NCBI RefSeq assembly: GCF_004210375.1
Contig: NC_134832.1
Location: forward strand, 153,757,592 to 153,821,591
DNA length: 64,000 bases
Reading direction: 5' to 3'
DNA from: Tachypleus tridentatus
Taxonomy: Eukaryota > Arthropoda > Merostomata > Xiphosura > Limulidae
The stretch's first letter is position 1, and each line of letters begins with the position of its first letter. Both the position numbers and the translations under genes were made by a program. Under the pieces are notes generated by a model that was given only the letters and a program-made list of their open reading frames with translations, searched no databases and was not told where the DNA came from. Positions 1 to 64,000 of the stretch are shown one piece after another.

Positions 1-575
1 TCTCACACAGATAAATTACTACATACTTCACATGACAGATGTATAGCAGTCTCACACACAGATAAATTACTACATACTTCACATGACAGATGTATAGCAG
101 TCTCACACAGATAAATTACTACATACTTCACATGACAGATGTATAGCAGTCTCACACACAGATAAATTACTACATACTTCACATGACAGATGTATAGCAG
201 TCTCACAAACAGATAAATTACTACATACTTCACATGACAGATGTATAGCAGTCTCACACACAGATAAATTACTACATACTTCACATGACAGATGTATAGC
301 AGTCTCACACACAGATAAATTACTACATACTTCACATGACAGATGTATAGCAGTCTCACACAGATAAATTACTACATACTTCACATGACAGATGTATAGC
401 AGTCTCTCACACAGATAAATTACTACATACTTCACATGACAGATGTATAGCAGTCTCACACAGATAAATTACTACATACTTCACATGACAGATGTATAGC
501 AGTCTCACACAGATAAATTACTACATACTTCACATGACAGATGTATAGCAGTCTCACAAACAGATAAATTACAGT
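1..575. repeat. 51-bp minisatellite, left copy (about 11 units, cut by window edge)
   Basis: Units of about 51 bp repeat head to tail with the shared core ACATGACAGATGTATAGCAG. Length varies because of a short CA/GA microsatellite at the unit boundary. It is the reverse complement of the array at 61613-63212. The array continues off the left edge. Open frames here (17-residue periodic peptides) are a consequence of 51 being a multiple of three and are not genes. Confidence 0.95.
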
Positions 576-1638
576 AAGTTTTAGACTTGTTCATAATTAA
601 AACTTTCTTGCTTATTTTCCACCAATTTATACTCAAGAAATGTAAAATATTTCAAAGGTTCAAACACTGTAAGAGAACTCCACATTAGACAACACATACA
701 ATAAGCTTCTAAAATAATAGACAAGAAACAAACAGACAAATATGTCCATATGTTTTATAAGCCTTAATTATTGTTGAAATATTGATAAAAACAAAAGGAT
801 ACCCATTGCAAATCCTTCTAAAACTGACACACAGTTTGGTATTTCTACTATTCCAACTTAATCAGACAGTCTTAAACTCATTATTAGACATTCACTGTCA
901 TAATTTAATGATAACAAACAAAAGCTGTAGTTGACTTTTCTTTGATCGTCTATTAACCTACATTATTTTGTAGAACTTCGTTTTACAAATGCTAAATTGT
1001 TTTAACATCTAGGAAACTACCAGACCAATGTTATCATTTCAAATAATATTTAATTTAGTAAAGAATGAAATATTTAAACTTTTTGATGCTTCGTGGCTAC
1101 ATCAATTCCAATTTTGTTTTAAATATTTCACTAAATGTCAGAAAACATAAGGAAAAAAGCCCACATCATAACCTACAGTAAAATGTAAAACTTCTAATTT
1201 CAGCAACTTAGTTAAAATACTATTACATTTCAACTCTACTAAACTAAAAATCTGTAACTAATAAAGTATTTTGAAATATTTTAACCACATAAAAAACTTC
1301 AGTTTATCAATTTTATTTTCAATTAACACTAAATGTATAATCATAAAAACTTTCTATCATTACACTCAAGATCAGAATTTAGTTTCTTAAAATTAATGTA
1401 TTTTAGTTTCAACTTGTATAAAGAATTTTACAGAGAATCTAGGAATAGTTTAATACACAAACACATATATCTTTCCATCCAAACAACTTAGACACTTGAT
1501 ATATTTTATTTCACTAAAAACATGTTATTTCTGTAACAAAGTTTCTTTTACATTTACTGTAATTTTCTCCCAAAGAGTGAAAATAGAAAAATTCAAAAAA
1601 CATCCTTGGAAACAGTTCTACAGTTTCACAAGTCATAC

Positions 1639-1773
1639 CTTAGCAATATCTTCACGAATTCGCAAGTTTCGAACAGTAATTCTCTGTTTGCTGTCGACTT
1701 TGGTTCCAGGCATGTCAGCATTGTCAGCATATTTTTCTTCATCATCATCCAGATCACTATCCACGTCATTATT
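1639..1773 (-). pseudogene. Extra antisense copy of SLU7 coding exon 6
   Basis: On the minus strand these 135 bases encode the acidic segment and the [15 protein letters not shown] motif of SLU7, 45 codons in phase 0. They are flanked by an intact AG acceptor (minus-strand side, above 1773) and a GT donor (below 1639). The only difference I see from the exon at 60407-60541 is one synonymous T/C change in an Asp codon. No other SLU7 exon lies near it in the window. The next exon, if duplicated, would be off the left edge. It is a single-exon partial copy, either a recent duplication or a haplotype artefact of assembly. Confidence 0.8.
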
Positions 1774-2334
1774 CTATTAGACACAAAAACATTAAATACA
1801 ACAATGGCATAACATTGGTAAAAAAACAAAGAATGTTATTACGTGATAATATTGTGAAATGTAGTAGTGTGCTACTGTTTGTTAAACTTCAGTCGAGTAC
1901 AACTTTTGGTACATACAATAAGCTTTATATTCCCTGTTTTAAATGATTTTATTTGTCACAGTAACTTTCAAGGTTCCTCCTATCCAAACATCAACAGGAG
2001 TAAACGTAATAAAATATTGTGACACAGTATTAACCCTTTTGACCCAGCAGCCATTTTTAAATTCCTTCCTGCATTAGTACTGTGTTAGTATGTTTTATTT
2101 GTTTATTTTAAAAGAAACATTAAAACAGCAATTAAACCTGCAGGTTTTGCTGTCATGATCCATTTGCAAATACAAATCTCAACTATTAAAGTTATTATAC
2201 ATACAACTGTGAGAAACTAGAAAACACTGTTATTTTAAACAGTTGAACACCCCTAAATAAATGTATTTTATTACTATCCATAATCATTTCTCCACATAAG
2301 ATAAACTGAGATTGTTAATAGAAGACTAGTTAAA

Positions 2335-2727
2335 ATAGTGAATACTTTACATACAGAGTCACTTCTTTCCCTCTCTTTACTTCTCTGTTCCTATTAAATA
2401 ACCTGTAACCATGTGTTTCAAAGGAACTTCTGTCATCAAAATCATCTCCATTTAACCATGTTTCAGTTATTCCCATTATATCTAAATCTTTGTATCCTAC
2501 AAGTGCCATAAAGTTATCTATTTTATTTCTTACACTTCCAGCATTACTATAGTAACAGTTAAGCCGATCCTTATGATTTTTATACTTATTTCCTATGTTG
2601 CTTCTTTCCTTACCTCTTAATTTAGTTTATCTTTGCTCTCACCACTATCTAGTCTTAATTTAAAACTTTCCTTAGAGCTGAGTTAATAGCTCTTGCAAAC
2701 ATGCCAGACTCTTTACTACTTATGTCT
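2335..2727 (-). mobile_element. CR1-like LINE fragment: end of ORF1 and start of ORF2 (in left arm)
   Basis: On the minus strand the sequence reads the ORF1 C-terminus ([15 protein letters not shown], stop) and then the start of an endonuclease domain ([22 protein letters not shown]). It is the inverted copy of 59457-59850. The ITETWL block is the usual first motif of the apurinic-like endonuclease of CR1/L2-type LINEs. Frames are interrupted, so this is dead sequence. Confidence 0.75.
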
Positions 2728-2985
2728 TCAGATAACGTGGCTGCCCAATTCACAATAGATAATGTGATATTCAGTCTGTCTTCAGATAACATGGCTGCCC
2801 AATTCACAACAGATAATGTGATATTCAGTCTGTCTTCAGATAACGTGGCTGCCCAATTCACAACAGATAATGTGATATTCAGTCTGTCTTCAGATAACGT
2901 GGTTGCCCAATTCACAACAAATAATGTGATATTCAGTCTGTCTTCACATAACTTGGCTGCCCAATTCACAACAGATAATTCTTGT
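2728..2985. repeat. 54-bp minisatellite made from CR1 ORF2 coding sequence (about 5 units)
   Basis: Five 54-bp units (18 codons) read on the minus strand as VNWAATLSEDRLNITLS with small changes. The same peptide occurs once, in register, in the adjoining LINE ORF2 sequence, so the array is an in-frame expansion of LINE coding sequence. At its low-coordinate end it is joined to the ORF1 C-terminus, which is not the normal order in the element, so a recombination or assembly junction sits at about 2727. Confidence 0.85.
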
Positions 2986-3343
2986 ATCCTTTCAAAATTT
3001 GCTTTTTGGAATCAAATATCATTACTCCTGATCTCTCTCTGCAAAAAAACATCAAACCTAATACAGCAATGATCACTTGTACCTAAGGATTCTCCAATTT
3101 CAACCATTTTTATATTTGAAGTTAACTAAAATATAAAATAGCATTATTTTTAGTAGGTTCCTTGACCAACAGGTGGAGAAATCCATTTTGAACAGTTTCC
3201 AGAAATCTTTCTCCTTATGGTTTGACTTTTAGCATTTTCAGTATGTCTGACATTAAAATCACCCATAATTATGACTTCATTAACATCTGGGATCTTAGTC
3301 TCACTGTAAAGTTTCTCAATAATTTCTATTTGATGATCTGTAA
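2986..3343 (-). mobile_element. CR1-like LINE ORF2 fragment: distal endonuclease domain
   Basis: The minus strand encodes a decayed endonuclease segment. The catalytic-region motif GDFN lies at 3252-3263 within VIIMGDFNVRHTE. The SDH motif follows (SLGTSDHCCIRFDV, about 3040-3105), and then the linker toward the reverse transcriptase. Frame breaks lie between the pieces. GDFN and SDH are the standard catalytic blocks of LINE endonucleases. The fragment runs into the assembly gap, so the upstream part is unseen. Confidence 0.75.
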
Positions 3344-3843
3344 NNNNNNNNNNNNNNNNNNNNNNNNNNNNNNNNNNNNNNNNNNNNNNNNNNNNNNNNN
3401 NNNNNNNNNNNNNNNNNNNNNNNNNNNNNNNNNNNNNNNNNNNNNNNNNNNNNNNNNNNNNNNNNNNNNNNNNNNNNNNNNNNNNNNNNNNNNNNNNNNN
3501 NNNNNNNNNNNNNNNNNNNNNNNNNNNNNNNNNNNNNNNNNNNNNNNNNNNNNNNNNNNNNNNNNNNNNNNNNNNNNNNNNNNNNNNNNNNNNNNNNNNN
3601 NNNNNNNNNNNNNNNNNNNNNNNNNNNNNNNNNNNNNNNNNNNNNNNNNNNNNNNNNNNNNNNNNNNNNNNNNNNNNNNNNNNNNNNNNNNNNNNNNNNN
3701 NNNNNNNNNNNNNNNNNNNNNNNNNNNNNNNNNNNNNNNNNNNNNNNNNNNNNNNNNNNNNNNNNNNNNNNNNNNNNNNNNNNNNNNNNNNNNNNNNNNN
3801 NNNNNNNNNNNNNNNNNNNNNNNNNNNNNNNNNNNNNNNNNNN
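3344..3843. other. Assembly gap, exactly 500 N
   Basis: Five hundred consecutive N. The round number suggests an arbitrary scaffolding gap, not a measured length. The order and orientation of 1-3343 relative to the rest is therefore inferred by the assembler. An unbroken ORF across the Ns is meaningless. Confidence 0.99.
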
Positions 3844-4552
3844 TTCTTAGTAAATTGTGTGAAGGATAAGCTATGTCAGAGAATAGTTTTATAAAATGGC
3901 TAGAGTAGGAGCAAAGTCCAAGAAATTCTTGTACCTCACATAGGTTCTTAGTAAATTGTGTGAAGGATAAGCTATGTCAGAGAATAGTTTTATAAAATGG
4001 CTAGAGTAGGAGCAAAGTCCAAGAAATTCTTGTACCTCACATAGGTTCTTAGTAAATTGTGTGATGATAAGCTATGTCAGAGAATAGTTTTATAAAATGG
4101 CTAGAGTAGGAGCAAAGTCCAAGAAATTCTTGTACCTCACATAGGTTCTTAGTAAATTGTGTGATGATAAGCTATGTCAGAGAATAGTTTTATAAAATGG
4201 CTAGAGTAGGAGCAAAGTCCAAGAAATTCTTGTACCTCACATAGGTTCTTAGTAAATTGTGTGAAGGATAAGCTATGTCAGAGAATAGTTTTATAAAATG
4301 GCTAGAGTAGGAGCAAAGTCCAAGAAATTCTTGTACCTCACATAGGTTCTTAGTAAATTGTGTGATGATAAGCTATGTCAGAGAATAGTTTTATAAAATG
4401 GCTAGAGTAGGAGCAAAGTCCAAGAAATTCTTGTACCTCACATAGGTTCTTAGTAAATTGTGTGATGATAAGCTATGTCAGAGAATAGTTTTATAAAATG
4501 GCTAGAGTAGGAGCAAAGTCCAAGAAATTCTTGTACCTCACATAGGTTCTTA
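3844..4552. repeat. 101-bp minisatellite derived from gypsy pol (7 units)
   Basis: Seven head-to-tail units of 100-101 bp, differing mainly by GTGAAGGATAA versus GTGATGATAA. On the minus strand each unit, allowing a frameshift, reads like the FLGL...FI..FSDIA...L block found after the reverse transcriptase of Ty3/gypsy pol (VQEFLGLCSYSSHFIK, then LFSDIAYPSHNLL). It lies exactly where that block is expected next to the gypsy fragment at 4553-4929. The array starts at the gap edge and may be longer. Confidence 0.85.
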
Positions 4553-4929
4553 GCTGTTGGCCAATTCTGAATATGTTCATTCTTGAACAGTTCTGTGGAA
4601 ACTCCTTATCTGCTGTCTGTTGCTTCAGGAAATTAACCAGTTGGAGAAACAATTCAATTATTAGGGTTCAGCTTAAGGTACCCTTTCTTCAGTGGACCCA
4701 GAGTTATCTGTAACCCATTATAAACAAAGGTTTTCCACATGTGATTACATTCCAAGATGGTTCAGAGAGGGCACTTGATTTGTCATTTGTAGCAGGTGCA
4801 TAACATAATCCAAATGGTTACATGGCAAATTGCCACAATCCATTTCCTACATTAAAGATTTACTTCATTGTGTGCTTGAACATGCACATATTCATCCTTA
4901 AGATCCAATGTTGGAAACCATGTTGATAC
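4553..4929 (-). mobile_element. Ty3/gypsy pol fragment (reverse transcriptase, downstream part)
   Basis: The minus strand carries, in broken frames, STWFPTLDLKDEY (the first catalytic Asp block of gypsy RT), NGLWQFAM-PFGLCYAPAT-like sequence (motif B region) and a KGTLKLNPNN-like block (the KLNP motif after the active site). The YIDD active-site region is too decayed to read. Together with 8078-8800 it forms one element split by the hAT insertion. Confidence 0.65.
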
Positions 4930-4937
4930 TTATAAAG
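4930..4937. repeat. Target-site duplication, left (hAT insertion)
   Basis: TTATAAAG directly precedes the CAGGGG end of the hAT element and recurs exactly at 8070-8077. Eight bases is the standard hAT duplication length. Confidence 0.75.
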
Positions 4938-5049
4938 CAGGGGTTGGCAACTTGTTTTTCACAGTGACCACAACTGTGACTGATGAAAACAACGTTGGCC
5001 ACACTATTTAAAGAAAAATGTTAGTTTAATCAAAATAATTGCATTTAAA

Positions 5050-7757
5050 CTAACCTTTAATGTGAAAATTGATGGGGGTTTTCATCAACAAGTTTTTTTG
5101 AAATTTGGCTTAATATCTATACTCAATGAGCAAATAAGCTCTGCCTCTAAATTTAAGTCAGTAAGCTGAGATTTGTATCTAGACTTGAGAAAATCTAGCA
5201 TAGAAAAATGTTGACTCACACACCCATGTGGATCCAAACATGGAATATAATTACAAAACTGCTATCTTTAAATTTGGAAGACACTCATTTATCAGAATAG
5301 TGAGCCACGTCTCTCTGACAGAACATTTTTGTTTTTATTTATGTGTTTTACACTTTGCAGGGTAAGTATCTTGTCTTCAAATCCACACTCATCTAATGAC
5401 AAAAAAGATGAAATTTCCTAAGTCAAATGGAAATGGATCATGCAAAAATTCTAATATCAATATCAAATTTTTAACTTCAGAGAAGCTTGATTCACAGTTT
5501 TGATCCAGTTTATGTAGAAATCATCTTTAGCATCAGAGAAATAATAGTCATTATTATTTTCTAGAAAACTATTCAACATTGCAAAATGTGTCAAATCATT
5601 CTTTTATAATTGTTCTACAAGTAGGTTTAACTTTAATTGAAATTCATGAATAAACTGTGATTGCTCGCTTATATTTTACCTCTTTCTTGAAGCTTTGTAT
5701 TCAAATTATTCAAGTGAACCATCATGTCACACAGAAAGTACAAATCACATTGCCATGACAAAGTTTCAATTTCAGGGAAATTTTCAATCTTACCTTTTTC
5801 AACAAGATACTATTTTATTTGAGTAAATAAGGAAGTAAATCGTTCCAAGGCTTTTCCTCTGCTTAGTCATCTTACATTTGCAAAATCAGTAAGATCATCA
5901 AAAGTACAGTCACTGCTTTTCTTTAAAGACTCAACAAACTGTCGATGAATGAGAGAGCTTCCACTTCTAATATAATTCACAATTTTTACAGCAATGTCCA
6001 TCAAATTTTTCAATTCATCAGTGTTAGACATCTGAGCCACATACATTTTCCTGATGCAAAATGCGATGGAAAGATAGCAGTGTGGACTTCACATTATTTT
6101 CAATTAAATGCTGCTTCAAAAGAGAAACAAATCCTAATTTCGCCTGAGTCATGGTGGGAGTGCCATCTCTTGTGACAGAAACCAGTTGTTGTAAAATCCA
6201 GATTGAATTTTTTAACATTTCAAAAAATTTTTCAAAGATGTATTTTTCCACGTTTGATCTCGTAATCCACAAAGGCCAAGCATTTCTTCCCTCAGTTGAA
6301 GATCTGAAGTTAAATATCGAACACAAAATATCAACTGTGCAGTGTCACTAACATCTGTTGATTCATCTAGTGCTGAAGAAAAATACAAACAGTCTTTTAG
6401 TTGTTCAAACAACTGATTTTCTATGTCTTTCGCTAACTCTAGCATTCTGCGGACAATTGTTCTGTGACTTAATTGCAAATTATTTACCTTTTGAAGAATA
6501 TCATATTTTATTTTTAGATCACAATTCTCCAACAGAGTTTCTAAGACCACAATCAATATTTCTTTTACAAGTTCAGCATCAGGAAATGATTTATTTTTCT
6601 GAACTGGAATCCAAGCTACTTTATAACTAGCTAACATAACTAATTCTATTGATGATAAAAATCTTTTTAGGCCTCTCTTTTGTTCATGAAGTTGTGCTTT
6701 CAGATGGCTAGTTTCATTCACATGATTTTTGCTATTAACTGGAAATTTTACATCAAATTCATTGTAAAAATTGTTAAAGTGTTGCTTAAGGTTGTATACT
6801 TTATCATTGAAAGTTGTTAAAGTGTTGCTTAAGGTTGTATACTTTATCATTGAAAGTTGTTAAAGTTTTGCTTAAGGTTGTATACTTTATCATTGAAAGT
6901 TGTTAAAGTGTTGCTTAAGGTTGTATACTTTATTATTGAAAGTTGTTAAAGTGTTGCTTAAGGTTGTATACTTTATTATTGAAAGTTGTTAAAGTGTTGC
7001 TTAAGGTTGTATACTTTATTATTGAAAATTGTTAAAGTGTTGCTTAAGGTTGTATGCTTTAATATTGAAAATTGTTAAAGTGTTGCTTAAGGTTGTATAC
7101 TTTATTATTGAAAGTTGTTATGGTGTTGCTTAAGGTTGTATGCTAATTCACTGTAAAAGTTGTTAAAGTGTTGCTTAAGGTTGTATACTTTATTATGGAA
7201 AGTTGTTAAAGTGTTGCTTAAGGTTGTATACTTTATTATTGAAATTGTTAAAGTGTTGCTTAAGGTTGTATACTTTATTATTGAAAGTTGTTAAAGTGTT
7301 GCTTAAGGTTGAATAATTTATTATTGAAAATTGTTAAAGTGTTGCTTAAGGTTGAATAATTTATTATTGAAAATTGTTAAAGTGTTGCTTAAGGTTGTAT
7401 ACTTTATTATTGAAAATTGTTAAAGTGTTGCTTAAGGTTGTATACTTTATTATTGAAAATTGTTAAAGTGTTGCTTAAGGTTGTATACTTTATTATTGAA
7501 AGTTGTTAAAGTGTTGTTTAAGGTTGTATACTTTATTATTCCTAAAACCTTTGATACACAAAACACACACTGATTTATAATTTACTTCAATCACTACAAA
7601 TTTCAACTCCCAACTTTCATTAAGTTCTCGTGTCACGTTTTTCCAGTTACGCGCCATTTTCTTTTCGTCAGTAATGCCAGAATCAGTTAAATTGTCTTTA
7701 TTTTCTGAGTGTTCACCATCATCTGGATTATTTCATTTTCGAATTGTATACTTATCC
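5050..7757 (-). pseudogene. hAT transposase pseudogene (GTF2IRD2/ZBED-like group)
   Basis: Reading on the minus strand from about 7757, there is a short N-terminus with MARNWKNVT and a BED-finger-like stretch (VCVLC...KVYNLKQHFNN). The longest uninterrupted piece (6212-6850) contains SSALDESTDVSDTAQLI, the first catalytic Asp block of hAT transposases. Next come LVSVTRDGTPTMT and HRILHQENVC (6024-6240), the second catalytic block and the conserved His region. Then LSRGKALERF (about 5840-5870) and C-terminal HFSMLDFLKSRYKSQLTD (about 5150-5220), the dimerisation region. Several frameshifts and stops separate these blocks, so it is not functional. The group assignment is by motif recall only. 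Confidence 0.8.
6773..7541. repeat. 43-bp minisatellite inside the hAT transposase (about 18 units)
   Basis: About 18 units of roughly 43 bp, with core TTGCTTAAGGTTGTATACTT. On the minus strand the unit is the transposase coding piece KVYNLKQHFNNF, and flanking transposase sequence resumes on both sides. The array is therefore an internal expansion of about a dozen codons. Forty-three is not a multiple of three, so the expansion also destroys the frame. Confidence 0.9.
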
Positions 7758-8069
7758 ATGTTATGGGATTTAAAGCAAAATATATTTAAATGCTTGAAAG
7801 TTGCACAATAAAAGTATGTTTGCAAGTGCATGCAAAACTACATATGCTTGATAACAAACATATAAATCAGACTGATGTTACAAAATGAGCAGAGTCTGTG
7901 GCAGTGATGAAGCGTGAGACATTAGTAATGATGTGAGGCAGTGCAGTTTCTAATTACCAAATTTGTGATAATAAATGTTGGAAGAAGTTGATTCCTAAAC
8001 TCAAGCTGGTCACAACTGTGCTACTTACTGGCCACATGTGGCCAGTAGCCATGAAGTATTCCACTCCTA

Positions 8070-8077
8070 TTATAAAG
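8070..8077. repeat. Target-site duplication, right (hAT insertion)
   Basis: Exact second copy of TTATAAAG, immediately outside the right end of the hAT element. Confidence 0.75.
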
Positions 8078-8800
8078 TATCCAAAGTTGAATCAATCTTG
8101 GTTGTGGGTAGGAAGCTTATGTGACTTCATTCATCTTCTGGTAGTCCATACACGATTTTTTGAGTATCCACTCTTCTTCAAAAGTACAATAGGAATAAGT
8201 GATGCCCAAAGAGTATCACTTGCTTCTGTTTCTCCTTCATTTTCAAGGCTTCTTTCTCTTAGAAAGCCCCAGCCTCTTTTGCAGAAGAGAGTTGTTTAGT
8301 TTAGCTCACATGTTGGAGCAGCGTCTCCAGTATCACTTATAGAACATGTGTTCACTTTAGGTCATAAGGTCCACTGGATAAGATGTTGTGATATTCAGTG
8401 AACAAATTATATAGCCTATGGCATTGATCAATTATAAGATCTCCACAGTTTCATTCACACGCTTTTGTAAGTGAGATAGTAAACTGTCCTTACACGAGGA
8501 TTTTATATTAGGCTTTGTTTGCTTCAAAGCTTACTTGTTCTAAAATTCTTTGTTGACATACTTGCTGGTGGTATAATGGCTTTTTACCTTTCTTGTCACT
8601 GGAGGTTTACCTCTGGTGTAGCAGTTGTCATTCAGCTTAGGATTTCCTGGTCATAGACTCTGAAACTGTTTAAACCTAGTCTAACCTCACATCCCAGTGC
8701 ACTATTTCTTCTTTCTATATGGGCTTGCTCAAATTGACCAACTATGTGACCACTTTTGTACTCATTTAAAGTCATAGTAGTTTTGATTTTACTAACTTTA
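8078..8800 (-). mobile_element. Ty3/gypsy pol fragment (region upstream of and entering RT)
   Basis: In broken minus-strand frames there is an IDTGDAAP-like motif (about 8300-8330) and a basic Lys/Arg-rich stretch, then PIVLLKK (about 8185-8205) and DYRKLNEVT-like and TKIDSTLDTL sequence (8080-8160). These are the consecutive blocks at the start of gypsy reverse transcriptase. The portion above about 8430 is less certain (possibly the protease/gag end). A short plus-strand ORF across 7988-8299 is an antisense shadow. Confidence 0.6.
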
Positions 8801-8989
8801 ATACGATCTGTATAACTTCACAAAGTTTGGCAGGTTTTCAGTAAACATTACAAGTGTTTCACATTAAAACAAAAATATTTTTAGTGAGATGTTTTTAATA
8901 AACTAAAAGATTTGTCTGTAAATATATTGAGTCTTTTTTTTTTTTTACTAGTTTGAGTTCAAAGTGATTTTCACATTAAGATTAAAATT
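8801..8989. other. AT-rich spacer
   Basis: Nothing recognisable apart from a T-run at about 8933-8946. Confidence 0.5.
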
Positions 8990-9660
8990 CTTTCTTCATC
9001 TCAGAAATTTCAAATTTGCATAATCTCTAAAATGTCCTAAATACAGTTCAAACATTTGTTTTCATTAAAGCTTTTGTATTTTATCTGTTATTTTCTCTAC
9101 TTTAACTCCATACAATATCAGTCAAATTGACCAACCTTGTAACCATAAACAAATCAAGTGTCTAATGTACCCTTTTCTCTTCCTATAATGACTTCACATT
9201 GTAACAGGAAACTGTATTTATTTATCTTATGTAGCTGTAAACTCATAACAATATACATCTATTTATACGTAAATTTCATTGTTTTACAGTCTTTTGAACC
9301 CATGTCTGATTACTGTTCACCCTATTATAAATTACTTGAGGAACATGGAGCTAACATTACACTATCAAATTACATTTTCTACAAGCTGCTCATACGCACG
9401 CCTTGTGAATTATTTTTATTGTATTTTTTTTTCCTAATATAATATTAATTAACCTAAAGAGATCCTTGTTTTTACATTTTAGTGGAGTTTAGAACAATAA
9501 AATATAAACATGAAAATGAGATATAAGGTACTTAACTGAACTTTTTTTTTATCAACCACCAATAACTTTTAACCTTTTATATACTGATGGTAATAGTGCA
9601 CAAAATAATTTTAAATAATGCATCAAAGAACATAGAGTAATAAAATATAAATAATCAAAC
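8990..9660. repeat. Dispersed noncoding repeat, copy A
   Basis: Shares long stretches with 11010-11600 and 52640-53180, for example the blocks around GTAACTTCACA/GACTTCACA, TTTATCTTATGTAG, ACATCTATTTATA and AAGCTGCTCATACG in the same order and orientation. Copies are diverged (roughly 75-80% by eye). I see no coding motif or terminal structure, so the class is unknown. A 94-residue ORF inside it (9158-9442) is not conserved in the other copies. Confidence 0.7.
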
Positions 9661-10949
9661 TGTGTCCCATAAAAGTCAGTTTTTCTGGCTTTCTAACTCT
9701 GAGACAAGATTCATGACAAATTCATTGAAGCTGGTCATTGTGTTTCTTACAGGAGTAGAGATTGTACTAACAGAGAAATTGACAATTTATTTTTTATTTA
9801 CGTTCATAGTAACTGAAAATATTTGGTTCTTGAGCAAAAAACATAACTAACCAATTTTAATGTTTAGTTGTATAGCATTTTTCAGTAATATATTTTATTT
9901 TACAAGATAAGTATACAAAATCACCTTTGTATTAAAATGATATAACATTACTAGGGTAACAAGGTAGAACTTACAATAAGTGTTAGTGTTTCCAAAGTTG
10001 TTAACAGAGATGATGAAGTTTAAGAATTTTGCCTAAATTTGTTTGAGATTTCACAAAGAACTCATGTTATGAAACTTTTAATGTTGAATATATATCAAAT
10101 AACAATAATTTGATCAATTTATATTTGGTTCTAAATACCAAATAATTTTTGTTACCTGAACTTGGTTATGGTTTCAACAAATGGGATTGGGTGATACTCA
10201 TCAAAGATGTTTTAGCAGATGCTTTTCTAATGTACGTGTTGCAGTACCTTTTTCAAAAATGATCTATATTTTGTGGAAAATATTGGTGGCAATCATAAAT
10301 CCTTGTGAGGACAAGTTACCACCTGCTGTTGTAAATAACAGTGAGAACAATAAGGAACCTCTTGGTCCATCTAGGCATATACATATATTAAATACCATAA
10401 TTGTACACATTATATCCAAATTATCAACCCTAATTTCATAATTTAACCAGACCCAGATTGGTGATAAATCTGGTGTATGTAACATATGAAAATTCCTTGA
10501 ATGTTTGAAAAAATATGCTAGAATAATAGCTGTGGATAAGAGTTTTCATTCTTTGAAGATGAAATGTTAACAGCATTTTGTCACTGGTGAGTTTTTCAAC
10601 ACACACTACCTTTTGACCAGTATTTTCCTTTATATATATATATAGCCAAAAGTAGACCACTTTTACTTTGCTGCTTAAAAATGTAAAACACTATGGAAGT
10701 ATCAAAAGACAATATTCTGCCTCCTATTGTGAATTTGATTCACATATAACAATATCATCATACTTACCTTCCATTACCTAGTGTAGAATATACCTTTATT
10801 TGGTATATTCAGCTTTTTCCAAATTTGTTAAATACTCTGCTTTAAGTCAACATTTTCATAATAAACTAGACGCATGAAAACTAACTCTACAATAATCTGA
10901 CATTTTATATAAAAGTTACATACCATAATGCTTATTTGGGTCCTTGAAG
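9661..10949. other. Noncoding AT-rich DNA
   Basis: Only short ORFs without recognisable motifs, plus a TA microsatellite at about 10632-10644. It may be E93-like intron or intergenic DNA. Confidence 0.5.
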
Positions 10950-11621
10950 TGAATTCATTGCCAGTATATAAACATATAGGCTAAGGATATTTGCACATAA
11001 AAAAACTTTAATTTCTGAAAGACAGATACTGTCAAAAATATTAAATTGTATTTGTTTATTTAAAAAACTTTCTAAATACATTACAAACTTTTTTTAATCT
11101 CTCTCTCTAAAACTTTATATTATATTTGTTATTTTCTTTACCATATCTTCATATATGGGATTGGTCAATTTCACCAACCTTGTAACCACCAAAAAAAAAA
11201 TAAAAAAAAATGTATATATATATATAAATTACCCTTTTTTTTCCCATAGGGTAACTTCACACTGTAAGATGAAACTATGTTTGTTTATCTTACATAGGTT
11301 TAAACTGATAACAGTACACATCTATTTGTAATTAAATTTTATTGTTTTATTGTCTTTTTAATTATTGTTTGAACTATGTCTAACTACTCTTCACAATTAT
11401 AAGTTGTATCTCACTGAAGGCACATGTTACACTATTGAATTAAGTTACCTATGAGCAGCTCGTCAGTGTACCTCTTAAAACATGTTTCTTATATTATTAA
11501 TTATTTTACCTTATATAATCTTCAATAATCTAAAAAGATCCCAGTTTTTTATTTAGTTAACTTTGTAATAATAAATGAAGAATAAACTTAGAAAACAAGA
11601 AATAAACTTAATTTTATGCCA
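10950..11621. repeat. Dispersed noncoding repeat, copy B
   Basis: Aligns in order with copy A (8990-9660) from TTGGTCAATTTCACCAACCT-type sequence through the GTAACTTCACA, TCTATTTGTA and AGCAGCTCGT blocks, and with copy C near 52650. It is interrupted by an A-rich/TA stretch at about 11191-11227 and runs into the 67-bp array. Confidence 0.7.
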
Positions 11622-14165
11622 ATACTCTCATTTTAAAGGTAATTTATGTAATCACTTTAAATTAGTTCTTATACCAGTAGTTTTGTCTGTACTCTAATTT
11701 TAAAGGTAGTTTATGTAATCACTTTAATTTAGTTCTTATACCATTAGTTTTGTCAGAATTCTAATTTTAAAGGTAGTTTATGTAATAGCTTTAATTCAGT
11801 TCTTATACCAGTAGTTTTGTCAGTACTCTAATTTTAAAGGTAGTTTATTTAATAGCTTTAATTCAGTTCTTATACCAGTAGTTTTGTCAGTACTCTAATT
11901 TTAAAGGTAGTTTATGTAATCACTTTAATTTAGTTCTTATACCATTAGTTTTGTCAGAATTCTAATTTTAAAGGTAGTTTATGTAATCACTTTAATTCAG
12001 TTCTTATACCAGTAGTTTTATCAGTACTCTAATTTTAAAGGTAGTTTATGTAATCACTTTAATTCAGTTCTTATACCAGTAGTTTTATCAGTACTCTAAT
12101 TTTAAAGGTAGTTTATGTAATCATTTTAATTCAGTTCTTATACCAGTAGTTTTGTCAGTACTCTAATTTTAAAGGTAGTTTATGTAATCACTTTAATTTA
12201 GTTCTTATACCAGTAGTTTTGTCAGTACTCTAAATGTAAAGGTAGTTTATGTAATAGCCTTAATTCAGTTCTTATACCATTAGTTTTGTCAGTACTCTAA
12301 TTTTAATGGTAGTTTATGTAATCACTTTAATTTAGTTCTTATACCAGTAGTTTTGTCTGTACTCTAATTTTAAAGGTAGTTTATGTAATAGCTTTAATTC
12401 AGTTCTTATACCAGTAGTTTTGTCAGTACTCTAATTTTAAAGGTAGTTTATGTAATCACTTTAATTTAGTTCTTATACCATTAGTTTTGTCAGAATTCTA
12501 ATTTTAAAGGTAGTTTATGTAATCACTTTAATTCAGTTCTTATACCAGTAGTTTTATCAGTACTCTAATTTTAAAGGTAGTTTATGTAATCACTTTAATT
12601 TAGTTCTTATACCAGTAGTTTTATCAGTACTCTAATTTTAAAGGTAGTTTATGTAATCACTTTAATTCAGTTCTTATACCAGTAGTTTTATCAGTACTCT
12701 AATTTTAAAGGTAGTTTATGTAATCACTTTAATTTAGTTCTTATACCAGTAGTTTTATCAGTACTCTAATTTTAAAGGTAGTTTATGTAATCACTTTAAT
12801 TTAGTTCTTATACCAGTAGTTTTGTCAGTACTCTAATTTTAAAGGTAGTTTATGTAATCACTTTAATTTAGTTCTTATACCAGTAGTTTTTTCAGTACTC
12901 TAATTTTAAAGGTAGTTTATGTAATCACTTTAAATTAGTTCTTATACCAGTAGTTTTGTCTGTACTCTAATTTTAAAGGTAGTTTATGTAATAGCTTTAA
13001 TTCAGTTCTTATACCAGTAGTTTTGTCAGAATTCTAATTTTAAAGGTAGTTTATGTAATAGCTTTAATTCAGTTCTTATACCAGTAGTTTTGTCAGTACT
13101 CTAATTTTAAAGGTAGTTTATTTAATAGCTTTAATTCAGTTCTTATACCAGTAGTTTTGTCAGTACTCTAATTTTAAAGGTAGTTTATGTAATCACTTTA
13201 ATTTAGTTCTTATACCATTAGTTTTGTCAGAATTCTAATTTTAAAGGTAGTTTATGTAATCACTTTAATTCAGTTCTTATACCAGTAGTTTTATCAGTAC
13301 TCTAATTTTAAAGGTAGTTTATGTAATCATTTTAATTCAGTTCTTATACCAGTAGTTTTGTCAGTACTCTAATTTTAAAGGTAGTTTATGTAATCACTTT
13401 AAATTAGTTCTTATACCAGTAGTTTTGTCTGTACTCTAATTTTAAAGGTAGTTTATGTAATCACTTTAATTTAGTTCTTATACCATTAGTTTTGTCAGAA
13501 TTCTAATTTTAAAGGTAGTTTATGTAATAGCTTTAATTCAGTTCTTATACCAGTAGTTTTGTCAGTACTCTAATTTTAAAGGTAGTTTATTTAATAGCTT
13601 TAATTCAGTTCTTATACCAGTAGTTTTGTCAGTACTCTAATTTTAAAGGTAGTTTATGTAATCACTTTAATTTAGTTCTTATACCATTAGTTTTGTCAGA
13701 ATTCTAATTTTAAAGGTAGTTTATGTAATCACTTTAATTCAGTTCTTATACCAGTAGTTTTATCAGTACTCTAATTTTAAAGGTAGTTTATGTAATCATT
13801 TTAATTCAGTTCTTATACCAGTAGTTTTGTCAGTACTCTAATTTTAAAGGTAGTTTATGTAATCACTTTAATTTAGTTCTTATACCAGTAGTTTTGTCAG
13901 TACTCTAAATGTAAAGGTAGTTTATGTAATAGCCTTAATTCAGTTCTTATACCATTAGTTTTGTCAGTACTCTAATTTTAATGGTAGTTTATGTAATCAC
14001 TTTAATTTAGTTCTTATACCAGTAGTTTTGTCAGTACTCTAAATGTAAAGGTAGTTTATGTAATAGCCTTAATTCAGTTCTTATACCATTAGTTTTGTCA
14101 GTACTCTAATTTTAATGGTAGTTTGTGTAATCACCTTAATTCAGTTTACATACCAGTAATTTTAG
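11622..14165. repeat. 67-bp minisatellite (about 38 units) with higher-order structure
   Basis: Head-to-tail 67-bp units containing TTAAAGGTAGTTTATGTAAT and TTCTTATACCAGTAGTTTTG. Diagnostic variants recur at whole-unit spacings. A TTTATTTAATAG variant lies near 11843, 13118 and 13586 (about 19 and 7 units apart). An AAATGTAAAGG variant lies near 12232, 13907 and 14041. This shows that multi-unit blocks were duplicated. The array ends about 120 bp before the splice acceptor of the E93-like exon, so it probably lies in that gene's intron. Confidence 0.95.
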
Positions 14166-14288
14166 CAAGAATAAATGAGTTAAGAGTAATTTTTTAGAAC
14201 TCAAGTGTGTTTGTTGTTGGTGTATTTTTTTCCTAGTGATATGAGGTTAAGGGTTATGAGTAATGTATGTATCCACATTATTTTTCAG

Positions 14289-15475
14289 ATGTTAACAGGA
14301 ATAGAAAGTTTAGCTCTTAAAAGGCCGCCTTCCGAAGACAGCGTACCAAATCAGTCCTTGATAGATGTCAGTGAACTGCCAATGTTGCCAGAACTCATTC
14401 ATCATCTTGCAGAAGAAAGAATGCTTCTCGAGTGTGATCGCAGCAATCGACTAGGTAAAGAAGAAACGGACACATCTGAGAAGGATGTGTCTGATTGCTT
14501 GTCAAATGTGATACTAAAAGTTCCGTCCTTTCGACCTGGCACTCAGTTAACTGACAGTAACAGTGATGCAGCTAATGCTCTGTCACTTAGTCAAACAGGT
14601 CACTACCCAGGAAATAAGGGTATATCTGTGTCTTTGAAGGAACTGATTGCCAAAAGTATTAGCCAGAGAGTTGGAAAACTGGTTTCTGCCCAAAGAAAAA
14701 AATAATTATACACATAGCCAATCAACAGTAAATGAAGGGAAAACGTGCAGCAATGTGGTAAACAGATTGTCATCAAATCCTGCCTCTCATTCTTCCTGTC
14801 CAAGGTCTCACCAGACCAATGAATCTTCTAAAAGGGAAAGGAAACAAATTCGTCCAAAACGTGGACGTTACAGAAATTATGACAGAAACAGCCTTGCAAT
14901 GGTCAGTGAGAGCAGTACAGCGAGGTGAGATGAGTGTTCACCGTGCTGGCAACTACTATGGTGTACCACATTCTACTCTTGAATATAAAGTAAAGGAGCG
15001 GCACTTGCTTCGAAACAAGAAGAATTTGAAATACCACCAGAAGTCTTCTGAGAGCTCAACATCTGATAAGAGTAATGAAAGCAATCATAGCTTAAAGAAA
15101 CTTCTACAAGGAACAAACATAAGTGAAGGTGAGACAACCCCGTATTTGGACAAGCCAGAGGGCTCAACTTCTGTTCCAACTTCTTTGCCGTCCCACACGT
15201 CACTTTGGAAAACTATGCCTTTTTTATCTGAGGGTTTGGCAGGACTGAGTTCAGATTCAAGCAACTTTTTTGCCTCTCAGATGATTCGTAAACTGCAGGC
15301 TAATGCTCAGCGGCAGGAAGGTTGTAGTGGAAATCAACGTCAAGAAGTGGGCATTTTGGAGAACCTTATTAAAAAGACTCTTGAAAAGTCTGTTTCTATG
15401 GAGGATAAAACATCCTCATCCTTAGTTATCTCCTGTAGCAATGGAGAAAGTGATGTTAATTTAAATCACAAATAA
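14289..15475 (+). pseudogene. E93/Eip93F-like transcription factor, terminal coding exon, two frameshifts
   Basis: The exon follows a good acceptor (TATTTTTCAG, ending 14288) and ends at TAA 15473-15475. Frame 1 (14289-14705) includes SLKELIAKSISQRV. After an A-run at about 14692-14698 the reading shifts by one base. It shifts again near 14899 (CAATGGTCAGTG), inside the DNA-binding domain. The domain reads KRGRYRNYDRNSLA, then VRAVQRGEMSVHRAG, NYYGVPHSTLEYKVKERHLL. This is the pipsqueak-type helix-turn-helix of E93/Mblk-1 and the related LCOR corepressors, nuclear factors that bind DNA in ecdysone-controlled metamorphosis. About 180 further codons are open. Each shift is explained by one extra base, so this is either a young pseudogene (perhaps a decaying paralogue) or a good gene with two sequencing errors. 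The intron-type acceptor argues against a processed copy. Upstream exons were not found. Confidence 0.8.
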
Positions 15476-16800
15476 CAGAAATGTTTGTTGTTATGTCATC
15501 CCAGTCAAACTGTCCCTCTGGAAGAAGTGCTGAAGCACTCTAATTAGTAGCAGAACCCTTCATCAGAGTTTTATCTTCTGTTGTTCAGATGTGCACATGG
15601 TGCCTTTAGTTATTGTTGTGTTATTTACCACCTGAGATCAACCTAGTCCAAGCTGTGATGGAAGTCAAAAATTATTTACTATAATGTAATCTATAATCGA
15701 GTGGGATTTTTCTTATTCATGTTTCTTTTTCAGGTAGTTTGTTTTTTTAATTTTCATTTATATATATTTTTTTTGAATGATGGATGATTTTTATTAAGAA
15801 AGTGAGGCTGTGATATGGTTTTTGGTTTTCAGAATACTTCCACAATTTACAGAGAAATCATTCCATAAATTTTAATTACTATGTTGTCATTCCAAAATTT
15901 AATTTGCATTCCGTTTGTTAAAACATAAACTTGAAAAATTATTGCATTTTCTCACAACATTTTTTTTTTATAATAGCTGTTGTTTTTTCTAAAATACAGT
16001 TAAAATAGTTTACATATGTTAATTAGGTTTCCCCTGACAAGTTCCATCATCGTTAAGAATTTCCTGTTTATTCGTTAAAGTTAAAAAGATAAAACATTAT
16101 GTTATTATGTAATACTTTTACAGTCTTGTTTGTTATAGTTTTAAGTATTTTTTCTCTGTACAATAAAATGTAGTATTAATTGATTGTATTGTATCAAAAA
16201 TCAACCAGTACTTCAGAGTTTTGAATAAGAATTAGCCAATGATGTCTAAATATTTAAAACCCTAAAGTCTATTTCTGTTATCTACAACCTTGTCACAAGT
16301 CTGTCTGTTTTGAGGTATTGAGAGAATGTTTGCACATTCTAGGCAGATTGTGTAACGTGGAAAGGTCTATTGTAGTCATTTTGATGGAAGATTGGGGACC
16401 ACATGTCAAATTTGTATTGACGTCAATGTATTTAATATTTAGTCTAGATGAATATTCAATTTTAGTATGAAAAAAAAAATTCAGCACAATTTTTAATGTT
16501 TGTTGCTAGTCCCCTTATTAATTTAGATTTCCTACTGTAACTACTGGTTACTGTGGTGTGAGTACATTGTACACCCTCATTGACTGTTACATTACTAATG
16601 ATAGAAATTATTTCATTGTCTTCAAGTTCTTATCATGTGTGTTACAGGAAACAATAGCTGTTGAGGATAATTATAAAGTCTCAACCTTTGAAATTAGCCT
16701 GTTTTTCATGTGAGAATACACAAATATCTGTAAATATCTATAGACAATTTAACACCTGGTATGTTTGTACTAATAATGTTTGAAATAAAAATAAATGAAT
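15476..16800 (+). other. Probable 3' untranslated and downstream region of the E93-like gene
   Basis: No ORF of note. AATAAA hexamers occur at 16162-16167 and again near 16783-16792, either of which could serve as a polyadenylation signal for the preceding exon. This is inference from position only. Confidence 0.4.
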
Positions 16801-17559
16801 CTATTTTTAGTGATGTTTCCAAACCATGAACCATGATGATAGAAGAAATTAGGACCTCTACAACAGAGTTGGGTTATGTGGTTTATGTGATGTCTATAGG
16901 TTGTCTTTATTTTTAACATTAGATTCTTATTCTTATTTAGAACATGTTAAGAAGCTTTAAGACTTAAATTCCATAACAAATATTTAGCTGTGAGGAAAAT
17001 ATCCGTTTTTTTGTTCTGATTGACATAAATACAGTGAAATAAAGAATTTTCTGTAACGATTAAGAGTAACTTGGTTTGAGAGTTTTGAATCTAATTCAGA
17101 TCTGACCCTAAGTAGCATGCAGGACAGAAGGTCGAGAATTACATCCGGTGGAAAACGGTGTACAAAAATACTTTATAAAAATAGTGTTAATTTATGGTTG
17201 CCGATTTCTTGTCACTCATTATTAAAACTATTTAATATTAGTTATAGTTACAGTTACCTCTTAAGTCCTGTGGTAAAAGTTGTTGTACTGATTGAAGTTT
17301 AATAGTTTGGAACAGGTATATTAGTGAAAATTTAATACAAAAAAAAAACTGTTTAGTCCAAATGAAAATCCAGTAAAGGCAACATATGTAAAAAAAATAT
17401 AAAAAAACAAGAACAACATTTTACAGTCAGTGTGTTTCGCTTCATCGACATTACAAGACAACAGTCTATGTGTTTTGACACTTTAAGCTGACAAAGCGAG
17501 AAAGTGGTTTAACTCATAAACTTTCAAGTTAATATATTTAATATTCATAAGAAATTAAT
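16801..17559. other. Noncoding AT-rich DNA
   Basis: No recognisable gene, repeat or motif. The short ORF at 17117-17302 shows no domain. Confidence 0.4.
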
Positions 17560-18240
17560 ATTTATTTCTAGCCATTTTTCACGCCGGTCAGCGACAAATT
17601 TAATATACAGTATAGAATTTATATTGATTCTCAAATATTAAACGCTGGGTTTATTAAGAATTATTGTAATACCGATACATCGAATAACCTGTTTCGACAC
17701 TGGAGTAATTAACATATAGTATACGTAACCTTTATGTTCATTAAAACAATATTTTAAGTTATAATTATGTTAGGTATTATAATTTACTTATGTTACGTAC
17801 ATTGCATTTTCAAATGGCCGATAATTTGAATTTAGAAGTTAAAGTCGATACGTATTAAAATTATATTTGCCAACAGGATTGATACACAATTTTTTGTCTT
17901 AACACAAGTATATTTTAATATACAAACAACAATACAATTTTTGTAACAACGGTTATTACAAATAATAATTTATGTACAAAAGTTGTGTTGAGGCTTCTAT
18001 CTGGTCTACAACTGAATATTTCATCGACGGCCTAGGTACACGACGAGAGAATTACTTCTATGTTGATACGCTTTGCTTACGCTAGCTAACTGTCTGTTCT
18101 TGCCTGGCCTCGCACCATTTACAAACAGATTTTTTACGAAGATATTTAATTTCCTTGTAGAAATACGTCCGAAGTTAATCCAGTGTTTTGTAATGTTCGT
18201 AATCTATAAAAGTTCCTGCTCAAATATCTGGTTTTCCGAC
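17560..18240. promoter_or_regulatory. CpG-retaining stretch, possible promoter
   Basis: CpG dinucleotides are frequent here (for example CACGCCGGTCAGCGAC, CATCGACGGCC, CACGACGAGAG, TACGTCCGAAG), unlike most of the AT-rich, CpG-poor window. In invertebrate genomes with gene-body methylation, CpG retention often marks unmethylated promoters. No TATA box or coding exon can be tied to it. Confidence 0.25.
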
Positions 18241-18510
18241 TATTAAGCGTGTTAAGGCGTGCGACTCGTAATCTGAGGGTCGCGGGTTCGTATCCCCATC
18301 GCGCCAAACATGCTCGCCCTTTCAGCTGTGGGGGCGTTATAATGTTACGGTCAATCCCCCTATTCGTTGGTAAAAGAGTAGCCCAAGAGTTGGTGGTGGG
18401 TGGTGATGACTAGCTGCCTTCTCTCTAGTCTTACACTGCTAAATTAGGGACGGCTAGCGCAGATAGCCCTCGAGTAGCTTTATGCGAAATTCAAAAACAA
18501 ACAAACAATA
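18241..18510 (+). repeat. tRNA-derived SINE, unit A
   Basis: A tRNA-like head with B-box GGTTCGTATCC (about 18284), then a tRNA-unrelated body containing GGTGGTGATGACTAGCTGCC and CTAAATTAGGGACGGCTAGC, ending in AAAAACAAACAAAC. The same order is seen in the two units at 19892-20383. Such SINEs are transcribed by Pol III and mobilised by a partner LINE. The first bases of the head are altered. Confidence 0.85.
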
Positions 18511-19093
18511 CACCAGAACAAATGTTAAATGGCCAGTATATGAAAACCCAGGTTTTGATAAAATTAGTGGTGCGATCTTTCATGGATACTAAATGTGGTT
18601 TGTGGTAAGTAGTAGTTGCATCCTGTGTACTCTCTATGCAAACTAAAAAAAACCAAAAACCCAAACATATAACCATAGGCCAGCTACAGTCACAAAACTA
18701 CTCTTTCACAAAAATCTCTGAAATCAGCAGACATAATCTAATACACAAAGTTTGTGCCTGATTTGTTTACGCCTTTCAACCTCTATAGTAGTTGGGCCTA
18801 TGAAAACATGAAATCAACGCATTCAGGTTTAACGTGGTCACAGTTTTGTGTCAATGAACTTGTTGTAGTATAATTTTTTTTTGCACAGAAAATGATCAGA
18901 TTTGTTGTCTGATTTAAGAAGAAATGACGTCATGAAAATGTATGTGTGTTTCATATAATCAGTTGCAATATTACGTTAGGTGTGGGAAATTTCCTGCTGT
19001 ATTTTGTATCAGGTTGAAATGTATATTAAATCAACCTCCTGAAGAGAGAGACTAATTTTAACCATTTTTAAATGGAAAAGGTCAAAAGAAGTT
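18511..19093. other. Noncoding DNA between SINE and 61-bp array
   Basis: No gene or repeat recognised. The short minus-strand ORF at 18491-18676 overlaps the SINE tail and has no motif. Confidence 0.4.
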
Positions 19094-19521
19094 GTTGTGT
19101 TCTTGATGTTTCTTGTGAACGGTGCAGTGCATAACGGATGCTATCATTGTCTCTGTTGTGTTCTTGATGTTTCTTGTGAACGGTGCAGTGCATAACGGAT
19201 GCTATCATTGTCTCTGTTGTGTTCTTGATGTTTCTTGTGAACGGTGCAGTGCATAACGGATGCTATCATTGTCTCTGTTGTGTTCTTGATGTTTCTTGTG
19301 AACGGTGCAGTGCATAACGGATGCTATCATTGTCTCTGTTGTGTTCTTGATGTTTCTTGTGAACGGTGCAGTGCATAACGGATGCTATCATTGTCTCTGT
19401 TGTGTTCTTGATGTTTCTTGTGAACGGTGCAGTGCATAACGGATGCTATCATTGTCTCTGTTGTGTTCTTGATGTCTCTTGTGAACGGTGCAGTGCATAA
19501 CGGATGCTATCATTGTCTCTG
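19094..19521. repeat. 61-bp minisatellite (7 units)
   Basis: Seven almost identical 61-bp units carrying TTCTTGATGTTTCTTGTGAA and GCAGTGCATAACGGATGC. The near absence of variation (one T/C change, in the last unit) suggests a recent expansion or a homogenised array. Confidence 0.97.
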
Positions 19522-19879
19522 CAAAATTACTTCTCTTCCAAAGTCTCGGTTTGACGATGAGTAGATTGTCGTTTTCTTTGTTGTTTCCCTTTCTTGTGGA
19601 GTCTCACTGCATTGTTTTTGTTGCATACGTTTTAGTTCTTGTGATTGGTAATCAGAGGTTGGGGGGGGGGGGAGTTATCTCGACATTTTACTCTTAGGTA
19701 CATAATCAGTTTAAGAAATTTTCAAACTTAACTCAGTTACCAAATAAAGGGAATAAAAACCAATGTATTTTTGTAGAATTTCGCGAGTACGGCTTGTCTA
19801 TTTCATGAAAAGTTAGCTTGTGTGTCTGTAAACACGACGGAGTTTGGTGTATTTTTATTCTGGCGTTACGACGACAGCA

Positions 19880-19891
19880 CACTTCTCTATA
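19880..19891. repeat. Target-site duplication left of the SINE dimer
   Basis: CACTTCTCTATA occurs immediately before SINE unit B and again immediately after unit C at 20384-20395. Confidence 0.75.
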
Positions 19892-20123
19892 GGCTCGGCA
19901 TGACTAGATAGTTAAGGCACTCAACTTGTAATCTGAAGGTCGCAGGTTCAAATCCCTGTTATGCAAAACATTCTTGCCCTTTCAGCTTGCCCTTATAATG
20001 TGACCGTCAATCCCACTATTCGTTGGTAAAAGAGTAGCCCAAGAGTTGGCGGAGGGTGGTGATAACTAGCTGCCTTTCCTTTAATCTTACACTGCTAAAT
20101 TAGGGACGACTGGCGCAGATGGT
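19892..20123 (+). repeat. SINE unit B, first half of a dimer
   Basis: Head GGCTCGGCATGACTAGAT, B-box GGTTCAAATCC, body GGTGGTGATAACTAGCTGCC and CTAAATTAGGGACGACTGGC. It lacks the usual 3' end and A-rich tail: after GCGCAGATGG the next unit starts directly. Confidence 0.85.
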
Positions 20124-20383
20124 GGCTCGGCATGGCCAGGTGGGTTAAGGCGTTTGACTCGAAATCTGAGGGTCGCGAGTTCAAATCCCCATTGCACCAA
20201 ACATGCTCGCCCTTTTAGCCGTGGGAGCGTTATAATGTACGTTCAATCCCACTATTAATTGGTAACAGAGTTGGCGGTGGGTGGTGATGACTAGCTGCCT
20301 TCCCTCTAGTCTTACTCTGCTAAATTAGAGACGGCTAGCGCAAATAGCCCTCGTGTACCTTTGCGAGAAATTCAAAACAAAAC
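20124..20383 (+). repeat. SINE unit C, second half of a dimer
   Basis: Begins GGCTCGGCATGGCCAGGTGG with a B-box GTTCAAATCC, carries the same body as units A and B, and ends TTCAAAACAAAACC. One 12-bp duplication encloses B plus C, so the pair appears to have inserted as one RNA. Confidence 0.85.
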
Positions 20384-20395
20384 CACTTCTCTATA
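20384..20395. repeat. Target-site duplication right of the SINE dimer
   Basis: Exact second copy of CACTTCTCTATA. Confidence 0.75.
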
Positions 20396-21666
20396 AAATA
20401 TACGTGCATTTTCTGACGTCATTTCCACTTAACTCAGACCAGAAATGTGGTTTATCTTCTGTGGAAAAAATAAATTGTAAAGTTTTCATTGACACTATAA
20501 ATGTGACATTACAGACATTAACCCTGAGTATCATGATTTTGTATCTTTATAGGCCTATTATTAAAGAGACTGAAAGATGTGAACAGACACAAACTTAGCA
20601 GTATATATATATATATGTTAGATTAACACGGGTCTGTTTAAGGAACAACAACAACAAAAAGAAGAAATCGCAATAAAATATACTAAAAGAACTTGTAACT
20701 AATAATTCACTGGTCACATCAACAATGTCCTTTAACATGATAACAGTCATCACACAAAATAATTAATTGCTAAACGACCCTCTCATACAACAAAAAGTAA
20801 ATTAGTGAGCCACCTGGGAAATTACATGTCTCACGGGAAAGCAGAAAAGAATTGAACCTTATAAGACTAAGTACAATGCACTAGATGAACCCTTTCTGGA
20901 TTCAGTGTCAAGCAATAAGTAAAAAGAAACATTTTACCTGGATGTATATATATTTATTTATTTATTTATCTTTGTTGACTTGGTACTTACAAAAAAGTAA
21001 AACGGTATGAATATAAAAATCCAAAATCAATGGAAACAAAATGCAGAAATACAGAAACCATACACGAATACGTATATACAATATTCTTAACTTAAAAAAT
21101 TTAGAGTAGTCATTAAGAAACAACACAATACTCCCCCCCCCTAATCTTAACCTTGTCAGTAGGCCTACAGTCATGGCTATGGATTTATGATTATCCATAC
21201 AATGTCCCAAGTTTAGATCAGAGCTCTCTTGGTGTTCACCAGTTTGACCTGCAAGTAGTAAACCTCTTCCTTGAGTAGTAATGGTGGCATAGCTCTCAGC
21301 TTCAGGTAGTCCTCTTCTTGGTTTGTAGAGGACCCATATTTTGGTTCATGTATTGTTCTTGGACTTACTTACTCATCTGATCTTAATGAACCAGATGGTA
21401 GTCAGTCTTATTGCCGAAGTTGACACCATTTCATTTGCAGAGCAGATCCTTTGCAGAAGTGGATAAAATGATTAATAAGATAGCTAGTTTGTCTACATCT
21501 CTTTGGTGGTTGTAGTGGAGATGGTGGTGAAGGAATTATCAGTCTTTGTATCTCAGCTTCAAAGAGAGTAGACATTGACAGTATTCCCATCCTGCTCCAA
21601 TCTACTCTGAACGTGGTTGACCCTCGAAAGGATCTTAGCTATGTCAAAGTTTTCTTGAGTTTTGGT
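20396..21666. other. Noncoding DNA
   Basis: A TA microsatellite (about 20603-20616), a TATTTATTTATT stretch (about 20949-20968) and short ORFs without domains. No gene recognised. Confidence 0.4.
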
Positions 21667-21760
21667 CAGTGGCGGCGCCAAGGGGGGCTTGTGCCTCCTC
21701 CAAAAAATGAGCCAAGCCCCCCTCAGCCCCCACTATTGTTACCTACATATATTCATAAAA
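21667..21760. mobile_element. Terminal fragment of a second hAT-type element (possible)
   Basis: CAGTGGCGGCGCCAAGGGGG followed by a G-rich/C-rich self-complementary stretch (CTTGTGCCTCC, GCCAAGCCCCCC). This resembles the termini of TTF/ZMYM1-type hAT elements common in animal genomes. No transposase or matching second end was found. Confidence 0.45.
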
Positions 21761-24499
21761 TATGGAAAACACAATCGTCGTTGTTTCTTAACAATTAACG
21801 TCAAAGAGACATAGATCTGTAGAAGTCAACGTCTTCATTAAGACGAAAGTATGTGTTATGCGTCCCATAGCAACGTACTGAATGTACTGAAACTCATGCT
21901 CCGTATTGTCGCTCTCTGTGTAATGCCATTCTATCTTGAGCTTTGACGAAGATTAGACAACCACGTTGATTTCAAGTTACAACAGATCATCAGGAATTTA
22001 TTTGATAAACCAAAGGTTTCACAGGTATTTATCCATTAATTTAATTTATCTTTTATTGAAAAGTAAAACATAGCATGCACGTCAAGCTCAATATCTGATG
22101 AAGCCTTTGGGACCAGAAGATTCACAGGTGAAGGGAAACACGTTCTAAAGGCAACATACATGTGAATATACGTAAGCATGTAGAAATAGCAGTTGACCAC
22201 AGTGATAATTTTAGTACTCTGTTTATGGGGAAATTTTTGAGACAAAGTATTGTTGTAAATTGGCTACTACAACTAACTTACACTTTTAAAATAAAAATTC
22301 TGACCAATCAGAATTTTATCAAACTTAGATTAAAATATTTATTTTGCAAGATAAAATTCCTGACACTTCTGGATATCTTGTTTTTAACCAGTCAGTTATG
22401 TATTTCCATTCTATTTGTTTTCTCTAACGTACTAAATCTTTGTTAAAATGGAAGAATAATATAGTGAAATTTTCCTGTTCAGTGTTTTGGAGGATGTTTG
22501 TGACTAGCTCACTGTATAAGACACCAGGGGCTAAACTCGGCTTCACACAGGCAGTGTTCATTGGTGAAAATGTATTGGTAGATGATGTATATAGCATCAA
22601 GGAACTGACTGAGGTCATAAGCATATTAGTTCTGAAATATCCAGTCTGTCACAAGCAAATGTTATCCAACTAATTATCACTGAAACATTGAGCAAGGATC
22701 CTACCAAATTGGCAATACCATCAACTATGGAGCAACTGTTGATATCCAATCTATCCATTACCTAACTGAAAGTAATGGCACTTGAGGCTACATCAATACC
22801 AATTAAACCTATCATCATAAAACTAAAGGAAAGTATTGTTGTGTACCACTGGAAGGTGTTTATGGAGAAACACCAGTGACATCCAATGAGACCACTTCAT
22901 TTCTTAGCCCAAGAAAACTTTCCCAAAGCTAAAGTCTTTGAAAATATCTTTCAAGTGCTGAGGAGCTCTTCTGACATCCGCAGTATAGGTACTCCATTCA
23001 TTACTAACCAACAAGTGCAAGTCGACCACTGCATTGGAGAGCTGTTGTGAGGGCTAAGGTGGTAACAGGATGTAGTTTCTATACAATCTTATGTATATAT
23101 TTCCTTCCTGTTTTTACTTCTGCATTTAGTGTTTTTTGGTGTTGTTTATTTATATTATAATTTGCATTTGTTACTGTAATTATGTTGTAAATGGCCATAT
23201 CATCATTGAATGTTTTCATTTTTTATGTTTTGTGTATATATATGTGTGTGTATATTATAAAGGTTACACTGTATTATTTAAGAAGGGTTTATTTTTCGTT
23301 TTGCAAGTATGCATATTATTTTTTATTTAAGAAGTTGTAATAACAACAACAAAACTAATTAAAATAACCTTTAACAATGATTCAAAAATTAACACTACAC
23401 AACACTTTAACAACCTTATTATGGAGCCTACAAGATACTAATAAAAAGAGTTTCTTTATGAAAATAAGATATTTTGAACCATACACACAAACAACCCTGT
23501 TGTGTATATTACAACTTCTATATTTCTTTTAAATGAATTGTGGTAAAAGCATTTTACAGGGGTGAGAGTATTAGTTCCACTAATCTGAAACTTGTGATAT
23601 TCAAATTTCTTTTAAGGTTTTTAGTGATGGATGGATGGGTTTGGTTTGCCTAAAGTTGTAAGAAAGAGGAGAAGTGTGATATACAGGCATATCATGTATT
23701 TCCCTCTCCCACAGTTTTAATGCAGCAAGTTGGTCAAGGGAGTTAATAAGTTCCCCTTGTTCTGTTTACCCACAAGACTATGTTAGTCAATAAGGTTACT
23801 ATATGTACTTTATCATCTCAAGATTTGTGTATGTAAAACATACTGTATAAAAATTAAGTGTAATCTTTTTCACCAGCAAGTTGAGTGAAATATCAGGAAT
23901 ATAGCATCCTTTGTTTTGAAGTAAAAGTACTAATCAGTCACCAAAGCAGTATCTCTGTTCCAGGAATAATGGAATTGCTGTTTTGATACGTTATTACCAT
24001 GTTTTCTCACTTTCAAACACCTCAACTCGAATTTAAGTAAACATAGCAACAACGTTTGAGAGCTAAGTTAATTGTTTTGATTCAAGTTAATTTGAAATTT
24101 TGATTTGAGAGTTAAGCATACCATGCACCTTTAACTGTTAATTTGTAATAACGTATCTCTCTCTCCAGTAAATGTGCCAAACTTCATAATCTCTTTAAAT
24201 ACTGATTGACGCTTGATTTAAATAAATATTTTTTATCCGAATAAACTGAGTTAAAGTCACCAAAAGTTATGTTTCTGCTCTGCAATACATTTATTAACAA
24301 GCCTTCAATTTTCTTACATTTTCTGTCTGATTATTTGATGAAAATTCAATGAAACTGAGAATTAAAGCCCTCTCAGAACACCCACAAACTATAGATAGTG
24401 CTCACTTTTTGTGTTTAGCAGCGAAAAAAATAGGACAAGGAGACATAAGTTCAAATTTTGAAGTGTAGGGGTTGTCTGCAGTTTGGAGAGTAGTACTTT
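21761..24499. other. Noncoding DNA, possible unidentified remnants
   Basis: 22430-23060 contains several adjacent ORF pieces on the plus strand that could be the remains of one coding sequence, but I recognise no family and stops are frequent. The rest is AT-rich with a short TG/TA stretch near 23233-23255. Confidence 0.3.
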
Positions 24500-24606
24500 T
24501 CAAACACCTTTTGAAATAAACTCCCTTCAAGAGTGGTGGCGGCAGAAAATGTAACTAGGTTTAAGAAAAGATTGGATGAACACATGATTAGTGAAAGATG
24601 GCTATA
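24500..24606 (+). mobile_element. CR1-like LINE, 3' end of ORF2
   Basis: In frame the plus strand reads NKLPSRVVAAENVTRFKKRL and then DEHM, the conserved C-terminal tail of CR1-type ORF2 (WNKLP...V....FK..LD.H). A stop just before NKLP shows decay. Only this tail is recognisable, as expected for a 5'-truncated insertion. Confidence 0.7.
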
Positions 24607-24689
24607 GTTAGGAGTTTGAATAAACATCCTCGATTGGATAATAAGCTTCTTTCTGTCCCTTTAACTTTTTTGTGAAATTATTCGGAAAA

Positions 24690-25010
24690 TGTAGTTAATT
24701 AATAAAGCAAAAACAATAACATAAAGCGTATTTCAAACATTTCCGAAATCTTCAAAATTCCATCATCAGCAATCTAGAGCTGTAAAACAAAAGAAGTGCT
24801 AATTATAAGAAAAATGTGATATAATTTTAATGTAAACAACTTGAATATAAAAACAAGAAAAAATGAAAAATATTTAGCGCAAATGAAACAGTTAAATTAA
24901 AATAGGTGTGAAATAAATAAGAATATATATTATTTAGAGATGGAGGAAGAGTTTTTATGTATAATGTTTCTTTTATTAGAAGTTCGGTGTCGTGCTTGGC
25001 TGTTGAGAAT
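24690..25010 (-). repeat. PLE-associated direct repeat (pLTR-like), left copy
   Basis: Similar over about 300 bp to 29215-29560 in the same orientation, both containing ATCTTCAAAATTCCATC and later GAAATATGTAGC/AAATATTTAGC and TTAGCGATTGAAGAAGAATT-type blocks. The pair flanks the PLE reverse transcriptase remnant. PLEs commonly carry such pseudo-LTRs, so I infer that these are the ends of that element. Confidence 0.5.
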
Positions 25011-25358
25011 ATTTTAAAGTTGGATAGAGACTTTGAATGACCTGCTTCTTATTGTGCTGGTATAGCAGGTAGGTATGTAACTTCTTAATTCAGGTTTTAT
25101 AAATATGCGCATATGTTCAAGTTAACATACGTTAAGATGACGTTTGCCTTCATCAACTTAGGAAGTCCTATGTACTTTGTAAGTGTATTAGTAAACAAGA
25201 TGTGGATAAGGGCAGTCGGCACATGATCGTTATTGTGGAAAAAACAAATTTAACCTGAAATTAGATCTAAATTTGAGGATAGTAAGAATTACAAACATTT
25301 TCAACTGTTTCGTGATAAAGGAACTCTGTCTTCCAAGATGTGATAAATAGTTGCAGAA

Positions 25359-25476
25359 GTTTCCCAGTAGCACAACGGTTTGCCTGTGGATTTATAATGT
25401 TAGAAACCGGGTTTCGATATCTATGGTGGACAGAGCACAGATAGACTTTGTGCTTAACTTCAAGCAAATAAACAAG
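25359..25476 (+). repeat. Second tRNA-derived SINE family
   Basis: CAGTAGCACAACGGTTTGCC (A-box-like), then GAAACCGGGTTTCGATATC (B-box-like) and CAGAGCACAGATAG, with a weak AAGCAAATAAACAAG tail. An inverted relative lies at 29022-29140. Confidence 0.7.
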
Positions 25477-26247
25477 TGTATAAAGGAAGTTTGGGTGCAG
25501 TAGGTATCTTAGGTGCCTTGAAAAACACGTTAGTTAAGAATGATTAAGTTCTCTTGTCCAACAAGAGAGCAATCCAGACTGATCCATCGATGATCCAGAT
25601 GCCTGAAACAGTTACAAGTATATTACCATTGACACAACACTTTTCTGTATTTCCGTACTTTCACATTGGGGATCAACTTTTCGTATCTACAGATTTCAAC
25701 CTATCTGATTACGATACGAGTAAAGAAGACTTAACCAGTCTCGAACAATCCTAGTAAAATTAAAAAGTATCGTTAATATTCACAGAAATTTTAACAACTT
25801 TTATTCTCTCCATTCTCATGTTTATAGCAATAGATCCACGTATTATTCAGTGCTCAACCAGTGAAAGGGGGTTTCCATGGGGCACTCCCACTTTCCCCAC
25901 AACAAGTTTCTTGGCATAGAATTTACAAATTCTCGCCAACCTAAATTAATGCCATTTGTTTTGTACCTGCTAAGTCTGGATGTTTCGTACTACGACCTCT
26001 GTGATAAAGGAGGCTTTCACTTTGTGATTCTTGCCTGGGATGTACAGTCTCTATAATTATTTCAGTATCAAATATATTCCCATAATTTTTAACTAAGTAA
26101 TATTTAAGCCAGGAAAATAAAAATTATATACATTTACTTATTTACTTTCAATTTCATAAAATATTTCGCTGGTGAAGTGAAGGAGTAAAAGCATATTCTC
26201 GAACATTCCAGTTGTAAAGGTTCGATGAAGGGAACCTCGCCTTTAAA
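25477..26247. other. Noncoding DNA with a 66-codon ORF of unknown status
   Basis: The ORF at 25554-25754 has no recognisable domain or splice context. The rest has no recognised feature. Confidence 0.3.
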
Positions 26248-26440
26248 TTAAATATCTGCCACGTTTTTTAAGGGACCAGTAAATGTGTTTTTACGATAGA
26301 CGGAAGTTGTAAAACAGTTAAAATAATGATTAATCAGGAAGTCCATAAAATACATAAAGTTATTTGTCTCAGTTTCATAAGTGAAGTGTATAGATGGATG
26401 TTGTGAAGTAAGACAGTCAAGAAACTGTTGGATGTGATAG
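26248..26440 (-). pseudogene. PLE reverse transcriptase, C-terminal segment
   Basis: The minus strand encodes HIQQFLDCLTSQHPSIHFTY, then ETETNN, and SVYRKNTFTG, the blocks that follow the active site in Penelope-like reverse transcriptases (a FL..LN..HP.I.FT.E.E segment, then YRK.TFTG). The segment is in frame with the minisatellite next to it. Confidence 0.75.
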
Positions 26441-28164
26441 AAAGTACCACAAGACACCTTATGTAGATAATAAATCTGACACGTAAAGAAAGTACCACAA
26501 TACACCTTCTGTAGATAATAAATCTGACACTTAAAGAAAGTACCACAAGACACCTTCTGTAGATAATAAATCTGACACTTAAAGAAAGTACCACAAGACA
26601 CCTTCTGTAGATAATAAATCTGACACTTAAAGAAAGTACCACAAGACACCTTCTGCAGATAATAAATCTGACACTTAAAGAAAGTACAACAAGACACTTT
26701 CTGTAGATAATAAATCTGACACTTAAAGAAAGTACCACAATACACCTTCTGTAGATAATAAATCTGACACTTAAAGAAAGTGCCACAATACACCTTCTGT
26801 AGATAATAAATCTGACACTTAAAGAAAGTGCCACAATACACCTTCTGTAGATAATAAATCTGACACTTAAAGAAAGTACCACAATACACCTTCTGTAGAT
26901 AATAAATCTGACACTTAAAGAAAGTACCACAAGACACCTTCTGTAGATAATAAATCTGACACTTAAAGAAAGTACCACAATACACCTTCTGTAGATAATA
27001 AATCTGACACTTAAAGAAAGTACCACAAGACACCTTCTGTAGATAATAAATCTGACACTTAAAGAAAGTACCACAAGACACCTTCTGTAGATAAAATTTG
27101 ACACTTAAAGAAAGTACCACAAGACACCTTCTGTAGATAATAAATCTGACACTTAAAGAAAGTACCACAAGACACCTTCTGTAGATAATAAATCTGACAC
27201 TTAAAGAAAGTACAACAAGACACCTTCTGTAGATAATAAATCTGACACTTAAAGAAAGTACCACAAGACACCTTCTGTAGATAATAAATCTGACACTTAA
27301 AGAAAGTACCACAATACACCTTCTGTAGATAATAAATCTGACACTTAAAGAAAGTACCACAATACACCTTCTGTAGATAATAAATCTGACACTTAAAGAA
27401 AGTACCACAAGACACCTTCTGTAGATAATAAATCTGACACTTAAAGAAAGTAACACAAGACACCTTCTGTAGATAATAAATCTGACACTTAAAGAAAGTA
27501 CCACAATACACCTTCTGTAGATAATAAATCTGACACTTAAAGAAAGTACCACAAGACACCTTCTGTAGATAAAATCTGACACTTAAAGAAAGTACCACAA
27601 GACACCTTCTGTAGATAATAAATCTGACACTTAAAGAAAGTACCACAAGACACCTTCTGTAGATAATAAATCTGACACTTAAAGAAAGTACAACAAGACA
27701 CCTTCTGTAGATAATAAATCTGACACTTAAAGAAAGTACCACAAGACACCTTCTGTAGATAATAAATCTGACACTTAAAGAAAGTACCACAATACACTTT
27801 CTGTAGATAATAAATCTGACACTTAAAGAAAGTACCACAAGACACCTTCTGTAGATAATAAATCTGACACTTAAAGAAAGCACAACAAGACACCTTCTGT
27901 AGATAATAAATCTGACACGTAAAGAAAGTACCACAAGACACCTTCTGTAGATTATAAATCTGACACTTAAAGAAAGTACCACAATACACCTTCTGTAGAT
28001 AATAAATCTGACACTTAAAGAAAGCACCACAATACACCTTCTGTAGATAATAAATCTGACACTTAAAGAAAGTACCACAAGACACCTTCTGTAGATAATA
28101 AATCTAACACTTAAAGATAGTACCACAATACACCTTCTGTAGATAATAAATTTGACACTTAAAG
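26441..28164. repeat. 48-bp minisatellite replacing the PLE catalytic motif (about 36 units)
   Basis: About 36 units of 48 bp with core AGACACCTTCTGTAGATAAT. On the minus strand the unit contains TACAGAAGGTGTCTTGTGGT, which aligns with the codons for YRRYVDDTF, the catalytic block of PLE reverse transcriptase, with small changes that abolish the Asp pair. Normal RT sequence continues at both ends of the array (26248-26440 and 28165-28447). Because 48 is a multiple of three, ORFs of up to 444 residues run through it. They are not proteins of interest. Confidence 0.9.
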
Positions 28165-28640
28165 GACAGTTGTCAATCCAGTTCTTTTATCGGTGACAGA
28201 GAAAACTGTTGGCAAGCGTTGGGCCAGGGTAGAAGCACAAAGCAACAATATCTATCTGCTCATATAGAGTATAGTTAAAGATGAGAAGATAGTCTTCAGT
28301 AGAGAGTTCAAGCATATATTTGAAATCAGATTGCCAAAGTCCATTAACAATAATGTTTTTAGTAAAGAGTTTAGACAGTTCAATATCAATGGCTTCGTTC
28401 AGAGGAGTGTTAGTAAAAACAGAAGTAAGATCGAAGTTAGCCATCACGTGATTTAAGAGGGCTAACTAGTTTAAGACGAGTAGAAGGAATTTAGCTAAGT
28501 CGCAACTGCGAGTACCCAAAGTAGAAACCATATGTCGGAGTAGGATGTCTGGTTTGTGAAATTTCGAAAGGCCATGTAATATTTTACGTTGGAAGCCTGT
28601 AGAATATAAATTGTTGTAAATACAATTAGAGATAATATTT
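28165..28640 (-). pseudogene. PLE reverse transcriptase, palm segment
   Basis: 28187-28447 on the minus strand encodes ANFDLTSVFTNTPLNEAIDI (first catalytic Asp, D in FD-TS-FTN-PL) and later a GPTLANSFLCHR block (motif B region, normally SPLGPTLAN.FLC). Just upstream, 28440-28570, a KFHKPDILLR...VST-like RT block is readable with breaks. The order of blocks is that of a Penelope-like RT. The upstream limit is uncertain. Confidence 0.75.
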
Positions 28641-29021
28641 GTTTTACTTGTTTATGCTATTAGAAAGTTTCTTTAACTTGACATTTTGTGTGTCTTTGTG
28701 TCTAGCAGTTTTCTTCTCATTATTTTTATTAATGAGATCCAAAAGAAGGTTGAAGTCCAACAATAATTTGGAGTTGAAGAGTGCAGTTAGAGATGAATTC
28801 AGTTTAGACAAGATATTATGTCTATGTAGATGTTTCTACCTAAGATTTCATCAAGTAAGCTCTTTTAACAACTACGGTATACTATTGAGTTTGAAGGTTT
28901 CTCTTAGTAAGTGTGAACTGAGGAAACTTATTTCACAGTTGATGATTGAGTTTTGAATTACTTCAAAAACTAGGTGTCAAGATTAACTTTTTTATTTTAG
29001 ATCAATTTTTCAATAGCTCTG
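28641..29021. other. Probable 5' part of the PLE, not resolvable
   Basis: Lies between RT palm and the inverted SINE. The plus-strand ORF 28639-28956 shows no known motif, and the minus strand is Lys/Asn-rich but not assignable. Confidence 0.3.
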
Positions 29022-29140
29022 CTTGTTGTTGTGTTTCAATAAGCATAAAGCTAAACAAAAGGGTATCTGTGCTCTGCCTACCACGAGTATCGAAACCCGA
29101 TTATCTAGCAGTATTAGTCCACTGACATGTTACTATGGGA
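29022..29140 (-). repeat. Second tRNA-derived SINE family, inverted copy
   Basis: Contains GAGTATCGAAACCCGATT, the complement of the B-box-like sequence at 25359-25476, and CTATCTGTGCTCTGCC-like sequence in the matching order. Confidence 0.65.
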
Positions 29141-29214
29141 TCAATAGTGATGCAGCTGTTAAGACAATCATTTCCGTATCTTTGTAGAAGTATACTAATC
29201 ACCTTTTCACTTTT

Positions 29215-29560
29215 CGGAAAAATTATTTTACCATAACAGGAACTTGATAATATGAAGCATTTATTAAACGTTTCAGTATCTTCAAAATTCCATCCTCAAT
29301 AATTTAAATTAAGATACAAAACAAATAAAATAGTAATTACAATAGAAGTATATTATAATTTGTAAAACATAACTAAACAACTTTGGAATTTAAAAGTAGA
29401 ACAAGAGAAAATGGGAAATATGTAGCACAAATGAAATTTTAGATTATAAAAGACTTAAATCAAATGAAAAATGTGTATTGTTTAGCGATTGAAGAAGAAT
29501 TTTTGTGTATAACGCCTAAATTATCCTAGGTTGCTGAAGATGAAATTTTGAATATTCCAA
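29215..29560 (-). repeat. PLE-associated direct repeat (pLTR-like), right copy
   Basis: Partner of 24690-25010 in the same orientation, diverged. The pair encloses the PLE remnant. Confidence 0.5.
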
Positions 29561-29579
29561 AACATTTAATAAATGTTTC

Positions 29580-30350
29580 ATACGATTGTGTTTTACGTTG
29601 TTATCAATTTCGATGTTTAATCGTCAGTACTTTTTATGACGACATCTAACGGCCAAGCATCAATATATTTAAAAAACATTATTTTGTGACATCGTATCAG
29701 TAACAAGTGATAGTCATATTGTACTTGAGAAAGTTGTTTATCGTACTATGCAACGTAAACTTCAGAAATGCTTTTATAAATATTATTAGAGTAATAATTA
29801 TTCTTAATATGAGTAAACAGTTAGTAGTACTACTTAACATTTTTCGTTAGAGTACAGCAGTTGATAAAAAGTGTAGCTGCAAGTTGTAGCGTTGCATAAT
29901 AACTTTGACTTAAAAGGTTTTTTCGTGCTTCATTATTGAGTTTCCATTATCGTAATATTTTACAAGTAGAGGTAAGGACGTTTTTGTATACATAGGTATT
30001 TTTAGTTGACTGATGTGAGACTAAATTATAGTTGCAGTTTATATACTTTTCACAATATTGTAACTGTCGTTACAAGTGAACATAGCGTAGCTTATTACTA
30101 GTATTATTAATATTCTTAGTATTAGGGTTAAGCACAGTTATAACAAACATAAAACTGTTTCTGTTTCTCAAAGAAATTTAATTACGTGCGCTATGATTTG
30201 TGATTGGTGTCCATTTGAAACTTAATTCAAAATAAAGAGTAACTGCTATAAACTAGTTTTTAGATAAGGTCTTTAGTTACATTATGATCTGTTTAGTTAG
30301 GCTTATTTGATTTGTGAAGCAAAGTCGACACAAGAGCAAGACGTAACTGT
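29580..30350 (+). promoter_or_regulatory. CpG-retaining stretch, candidate promoter and 5' exon (speculative)
   Basis: CpGs are again denser than in neighbouring DNA (GACGACATCTAACGGCC, GTAGCGTTGC, TTACGTGCGC, AGTCGACAC). A strong donor-like sequence TAGAG|GTAAGG falls at 29971/29972. As the SLU7 start codon appears to sit shortly after a splice acceptor, an untranslated first exon upstream is expected. This is one place it could be. No direct evidence. Confidence 0.2.
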
Positions 30351-31381
30351 GAAAGAGTAAAACTTAAAAATCAAATGTTGTGATAACGAAACAAAACTAA
30401 AAAAATACCATATTAACTACTAACTCTATATTATAACTTGATTTAAGACAATATATTTTCATATGAAGGACGTTTATATTATATTTGTAGATTAAAATTT
30501 AAGTTTTCATACAGGCACTCCACCATTTCGAATCCAGTTTTATGCTACATCTATGTTAGCAACATTTGTAATTACAATACAGAGAATGGTAAATACTAAA
30601 ACGTGTGATTAAACTATTGTATATTTAGGGTGTACACTTTTTGTTTAGTTATTGAATGCCCTGAGTTTGTTCGAAGTTGTACCACAACAAGATGTCACAT
30701 ATTTTATTAATAACCTCTAGTAGCAGTAAAAGGATATATTATTTGATTACTTGCATAATAAAATGTAAAGAGTTTAATGGGATAATTTTATAAAGATAAT
30801 TACTTGTCAAGTGACAGAATTATGTTAACATTTTTTGTATCACACCAGGGAGTGTTTCAGTCAATACCTTTTAATACTAGAAAAAGTGTATTTGATTTGT
30901 CATACATTTATATTGTAAAAGTTTCTGATAACATGAATCACAACAAAAAATAAATAAGCCCTCAAATAAATGTTAAAACTTACTCAGAGATTGCTGTATA
31001 AAAACTGGTGAACTGATATATTTTGGTATAACTGCACACAGAAATTAATCATGAATAAAGTTTTCTTGTTTAGTAAAAACTTAGATTATTTATAACATGT
31101 AGAAACATAGTTTTACATTTAAAAGATTTGTAGCAAAAATGAAATAGGTATATGGTGATTAAATAAGTTTTTTGCTTCATTAAGCACTTCATAAATGTTT
31201 CATTGTTTTGTGATTTAAAGTTTTCTTTTTTGCATTAACTGTGCTGGAAAAATGTGTTTTTTTTATATTCAGACTGCATACACATATGCACATGCATTAT
31301 ATGCAAATAATTTAAAAAAAATTAATTAATTTTTTATATATTTGTTTTCATAACATTGTCATAAACAATGAGAATAATATA
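30351..31381. other. Noncoding AT-rich DNA
   Basis: No gene or repeat recognised. Confidence 0.5.
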
Positions 31382-32142
31382 TACAATGTGGGATAAATAA
31401 ATAGAACCAGTTATAACAATACAAATCATATGCAGAACATGGGAAAAATAAATAGAACCCGTTTCTAACAATAAGTATTGCATAGAGAACATGGGATGAA
31501 TAAACAGAATCTATTTAGCAGGGAGAATTATATATATAACATTGGATAAATAAACAGAATCTAATTAGCAGGAAGAATCATGTACATAACATTGGATAAA
31601 TAAACAGAATCTAATTAGCAGGAAGAATCATGTACATAACATTGGATAAATAAACAGAATCTAATTAGCAGGAAGAATCATGTACATAATATTGGATAAA
31701 TAAACAGAATCTATTTAGCAGGAAGAATCATGTACATAACATTGGATAAATAAACAGAATCTATTTAGCAGGAAGAATCATATACATAACATTGGATAAA
31801 TAAACAGAATCTATTTAGCAGGAAGAATCATATACATAACATTGGATAAATAAACAGAATCTATTTAGCAGGAAGAATCATGTACATAACATTGGATAAA
31901 TAAACAGAATCTATTTAGCAGGAAGAATCATGTACATAACATTGGATAAATAAACAGAATCTATTTAGCAGGAAGAATCATGTACATAACATTGGATGAA
32001 ACAGCTCTAAGAATAAGAACCATACACAGAACATGGGAAAAATAAACAGAACCAGCTCTAAGAACAAGAACCATATACAGAACATGGGAAAAATAAATAC
32101 AACTAGCTGTAATGATAACATGGGATACATAAATAGAACCAG
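31382..32142. repeat. 51-bp minisatellite, left part (with 50-bp variant units)
   Basis: Units with AACATGGGATAAATAAACAGAA and their diverged relatives ACATTGGATAAATAAACAG...AGCAGGAAGAATCATGTACAT, about 15 in all. It is the same family as 34381-36125, from which it is separated by a PLE. Confidence 0.9.
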
Positions 32143-32392
32143 TGATGTTGAGAAAACCCACTTGTAGAGAAATATATATGCAAAAATGGCTTGTTTTGGT
32201 TGAGAAAATATTTTACGTAGAAGAGTGAACAACGTTTCGACCTTCTTCAGTCATCGTCAGGTTCACAAAGAAAGAAAGAGGTAACTGACCGGAAACTGAC
32301 CACATGTTTGGAAGGGGTTGTGCAACTGAGTGTTGGATTGTAGAGGGTGGTGTTAGATGTTTGAATATATAATTTTATATTATTTATTATAT

Positions 32393-33283
32393 TTAATATA
32401 GGTATAAAGGTGTTCCTTTATATTGGTTTGTTGTGGGTTTAAGTTGTTGTATACGTAAGGCTTCTTTAATTTTGCATTTGTTTATGTTTGTTTCTTTATT
32501 TAGTATTTGAGTGTTTTTTATGGTTATGTTGTGTTTATTTGACTTACAATGTTCGAAAATGTGTGAAGGTGACTTTTTATGTTCTTTGAATCTGGTTTCC
32601 ATTTTTCTACTTCTTTCTCCAATATAGAAGTCGTGGCAGTTATCACATTTTATTTTATAAATAATGTTGGTTTGGCGTTTGTCAGTGTAGTTTTTCCATA
32701 GTATAGACCTCAGTTTTGTGCCTGGTTTTTGAATAAATTTGGTATTAACTGGAATGTCATATTTTGTTACTAGTTTTTGCCAAATGTTGGCTATTTGTCT
32801 GCTTATGTCGGGAATATATGGTATGCAGCAGTATATGGTTTCGTGATTTTTTGATTCGTGAGATATATTTACTTTAGTTGGTTGATTTTGCTTTCTGTCT
32901 AGGTGTGTGCGTATAATGTTTTCTACGGTTTGTGGAGGAAACTTATTGATGTTGATGAAGTATTGTTTTATTTTGTCTAATTCATCGTTAATTTTATCTA
33001 GTGAGCATAGTTTTATGGCTGTGTTTATTTGGTTTCTTAGTATGTTGAGTTTTTGTTTTGTTTCATGTGCTGAGTCCCAAGGAATGTATAGTCCAGTATG
33101 GGTTATTTTTTGGTGGATTTCTGTTTTGAATTGCGTGTTGGTTCTTGTAACTTGTAATTTTGAGGTTAAGAAATTATATTTGATTGCTTTCTTCCTGTTC
33201 ACATGTGAAGTTAATGTTGGGATGTATAGAGTTAATGTGATTGAAAAAATTAAGTGTGTGTTCTGTAAATCTGAATCCTGCAT
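32393..33283 (-). pseudogene. PLE C-terminal ORF with GIY-YIG endonuclease domain
   Basis: An uninterrupted run of 296 codons. The first 30 residues in this frame are an out-of-frame extension. From SHVNRKKAIKYNFLTSKL onward it is the linker of PLE proteins. The GIY-YIG domain spans about residues 206-285: NIIYKIKCDNC, HDFYIGERSRKMETRFKEHK, then a HIFEHCKSNKHNI block and a C-terminal NKCKIKEALRIQQLKP. Tyr (in YKI), the YIG Tyr, the Arg in RSRKMETRF and the downstream Glu (KEAL) are all present. In PLEs this nuclease nicks target DNA for reverse transcription. With RT broken upstream the protein is unlikely to be made. Confidence 0.85.
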
Positions 33284-33921
33284 ACATGTAATCTACATAT
33301 CTGTACCAGTATAGTGGTGGATGTAATGCTGTGTTTATTGCTTAGGCCATTTGTTTGTATATAGTTGTGGTTGTTGAACATGAAGTTTGTCTTTATCGTG
33401 GTGAATTCTATGAGGGTTGCTAATTGGTTGCTGGGAATGTCTATAGTTGGGTTAGGGTCTCGGATATAGAGTTCTAAGGCTATCTTGCAGGCTTCAGTGG
33501 TTGGAACTTCTGTAAAGAGGGATATAACATCAAAACTGGCCATGAAGGCTTTATGATTAAGTTGATTTAGATTAGACTTGAAATTAAAAGAGTCTTTGAA
33601 TGAGCTGTCTGATGTTACATATTTGGAGAATGCCCATGCTATGTATTTACCAAGATTGTAATTAAACCATTCATATGTGGACATTATTGGTCGTAATAGA
33701 CAATCTGGTTTATGAGGTTTGGGAATACTGTATATTTGTGGTGTGCATGAGTCGGTTTTACGTAGGTAGGAATAAAGTGTTTGTGAAATTGTGTTGGCTT
33801 TTTTCATATTTAGTAGTAATTTGTTTAGTTGCATCTCGTGTGTCTTTGTTGGATTTGTGTGTATTGGTTTAAAGTTGTTCGTGTCTGATAGGATGTTATT
33901 CATTTTTTTGGATGTATTCAT
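33190..33921 (-). pseudogene. PLE reverse transcriptase, internally deleted
   Basis: The open part (33250-33921) shows PQIYSIPKPHKPDCLLRPIM (RT finger block) and AFMASFDVISLFTEVPTTEA (palm, first catalytic Asp), then FNNHNYIQTNGL. Directly after NGL the motif B segment (normally about 50 residues with SP.L...) is absent and the frame shifts. The active-site block follows in another frame as YWYRYVDYMYAG, so the second Asp of YVDD is Tyr. Then comes a HINSIHPNINFTCEQEE block (about 33190-33250). The deletion and the D-to-Y change mean no polymerase activity. Confidence 0.8.
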
Positions 33922-34004
33922 TCATGTTCATTATGACTATAGTGTTACCTTTATCTGCTTTTAGAATTTTTATGTTTTTGTCTTGTTTTAGGTTTTTAAT
34001 GGAA

Positions 34005-34380
34005 TTAATGTCTCTTTTTGTAAGATTGTTTTCTAGCTTTCTGTTTTGTGAAATTATGTTGATGGTTTTGTGAGAAAATTCTTTGAAAAAAGTCGTTTAA
34101 GATGTTGTTTTTAGGTGTTTCTGGAAAATATAAATTTTTAATTTTACCTGGGAAGTTTGGCTGTTGGATGTCAATAAAATTATCTAAGTTGTCTTCCTTC
34201 TGTTGGTTGTTTTTGGTTGTTTCCTTGTTTTTGTTTTCTGTAGAAAGTATCACAAGTCTCCTGGCTAGATCTTCTAAACATGTTTTGATTTCATTGGTTG
34301 GAATGTACCTAGGTGCTATTGCGAAGGTGAGTCCTTTGTTAAGTAGATGTATCTTATCTGTGTTTAATTGTCGGTCGGAT
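34005..34380 (-). pseudogene. PLE N-terminal region
   Basis: The minus strand encodes LLNKGLTFAIAPRYIPTNEI, then KTCLEDLARRL, the usual start region of PLE ORFs (LL.KGL.F...P..IP). A Lys/Asn-rich stretch follows. The open frame begins in the neighbouring minisatellite, an accident of insertion. A further short block between 33921 and 34005 carries KADKGNTIVIMN-like sequence in another frame. Confidence 0.7.
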
Positions 34381-36125
34381 CTACAGAACATGGGATACAT
34401 AAACAGAACCAGTTCTAACAATAAGAATCACATACAGAATGTGGGACAAATAAACAGAACCAGTTCTAACAATAAGAATCACATACAGAATATGGGACAA
34501 ATAAACAGAATTAGTTCTAACAATAAGAATCACATACAGAACATGGGATACATAAACAGAACCAGTTCTAACAATAAGAATCACATACAGAACGTGGGAT
34601 ACATAAACAGAACCAGTTCTAACAATAAGAATCACATACAGAATATGGGACAAATAAACATAATTAGTTCTAACAATAAGAATCAAATACAGAATATGGG
34701 ACAAATAAACATAATTAGTTTTAACAATAAGAATCACATAAAAAAGTGGGATACATAAACAGAACCAGTTCTAACAATAAGAATCACATACAGAAGGTGG
34801 GATACGTAAACAGAACCAGTTCTAACAATAAGAATCACATACAGAACATGGGATACATAAACAGAACCAGTTCTAACAATAAGCATCACATACAGAATGT
34901 GAGATACATAAACAGAACCAGTTCTAACAATAAGAATCACATGCAGAACGTGGGATACATAAACAGAACTCGTTATAACAATAAGAATCACATACAGAAC
35001 ATGGGATAAATAAACAGAACCAGTTCTAACAATTAGAGCCATATATAGAACATGGGATACATAAACAGAACCAGTTCTAACAATAAGAATCACATACAGA
35101 ATATGGGACAAATAAACAGAATTAGTTCTAACAATAAGAATCACATACAGAACATGGGATACATAAACAGAACCAGTTCTAACAATAAGAATCACATACA
35201 GAACATGGGATACATAAACAGAACCAGTTCTAACAATAAGAATCACATACAGAACGTGGGATACGTAAACAGAACCAGTTCTAACAATAAGAATCACATA
35301 CAGAATATGGGACAAATAAACATAATTAGTTCTAACAATAAGAATCAAATACAGAATATGGGACAAATAAACATAATTAGTTTTAACAATAAGAATCACA
35401 TAAAAAAGTGGGATACATAAACAGAACCAGTTCTAACAATAAGAATCACATACAGAAGGTGGGATATGTAAACAGAACCAGTTCTAACAATAAGAATCAC
35501 ATACAGAACATGGGATACATAAACAGAACCAGTTCTAACAATAAGCATCACATACAGAATGTGAGATACATAAACAGAACCAGTTCTAACAATAAGCATC
35601 ACATACAGAATGTGAGATACATAAACAGAACCAGTTCTAACAATAAGCATCACATACAGAATGTGAGATACATAAACAGAACCAGTTCTAACAATAAGCA
35701 TCACATACAGAATGTGAGATACATAAACAGAACCAGTTCTAACAATAAGAATCACATACAGAATGTGAGATAAATAAACAGAACCAGTTCTAACAATAAG
35801 AATCACATACAGAACATGGGATAAATAAACAGAACCAGTTCTAACAATAAGAATCACATACAGAATGTGGGATACATAAACAGAACCAGTTCTAACAATT
35901 AGAGCCATATATAGAACATGGGATACATAAACAGAACCAGTTCTAACAATAAGAATCACATACAGAACGTGAGATAAATAAACAGAACCAGTTCTAACAA
36001 TAAGAATCACATACATAATGTGGGATACATAAACAGAACCAGTTCTAACAATAAGAACCACATACAGAACATGGGATACATAAACAGAACCAGTTCTAAC
36101 AATTAGAGCCATATATAGAACATGA
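34381..36125. repeat. 51-bp minisatellite, right part (about 34 units)
   Basis: Units of 51 bp with ATACATAAACAGAACCAGTT and CTAACAATAAGAATCACATA. Blocks recur: 34738-34960 and 35400-35580 share the same order of variants, including a rare AAAAAAGTGGGATAC unit (about 662 bp, 13 units apart). This shows higher-order duplication. Long ORFs on both strands are periodic 17-residue artefacts. Confidence 0.95.
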
Positions 36126-36189
36126 TGTTTATGCATATATTCAGAACACAAAGTAATACAGCATTTGAAAGATGAAAACTTTCACTTTT

Positions 36190-36640
36190 CATTCATTATA
36201 TGTAATGTATAATTAGATGTAAGAGAGAACTGTTAACATATCCTGAAAGAAGGGGTGTGAGAGGTTGGTGTGGTAAAGGGGTCTGATGTTCTTTTGGTAG
36301 CTCTGTAAACAAATAAAATTTAAAGCTATAAAAATTGGGGTTTGTTTGAGCAATTATGAGTCTGTAGTGAATAACTTATGTTTAATTTCTTACACCATAA
36401 AGAGATGGTGGGAAAATAGAGAAGACAGGATGCCTAGAGAAAATGTCACACTAGGGAGAACTCAAGAATTTTTAAAATATTGCCTTGTAGAATTAGGAAC
36501 TTAAACTTATATACCATTAAAATATGGGCTGTTAGTTAAATTATAATAATATAACATAAGAAGTAGTTTTATATAATGTTGAATTATAAGACACTGAAAC
36601 TTTCTGTCATGCTTAGTAAAGGATACCAGGGAAGAAAGGG
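36190..36640. repeat. Dispersed noncoding repeat, copy D (right-hand part)
   Basis: Matches 53190-53480 in order: GAGAGAAC, ATCCTGAAAGA, GCTATAAAAATT.GGGTTTGT, ATAACTTATGTTTAATTTCTTA, GGATGCCTAGAGAAAATGTC. Copy C links this part with the part seen in copies A and B, so all four belong to one family. Confidence 0.7.
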
Positions 36641-38973
36641 TTAAACAGTCTTTAATAAATACCTATAGAGCTTTCCCAAACATTGTCCTGTGTAGCTTGT
36701 TTAAGTGTAGACCATAGTTAGCATATAATTAACCTTTACACTGAAGACTATCTTACAGATCTAGCCAGCCTGTTAGTTGTTCTGACCATATTGAAGGTAA
36801 TTTTCACTTAAGCTATTTCTGGTTATTGTATTTCTACACTTTTTAGGTTGCTCTTCTGGTTTGTATTTCTAACATCATTCCTACAGAAACTTCAAAAAAG
36901 GATATTTCTTGGCACCTGCAACTAAATGGTTCACTTGATATAATATTTAATGTTTTAGCATTTGGCAAATAAATTCTGGTCTTAGCTTTTAAGTGCTTCA
37001 CACAACAAACTACTTTGTAAACAGGCTTGTTATGTTTCCTTTTGTGTTTTGTTTTATAAAATATTTAATTTTTTTGTAATTTACTCTGTATTTGTTAAAG
37101 GTTGTGTTAGGAACTCCATAAAGTGTGTTCAGTATTTCATTTTCTTTGTATTTTAATTAACATTGTTATATCTTCATGAACACTTGAGGTATTATTTTGT
37201 GCTACTTACAACTACTAGCTCAACAAAGTTTAACTCTACTAATGTGGGAGTCTTCCAATGGTCACAAGTCAAAAGGCCATGTCATTGTGTTTGCAGACTC
37301 GCATTAAAAATTCTATCAAATTACTGTTTTATGATTCTGTGTCAGTAAATTTAGTGTAAAATTACACATAATTTAAGTTTTAGTATTACACCTTGGTAAA
37401 TTTCTTAGTTTTTATCTTAGTAAATATTGAAATAATTTAAATATTGATTTCTCTGTTGTGTTATGGTATGTTGAATACAGCATTGAGATGTTTGTGATGT
37501 CCAAATACAAAGTCTGTAGATTCATATGAATTAGAAACTCAAATTATTGATATTGACAACTTAGGATATAAGACAATAATGTCTTATCTTTTCTATTTTC
37601 CATGATATTAATATATTTATTGAATCAACCAAGGTGGCCCCACTAACTTGTTCATTTTTTGAAAATACTTGTTTACGTAAGCCTACTTCACCTAGTGATG
37701 TGTGTGTGTAACTAATCAAAAGCTCAGAATGTCCCCTTAGTAGTAAACATTTTTTTCTCCCTACTAGATTACCAGTGGTAAAATATTAATGAGCTCTAAA
37801 ACTCCCATTTTTTAGACTTAAGTACAGCTTATTTACTGAACTTAATAAATTATAGTGGAATTCTTGGTATTAATATTGTAATTTGTGATTTTTTGTTATT
37901 TTGAAATGCATATATAAAACCTAAAAAAAACATTTTGTTTTACATCTTTCATGTGCAAAACTTGATCAGGCTTAGCAACTTCAGCAATTGTTTACGAAGT
38001 TTGTAACTAGAAGAGAATTGTTTGATATACTTCTTTATTGACTGTTTTGTGTTTTAAGAAAAATAAATTTAATAATTTATTTGTAAATAGTAATAAGGTA
38101 TATACATATATAATATATTTTAATTGAAATGTAACTATTTTACAAGTACCAGTCTACTAGAACAAAGCTAAGACGGGTCATTTTGTAAAGACCAGTTTTA
38201 TATTTTTGGATATGATGGCAAGAGTGCACATGAACCACATGATTCAACTTTTGTAATGTCAGTCAGATATGACTGACAGGTCAACATAATAAAAAAAATT
38301 ATATATGTATAATGTTATAAGATTTAAATTATTTAGGATAAACAGTTGGTTTTGTGTTATAATTTGTAGTCATTCTAGAGCAAAGAAAGAATAATTTATA
38401 TCTATTCCCTAATTGTTTTTTAGGATGGTTGTGAAATGTTTGATCATATCAACCCAATCCTTTCAGATACACTAATGATAATAACAGATAAAATGTAAAG
38501 TTTTGGAAAAAAAAACTTTTGATAATTATGTGGAGGTTATAAAGATTTCACATGTGAAATTTGATCATGTTTTGATACATAAGTATTTTTTACCTGAAAA
38601 CCAAAATTACTTAGCACATTAGATAGCCAACATTTAGAAAGAAAAACTACATGAGAAAAACATTACTTAAAAAAATCATAAAATTTAATAACAAAGTCTG
38701 ATATTTTGTGTACTAAAGCTTTGTAATGTGTACTAATAAACTGCAAATGTTTGTGAAGATATGCTTACTGTTTTAAAAGTTATAGTATGAAAACTATAAC
38801 AAGCACATAATGGTTACAAGGATGGTCCCTAGGACCAGGGATGTAGTTAGAGAGTTAACCAGTAACGTATCATCATAAATTTGTCACAGAATGTCAATTT
38901 TCCATTATGATACCTTACTTCTTGTTACATAATAGCTTCACTTGATTTATGATGTTCTTTGCTAGTTTTCATT
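36641..38973. other. Noncoding AT-rich DNA
   Basis: No gene, SINE or tandem array recognised over 2.3 kb. A 61-codon ORF at 37163-37348 has no motif. Confidence 0.5.
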
Positions 38974-39472
38974 CTCCTACCTAGCATCACGTGTTGTAGT
39001 CAAGACCTCAGTGTCCAAATCCTACCTAGCATCACGTGTTGTAGTCAAGACCTCAGTGTCCAAATCCTACCTAGCATCACATGTTGTAGTCAAGACCTTA
39101 GTGTCCAAATCCTACCTAGCATCACATGTTGTAGTCAAGACCTTAGTGTCCAAATCCTACCTAGCATCACATGTTGTAGTCAAGACCTCAGTGTCCAAAT
39201 CCTACCTAGCATCACATGTTGTAGTCAAGACCTTAGTGTCCAAATCCTACCTAGCATCACATGTTGTAGTCAAGACCTTAGTGTCCAAATCCTACCTAGC
39301 ATCAGGTGTTGTAGTCAAGACCTTAGTGTCCAAATCCTACCTAGCATCACGTGTTGTAGTCAAGACCTTAGTGTCCAAATCCTACCTAGCATCAGGTGTT
39401 GTAGTCAAGACCTTAGTGACCAAATCTTACCTAGCATCAGGTATTGTAGTCAAGACCTTAGTGTCCAATACC
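38974..39472. repeat. 45-bp minisatellite (about 11 units)
   Basis: Units CCTACCTAGCATCACATGTT-GTAGTCAAGACCTTAGTGTC-CAAAT, 45 bp, with CACGTG, CACATG and CAGGTG variants. ORFs of 182 and 158 residues run through it in two frames because 45 is a multiple of three. Neither is credible as a gene. Confidence 0.97.
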
Positions 39473-40393
39473 AAAAACTTGAAATAAATGATATTATTTT
39501 TGCTTAATTTTTTTAATATGTAAATCTCAAGCATCAAACAAACTTTATTGATATCTTAACTGTAAATCATTTACATCTTAACCACACGGTCATTGTTTTA
39601 ACATTTCTTCAAAAAAAATGTAGTAAAGAAAGGAGATAATGGTTTAACCTAAAAGGTCAACAAATTGAACTAAAACCAGTATTGGTGTCAGTGAAGCCAT
39701 ACATGATCATAGCAGATCTACTGGACAGGTTGAATAACAGAGATGATTGGTAATGTTTGACATAAATATGTGCTTGAGATGAAGTTCCTAAAAACTAGTA
39801 GTAAACCTAGGTGTTATAGCAGTTAGTTTTGAATAGAGCATTACTGGCACATGGACAATATGGCATTTGGAGATGTAAACAGAACTAAGGAAGATGCAAT
39901 AAACATTATTATAAAGGTTTAGTACCAAAGGGGTTTCACTGATAAAACATCTTTGATGCTACACAACGTTTCAAATGAACTACTGCATAATCAATATTTA
40001 GTGCTTAATAATTCTGGGTAGGTGATTGTTCTCATTGTGTTAAAACTTTTAAATTTAGCCAGTCTCATTTTTGAAGCCTGTAAAATACCCAGGCTGAAAC
40101 CTTCTAAAGTGTGGTTTTGAAACCCACAGCACTGGTTTACTCATGGTATAGCTACACAGTCGAGTAAAACATCTAGGTAGTTGTGTATAATTTGATGTGT
40201 TTATTTATGTGATTTAAAAGCATATTTGCATTTTAATGATTATAATTTTAGATTCATCTCTTTTAAATAAAATTCTTGTATTTTTTTAATCAGGAGTGAC
40301 TTTGAGTAGTTATAGTTGGAATTTTTTATCAGTGAAGATAGTTATTCATGTTTCAAGTTACACAATATATGATAACTGTTTTGTTACATGTAG
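39473..40393. other. Noncoding DNA upstream of SLU7 coding start
   Basis: No feature recognised. It ends with a possible splice acceptor (TTGTTACATGTAG, 40381-40393) 15 bases before the SLU7 start codon, which suggests a 5' untranslated exon further upstream. Confidence 0.4.
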
Positions 40394-40408
40394 AAAACAG
40401 AGCTAACT

Positions 40409-40563
40409 ATGAACACTACAAATTTACCAGTGTCAGAGATAATTAAGAATAAAGATGTTGATGAACCAAAAAAGAAATCACGAGAAGATTGGCGAAAAGC
40501 AAAAGAACTGGAAGAAGCGAGAAAGGCTGGAACAGCACCAGCTGCCGTGGATGAAGAAGGAAA
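40409..40563 (+). CDS. SLU7: SLU7 coding exon 1
   Basis: From ATG: 51 codons plus two bases, ending before donor GTACGT at 40564. It encodes the leader, the [20 protein letters not shown] segment and [11 protein letters not shown]. The last two bases (AA) join the first A of exon 2 to make Lys. Confidence 0.9.
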
Positions 40564-43500
40564 GTACGTCATTAAAACTATGTGTAAACATCTTCTTTAA
40601 TACCATTTTTCTCAACTATTTCATTTGTTTGCTACCATTTATGTCAAGTCAAATTAATGGTATTAATAAACCAGTCAGTCTGAATAACATCTGATAAACG
40701 TACGAACAGTGAATTCAGATTTGACCATCAGAATCTTCTAAGTTTAAAGACAGTTACTAAAATAATTTTACCCATGTCCTTTTAATTGTTATTTCTTGCT
40801 GAATTGTAACAATGCATCAAAAATGCATGTTAAAGACTTTTAGAATTCTCTCATGTAAGAGGAGTTTCATTAACATAAGAATTGAGAAAATTACAAACTG
40901 AAGTATCAAGTTTAAATATGGAGGTTTTAGTTTCAGAATACTAACTGAAAAAATGTTTAAAGATTGAAACCAGTCATGTGAGAAAAGTGTGAAGTCATAA
41001 ATATTATAAGAAAAGTCAGTGTTGTGTAGACATTAATTAACTGAATCATCCATCTACTTCTGTTTAATGTAAGTCAAATTATAAAGCAATAATAATCTAT
41101 AAGTAGCTCTCAAGGAAACACTTGAAAACTAGTGGTATTGCAATTTAAACTAATTTTTGTAAGAGCAAGAAACAATCATGAAAAACAAGAAACACCTAAA
41201 TATTGTTTTAATTTGACTTGCGTTAGACAGAAGTAGGTGGATGATTCAGTTGAGCTGGTTTTTTCCTGTAAGTATCAAGATTTAAATTATGTTACTAATG
41301 TTTTCAAGAATGCTGTAAAGTTATAAATAACAGTGCTTCAAAAATTTTAATTTATTCCACCTGCTGAATGTTTTAAAAACACTAATCTGGTTTAGATTTA
41401 TTGTTGTATACAATGGTAAGTGTAAACATCATAAATTAATATAAGTAAGTTCACTTTTTTTTTTTAACTAATATACATGATATTTTTCAACAAGAATCAA
41501 CCAAGTAATTTACTTTTGGTTTTAGGGGTAGAAAATTTCCAAACTTTCATTATCACTCTGTTTTCATTATATTTTGTTTTTGAATTTGAAAACTAAAAGG
41601 CATTGGTTCAAAGGTTTATTTGTTCATTGTCCACTGTAATGAGAATTACAAAGAAGGTTTAGAGAGGTAATTCCACTACACATGCATCACCTTCATCTAA
41701 CAGAGCTAATTCCACTACGCTTGTATAACCTTTATCTAACAGAGCTAATTCCACTAAGCTTGTATAACCTTTATCTAACAGAGCTAATCCCAATACACAT
41801 GTTAAAACTTTAGCTAATGGAGGTAATTCCAATACACTTGTAAAACCTTTAGCTAACAGAGCTAATTCCAATACACTTGTATAACCTTTATCTAACAGAG
41901 GTAATCCCAATACACATGTAAAACCTTTAGCTAACAGAGGTAATTCCAACACACTTGTAAAACCTTTAGCTAACAGAGCTAATTCCAATACACTTGTATA
42001 ACCTTTATCTAACAGAGGTAATCCCAATACATTTGTAAAACCTTTAGCTGACAGAGGTAATTCCAATACACTTGTATAACCTTTAGCTGACAGAGGTAAT
42101 TCCTATACACTTGTATAACCTTTAGCTAACAGAGGTAATTCCAATACACTTGTATAACCTTTAGCTAACAGAGGTAATTCCAACACACTTGTAAAACCTT
42201 TAGCTAACAGAGGTAATTCCAATACACTTGTAAAACCTTTAGCTAACAGAGGTAATTCCAATACACTTGTATAGTTTTTAGCTGACAGAGGTAATTCCAA
42301 TACACTTATATAGTTTTTAGCTGACAGAGGTAATTCCAATACACTTGTATAGTTTTTAGCTGACAGAGGTAATTCCAATACACTTGTATAACCTTCAGCT
42401 GACAGAGGTAATTCCAATACACTTGTATAACCTTTATCTAACAGAGCTAATCCCAATACACATGTTAAAACTTTAGCTAACAGAGCTAATTCCAATACAC
42501 TTGTATAACCTTTAGCTAACAGAGGTAATTCCAATACACTTGTATCACCTTTAGCTAACAGAGGTAATTCCAATACACTTGTGTAGCCTTTAGCTAACAG
42601 AGGTAATTCCAATACACTTGTGTAGCCTTTAGCTAACAGAGGTAATTCCAATACACTTGTGTAAACTTTAGCTAACAGAGGTAATTCCAATACACTTGTG
42701 TAGCCTTTAGCTAACAGAGGTAATTCCAATACACTTGTATCACCTTTAGCTAACAGAGGTAATTCCAATACACATGTTAAACCTTTAGCTAACAGAGGTA
42801 ATTCCAATACACTTGTAAAACCTTTACCTAACAAAGGTAATTCCAATACACATGTAAAACCTTTAGCTAACAGAGGTTATCCCAATACACTTGTATAACC
42901 TTTATCTAACAGAGGTTATCCCAATACACATGTAAAACCTTTAGCTAACAGAGGTAATTCCAATACATTTGTAAAACCTTTAGCTAACAGAGGTAATTCC
43001 AATACACTTGTCAAACCTTTATCTAACAGAGGTAATTCCAATACACTTGTGTAGCCTTTAGCTAACAGAGGTAATTCCAATACAGTTGTGTAGCCTTTAG
43101 CTAACAGAGGTAATTCCAATACACTTGTGTAGCCTTTAGCTAACAGAGGTAATTCCAATACACGTTAAACCTTTAGCTAACAGAGGTAATTCCAATACAC
43201 TTGTAAAACCTTTAGCTGACAGAGGTAATTCCAATACGCTTGTAAAACCTTTAGCTGACAGAGGTAATTCCAATACACTTGTAAAATCTTTAGCTAACAG
43301 AGGTAAATCCAATACACTTGTAAAACCTTTACCTAACAAAGGTAATTCCAATACACATGTAAAACCTTCATCTAACAGAGCTAATTCCACTACGCTTGTA
43401 TAACCTTTATCTAACAGAGCTAATTCCACTAAGCTTGTATAACCTTTATCTAACAGAGCTAATCCCAATACACATGTTAAAACTTTAGCTAACGGAGGTA

Positions 43501-46500
43501 ATTCCAATACACTTGTAAAACCTTTAGCTAACAGAGCTAATTCCAATACACTTGTATAACCTTTATCTAACAGAGGTAATCCCAATACACATGTAAAACC
43601 TTTAGCTAACAGAGGTAATTCCAATACACTTGTAAAACCTTTAGCTAACAGAGCTAATTCCAATACACTTGTATAACCTTTATCTAACAGAGGTAATCCC
43701 AATACATTTGTAAAACCTTTAGCTGACAGAGGTAATTCCAATACATTTGTAAAACCTTTAGCTGACAGAGGTAATTCCAATACACTTGTATAACCTTTAG
43801 CTAACAGAGGTAATTCCAATACACTTGTATAACCTTTAGCTAACAGAGGTAATTCCAATACACTTGTAAAACCTTTAGCTGACAGAGGTAATTCCAATAC
43901 ACTTGTATAGTTTTTAGCTGACAGAGGTAATTCCAATACACTTGTATAACCTTCAGCTGACAGAGGTAATTCCAATACACTTGTATGACCTTCAGCTGAC
44001 AGAGGTAATTCCAATACACTTGTATAACCTTTATCTAACAGAGCTAATCCCAATACACATGTTAAAACTTTAGCTAACAGAGCTAATTCCAATACACTTG
44101 TATAACCTTTAGCTAACAGAGGTAATTCCAATACACTTGTAAAACCTTTAGCTAACAGAGGTAATTCCAATACACTTGTGTAGCCTTTAGCTAACAGAGG
44201 TAATTCCAATACACTTGTGTAGCCTTTAGCTAACAGAGGTAATTCCAATACACTTGTGTAGCCTTTAGCTAACAGAGGTAATTCCAATACACTTGTGTAG
44301 CCTTTAGCTAACAGAGGTAATTCCAATACACTTGTATCACCTTTAGCTAACAGAGGTAATTCCAATACACATGTTAAACCTTTAGCTAACAGAGGTAATT
44401 CCAATACACTTGTAAAACCTTTACCTAACAAAGGTAATTCCAATACACATGTAAAACCTTTAGCTAACAAAGGTAATTCCAATACACTTGTATAACCTTT
44501 AGCTAACAGAGGTTATCCCAATACACTTGTATAACCTTTAGCTAACAGAGGTAATTCCAATACATTTGTAAAACCTTTAGCTAACAGAGGTAATTCCAAT
44601 ACACTTGTCAAACCTTTAGCTAACAGAGGTAATTCCAATACACTTGTGTAGCCTTTAGCTAACAGAAGTAATTCCAATACACTTGTATCACCTTTAGCTA
44701 ACAGAGGTAATTCCAATACAGTTGTGTAGCCTTTAGCTAACAGAGGTAATTCCAATACACTTGTCTAGCCTTTAGCTAACAGAGGTAATTCCAATACACG
44801 TTAAACCTTTAGCTAACAGAGGTAATTCCAATACACTTGTAAAACCTTTAGCTGACAGAGGTAATTCCAATACACTTGTATAACCTTTAGCTAACAGAGG
44901 TAATTCCAATACACTTGTATAACCTTTAGCTGACAGAGGTAATTCCAATACACTTGTATAACCTTTAGCTGACAGAGGTAATTCCAATACACTTGTAAAA
45001 CCTTTAGCTAACAGAGGTAATTCCAATACACATGTAAAATCTTTAGCTAACAAAGGTAATTCACTAGTCTTGTAACTTTTAGCTTAAACATAATTTTGAA
45101 AAAAGGAAACTTAATTTTTCCACTGCTGATTCAGTTCACTCCTTCTGTTTACTTTTGTATGTAATTTTCCTTAAGGTGAAATAACTAAATATATTTACGT
45201 TATACTCTTTTATCATACTCATAAACCAGTTATTAGCTATCTTTAGTGTATAAAGTTTTTAGACATTGTAACATTTTTTAAACCTATCAGTATGTGAAGG
45301 ACAGTAGAGATCAGTTGTAGTAGATTAAAGAGTATTTGAACTTCTTTAGTTGTTAGATGTTAATTTTAAATTTGATATCACACCTCTACTATAAGCCTGA
45401 GCTATAATACCCACATTGAAAGGGGAGGGAAATATACTTGTCACTAATGGAGATGAAGAGTTAGTGTTGTTAGCATTCATTTAAGTGATATGTAACTTAT
45501 TTATAAATAAGGGTACCAGTGTGGATTATGTTATTAGGGAGTGTAAGAAGAGGACACTGAGATCCAAAGTATATACATAAATAATATGATAGTCCAGGAG
45601 TGGTTTAATCTGTATATATTATGTTAGTGTTTCATATAGATATTAGTCTTGTGATTTTTGTCCTTTTAAATAAATCTGGAATTGTTTGTGTGTAATTGTA
45701 CTCCTAATAATTGCCACAACTCACAGGTTCTACTGTGAATTAATCTAATAAGTTAGAAATGTACTGAAATGACCATAGAGGTACAGTATTGCTGTTTTTT
45801 GACTGTCAACAACACATCAGGACTATAAACTACCATAAGTTGTCCTGAATACCCTTTCCTCTGTCCACCAGAGGAGAGTATTTTATCTACAAAATTGTCC
45901 AGTCAATCAGAAAGTTATTACATCTATTTGACCACCTAATTTAAAATATTTATTAAATCACTATAGTTCAACCTGTGAAGAAAAGGAATTGTGCATACAT
46001 GTCTGCCAACTTCTCGTTCCCTGAGATCAGTACAATCAGAATGAAAATTTGTACCTAAATACCATAGAGAGAGACAGAAACAACCTCTATATTTAAGGCT
46101 GGACATGCATAAAAAAAAGATATTTGTATACACACTAAACCCTACACATAAATGTGGACCACTCTTGTGAAAAGCTTTTGAGGACACTCTTTTTGATGAG
46201 AGATCCACACTGTCTAGAGATGACTGTGTTAGTCAGCTTGGTCATTCACAAATGGTGAGATTAAAACTATCTACTTTTAGAAGGTACAAGTAGTGAAGGT
46301 TGAGGTGGCTGCTGGGCTTTATTTGTATAATTATGTTGTAGATAGGTACACAGAAGAGGTGGAGGTAAATCAGTTGATACTGTGTTAAAATCTGTGGTCA
46401 GGTAGAAGTAGTCCCATTGTAATAAATGATGGTTAGTTTATGAGGGTCATAATCACAAATAATTACTTTTTAACTAACAAAAATGGGTACACATGGTTAT

Positions 46501-49500
46501 TTTCATATTTTGAAGGTTTGAATGTACATTATAAGGAATGTTTCCTGAATCTTACAAATCAAGTCTCTGGTCTATTTTATTCTTTTATCCAGAGATATTA
46601 ATCCTCACATTCCTCAGTATATTGCAAGTGCACCTTGGTACTTTGGGTCAAAAGGACCCACCTTAAAACATCAACGTCCCCAACCCGAAAAGCAAAAGAA
46701 GTTCAATGACATTGCAGAGTATTATGTTCGAGGAGAAAAGGTAAATGTTGTTTAGTTTTAACTTTTGTGACTTAAAAAATAATTATTTATTTTTGAAAGT
46801 TAGTGCTTAGAAGTTTATCATACTCCTAGGTTTGTCTGTCATGCTGAATTACCTTATAAAGTGTTTGTTGTGTAAATGCTTATACTAGAAATCATGTGGA
46901 ATATGAGAACATTTGTAGATATTTTAAACTATATTATTAACAGTTAATGGTAATTGTTGAAGTCCCACTGTTATAAATCTTTTCAAAGACAATAACCCTG
47001 ATATTTAAAGTTGCTTAAGTTTAACAGTTGTTTTAATAACTCATAAGTATGTTAATAAAATATTTTATTTTAGTATTTAGTTTGAAATATTTTGAACACA
47101 CAGTAGTGAAAAGGCTTAGTTAGAAATTGATCTAAGTATTTACAAGCATTGTTTAAGGAAAGTGATACCCTGAAAACAGAACCCATTATATTATAAACCA
47201 AATCCACTGAAGTTTACAAAGAACAAGGATTGATTAGAAGGGAAGTTCACCAGTAAGAGTTGACAGGAAAAATGCCTGTGGAACAATCTCAGAGTATATC
47301 TGGGGAAGTTTGTTTGTCTGTTGCATTATATCGACTTTGTCCATGTTTTGTAAACAGTGTATCCTTTAGTGCACGACACAGTTTTAGGGACTTACATTCA
47401 GATTGTTATTAAACTTCTTTTTGTACATGTTAGAGCAATCTGTATATGCATATATAGTGAAAGAAATTCCTTCAGAACTATTATCATTAGTTGTCAATAG
47501 GTAATTAAAATCTGCACAATAAAACAATAATGATTATAATGTAAGATTAATCTTAAAATTATTTTATAAAGTCTATTGCAATTTTTAGTTGTAACTTTGA
47601 AATCATAATGGAAATTGTCTGTGGTGATAGTTCCTCAGAGTTGGAGATATCCCATTTATCAGACAAAATCCAAATGTAGAGGAAAAGCTAGTCAGCAGTC
47701 AGAAAAATCAGTTAAGGGTATGGAGTTGAGTGCTTATACCCACAATGTCTCAACTCCTACTGTCTGCAGCCAGTTGTGGGAAAGCAGTTACCCTTAAAAG
47801 GTTTACTAATATCAAAAGTAGAAGTAAAAATATTTCTACTAAAAGTCCTACCAACTTCCACCCTTAAAAGTTCTAATAGATCCTAAAGTAGGTATAATAA
47901 TAATAATAAGTACACTTTAATAATTCTAGTAAAACTTACTCCCAGCCTCAACCATTTTCTAAAAAAAAAAAAGATGACATAATATTTGAAGTAAAATTTA
48001 AAAGATCTTACAATTATCCTAAAATGAACTGTAAACCCTTCTTCAAAATATCTGTGCAGTTCATATTCATTCGTTTTCCTCTTGTAAAATTATACAGTAA
48101 AACTCAGGAAAGCTGAGACAAGCCTAACTACTTGAAGTTAGTCTTTCCAGTCTCTATAATACTGAATAAATTTTAATGTTAGCAACTTAAAGGTAGTTAA
48201 CTGCCTCTAGTGACAAAAATACACACGTATCATTAATTTACATAGAGAGACATTCTGTAAACTGATAATTAACTTTGAAACAATGTATACTTGAGCAATA
48301 CAACAAAGTTACAGCATACGTATATGTTCTACAAACTAAGTTCTTAACAATGAAAATACCTGACATACATACGTACACTATAAATAAAATCAAATGTGTA
48401 AATAGAATCATATTATAACTCATATATGGCTAATTTTTAAAGAAGCTGGAGTTGTTTTTAGTAGGATTACTGACAGTAACTACTCAAACACAACTTTGTA
48501 TCTCAGGTGCACCTTGATAGTCTGGTGGACCTCTGAGTTCTCATCTGATTTTCTTGGAGATGTCAAAAGTCCTCTTATAGCTGCATATATAGCTTTCTGC
48601 ATTTCAAAAGATGGTGTTTCTCATGATTGGATGATGTCCAAACCTCTGTCCACCTTCTTTGTCCTCACTTCTGAAGCATTAGCAATAGCTACTCCTGATT
48701 AATTACAGGTTGCTCTCTCAGCCAGAATTTCCAGTGCTGGTGTATTTTTAGTGACGGCTATCTCATGTGTCTGTGTGTGGAGTGCTGGTTGATGTCATGG
48801 AAAAACTGTTCTACTTTGTTGATTTTTACTTTTGATGAAAACTCAAGCACATCTTTTCCAGAGGAAACAGGAGAGCACACATCATGTGGTGTTTTATTCA
48901 TTTCACTTTGCCCTCTCCTTAACTTCTATGGTTGCAGAACTCTCACTTTTTGAATCTGTCATCTGGAACACTACTGTTGAGTTGACTGGTGATATGACAT
49001 TCTGGAATTTTGTAAGCCAACCAATAGCTTCCTCCAGAGCCTTCATTGTAAAGTAACATATCAATTATTCTTAGGTTTCAAAACATGAATGTGAGGTCAG
49101 ACTTTGGAGTTATGGAAATTGAAAAAAAAAAGATCATGATTTAATAACAACATAGAGAACACTTGATTCCAGAAGAGTTAAGAATTTGATCTTAGATTGA
49201 AGATTTGTCCTGTTACTGCTTTATATATCTATGCAAATTTAAGTCACATAGGGCAAAAAAACAAGTTCATAGCAAATAGATGTTTACTGTTCCAAATAGA
49301 TACCAATTACAAACCATGAGACAGTATATTATCTTAAACAAGTTTATTCAAATATTAGTTACACATAACGTAACATTTACTAAGTTTTACTTGTGATTTG
49401 GGCATATCACTTATCATTGTTAAGTGGTGAAATAACATGAGTTATAAAACTGTCAGTTGAAGAAAAAAATGTTTTTCTTTTTCTTTTAGTGCATTGGACT

Positions 49501-52500
49501 TTGTATTATTTATTCAAGATAATTAAAAAATCACATCCAATAATCTGTTACAAGAACACAAATTAAATTTTTCTAATAAACTTGAGTTACTTTCAAAACA
49601 TTTTCTAAAAGAAAGATTAAAGAAAATACTTTTTATTGTTTTCTCAGTGAAACTGGTATAGTTTACTGGGGTTTTTTACTTCTGACCTTGTTGCTAAGTT
49701 CCAAATGATTATTGAAGTCTTGATGGGCTGGTCAGTGTTCTAACTCTTTTTTGTAATTACATGCACACAGGAAAAAACAAGTCATTAGATGCAGCTGGCA
49801 TTAAAAGGTATAGGCTCTGTTTTCTTCCTGTACCCAATTTAGATGTAGAAAACAAATCAAGAATTCAAACATAGATGTGGAATATAAATTTGAGATGTGT
49901 CTGTACTAAAATGAAACAGACATGAATATTAAGCTAAAATTTTCTTTGTCAGACAAAATTAAATCATATAAAATATGATGATGTTTGAGCCATGAACCAC
50001 TTACCCAACACAACATTAATCAGTTGTTTTTTTAACTTTGAAAAAACTGCACATTACCAGGATCATGTTCAACAAACCCATACATTTTTTAGTTCATTTA
50101 CATATATAAAAACGTGTTACACTAGCGTCTCCTGTGAGGTTAGTCTTTAAAACTACTCTGGTACTCTCTCCCCAAGCTTAGTTCTTAACTGAAAGTCTTT
50201 TAAAATGGATAAGTTGGTTATTTGTATCTTTGTTAAGACAGTAGTACTTTTGATTAGCCTTCAAAAATGTGGCCAAATATTTAAAACAATATTTGAAAAA
50301 CAAAATTACAGTTAGGTTTTTTTCAACAATGCAGTATAAAGAATTAGTGTGTGTAAGAATCTTAATAAAAATAGTTGTATATTGTTGGGAAATAAATACG
50401 TTGTAAAGAAATGACAATTTATTGAACATAATATGTGAGGCTAAGAAAATAAACCACACATTCAAATTATTCAAGTTACTTAAAACAGTATGTTTGGAAA
50501 TTAGCTGAAAGAAACAAATCTAAGAATAAATATTTAAAGTAAAGACTGTTTGTGTGGTTAAAACTAAATGTGAAATTATCACATAAAAAAGTAGGAATAG
50601 TTTAATTTTATGTGCCTTGGATACTGTAGTTCTAGTAAATTATAAACTAAGCACAAACTAAGACTGAGTGTTCTAATTTACAGCTTGGAGTAGCTTCCCG
50701 ATATAGAAAAAATGCTTGTGAGAACTGTGGAGCCATGACTCATAAAAAGAAAGACTGTGTTGAGGTGTGTAGTACATTTTCATCTAAACTTTGTGCAGAT
50801 TAATGTAGAGTGCATTAACTTGTGGTTATCATTTTGTTTTCTGCCTTGGAGCACGTGTTTGGTTTTTTGTTCATATGATCCATGAAGAATTTATGTAAAA
50901 TGTTTTTTATCTCAGGGTTATCTGAAGCTTCTGTAGACATAAGGTTTTAAATTTTTTGGAATGTGATAACATTTTGTTGTATTTTATCAATTGATGATGT
51001 TATCTGATGGATAAATATAGAGAAATAAATTGTTAATGTTTTTATACTATCCATCTTGCCACAGTCATCTTTTACTGCTCAGTCCACAAGGTTTTTTATG
51101 ACTTTCAAAATTGAATTGAAACTACTGTTTGTTTATGTTATATCAGTTATTGTAGCTAATAATCCATATCTTAATAGTATACAAGTTTTGTGTTCTTAAT
51201 TTTAAAAAAGCAACATTAAAAAAAACAACTGAATTCCACCTAGTGTGAGAAATGTGAATTTTTTCTCTAGGCATCCTCTTTAATTTATTCATCACCTTTC
51301 CAATTAGTAAAAAATTTAAAATCAGTTACTAACTATAGTATTATTACTTAGACAAAGTATAATTTTCTTAATGACAAGAAATGCACTTGAAACAAACTAC
51401 AAAACCTTACACTGCTGCATACCATATGTTCCTGACATTAACGAAAAATAACAACATTTGGGAAAACTTACAACATAACATGACATTCCAGTAAACACCA
51501 AAATTATTCAAACACCAGGTACAAAACTAAAGTTCATACTATGTAAAAACTACACTGACAAACACAACATCAACATAATTTATAAAATACAATGCAACAA
51601 CTGCTATGATTTCTGTATTGGAGAAAGAAGTAGAGAAATGAAAATCAGATTTAAAGAACACAAACAAGCACCTTCACACATATTTGAACACTGCAACTCA
51701 AATATATGTGACATAACCATAGAAAACATCCAGAAACTAAGTGGATAATCAAATATAAACAAATGCAAAATCAGAGAAGCTCTACTTATACAACAACTAA
51801 AACCAAATTAAACCAATATAAAGGAACACCTTTTTACCTATATTAATTAATAACCTAACTTCCAACTGCAACGCCTTCTACAATCTTGTACCCATTTATT
51901 CTCTTGTCCATAAACGTGCCCAGCAACAGTCAGTTGCAAACTCTCTTTGTTAACCTGAAGATGACCTAGGAAGGTCCAAATGTTGTTTTCTGCTTATCGA
52001 TAAGTGTTTGTACCCATACCAGCTGTTCTGAGACGTACAATTTTCTTAGTCTTCTATCTTATTTGGTTACAGAGCCATCAAATTAAACCTCCTCTTGCAA
52101 CAACCACTTATCACATCCTCTCTTTCAGGATTTGTTAATAGTTCTGTCTTGCATTTAACACTGAATTATTTATAATAAAACAGAAAGCCAAGATTTTAAT
52201 CTATTAAATGACTTGTTATATAACATTGTGTTTCATTCCAGTAGGAAATATATTAACTAGTTTGATGAATTTGTAACAGCTCTTGTTTCACAATAAGTAA
52301 GCCAAAAAAATGATTATGTTTATGGGACTTTGTTTGGTATTTAATGTTGTTATTCTGTGTTTTTTGTTTCACTATTTAATGAAATGAAAGTTATTTAGTG
52401 TACAATTACCATCAGTATAAAAAGTAGGGTTAAGTGTTATTGGCAGGGGACAATAAAAACAAAAGCCCAGATAAATACCTTATCTCCTGTTTTTCATGTA

Positions 52501-55500
52501 TATTTTATATTTATTATTGTAAAAGTAAAGTAAAAAAATAGTAATCTCTAAGTTATTTAAGGTTAGAATAGGTAAAATTAATAATAATATAATAAAAGAT
52601 TTTCATGAGCCACCAAAAGAAAAACAAATCGATCTAAATTACACCTTTTTTTTCTTTCAAGAATACTTCAAATTGTAACATTGAAACTACATTTGTTTAT
52701 CTTATGCAACTTTAAACTTGTAGCAGTATACATCTATTTATAATTAAATGTTATTGTTTTGTTGTCCTTTGAACTGTGTGTAACTGCTATTAGCACCATT
52801 ATAAGTTGTAAGTCACTTAAGGAATGTGCAGCTCATGTTACACTATTTGATTACATTACTTGCAAGCTGCTCAAGTGCGTGCTTTGTGAAATATTTTTAT
52901 TATAGTATTATTATTTATTTTACCTAATCTAACACTGATTAACCTAAAAAGATCCCTATTTTTACAGTTTAGTTAATTTATAATAGATGAAGAATAAATA
53001 TGAAAAACAAGAAATAAAGTACTTACCTAATGTTCTTTTTTCTTGCTGTTGGTTGTCAAAGACACTTAACCATACTTTTGTTTATACTTGTGATAGTAAT
53101 GCACTAAATATTTATTATTTAATCAAATAATGTGACAAAGAACATATAATAATAACATGTAAAAAAGCAAATTGTAAATAACACAGAAGTAAAGGTGAGA
53201 GAGAACCATAAACAAATCCTGAAAGAGAGAATGTGGCAGGAGACGTGTGGTTTTCTATTGATAGCCCTGTAACCAGACGAAATTGAAGACTATAAAAATT
53301 ATGGTTTGTCTGAACAATGATAATTTTATAGTGAGTAATTTATGTTTAATTTTTTACTCTTTGAAGATGGTAATGGATAAAATGGAGAAGGGATGCCTAG
53401 AGAAAATGTCACCTTTCTCAAACTAGGGTATATTAAGTATTTTTTTAAATATTGTCTTATAAAGTGAAGAATTTGTAGGCTATTAAAATGTGAATTATTA
53501 GCTTCATTTTTATTCTATACTAATCAGTATAACATAATCAAGAAATATTTTAATTAAATTTTGAATGTTACTAAAATCTCTTAACATGAGAAACAAAGGA
53601 TATTTATGGTGATAGGTTTAAAGAAACAAGTTTGACATTAAATATTTCATTTTTTTTGAAACTAGAAGTCTTTAAGAAAGTTCCTGTAAAGTGTCAAACA
53701 ATTTCATTTACTAGTTTTATTTTTGGAATGAAATTTGACAAGAACTATATTATGTACTCGCAATGTAAGGAAGCTGCAACTAAGGGTTAATGTCTGTATC
53801 TTCGTCTTATTTTCTTATGGTCATCAGTATTCTGACATTCTCTAACTTGACCATGTGCCTCACGAGGGGACCACGTGTTCACACCTGTTTCTCTTCCTTC
53901 TATTATTCTTTTCTGTCTTTTTACTTGAATTATAATTGTTCCTTCTATCCTGTCTGTATGCTGTGTTGTTATTTGGCCCACACTTCTTCCTATCATGGTT
54001 TCTAGCCCCTTGGATTACTTCATCCACTTTTATTCTTTCTGCTATTATCCTTTTAAAGTGGTACAGGGAACTCATCTGTGTTCTTTATTTGATGAGTATT
54101 TATGTTGGTGATTCTAGGCTTTCTTCCATCGAATTAGTCACCTTACACACACACATTGTCCATTGAAAGTAATTATGGACAACACCTTATTCCTTTGATG
54201 TATGCTATCTCCATCATTTAGACACTTTTTCTTTGGTGGACAATGGACTATATCCAGTAACTTTTTTCCATACATCTTATTGTCCCTTACTGGGTAAGCT
54301 CTTTTTTCTTTATTTTATTTTTACAAGACCATTTTGTACCTAACAGGATTCCATTTAATGGAAAGTGTTGCCTGCCAGTTTATACTTAACCAAAAATCCA
54401 CACAGTGTGAGGCCATCTTGATCTGGTACAGTGCTCATCAGTGAGGTGGGTTGTTTCACAAGATCACTTGAAATATCCTTTATCCTAAACAGGGCCCAAT
54501 CCAGATCAGCCACTCATGAACTGTTATTAGTAAAGCATCCTTCATACCAAGTACAAACTCTATTGCTGATCTGCTTTTAAAAATATGGTTTTGCACTGTC
54601 TTATGTATATGAGCTCTTCTAGGTTCTCCATGTGCTCTCAGTTCCCCCGTTTATCTCTAATAGAGCATGGGAGCTCTTATCACTTAACACTGCTAACTGC
54701 TATGGTGATGGATCATGGAAACTGTGCATTATATTTTCCTCCCATTGTATGAACGCTTTCCATTCTTTAGGAGGAAATAGTGTACCCTGGTATGGACAAG
54801 ACAGTCTTCCAGAGGTATGCCACTGTCCTTTTTCATGGAATATGGTGTTACACTCCATGAATTCCCATTGGATGCTACCATAAGGGGACTCATTATTGGA
54901 TCAGCTTGAGAAGGGCATGCTTCTTAATTAATGCTTGCAAGTTTTGAAAATTATGTATTTTAATTTTAAAATGAATAATGATTGTTATATTGAGTATTTG
55001 ATATTTAATAAACTGTAACACTTATGATTTTTTATTCTAATAAAGCTACAATCTGCATTCATTTTATGGTCAGTTGGCCTTAAGTGTTTTAATTTTTTTA
55101 TTTATTCAGCGACCAAGAAAAGTCGGTGCTAAGTTCACATCAGAAGACATTGCTCCAGATGAAGTACATCTTCCCAATTTATCCTTAGATTATGATGGGA
55201 AACGTGATAGATGGAATGGTTTTGATCCATCATGTTATCAGGCCATTGTGGACGAATATGCTAAAGTAGAAGAGGTTGGAAAACACTATGATTTTCATTA
55301 AAGTAAAGATAATTTATCAAAATTATAATAGTGTGATCCAGAAGAGAATTATTGAAACAATTAAACAGTGAGTGTAACATGAAAATATATATGTTCATAT
55401 TAAATGACAAAATCACAACTACAATCGGTTGAAAACTGCACATTTAGCTGACAAGCGTTCTTTAATAATACAACAGGAATTTCAGAATAAGTTAGCATAC

Positions 55501-58500
55501 ATTATGTAAATGATACATGAAAAAGCTAACTTGTAAAGACATGTCTTCATGCAAAATATGGGTATTTAATTTTTAAGTTTTTTGTGATTTTATTTTTAAT
55601 TAACTTAGTGTATGTGTGTGTGTATATAAATTTAAGCTGTGTTATATTTATGCTGAAATAAAGTTAATAAAATTACTGTTAATTTTTCAAATAAAGAAAT
55701 ATTGGTCATATTGTATGAATAAAATTATCACATACAGTATTGTGCAGAAGTGTTAGGACAAGAGAATAGTATCTTTTTTCTATTTCATAATCTAATTCTT
55801 CCATAGAATGTAAATTTCAATGTTATGGCAATGCTTCACTGATCCTTATTGACAATTGAATGAGCCAGTTTAGAATCCCCATATTCTTGTAGTGAGGGCA
55901 TGTCATAAGGGTTCATCTGCTTGAATGAACATACTGATAAAATATAAGGTGTGAAATAACTATCCTGGTACCACGTGCAGTGTGTGAAAGAAGCTAGTGT
56001 GTATATCATGTGAAACAGTGAAAGAATATAGAATGTTTAAAGTACTCCTGTTTATTGACCTCACTGAGGTTAACTTACAAGTTTGTAAGGCAGAATGTTA
56101 AGTTTGAAAAAATTAAGTATCACATGACTTAACAAGTGTAGCAGTAGTTGGCTGATTATTTATTCTAATGACAAAGGTACTAAAGAAGTTTCAAAGTGCA
56201 GGAAACTGAGATTTTGTTGGTTTTAATGCTATGTTGAAAAGCCCTTAATTATTCAATATTACAAATCACAACATATTTTTCAACAGTCAGTGTATTTTGC
56301 CAGCTATACCTAACACTAGAAATGAAGTGATTAAATACTTCCTTACAATTAACAGAAGGCTTGTATTATTATTTGTATGATCAACACCGTATATTTGGTG
56401 AAAACATGATTGTTCAAGCAAAATAAGAGTTGTCCATTTCACTTCCCTTCTATTTTGAATCAGAAAATAAAATGTATAATATTAAAATACTCATGCTAGC
56501 ATATTGTTTATGTATACATTTGTTTTGTACATTTAAAATTTTGTTCTTGTTTCACAGGGCTTACAAATTTAGTAATGATATTCTGGTGTTCAAAATATTA
56601 TGCCATTTAATTTAGGAGAATTTTGTCTCTCACAATCAAACTATGGTTTGAGAAAACTTGTATTTTGGTAATATAAGGTTTAGCCATAGCTTTTTACATG
56701 TTTCTTGAAAGTATTACTGGTTACAATGTGATTTCTCCAGTTTTTAGTATTAGAGTAAGATAATTTATTATGTATTTTTTCAGTTAAATACAAAAAAGCT
56801 TGAGAGGTGTTCAGATAGATGTCATTCAAGTGTATAAATTCATACTTCTAGGCAAAACGAGAACAGAAGGAAGAACGTTTGAAACAAGATCTCTTGTCTG
56901 GAGAGATTACAGTGATCAGAGAACAGGTATTTATTTAATATTATCAGAATAATTGTAGAGATAGCAGGTGATTCTCTGGATATCAGAATAATGAAACAAA
57001 ACTTATATAGAGGCACATAATTTGGTATTTTGATTTCCTGATATAAAATCGTCTAACACTGGAGAAGTGAAGCACACATTTAAAAGCTGTTAGTTTATTC
57101 ATATAGTATACTGATGAGAATTATATGCAATAGATTTCTTTAATGTTGAAATAGGCTACCCTTCATGAAACATTTGACTTGTATGTCACATATGGTTACC
57201 TTTTCACTATTTTTATGAGATCTTAAAATTTACAAGTCACATTTTTCATGAAGAAGAGTATCTTATTTCAACATTAAGGAAATCTATTGCACATAATTCT
57301 TGTTTAGTTCAGGAAATCTATTGCACATAATTCTTGTTTAGTTCAGGAAATCTATTGCACATAATTCTTGTTTAGTTCAGGAAATCTATTGCACATAATT
57401 CTTGTTTAGTTCAGGAAATCTATTGCACATAATTCTTGTTTAGTTCAACTCGTCATCCAGATAGAACATTTGACGTCAAGAATATTAATTCATAAAAATG
57501 TTGTTGTAAATTTTGTTCTGTAAAGTTTAGCCCATACCTGTTTGTTTTCAGCAGAGATGAGTTATGAGCATGAAAGTGAGCATTTTGTATGTGTATAGAA
57601 ATATGTCTTATTGTATATCATTTACTAGCACTCTTCCTTTATGTCTGTAACAGTACTACCAACTTTCACTCAAAGCCATCTCGGCCTCACTTCGCTCTCT
57701 TTACTATCGACTTTCAGTATCTTATTCATATGGGGAATTTCTTCACCTCACTCGAACCCAGCCTTCTTCGTTTTGGTTCCAGGATATGGAACAGGCAGTC
57801 TCTCTTTTTGGGATTGTAGACTTCTCTGAAGTTCTACTCCCCTTAAGTTAGCTGCACCTGCATTCCTTTTATTGGATGTTTCTTGTCTAGTAGAACTTTT
57901 CCCAACATACTTTGGACTGTTTTTCTACCTGGGATCAAGGCTGCCGTGCTTGGTGGCTCAACAGGGAGTCGACTGTGATGGGATTTCCACTCCTCTGCCT
58001 TGTACCAAGTCTTGTTTATTTACATATACTTCCTTGGGGGCTTTCCTCAATATCTCAGAGATTTTGATGTGGTGATCAGTTGAAGTAGCTATTCTCCATT
58101 TCTGTATCCTGGAACCTCTGTAGTATATCCTTTAGTTCCTGTTGAGGTGGGTTAAAATCCATATCTCTTTTCAGAATCTGGATATGTACTTGACCACCAA
58201 CCACAACATGACACATTCCAGGAGTTATGAATCTTGTGGCTGATTGCTTATCAAGTCCCAACCAGGTTCTCCCCATGAGAGTGGTCTCTTCATCCTCGGT
58301 TTTTCCTATGGCTGTATTCGTAACTGGGATATATGTATATGTATGAACTTCTAACTCACTGAAATATCAAACTTCCTTCCTGCAGTTCCTCACCTCTGGG
58401 GGTGAATGTTTTCAGTCCAGATTGGAGAGGTTAAGTGTTCCCAGTTTGTTAGGTGAAATAGGTGCAATGAATAGATTTTATTGGGAACTCTCTACTTCTA

Positions 58501-61500
58501 TGCACTTTGAAGGAAGCTAGTAGTGAGGATGTTCAAGTTGTATGTAGAGTTTGTAGGATGGATGAAAAGTTGGAGGCTATCCTAACTAAAGTTGAGAAAA
58601 TAGACAAAGAGAAGTATAAACTGTGAGAAATGATGGCTGGACTTCAGGAGGAGCTTAAGTTGAAGTATAAACAGTGAGAAATGATGGGGCTGGACTTCAG
58701 GAGGAGCTTAAGTTGAAGTATAAACAGTGAGAAATGATGGCTGGACTTCAGGAGGAGCTTAAGTTGAAGTATAAACAGTGAGAAATGATGGGGCTGGACT
58801 TCAGGAGGAGCTTAAGTTGAAGTATAAACAGTGAGAAATGATGGCTGGACTTCAGGAGGAGCTTTAGTTTTTACATGTAAGGAAGTCATCAGCTAAGATT
58901 AACAATGAGATTCACAAAGGGTAGTATTAAAGTATTTGTAAAGACCCTATTCTATTGAGCAACAAGTTTTAGCCCTTGGTTTATGTAGACGAGGAAGTAT
59001 TGGAGGGTGTGAAAACAGAATGAATAATAAAGGATATGCAATATGAACTTAAGGAGGTTATAGTTACAGGTGATTCTAATATGTCATATAGATAAAATAG
59101 TCTGTAGGGTAAATAGGGAGAGAAGAGTTAGATTATGATACTCTGGGGCACAAGTGGAAGACAACTGAAAGAACAAGAGAGATAATGAAGGGGACTGGAA
59201 ATGATGCAGATTTTCTTGTGCATCTAGGGGCTGACAGTATATGGAACAGTAACTCAGAGGAGCTAATTAATAAGTACAAGGGGTTGATAAAATCATTTAG
59301 AGATAAAGGCTGTAATGTCAGGGCTACTGTCAAGAATTAATTGTGGAGATGATATTTTGAGTAGGGCTAAATGCTGGACTAAAATTAATATGTAAGGTTA
59401 GCTGGTTGGACTTGTAGGATCGGTTCATTGGTAGGAGGAAATGGATGGTTTACACATAAGTAGTAAAGAGTCTGACATGTTTGCAAGAGCTATTAACTCA
59501 GCTCTAAGGAAAGTTTTAAATTAAGACTAGATAGTGGTGAGAGCAAAGATAAACTAAATTAAAAGGTAGAGGAAAGTTTAACATAGGAAATAAGTATAAA
59601 AATCATAAGGATCGGCTTAACTGTTACTATAGTAATGCTGGAAGTGTAAGAAATAAAATAGATAACTTTATGGCACTTGTAGGAAACAAAGATTTAGATA
59701 TAATGGGAATAACTGAAACATGGTTAAATGGAGATGATTTTGATGACAGAAGTTCCTTTGAAACACATGGTTACAGATTATTTAATAGGAACAGAGAAGT
59801 AAAGAGAGGGAAAGAAGTGACTCTGTATGTAAAGTATTCACTATTTTAACTAGTCTTCTATTAACAATCGCAGTTTATCTTATGTGGAGAAATGATTATG
59901 GATAGTAATAAAATACATTTATTTAGGGGTGTTCAACTGTTTAAAATAACAGTGTTTTCTAGTTTCTCACAGTTGTATGTATAATAACTTTTAATAGTTG
60001 AGATTTGTATTTGCAAATGGATCATGACAGCAAAACCTGCAGGTTTAATTGCTGTTTTAATGTTTCTTTTAAAATAAACAAATAAAACATACTAACACAG
60101 TACTAATGCAGGAAGGAATTTAAAAATGGCTGCTGGGTCAAAAGGGTTAATACTGTGTCACAATATTTTATTACGTTTACTCCTGTTGATGTTTGGATAG
60201 GAGGAACCTTGAAAGTTACTGTGACAAATAAAATCATTTAAAACAGGGAATATAAAGCTTATTGTATGTACCAAAAGTTGTACTCTACTGTAGTTTAACA
60301 AACAGTAGCACACTACTACATTTCACAATATTATCACATAATAACATTCTTTGTTTTTTTACCAATGTTATGCCATTGTTGTATTTAATGTTTTTGTGTC
60401 TAATAGAATAATGACGTGGATAGTGATCTGGATGATGATGAAGAAAAATATGCTGATAATGCTGACATGCCTGGAACCAAAGTCGACAGCAAACAGAGAA
60501 TTACTGTTCGAAACTTGCGAATTCGTGAAGATATTGCTAAGGTATGACTTGTGAAACTGTAGAACTGTTTCCAAGGATGTTTTTTTGAATTTTTCTATTT
60601 TCACTCTTTGGGAGAAAATTACAGTAAATGTAAAAGAAACTTTGTTACAGAAATAACATGTTTTTAGTGAAATAAAATATATCAAGTGTCTAAGTTGTTT
60701 GGATGGAAAGATATATGTGTTTGTGTATTAAACTATTCCTAGATTCTCTGTAAAATTCTTTATACAAGTTGAAACTAAAATACATTAATTTTAAGAAACT
60801 AAATTCTGATCTTGAGTGTAATGATAGAAAGTTTTTATGATTATACATTTAGTGTTAATTGAAAATAAAATTGATAAACTGAAGTTTTTTATGTGGTTAA
60901 AATATTTCAAAATACTTTATTAGTTACAGATTTTTAGTTTAGTAGAGTTGAAATGTAATAGTATTTTAACTAAGTTGCTGAAATTAGAAGTTTTACATTT
61001 TACTGTAGGTTATGATGTGGGCTTTTTTTCCTTATGTTTTCTGACATTTAGTGAAATATTTAAAACAAAATTGGAATTGATGTAGCCACGAAGCATCAAA
61101 AAGTTTAAATATTTCATTCTTTACTAAATTAAATATTATTTGAAATGATAACATTGGTCTGGTAGTTTCCTAGATGTTAAAACAATTTAGCATTTGTAAA
61201 ACGAAGTTCTACAAAATAATGTAGGTTAATATACGATCAAGGAAAAGTCAACTACAGCTTTTGTTTGTTATCATTAAATTATGACAGTGAATGTCTAATA
61301 ATGAGTTTAAGACTGTCTGATTAAGTTGGAATAGTAGAAATACCAAACTGTGTGTCAGTTTTAGAAGGATTTGCAATGGGTATCCTTTTGTTTTTATCAA
61401 TATTTCAACAATAATTAAGGCTTATAAAACATATGGACATATTTGTCTGTTTGTTTCTTGTCTATTATTTTAGAAGCTTATTGTATGTGTTGTCTAATGT

Positions 61501-63757
61501 GGAGTTCTCTTACAGTGTTTGAACCTTTGAAATATTTTACATTTCTTGAGTATAAATTGGTGGAAAATAAGCAAGAAAGTTTTAATTATGAACAAGTCTA
61601 AAACTTACTGTAATTTATCTGTTTGTGAGACTGCTATACATCTGTCATGTGAAGTATGTAGTAATTTATCTGTGTGTGAGACTGCTATACATCTGTCATG
61701 TGAAGTATGTAGTAATTTATCTGTGTGTGAGACTGCTATACATCTGTCATGTGAAGTATGTAGTAATTTATCTGTCTGAGAGACTGCTATACATCTGTCA
61801 TGTGAAGTATGTAGTAATTTATCTGTGTGTGAGACTGCTATACATCTGTCATGTGAAGTATGTAGTAATTTATCTGTGTGTGAGACTGCTATACATCTGT
61901 CATGTGAAGTATGTAGTAATTTATCTGTGTGTGAGACTGCTATACATCTGTCATGTGAAGTATGTAGTAATTTATCTGTTTGTGAGACTGCTATACATCT
62001 GTCATGTGAAGTATGTAGTAATTTATCTGTTTGTGAGACTGCTATACATCTGTCATGTGAAGTATGTAGTAATTTATCTGTGAGAGACTGCTATACATCT
62101 GTCATGTGAAGTATGTAGTAATTTATCTGTTTGTGAGACTGCTATACATCTGTCATGTGAAGTATGTAGTAATTTATCTGTGTGAGAGACTGCTATACAT
62201 CTGTCATGTGAAGTATGTAGTAATTTATCTGTGAGAGACTGCTATACATCTGTCATGTGAAGTATGTAGTAATTTATCTGTGTGTGAGACTGCTATACAT
62301 CTGTCATGTGAAGTATGTAGTAATTTATCTGTGTGAGACTGCTATACATCTGTCATGTGAAGTATGTAGTAATTTATCTGTGTGTGTGTGAGACTGCTAT
62401 ACATCTGTCATGTGAAGTATGTAGTAATTTATCTGTCTGAGAGACTGCTATACATCTGTCATGTGAAGTATGTAGTAATTTATCTGTGTGTGAGACTGCT
62501 ATACATCTGTCATGTGAAGTATGTAGTAATTTATCTGTGTGTGAGACTGCTATACATCTGTCATGTGAAGTATGTAGTAATTTATCTGTGAGAGAGACTG
62601 CTATACATCTGTCATGTGAAGTATGTAGTAATTTATCTGTGTGTGAGACTGCTATACATCTGTCATGTGAAGTATGTAGTAATTTATCTGTGTGTGAGAC
62701 TGCTATACATCTGTCATGTGAAGTATGTAGTAATTTATCTGTGTGAGAGACTGCTATACATCTGTCATGTGAAGTATGTAGTAATTTATCTGTGTGAGAG
62801 ACTGCTATACATCTGTCATGTGAAGTATGTAGTAATTTATCTGTTTGTGAGACTGCTATACATCTGTCATGTGAAGTATGTAGTAATTTATCTGTGTGAG
62901 ACTGCTATACATCTGTCATGTGAAGTATGTAGTAATTTATCTGTGTGAGAGACTGCTATACATCTGTCATGTGAAGTATGTAGTAATTTATCTGTGTGTG
63001 AGACTGCTATACATCTGTCATGTGAAGTATGTAGTAATTTATCTGTGTGTGAGACTGCTATACATCTGTCATGTGAAGTATGTAGTAATTTATCTGTGTG
63101 AGAGACTGCTATACATCTGTCATGTGAAGTATGTAGTAATTTATCTGTGTGAGAGACTGCTATACATCTGTCATGTGAAGTATGTAGTAATTTATCTGTG
63201 TGAGAGACTGCTATATGCTGATACTTGGCCCACTTTACTAATTTTTCAGCTGCACAGAGAAGATAAAATGTAAAAGCTGTTGTGGCATTTTCCAACAATT
63301 TCATTTATTACTTGAGAGGCCTGCTATGGAATTCTTTGTTTCATGTCTTATTTAGTCTTTTGATTTTGGTCATCTGTATTTTAAGGTAACCCAACACTAA
63401 TAGCCACAATTTTATATCCAAGTAAAAGTTATTTCAGTTTCTTTATTGTTAAGTATACTGTCTTGTAATTGATACTGTTTATTTATAATGTTAACCAACC
63501 TCAGACTTCCAGTGGTACAAAAGTTGTGTGATCCTTTTCTAAAGAATACAAATGTACCACTGTATTGGTACTATCAAGTATGAAACTGATGTTTTTCTGT
63601 GTGAGAACTGTGATTCTTGTATGTAATAATGTATTATAATTTGTACTCTTGGATTTTAGTACCTGAGGAACTTGGATCCCAATTCTGCATACTATGATCC
63701 CAAAACTAGGTCAATGAGAGACAATCCTCACAAGGGTACAAAGAAAGATCCAGAAGA
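40409..63757 (+). CDS. SLU7: Pre-mRNA splicing factor SLU7, 5' half (7 coding exons, runs off window)
   Basis: Join 40409-40563, 46593-46740, 50684-50764, 55110-55274, 56852-56926, 60407-60541, 63660-63757. The 857 coding bases give 285 codons plus two, about half of the roughly 590 residues usual for the family. SLU7 is a nuclear protein that acts with PRP18 in the second catalytic step of splicing and in 3' splice site choice. Visible hallmarks are an [21 protein letters not shown]-terminus, a CCHC zinc knuckle ([14 protein letters not shown]), [21 protein letters not shown], an acidic patch, [15 protein letters not shown] and [16 protein letters not shown]. All junctions have GT-AG introns with compatible phases and no frame break, so this looks like a working gene. 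The start is the ATG that gives the short family-typical leader. Remaining exons lie beyond 64000. Confidence 0.95.
40564..41032. other. SLU7 intron 1, first part
   Basis: AT-rich, nothing recognised. Intron 1 as a whole is 6.0 kb (40564-46592) and holds the MITE-like element and the 39-bp array. Confidence 0.6.
41033..41252. mobile_element. MITE-like element with about 48-bp terminal inverted repeats (SLU7 intron 1)
   Basis: Left arm at 41033-41080 (AACTGAATCATCCATCTACTTCTG...AAGTCAAATTA) is complementary to the right arm at 41206-41252 (TAATTTGACTTGCG...CAGAAGTAGGTGGATGATTCAGTT) with a few mismatches. The 125-bp middle is noncoding. The length and arms fit a small nonautonomous DNA transposon. 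No target duplication is evident. Confidence 0.65.
41655..45066. repeat. 39-bp minisatellite (about 87 units) in SLU7 intron 1
   Basis: Units of 39 bp, AATTCCAATACACTTGTATA-ACCTTTAGCTAACAGAGGT, with 13-residue periodic ORFs on the minus strand ([13 protein letters not shown]) up to 448 residues long. These are artefacts of the unit length. The unit series beginning with the variants CCACTACGCTTG and CCACTAAGCTTG at 41705 is repeated at 43381, 1676 bp or 43 units later, and the variant order is retained for more than 1 kb. The array therefore has a long higher-order repeat. Confidence 0.97.
45067..46592. other. SLU7 intron 1, last part
   Basis: No repeat or gene recognised. It ends at acceptor TTCTTTTATCCAG. 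Confidence 0.6.
46593..46740 (+). CDS. SLU7: SLU7 coding exon 2
   Basis: 148 bases after acceptor TTATCCAG. It encodes [38 protein letters not shown] and AEYYVRGEK, and ends phase 0 before [15 protein letters not shown] and [14 protein letters not shown] are hallmark SLU7 strings. Confidence 0.95.
46741..48479. other. SLU7 intron 2, first part
   Basis: Noncoding AT-rich DNA. A 60-codon ORF at 47615-47797 has no motif. Confidence 0.5.
48480..49056 (-). pseudogene. Unidentified decayed coding remnant in SLU7 intron 2
   Basis: The minus strand reads protein-like stretches, [20 protein letters not shown], then [18 protein letters not shown] and, after a stop, [20 protein letters not shown], with composition unlike the surrounding intron. 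I do not recognise the family. A decayed transposon protein is the likeliest reading. The shorter plus-strand ORFs overlapping it are shadows. Confidence 0.4.
49057..50683. other. SLU7 intron 2, last part
   Basis: No feature recognised. It ends at acceptor TTCTAATTTACAG. Confidence 0.5.
50684..50764 (+). CDS. SLU7: SLU7 coding exon 3 (CCHC zinc knuckle)
   Basis: 27 codons, phase 0 at both ends, encoding [20 protein letters not shown] and then KKKDCVE. Spacing C-x2-C-x4-H-x4-C is a complete zinc knuckle, which in SLU7 influences nuclear retention. Donor GTGTGT. Confidence 0.95.
50765..51394. other. SLU7 intron 3, first part
   Basis: No feature recognised. Confidence 0.5.
51395..52030 (+). 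mobile_element. Penelope-like element, 3' fragment with decayed GIY-YIG domain
   Basis: The plus strand reads NIWENL, then [40 protein letters not shown] and a [15 protein letters not shown] block, parallel to the PLE at 32393-33283. The YIG Tyr is Cys here and there are stops, so it is dead. The end (about 51945-52010) has AACCTGAAGATGACCTAGGAAGG, typical PLE 3' sequence. It is 5'-truncated and lies sense in SLU7 intron 3. Confidence 0.8.
52031..52599. other. SLU7 intron 3, middle
   Basis: No feature recognised. Confidence 0.5.
52600..53480. repeat. Dispersed noncoding repeat, copy C (longest)
   Basis: 52648-53180 parallels copies A and B (AATACTTCAAATTGTAACA, TATGCAACTTTAAACTTGTA, AAGCTGCTCAAGTGCGTGC). 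53190-53480 parallels copy D at 36190. It links the two halves of one family at least 800 bp long. Confidence 0.7.
53481..55109. other. SLU7 intron 3, last part, with possible unidentified coding remnant
   Basis: 53780-54900 has higher GC and several overlapping short ORFs on both strands (for example minus strand 53860-54075, Arg/Asn-rich). It resembles remains of a transposon but I recognise no motif. It ends at acceptor TTTATTTATTCAG. Confidence 0.35.
55110..55274 (+). CDS. SLU7: SLU7 coding exon 4
   Basis: 55 codons, phase 0 at both ends: [18 protein letters not shown], then [15 protein letters not shown] and YAKVEE. The donor is GTTGGA, weaker than the others, but it gives the family-standard junction with exon 5 (AKVEE|AKRE). 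Reading through would reach a stop about 25 bases later. Confidence 0.93.
55275..56851. other. SLU7 intron 4
   Basis: Noncoding AT-rich DNA with a short TG stretch near 55613-55624. Nothing else recognised. Confidence 0.6.
56852..56926 (+). CDS. SLU7: SLU7 coding exon 5
   Basis: 25 codons, phase 0: [20 protein letters not shown] then VIREQ. Acceptor CATACTTCTAG, donor GTATTT. The charged helix matches the AKR..K..KLQ.EL.SG segment of the family. Confidence 0.88.
57116..57304. repeat. Imperfect inverted repeat (hairpin, about 75-bp arms) in SLU7 intron 5
   Basis: GCAATAGATTTCTTTAATGT near 57129 is complementary to ACATTAAGGAAATCTATTGC near 57274. Matching extends through GAAATAGGCTACCCTTCATGAA and GACTTGTATGTCAC on one side and their complements on the other. 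A transcript could fold here. It may be a small MITE. Confidence 0.65.
57301..57453. repeat. 34-bp minisatellite (about 4.5 units)
   Basis: CAGGAAATCTATTGCACATA-ATTCTTGTTTAGTT repeats directly. The first unit overlaps the right arm of the hairpin, so the array grew from that arm. Confidence 0.95.
57454..58439. other. SLU7 intron 5, possible LINE 5' region
   Basis: Higher GC than flanks. A minus-strand ORF at 58076-58276 has no motif I recognise. Its position just before the LINE ORF1 remnant suggests transposon sequence. Confidence 0.3.
58440..59850 (+). mobile_element. CR1-like LINE, ORF1 and start of ORF2, decayed (SLU7 intron 5)
   Basis: In broken frames the plus strand shows a coiled-coil segment ([16 protein letters not shown], about 58570-58620), an SGNH-esterase-like segment (TGDSNMSY near 59072, [11 protein letters not shown] and [20 protein letters not shown] near 59210-59310) and the ORF1 end [14 protein letters not shown]-stop. 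Endonuclease motifs of ORF2 follow ([32 protein letters not shown]). An ORF1 with esterase is characteristic of CR1-group LINEs. The element stops after about 59850 without RT. Confidence 0.75.
58583..58870. repeat. About 53-56-bp minisatellite inside CR1 ORF1 coiled coil (5 units)
   Basis: Units GAGAAATGATGGCTGGACTT-CAGGAGGAGCTTAAGTTGAA-GTATAAACAGT, alternating with a GATGGGGCTGG form. They encode the coiled-coil peptide [15 protein letters not shown], so the array is an expansion of LINE coding sequence. Alternation of the two forms suggests a two-unit higher-order repeat. Confidence 0.9.
60407..60541 (+). CDS. SLU7: SLU7 coding exon 6
   Basis: 45 codons, phase 0: [20 protein letters not shown] (acidic), then [10 protein letters not shown] and [15 protein letters not shown]. 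Acceptor GTCTAATAG, donor GTATGA. A near-identical extra copy lies inverted at 1639-1773. Confidence 0.95.
60542..61612. other. SLU7 intron 6, unique part
   Basis: Unique apart from the inverted copy at 576-1638. No element recognised. Confidence 0.7.
61613..63212. repeat. 51-bp minisatellite, right copy (about 31 units)
   Basis: Units GACTGCTATACATCTGTCAT-GTGAAGTATGTAGTAATTTA-TCTGTGTGTGA. Length varies by 2-8 bases because of the TG/GA run between units. It lies in SLU7 intron 6. ORFs up to 152 residues are periodic artefacts. Confidence 0.97.
63213..63659. other. SLU7 intron 6, last part
   Basis: No feature recognised. It ends at acceptor CTTGGATTTTAG. Confidence 0.6.
63660..63757 (+). 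CDS. SLU7: SLU7 coding exon 7
   Basis: 32 codons plus two bases: [20 protein letters not shown] then [12 protein letters not shown]. Ends before donor GTAGGT at 63758. YLRNLD.NSA.YDPK.R.MR is one of the strongest SLU7 signatures. The next exon is beyond the window. Confidence 0.95.
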
Positions 63758-64000
63758 GTAGGTATCTTGATCTGAAGTTTTTCAGTTCATTTCTCTGTGG
63801 TCAAAATACTGTACAGTTACCAAGTTTATAAACACACTGTATCAAGATGTAAAATTACCAGTTATGAGATACATATATGTAGGGAAAAATGTTTAAAGTT
63901 GCCATTGTTTTTCTGTTAAAATGTGATGGGAAAACCAAGAAAGCAGAATAATAAATAAATAAATGTATATTTTAATGGTATTAAACCATCCTAACTGTTA

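Follow-up and report, generated by a model that had tools for sequence, protein, structure and literature searches.

How do minisatellites come to be made of pieces of transposon coding sequence, as several are in one stretch of horseshoe crab DNA, and does such sequence give rise to arrays more readily than other DNA? The stretch analysed here (the window) spans 64,000 nucleotides of Tachypleus tridentatus, C8:153757592-153821591; C8 measures 161.3 Mb and the genome searched 2.17 Gb in 205 contigs. How minisatellites are born is difficult to trace, since one seldom knows the single-copy state from which they came. In relatives of a dispersed element that state is kept, and thereby the seams, the founder lesions and the order of events become readable.

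Using TRF (period of at least 20 bp, at least 2.5 copies and at least 100 bp), we found 14 separate arrays in the window after merging, which together account for 23.7% of its bases. They are built of head-to-tail units of 34-100 bp in about 5-87 copies, the unit sizes of minisatellites or VNTRs. The genome as a whole seems to be very rich in tandem repeats. A set of 30 random pieces (L019-L048, 160 kb) holds 17 arrays in total, and those outside distal C8 (L019-L026 and L034-L048, 132 kb) hold 12 arrays covering about 19% of their bases, much of this cover coming from pieces that lie wholly within long arrays. By count, arrays are denser in the window (14 per 64 kb versus 12 per 132 kb; P 0.03). 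Three of the twenty 4-kb pieces (L023, L028 and L038) lie entirely within long arrays of 38-49-bp units.

An earlier note on this DNA had singled out five arrays whose units are pieces of an adjoining transposon open reading frame. TRF recovered all five where the note had placed them, and the element sequence claimed to lie beside each array is indeed present, with the gypsy array being checkable on one side only. The arrays and their flanks are as follows:

2342 to 2722, minus strand: end of CR1 ORF1 and start of the endonuclease, belonging to a separate CR1 piece, which repeats 59454 onwards in inverted orientation
2723 to 2979, minus strand: 54-bp array of 4.8 copies (TRF), the unit being CR1 ORF2 past the endonuclease part; CR1 copy L018 is colinear with the array-bearing L009
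2980 to 3343, minus strand: CR1 endonuclease part adjoining the 54-bp array
3344 to 3843, no strand: assembly gap of 500 N
3844 to 4553, minus strand: 100-bp array of 7.1 copies (TRF; dispersed matches), its left end lost to the gap, the unit being a gypsy-type reverse transcriptase (RT) region, so named from its motif
4554 to 4747, minus strand: gypsy-type flank matched by dispersed copies
5204 to 6766, minus strand: presumed hAT element, on the 3' side of its array
6767 to 7540, minus strand: 43-bp array of 18 copies (18.0 by TRF), the unit being single in 35 of 40 scored hAT copies
7541 to 8080, minus strand: hAT element, 5' side of the array
26252 to 26438, minus strand: PLE RT, 3' side of the array
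26439 to 28164, minus strand: 48-bp array of 36 copies (36.0 by TRF), the unit covering the RT catalytic motif and already frameshifted
28165 to 28923, minus strand: PLE RT, 5' side of the array
58420 to 58610, plus strand: CR1 ORF1, 5' side of the array
58611 to 58869, plus strand: 5-copy array (5.0 by TRF) whose units measure 51 and 53 bp, the unit being CR1 ORF1
58870 to 59837, plus strand: CR1 ORF1 and the start of ORF2, 3' side of the array

The elements presumably belong to the CR1, gypsy, hAT and PLE families, names that we assign mainly from sequence motifs. Profile searches with Pfam returned Exo_endo_phos for the window CR1 ORF at 23.2 bits, below the cut-off of 24.5, and RVT_1 for the PLE relative L051 at 17 bits, below the cut-off of 29.6. 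The hAT pieces returned unrelated families alone, all below cut-off, and no Pfam match was obtained for the gypsy piece, the window PLE pieces or the PLE relative on C3 (L052). Against the PDB, a PLE relative had AbiK as its sole match (8.7e-05) and the gypsy piece had none. A coding role for the arrays themselves was considered and rejected, since the reading frame is not maintained across units of 100, 43 or alternating 51/53 bases, and the PLE unit of 48 bp carries a frameshift.

For four of the five arrays (hAT, PLE, CR1 ORF1 and CR1 ORF2), relatives on other chromosomes have a single unit with the element continuing on both sides. Such single-copy colinear relatives indicate that the arrays were born in place within single element copies. 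The comparison of sequences supports the view that they arose inside single, decayed copies, the families at large, as far as their copies were listed or scored, being without them. In the case of hAT, a copy on C4 (L017) has one unit, and both array flanks align with it. Forty hAT copies out of 856 candidates were scored: in 35 the match stops at query 499-513, inside the first unit or where it ends, and the five with more units are all on C8, at 153.05, 153.76, 156.74, 159.17 and 159.21 Mb. One of these, at C8:156737908-156739023, has apparently about three units at the array site, going by match coordinates, and may possibly represent an early stage of the array.

The PLE copies on C10 (L051) and C3 (L052) likewise read through with one unit, and among the dispersed PLE matches listed none goes more than 5 bases into a second unit. 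Relative to these two copies, the RT catalytic motif has a one-base deletion in all 32 motif-string matches in the array of 36 units, and the same search did not find the intact form of L051 and L052 in the array. A deletion in 32 of 32 matched units implies that the lesion was either present in the founder or spread among the units later.

As to CR1 ORF1, copies on C12 (L018) and C10 (L016) hold a single unit and are colinear. The CR1 ORF2 array had been described as lying in ordinary element sequence, and its unit is indeed CR1 ORF2, but the window array lies where two CR1 pieces meet (2723-2725). Bases 1-2725 repeat 59454-62187 in inverted orientation (98.9% identity), and the switch at 2725 from this inverted copy to the CR1 ORF2 array means that the left contig joins two CR1 pieces; the joint is either a real rearrangement or an assembly error. 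An array of this kind with CR1 on both sides is found at C8:152.96 Mb (L009), to which the window array and its other flank match at 98.7%, and the C12 copy (L018), with its single unit, aligns to L009 on either side of the array. All 33 dispersed CR1 ORF2 rows among the matches listed start in the last unit or later. The large inverted duplication extends outward past both window ends, with mirrored 37-, 82- and 58-bp arrays (L014, L015). The 37-bp array, a sixth embedded array, in this case in CR1 and beyond the window, has 13-14 copies with CR1 on both sides (L014 4582-5073; mirrored in L015 2406-2930).

The gypsy array begins at the first base past the 500-N gap, in which its left side is lost. 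On the right, all 15 dispersed gypsy rows among the matches listed extend across the array edge at position 4553, with 67-80% identity. An open frame at 4453-4605 (minus strand) passes from the gypsy flank into the unit.

We then come to whether transposon coding sequence is favoured. We consider it likely that these are ordinary minisatellites born in place, and that dead transposons supply units by local abundance and not by proneness: CR1, gypsy, hAT and PLE would do so because they make up a large share of the local sequence. The strongest of the competing explanations, which we nevertheless regard as unlikely, holds that arrays form preferentially in transposon coding sequence, with the chromatin of dead elements or repeat-directed repair raising the rate of array birth. 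The four families cover 18.0% of the window outside its arrays (48,308 bases), according to tblastx matches to individual copies of each, a figure that leaves other transposon families uncounted and is partly self-match (gypsy 447 bp, one PLE copy). Set against this share, the five embedded arrays of 14, together with the sixth, 37-bp CR1 array, exceed the local cover of 18-19% and are far above the cover of these families in random pieces. The comparison of array fraction with transposon share, which the earlier note had proposed genome-wide and which we ran locally, nonetheless yields no significant excess (5/14 versus 18%, P 0.09), with the gypsy array counted on one flank and CR1 ORF2 on two non-colinear CR1 flanks. 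The value is P 0.07 if the inverted duplicate counts once, and P 0.11 for 6 of the 18 distinct arrays in the region versus about 19% cover, the 18 being those of the window plus the distinct arrays of L014 (3) and L010 (2), minus one at the end of L015.

Elsewhere the four families cover 3.0% (4,406 of 148,102 bases, L010, L014 and L015 included); in the 30 random pieces alone they cover about 0.5%, and none of the 17 arrays there lies beside them. Against the random pieces, the window would look strongly enriched for arrays in these families. Since the window itself defined the families, this enrichment mostly reflects its richness in them, and picking families for being seen beside arrays biases the comparison toward an excess. 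As a rough estimate, a moderate, even twofold, preference is compatible with 13-18 arrays at P 0.07-0.11, and nothing requires one. Also speaking against a preferred substrate are window arrays whose units have no dispersed relatives (67 and 34 bp) and random-piece arrays, of which three of 17 were searched, at one edge each, with 0/3 showing a dispersed unit. Hence, special proneness of transposon coding sequence is not supported. From the four element classes a general process had been suggested; what stands of this is in-place birth in dead copies, and what does not is the special proneness of transposon coding sequence (P 0.09).

Several arrays of the window have a different setting:

11623 to 14163, no strand: 67-bp array of 37.9 copies that adjoins a Psq-domain exon, with no dispersed relatives of its unit among the matches listed
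19093 to 19521, no strand: 61-bp array of 7 copies, with 7 of 8 weak dispersed rows crossing its edge
57277 to 57447, no strand: 34-bp array of 5 copies, for which no dispersed relatives were found

The window also has a 39-bp array, 50/51-bp arrays at 31.5 kb and at 34.4 kb, and a pair of 51-bp arrays at its two ends. The search for dispersed relatives covered the five embedded arrays and those of 67, 61, 45 and 34 bp; it passes over very common words, so that DNA for which no dispersed match was obtained need not be unique. With 7 of 8 weak dispersed rows running over its edge, the 61-bp array is possibly the sixth in the window to derive from a transposon, and may be a further case of this kind. 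For the 45-bp array the flank is dispersed and the unit is without dispersed relatives. Directly beside the 67-bp array, at 14190-15475, is a stretch coding for a Psq helix-turn-helix (Pfam PF05225, 3.3e-13), which may be an exon of an E93/LCOR-like gene. An imperfect palindrome at 57117-57300, 73% identical to its own reverse complement, bears the start of the 34-bp array at its end.

The arrays also differ in length between copies of the same DNA. At a distance of 0.71 Mb, at C8:153.05-153.12 Mb (L013), the window recurs as a colinear copy; identity is 99-100% in the match rows and 98.7% across a 2.2-kb stretch that takes in part of the PLE array. Comparing window and copy, the numbers of units, which may be low where read from match tables for the 0.71-Mb copy, are 36 versus about 70 for the 48-bp array, 7 versus about 32 (61 bp), 37.9 versus at least 17 (67 bp), 18 versus 17 (43 bp), 11 versus at least 9 (45 bp), 5 versus 3 (34 bp), 5 versus 5 (53 bp) and 31.6 versus 31.6 (51 bp). 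Thus, several arrays vary in the manner of VNTRs between near-identical copies, while the 53- and 51-bp arrays do not, and the big differences occur in transposon-derived (48 bp) and other (61 bp) arrays alike. The 0.71-Mb copy is either an unmerged haplotype or a segmental duplication. Some blocks are present three times at 98% identity or more, such as the right arm (window, L013 and, inverted, the L014 contig) and the block of the CR1 array (L010-L012), so two alleles alone are insufficient. A similar near-identical pair is seen at C8:149.06 and 150.00 Mb.

These duplications bear on the possibility that the arrays are artefacts, with repeats collapsed or wrongly expanded in a badly scaffolded region. 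The 500-N gap at the gypsy array, the joint of two CR1 pieces at 2725 and the near-identical blocks at 153.05-153.12, 153.75-153.83 and 154.27-154.51 Mb would fit such an account. We hold it to be quite improbable: identical units recur at separate places with differing array lengths, and the mean unit divergence within arrays is 0.5-10.5%, making copying errors of the assembler hardly their source. That the arrays belong to element families and spread by transposition, as with the Ogre elements of plants, was rejected as very improbable, for despite the several hAT arrays on C8 listed above, the dispersed CR1 and PLE matches listed and 35 of the 40 scored hAT copies show a single unit, and array-bearing copies were seen in distal C8 alone.

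If the arrays are ordinary minisatellites born in place, their history might be pictured as follows. About 34-100 bp of whatever DNA is locally present would undergo tandem duplication, with no measurable surplus of seed repeats at its flanks; end joining or fill-in where the DNA had broken may have produced the first duplicate. The duplicate would then grow and shrink, with growth probably by slippage or unequal exchange, and the finished arrays would be multiplied in distal C8 by local duplication of larger blocks, or in part be unmerged haplotypes. The absence of an excess of seed repeats comes from a test of the seams, whose premise is that slippage between short direct repeats leaves outside sequence resembling the far end of the unit. 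Across the 14 arrays (gypsy on one side, the flanks being decayed) the best match averages 5.21 of 10 bases versus 5.07 at random places; the hAT array scores highest with 7, a value that 8% of random places attain. On visual inspection, the edge of the PLE array shows a near-repeat about 49 bp apart (7/9 in L051, 8/9 with the window flank), which would fit birth from a seed repeat and is a counter-example to the no-seed reading.

The order of units within arrays speaks in part for this history. Adjacent units resemble each other more than they do after shuffling in five of ten arrays (8, 20, 0, 8 and 2 of 500 shuffles), and the pattern is unclear in the other five (153, 53, 321, 165 and 132 of 500). 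When lags of 1-5 units are considered, the 39-bp array alone stands out clearly (0/500), followed by values of 22, 25 and 33, with the remainder at 119 or more.

A more far-reaching interpretation is that an unusually active process, strongest in distal C8, makes arrays from any DNA without seed repeats, the near-identical copies differing more than fourfold in length. We entertain this tentatively and think it rather doubtful; were it true, dead transposons with many single-copy relatives would be a readable natural record of array birth.

Minisatellites inside transposons are already known in human, mouse and plants, as far as the sources drawn upon here describe them. At least 7,276 human tandem repeats, amounting to 23% of minisatellites/satellites, are reported to be transposon-derived (PMC3389668). 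As presented in that source, the human cases are like those described here in that the unit is a piece of a transposon and growth is by local duplication (PMC3389668); unlike in the human set, the units here are drawn from coding regions of CR1, hAT, PLE and gypsy, and the genome has many arrays. Mouse, human and soybean cases of transposon minisatellites have been reviewed (PMC6947457). The mouse and human minisatellites in LTRs and SINEs (Armour 1989, Kelly 1994 and Bois, cited via PMC6947457) are again born within a dispersed element, and the parts concerned, as given in the review, are LTRs and SINEs, whereas here they are open reading frames. In Lathyrus, satellites are described as having expanded from repeats that Ogre elements carry in their 3' untranslated region (PMC7004042). 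Here, too, tandem repeats begin inside a retrotransposon and then expand, but the Ogre arrays, on the account in that source, sit in the 3' untranslated region and accompany the element family, while those of the window were acquired by single dead copies.

In the model of Haber and Louis, direct repeats of 5-10 bp flank the founding unit (PMC6947457). A short local duplication followed by expansion is common to that model and to the history outlined above; as summarised in the review, the model needs the flanking 5-10 bp repeats, whereas across the 14 arrays, with their decayed flanks, no excess of these over chance was found. The titles and abstract openings of the literature consulted held no direct match on horseshoe crab cases or on births from coding sequence. 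The arrays point to birth in decayed copies, on average with no sign of seed repeats, and their value is that of a useful data set, not of a new mechanism.

One element of the window has a different relationship to its array:

34382 to 36124, no strand: 51-bp array, with related units at 31998-32112, across the PLE

This presumed PLE, at about 32200-34381, has long open frames and is flanked on both sides by related 51-bp units. Transposons inserting into arrays were rejected as a general account, the arrangement being seen only for this element. In its case the order of the sequences looks as if the PLE, at about 32.2-34.4 kb, had inserted into a 51-bp array.
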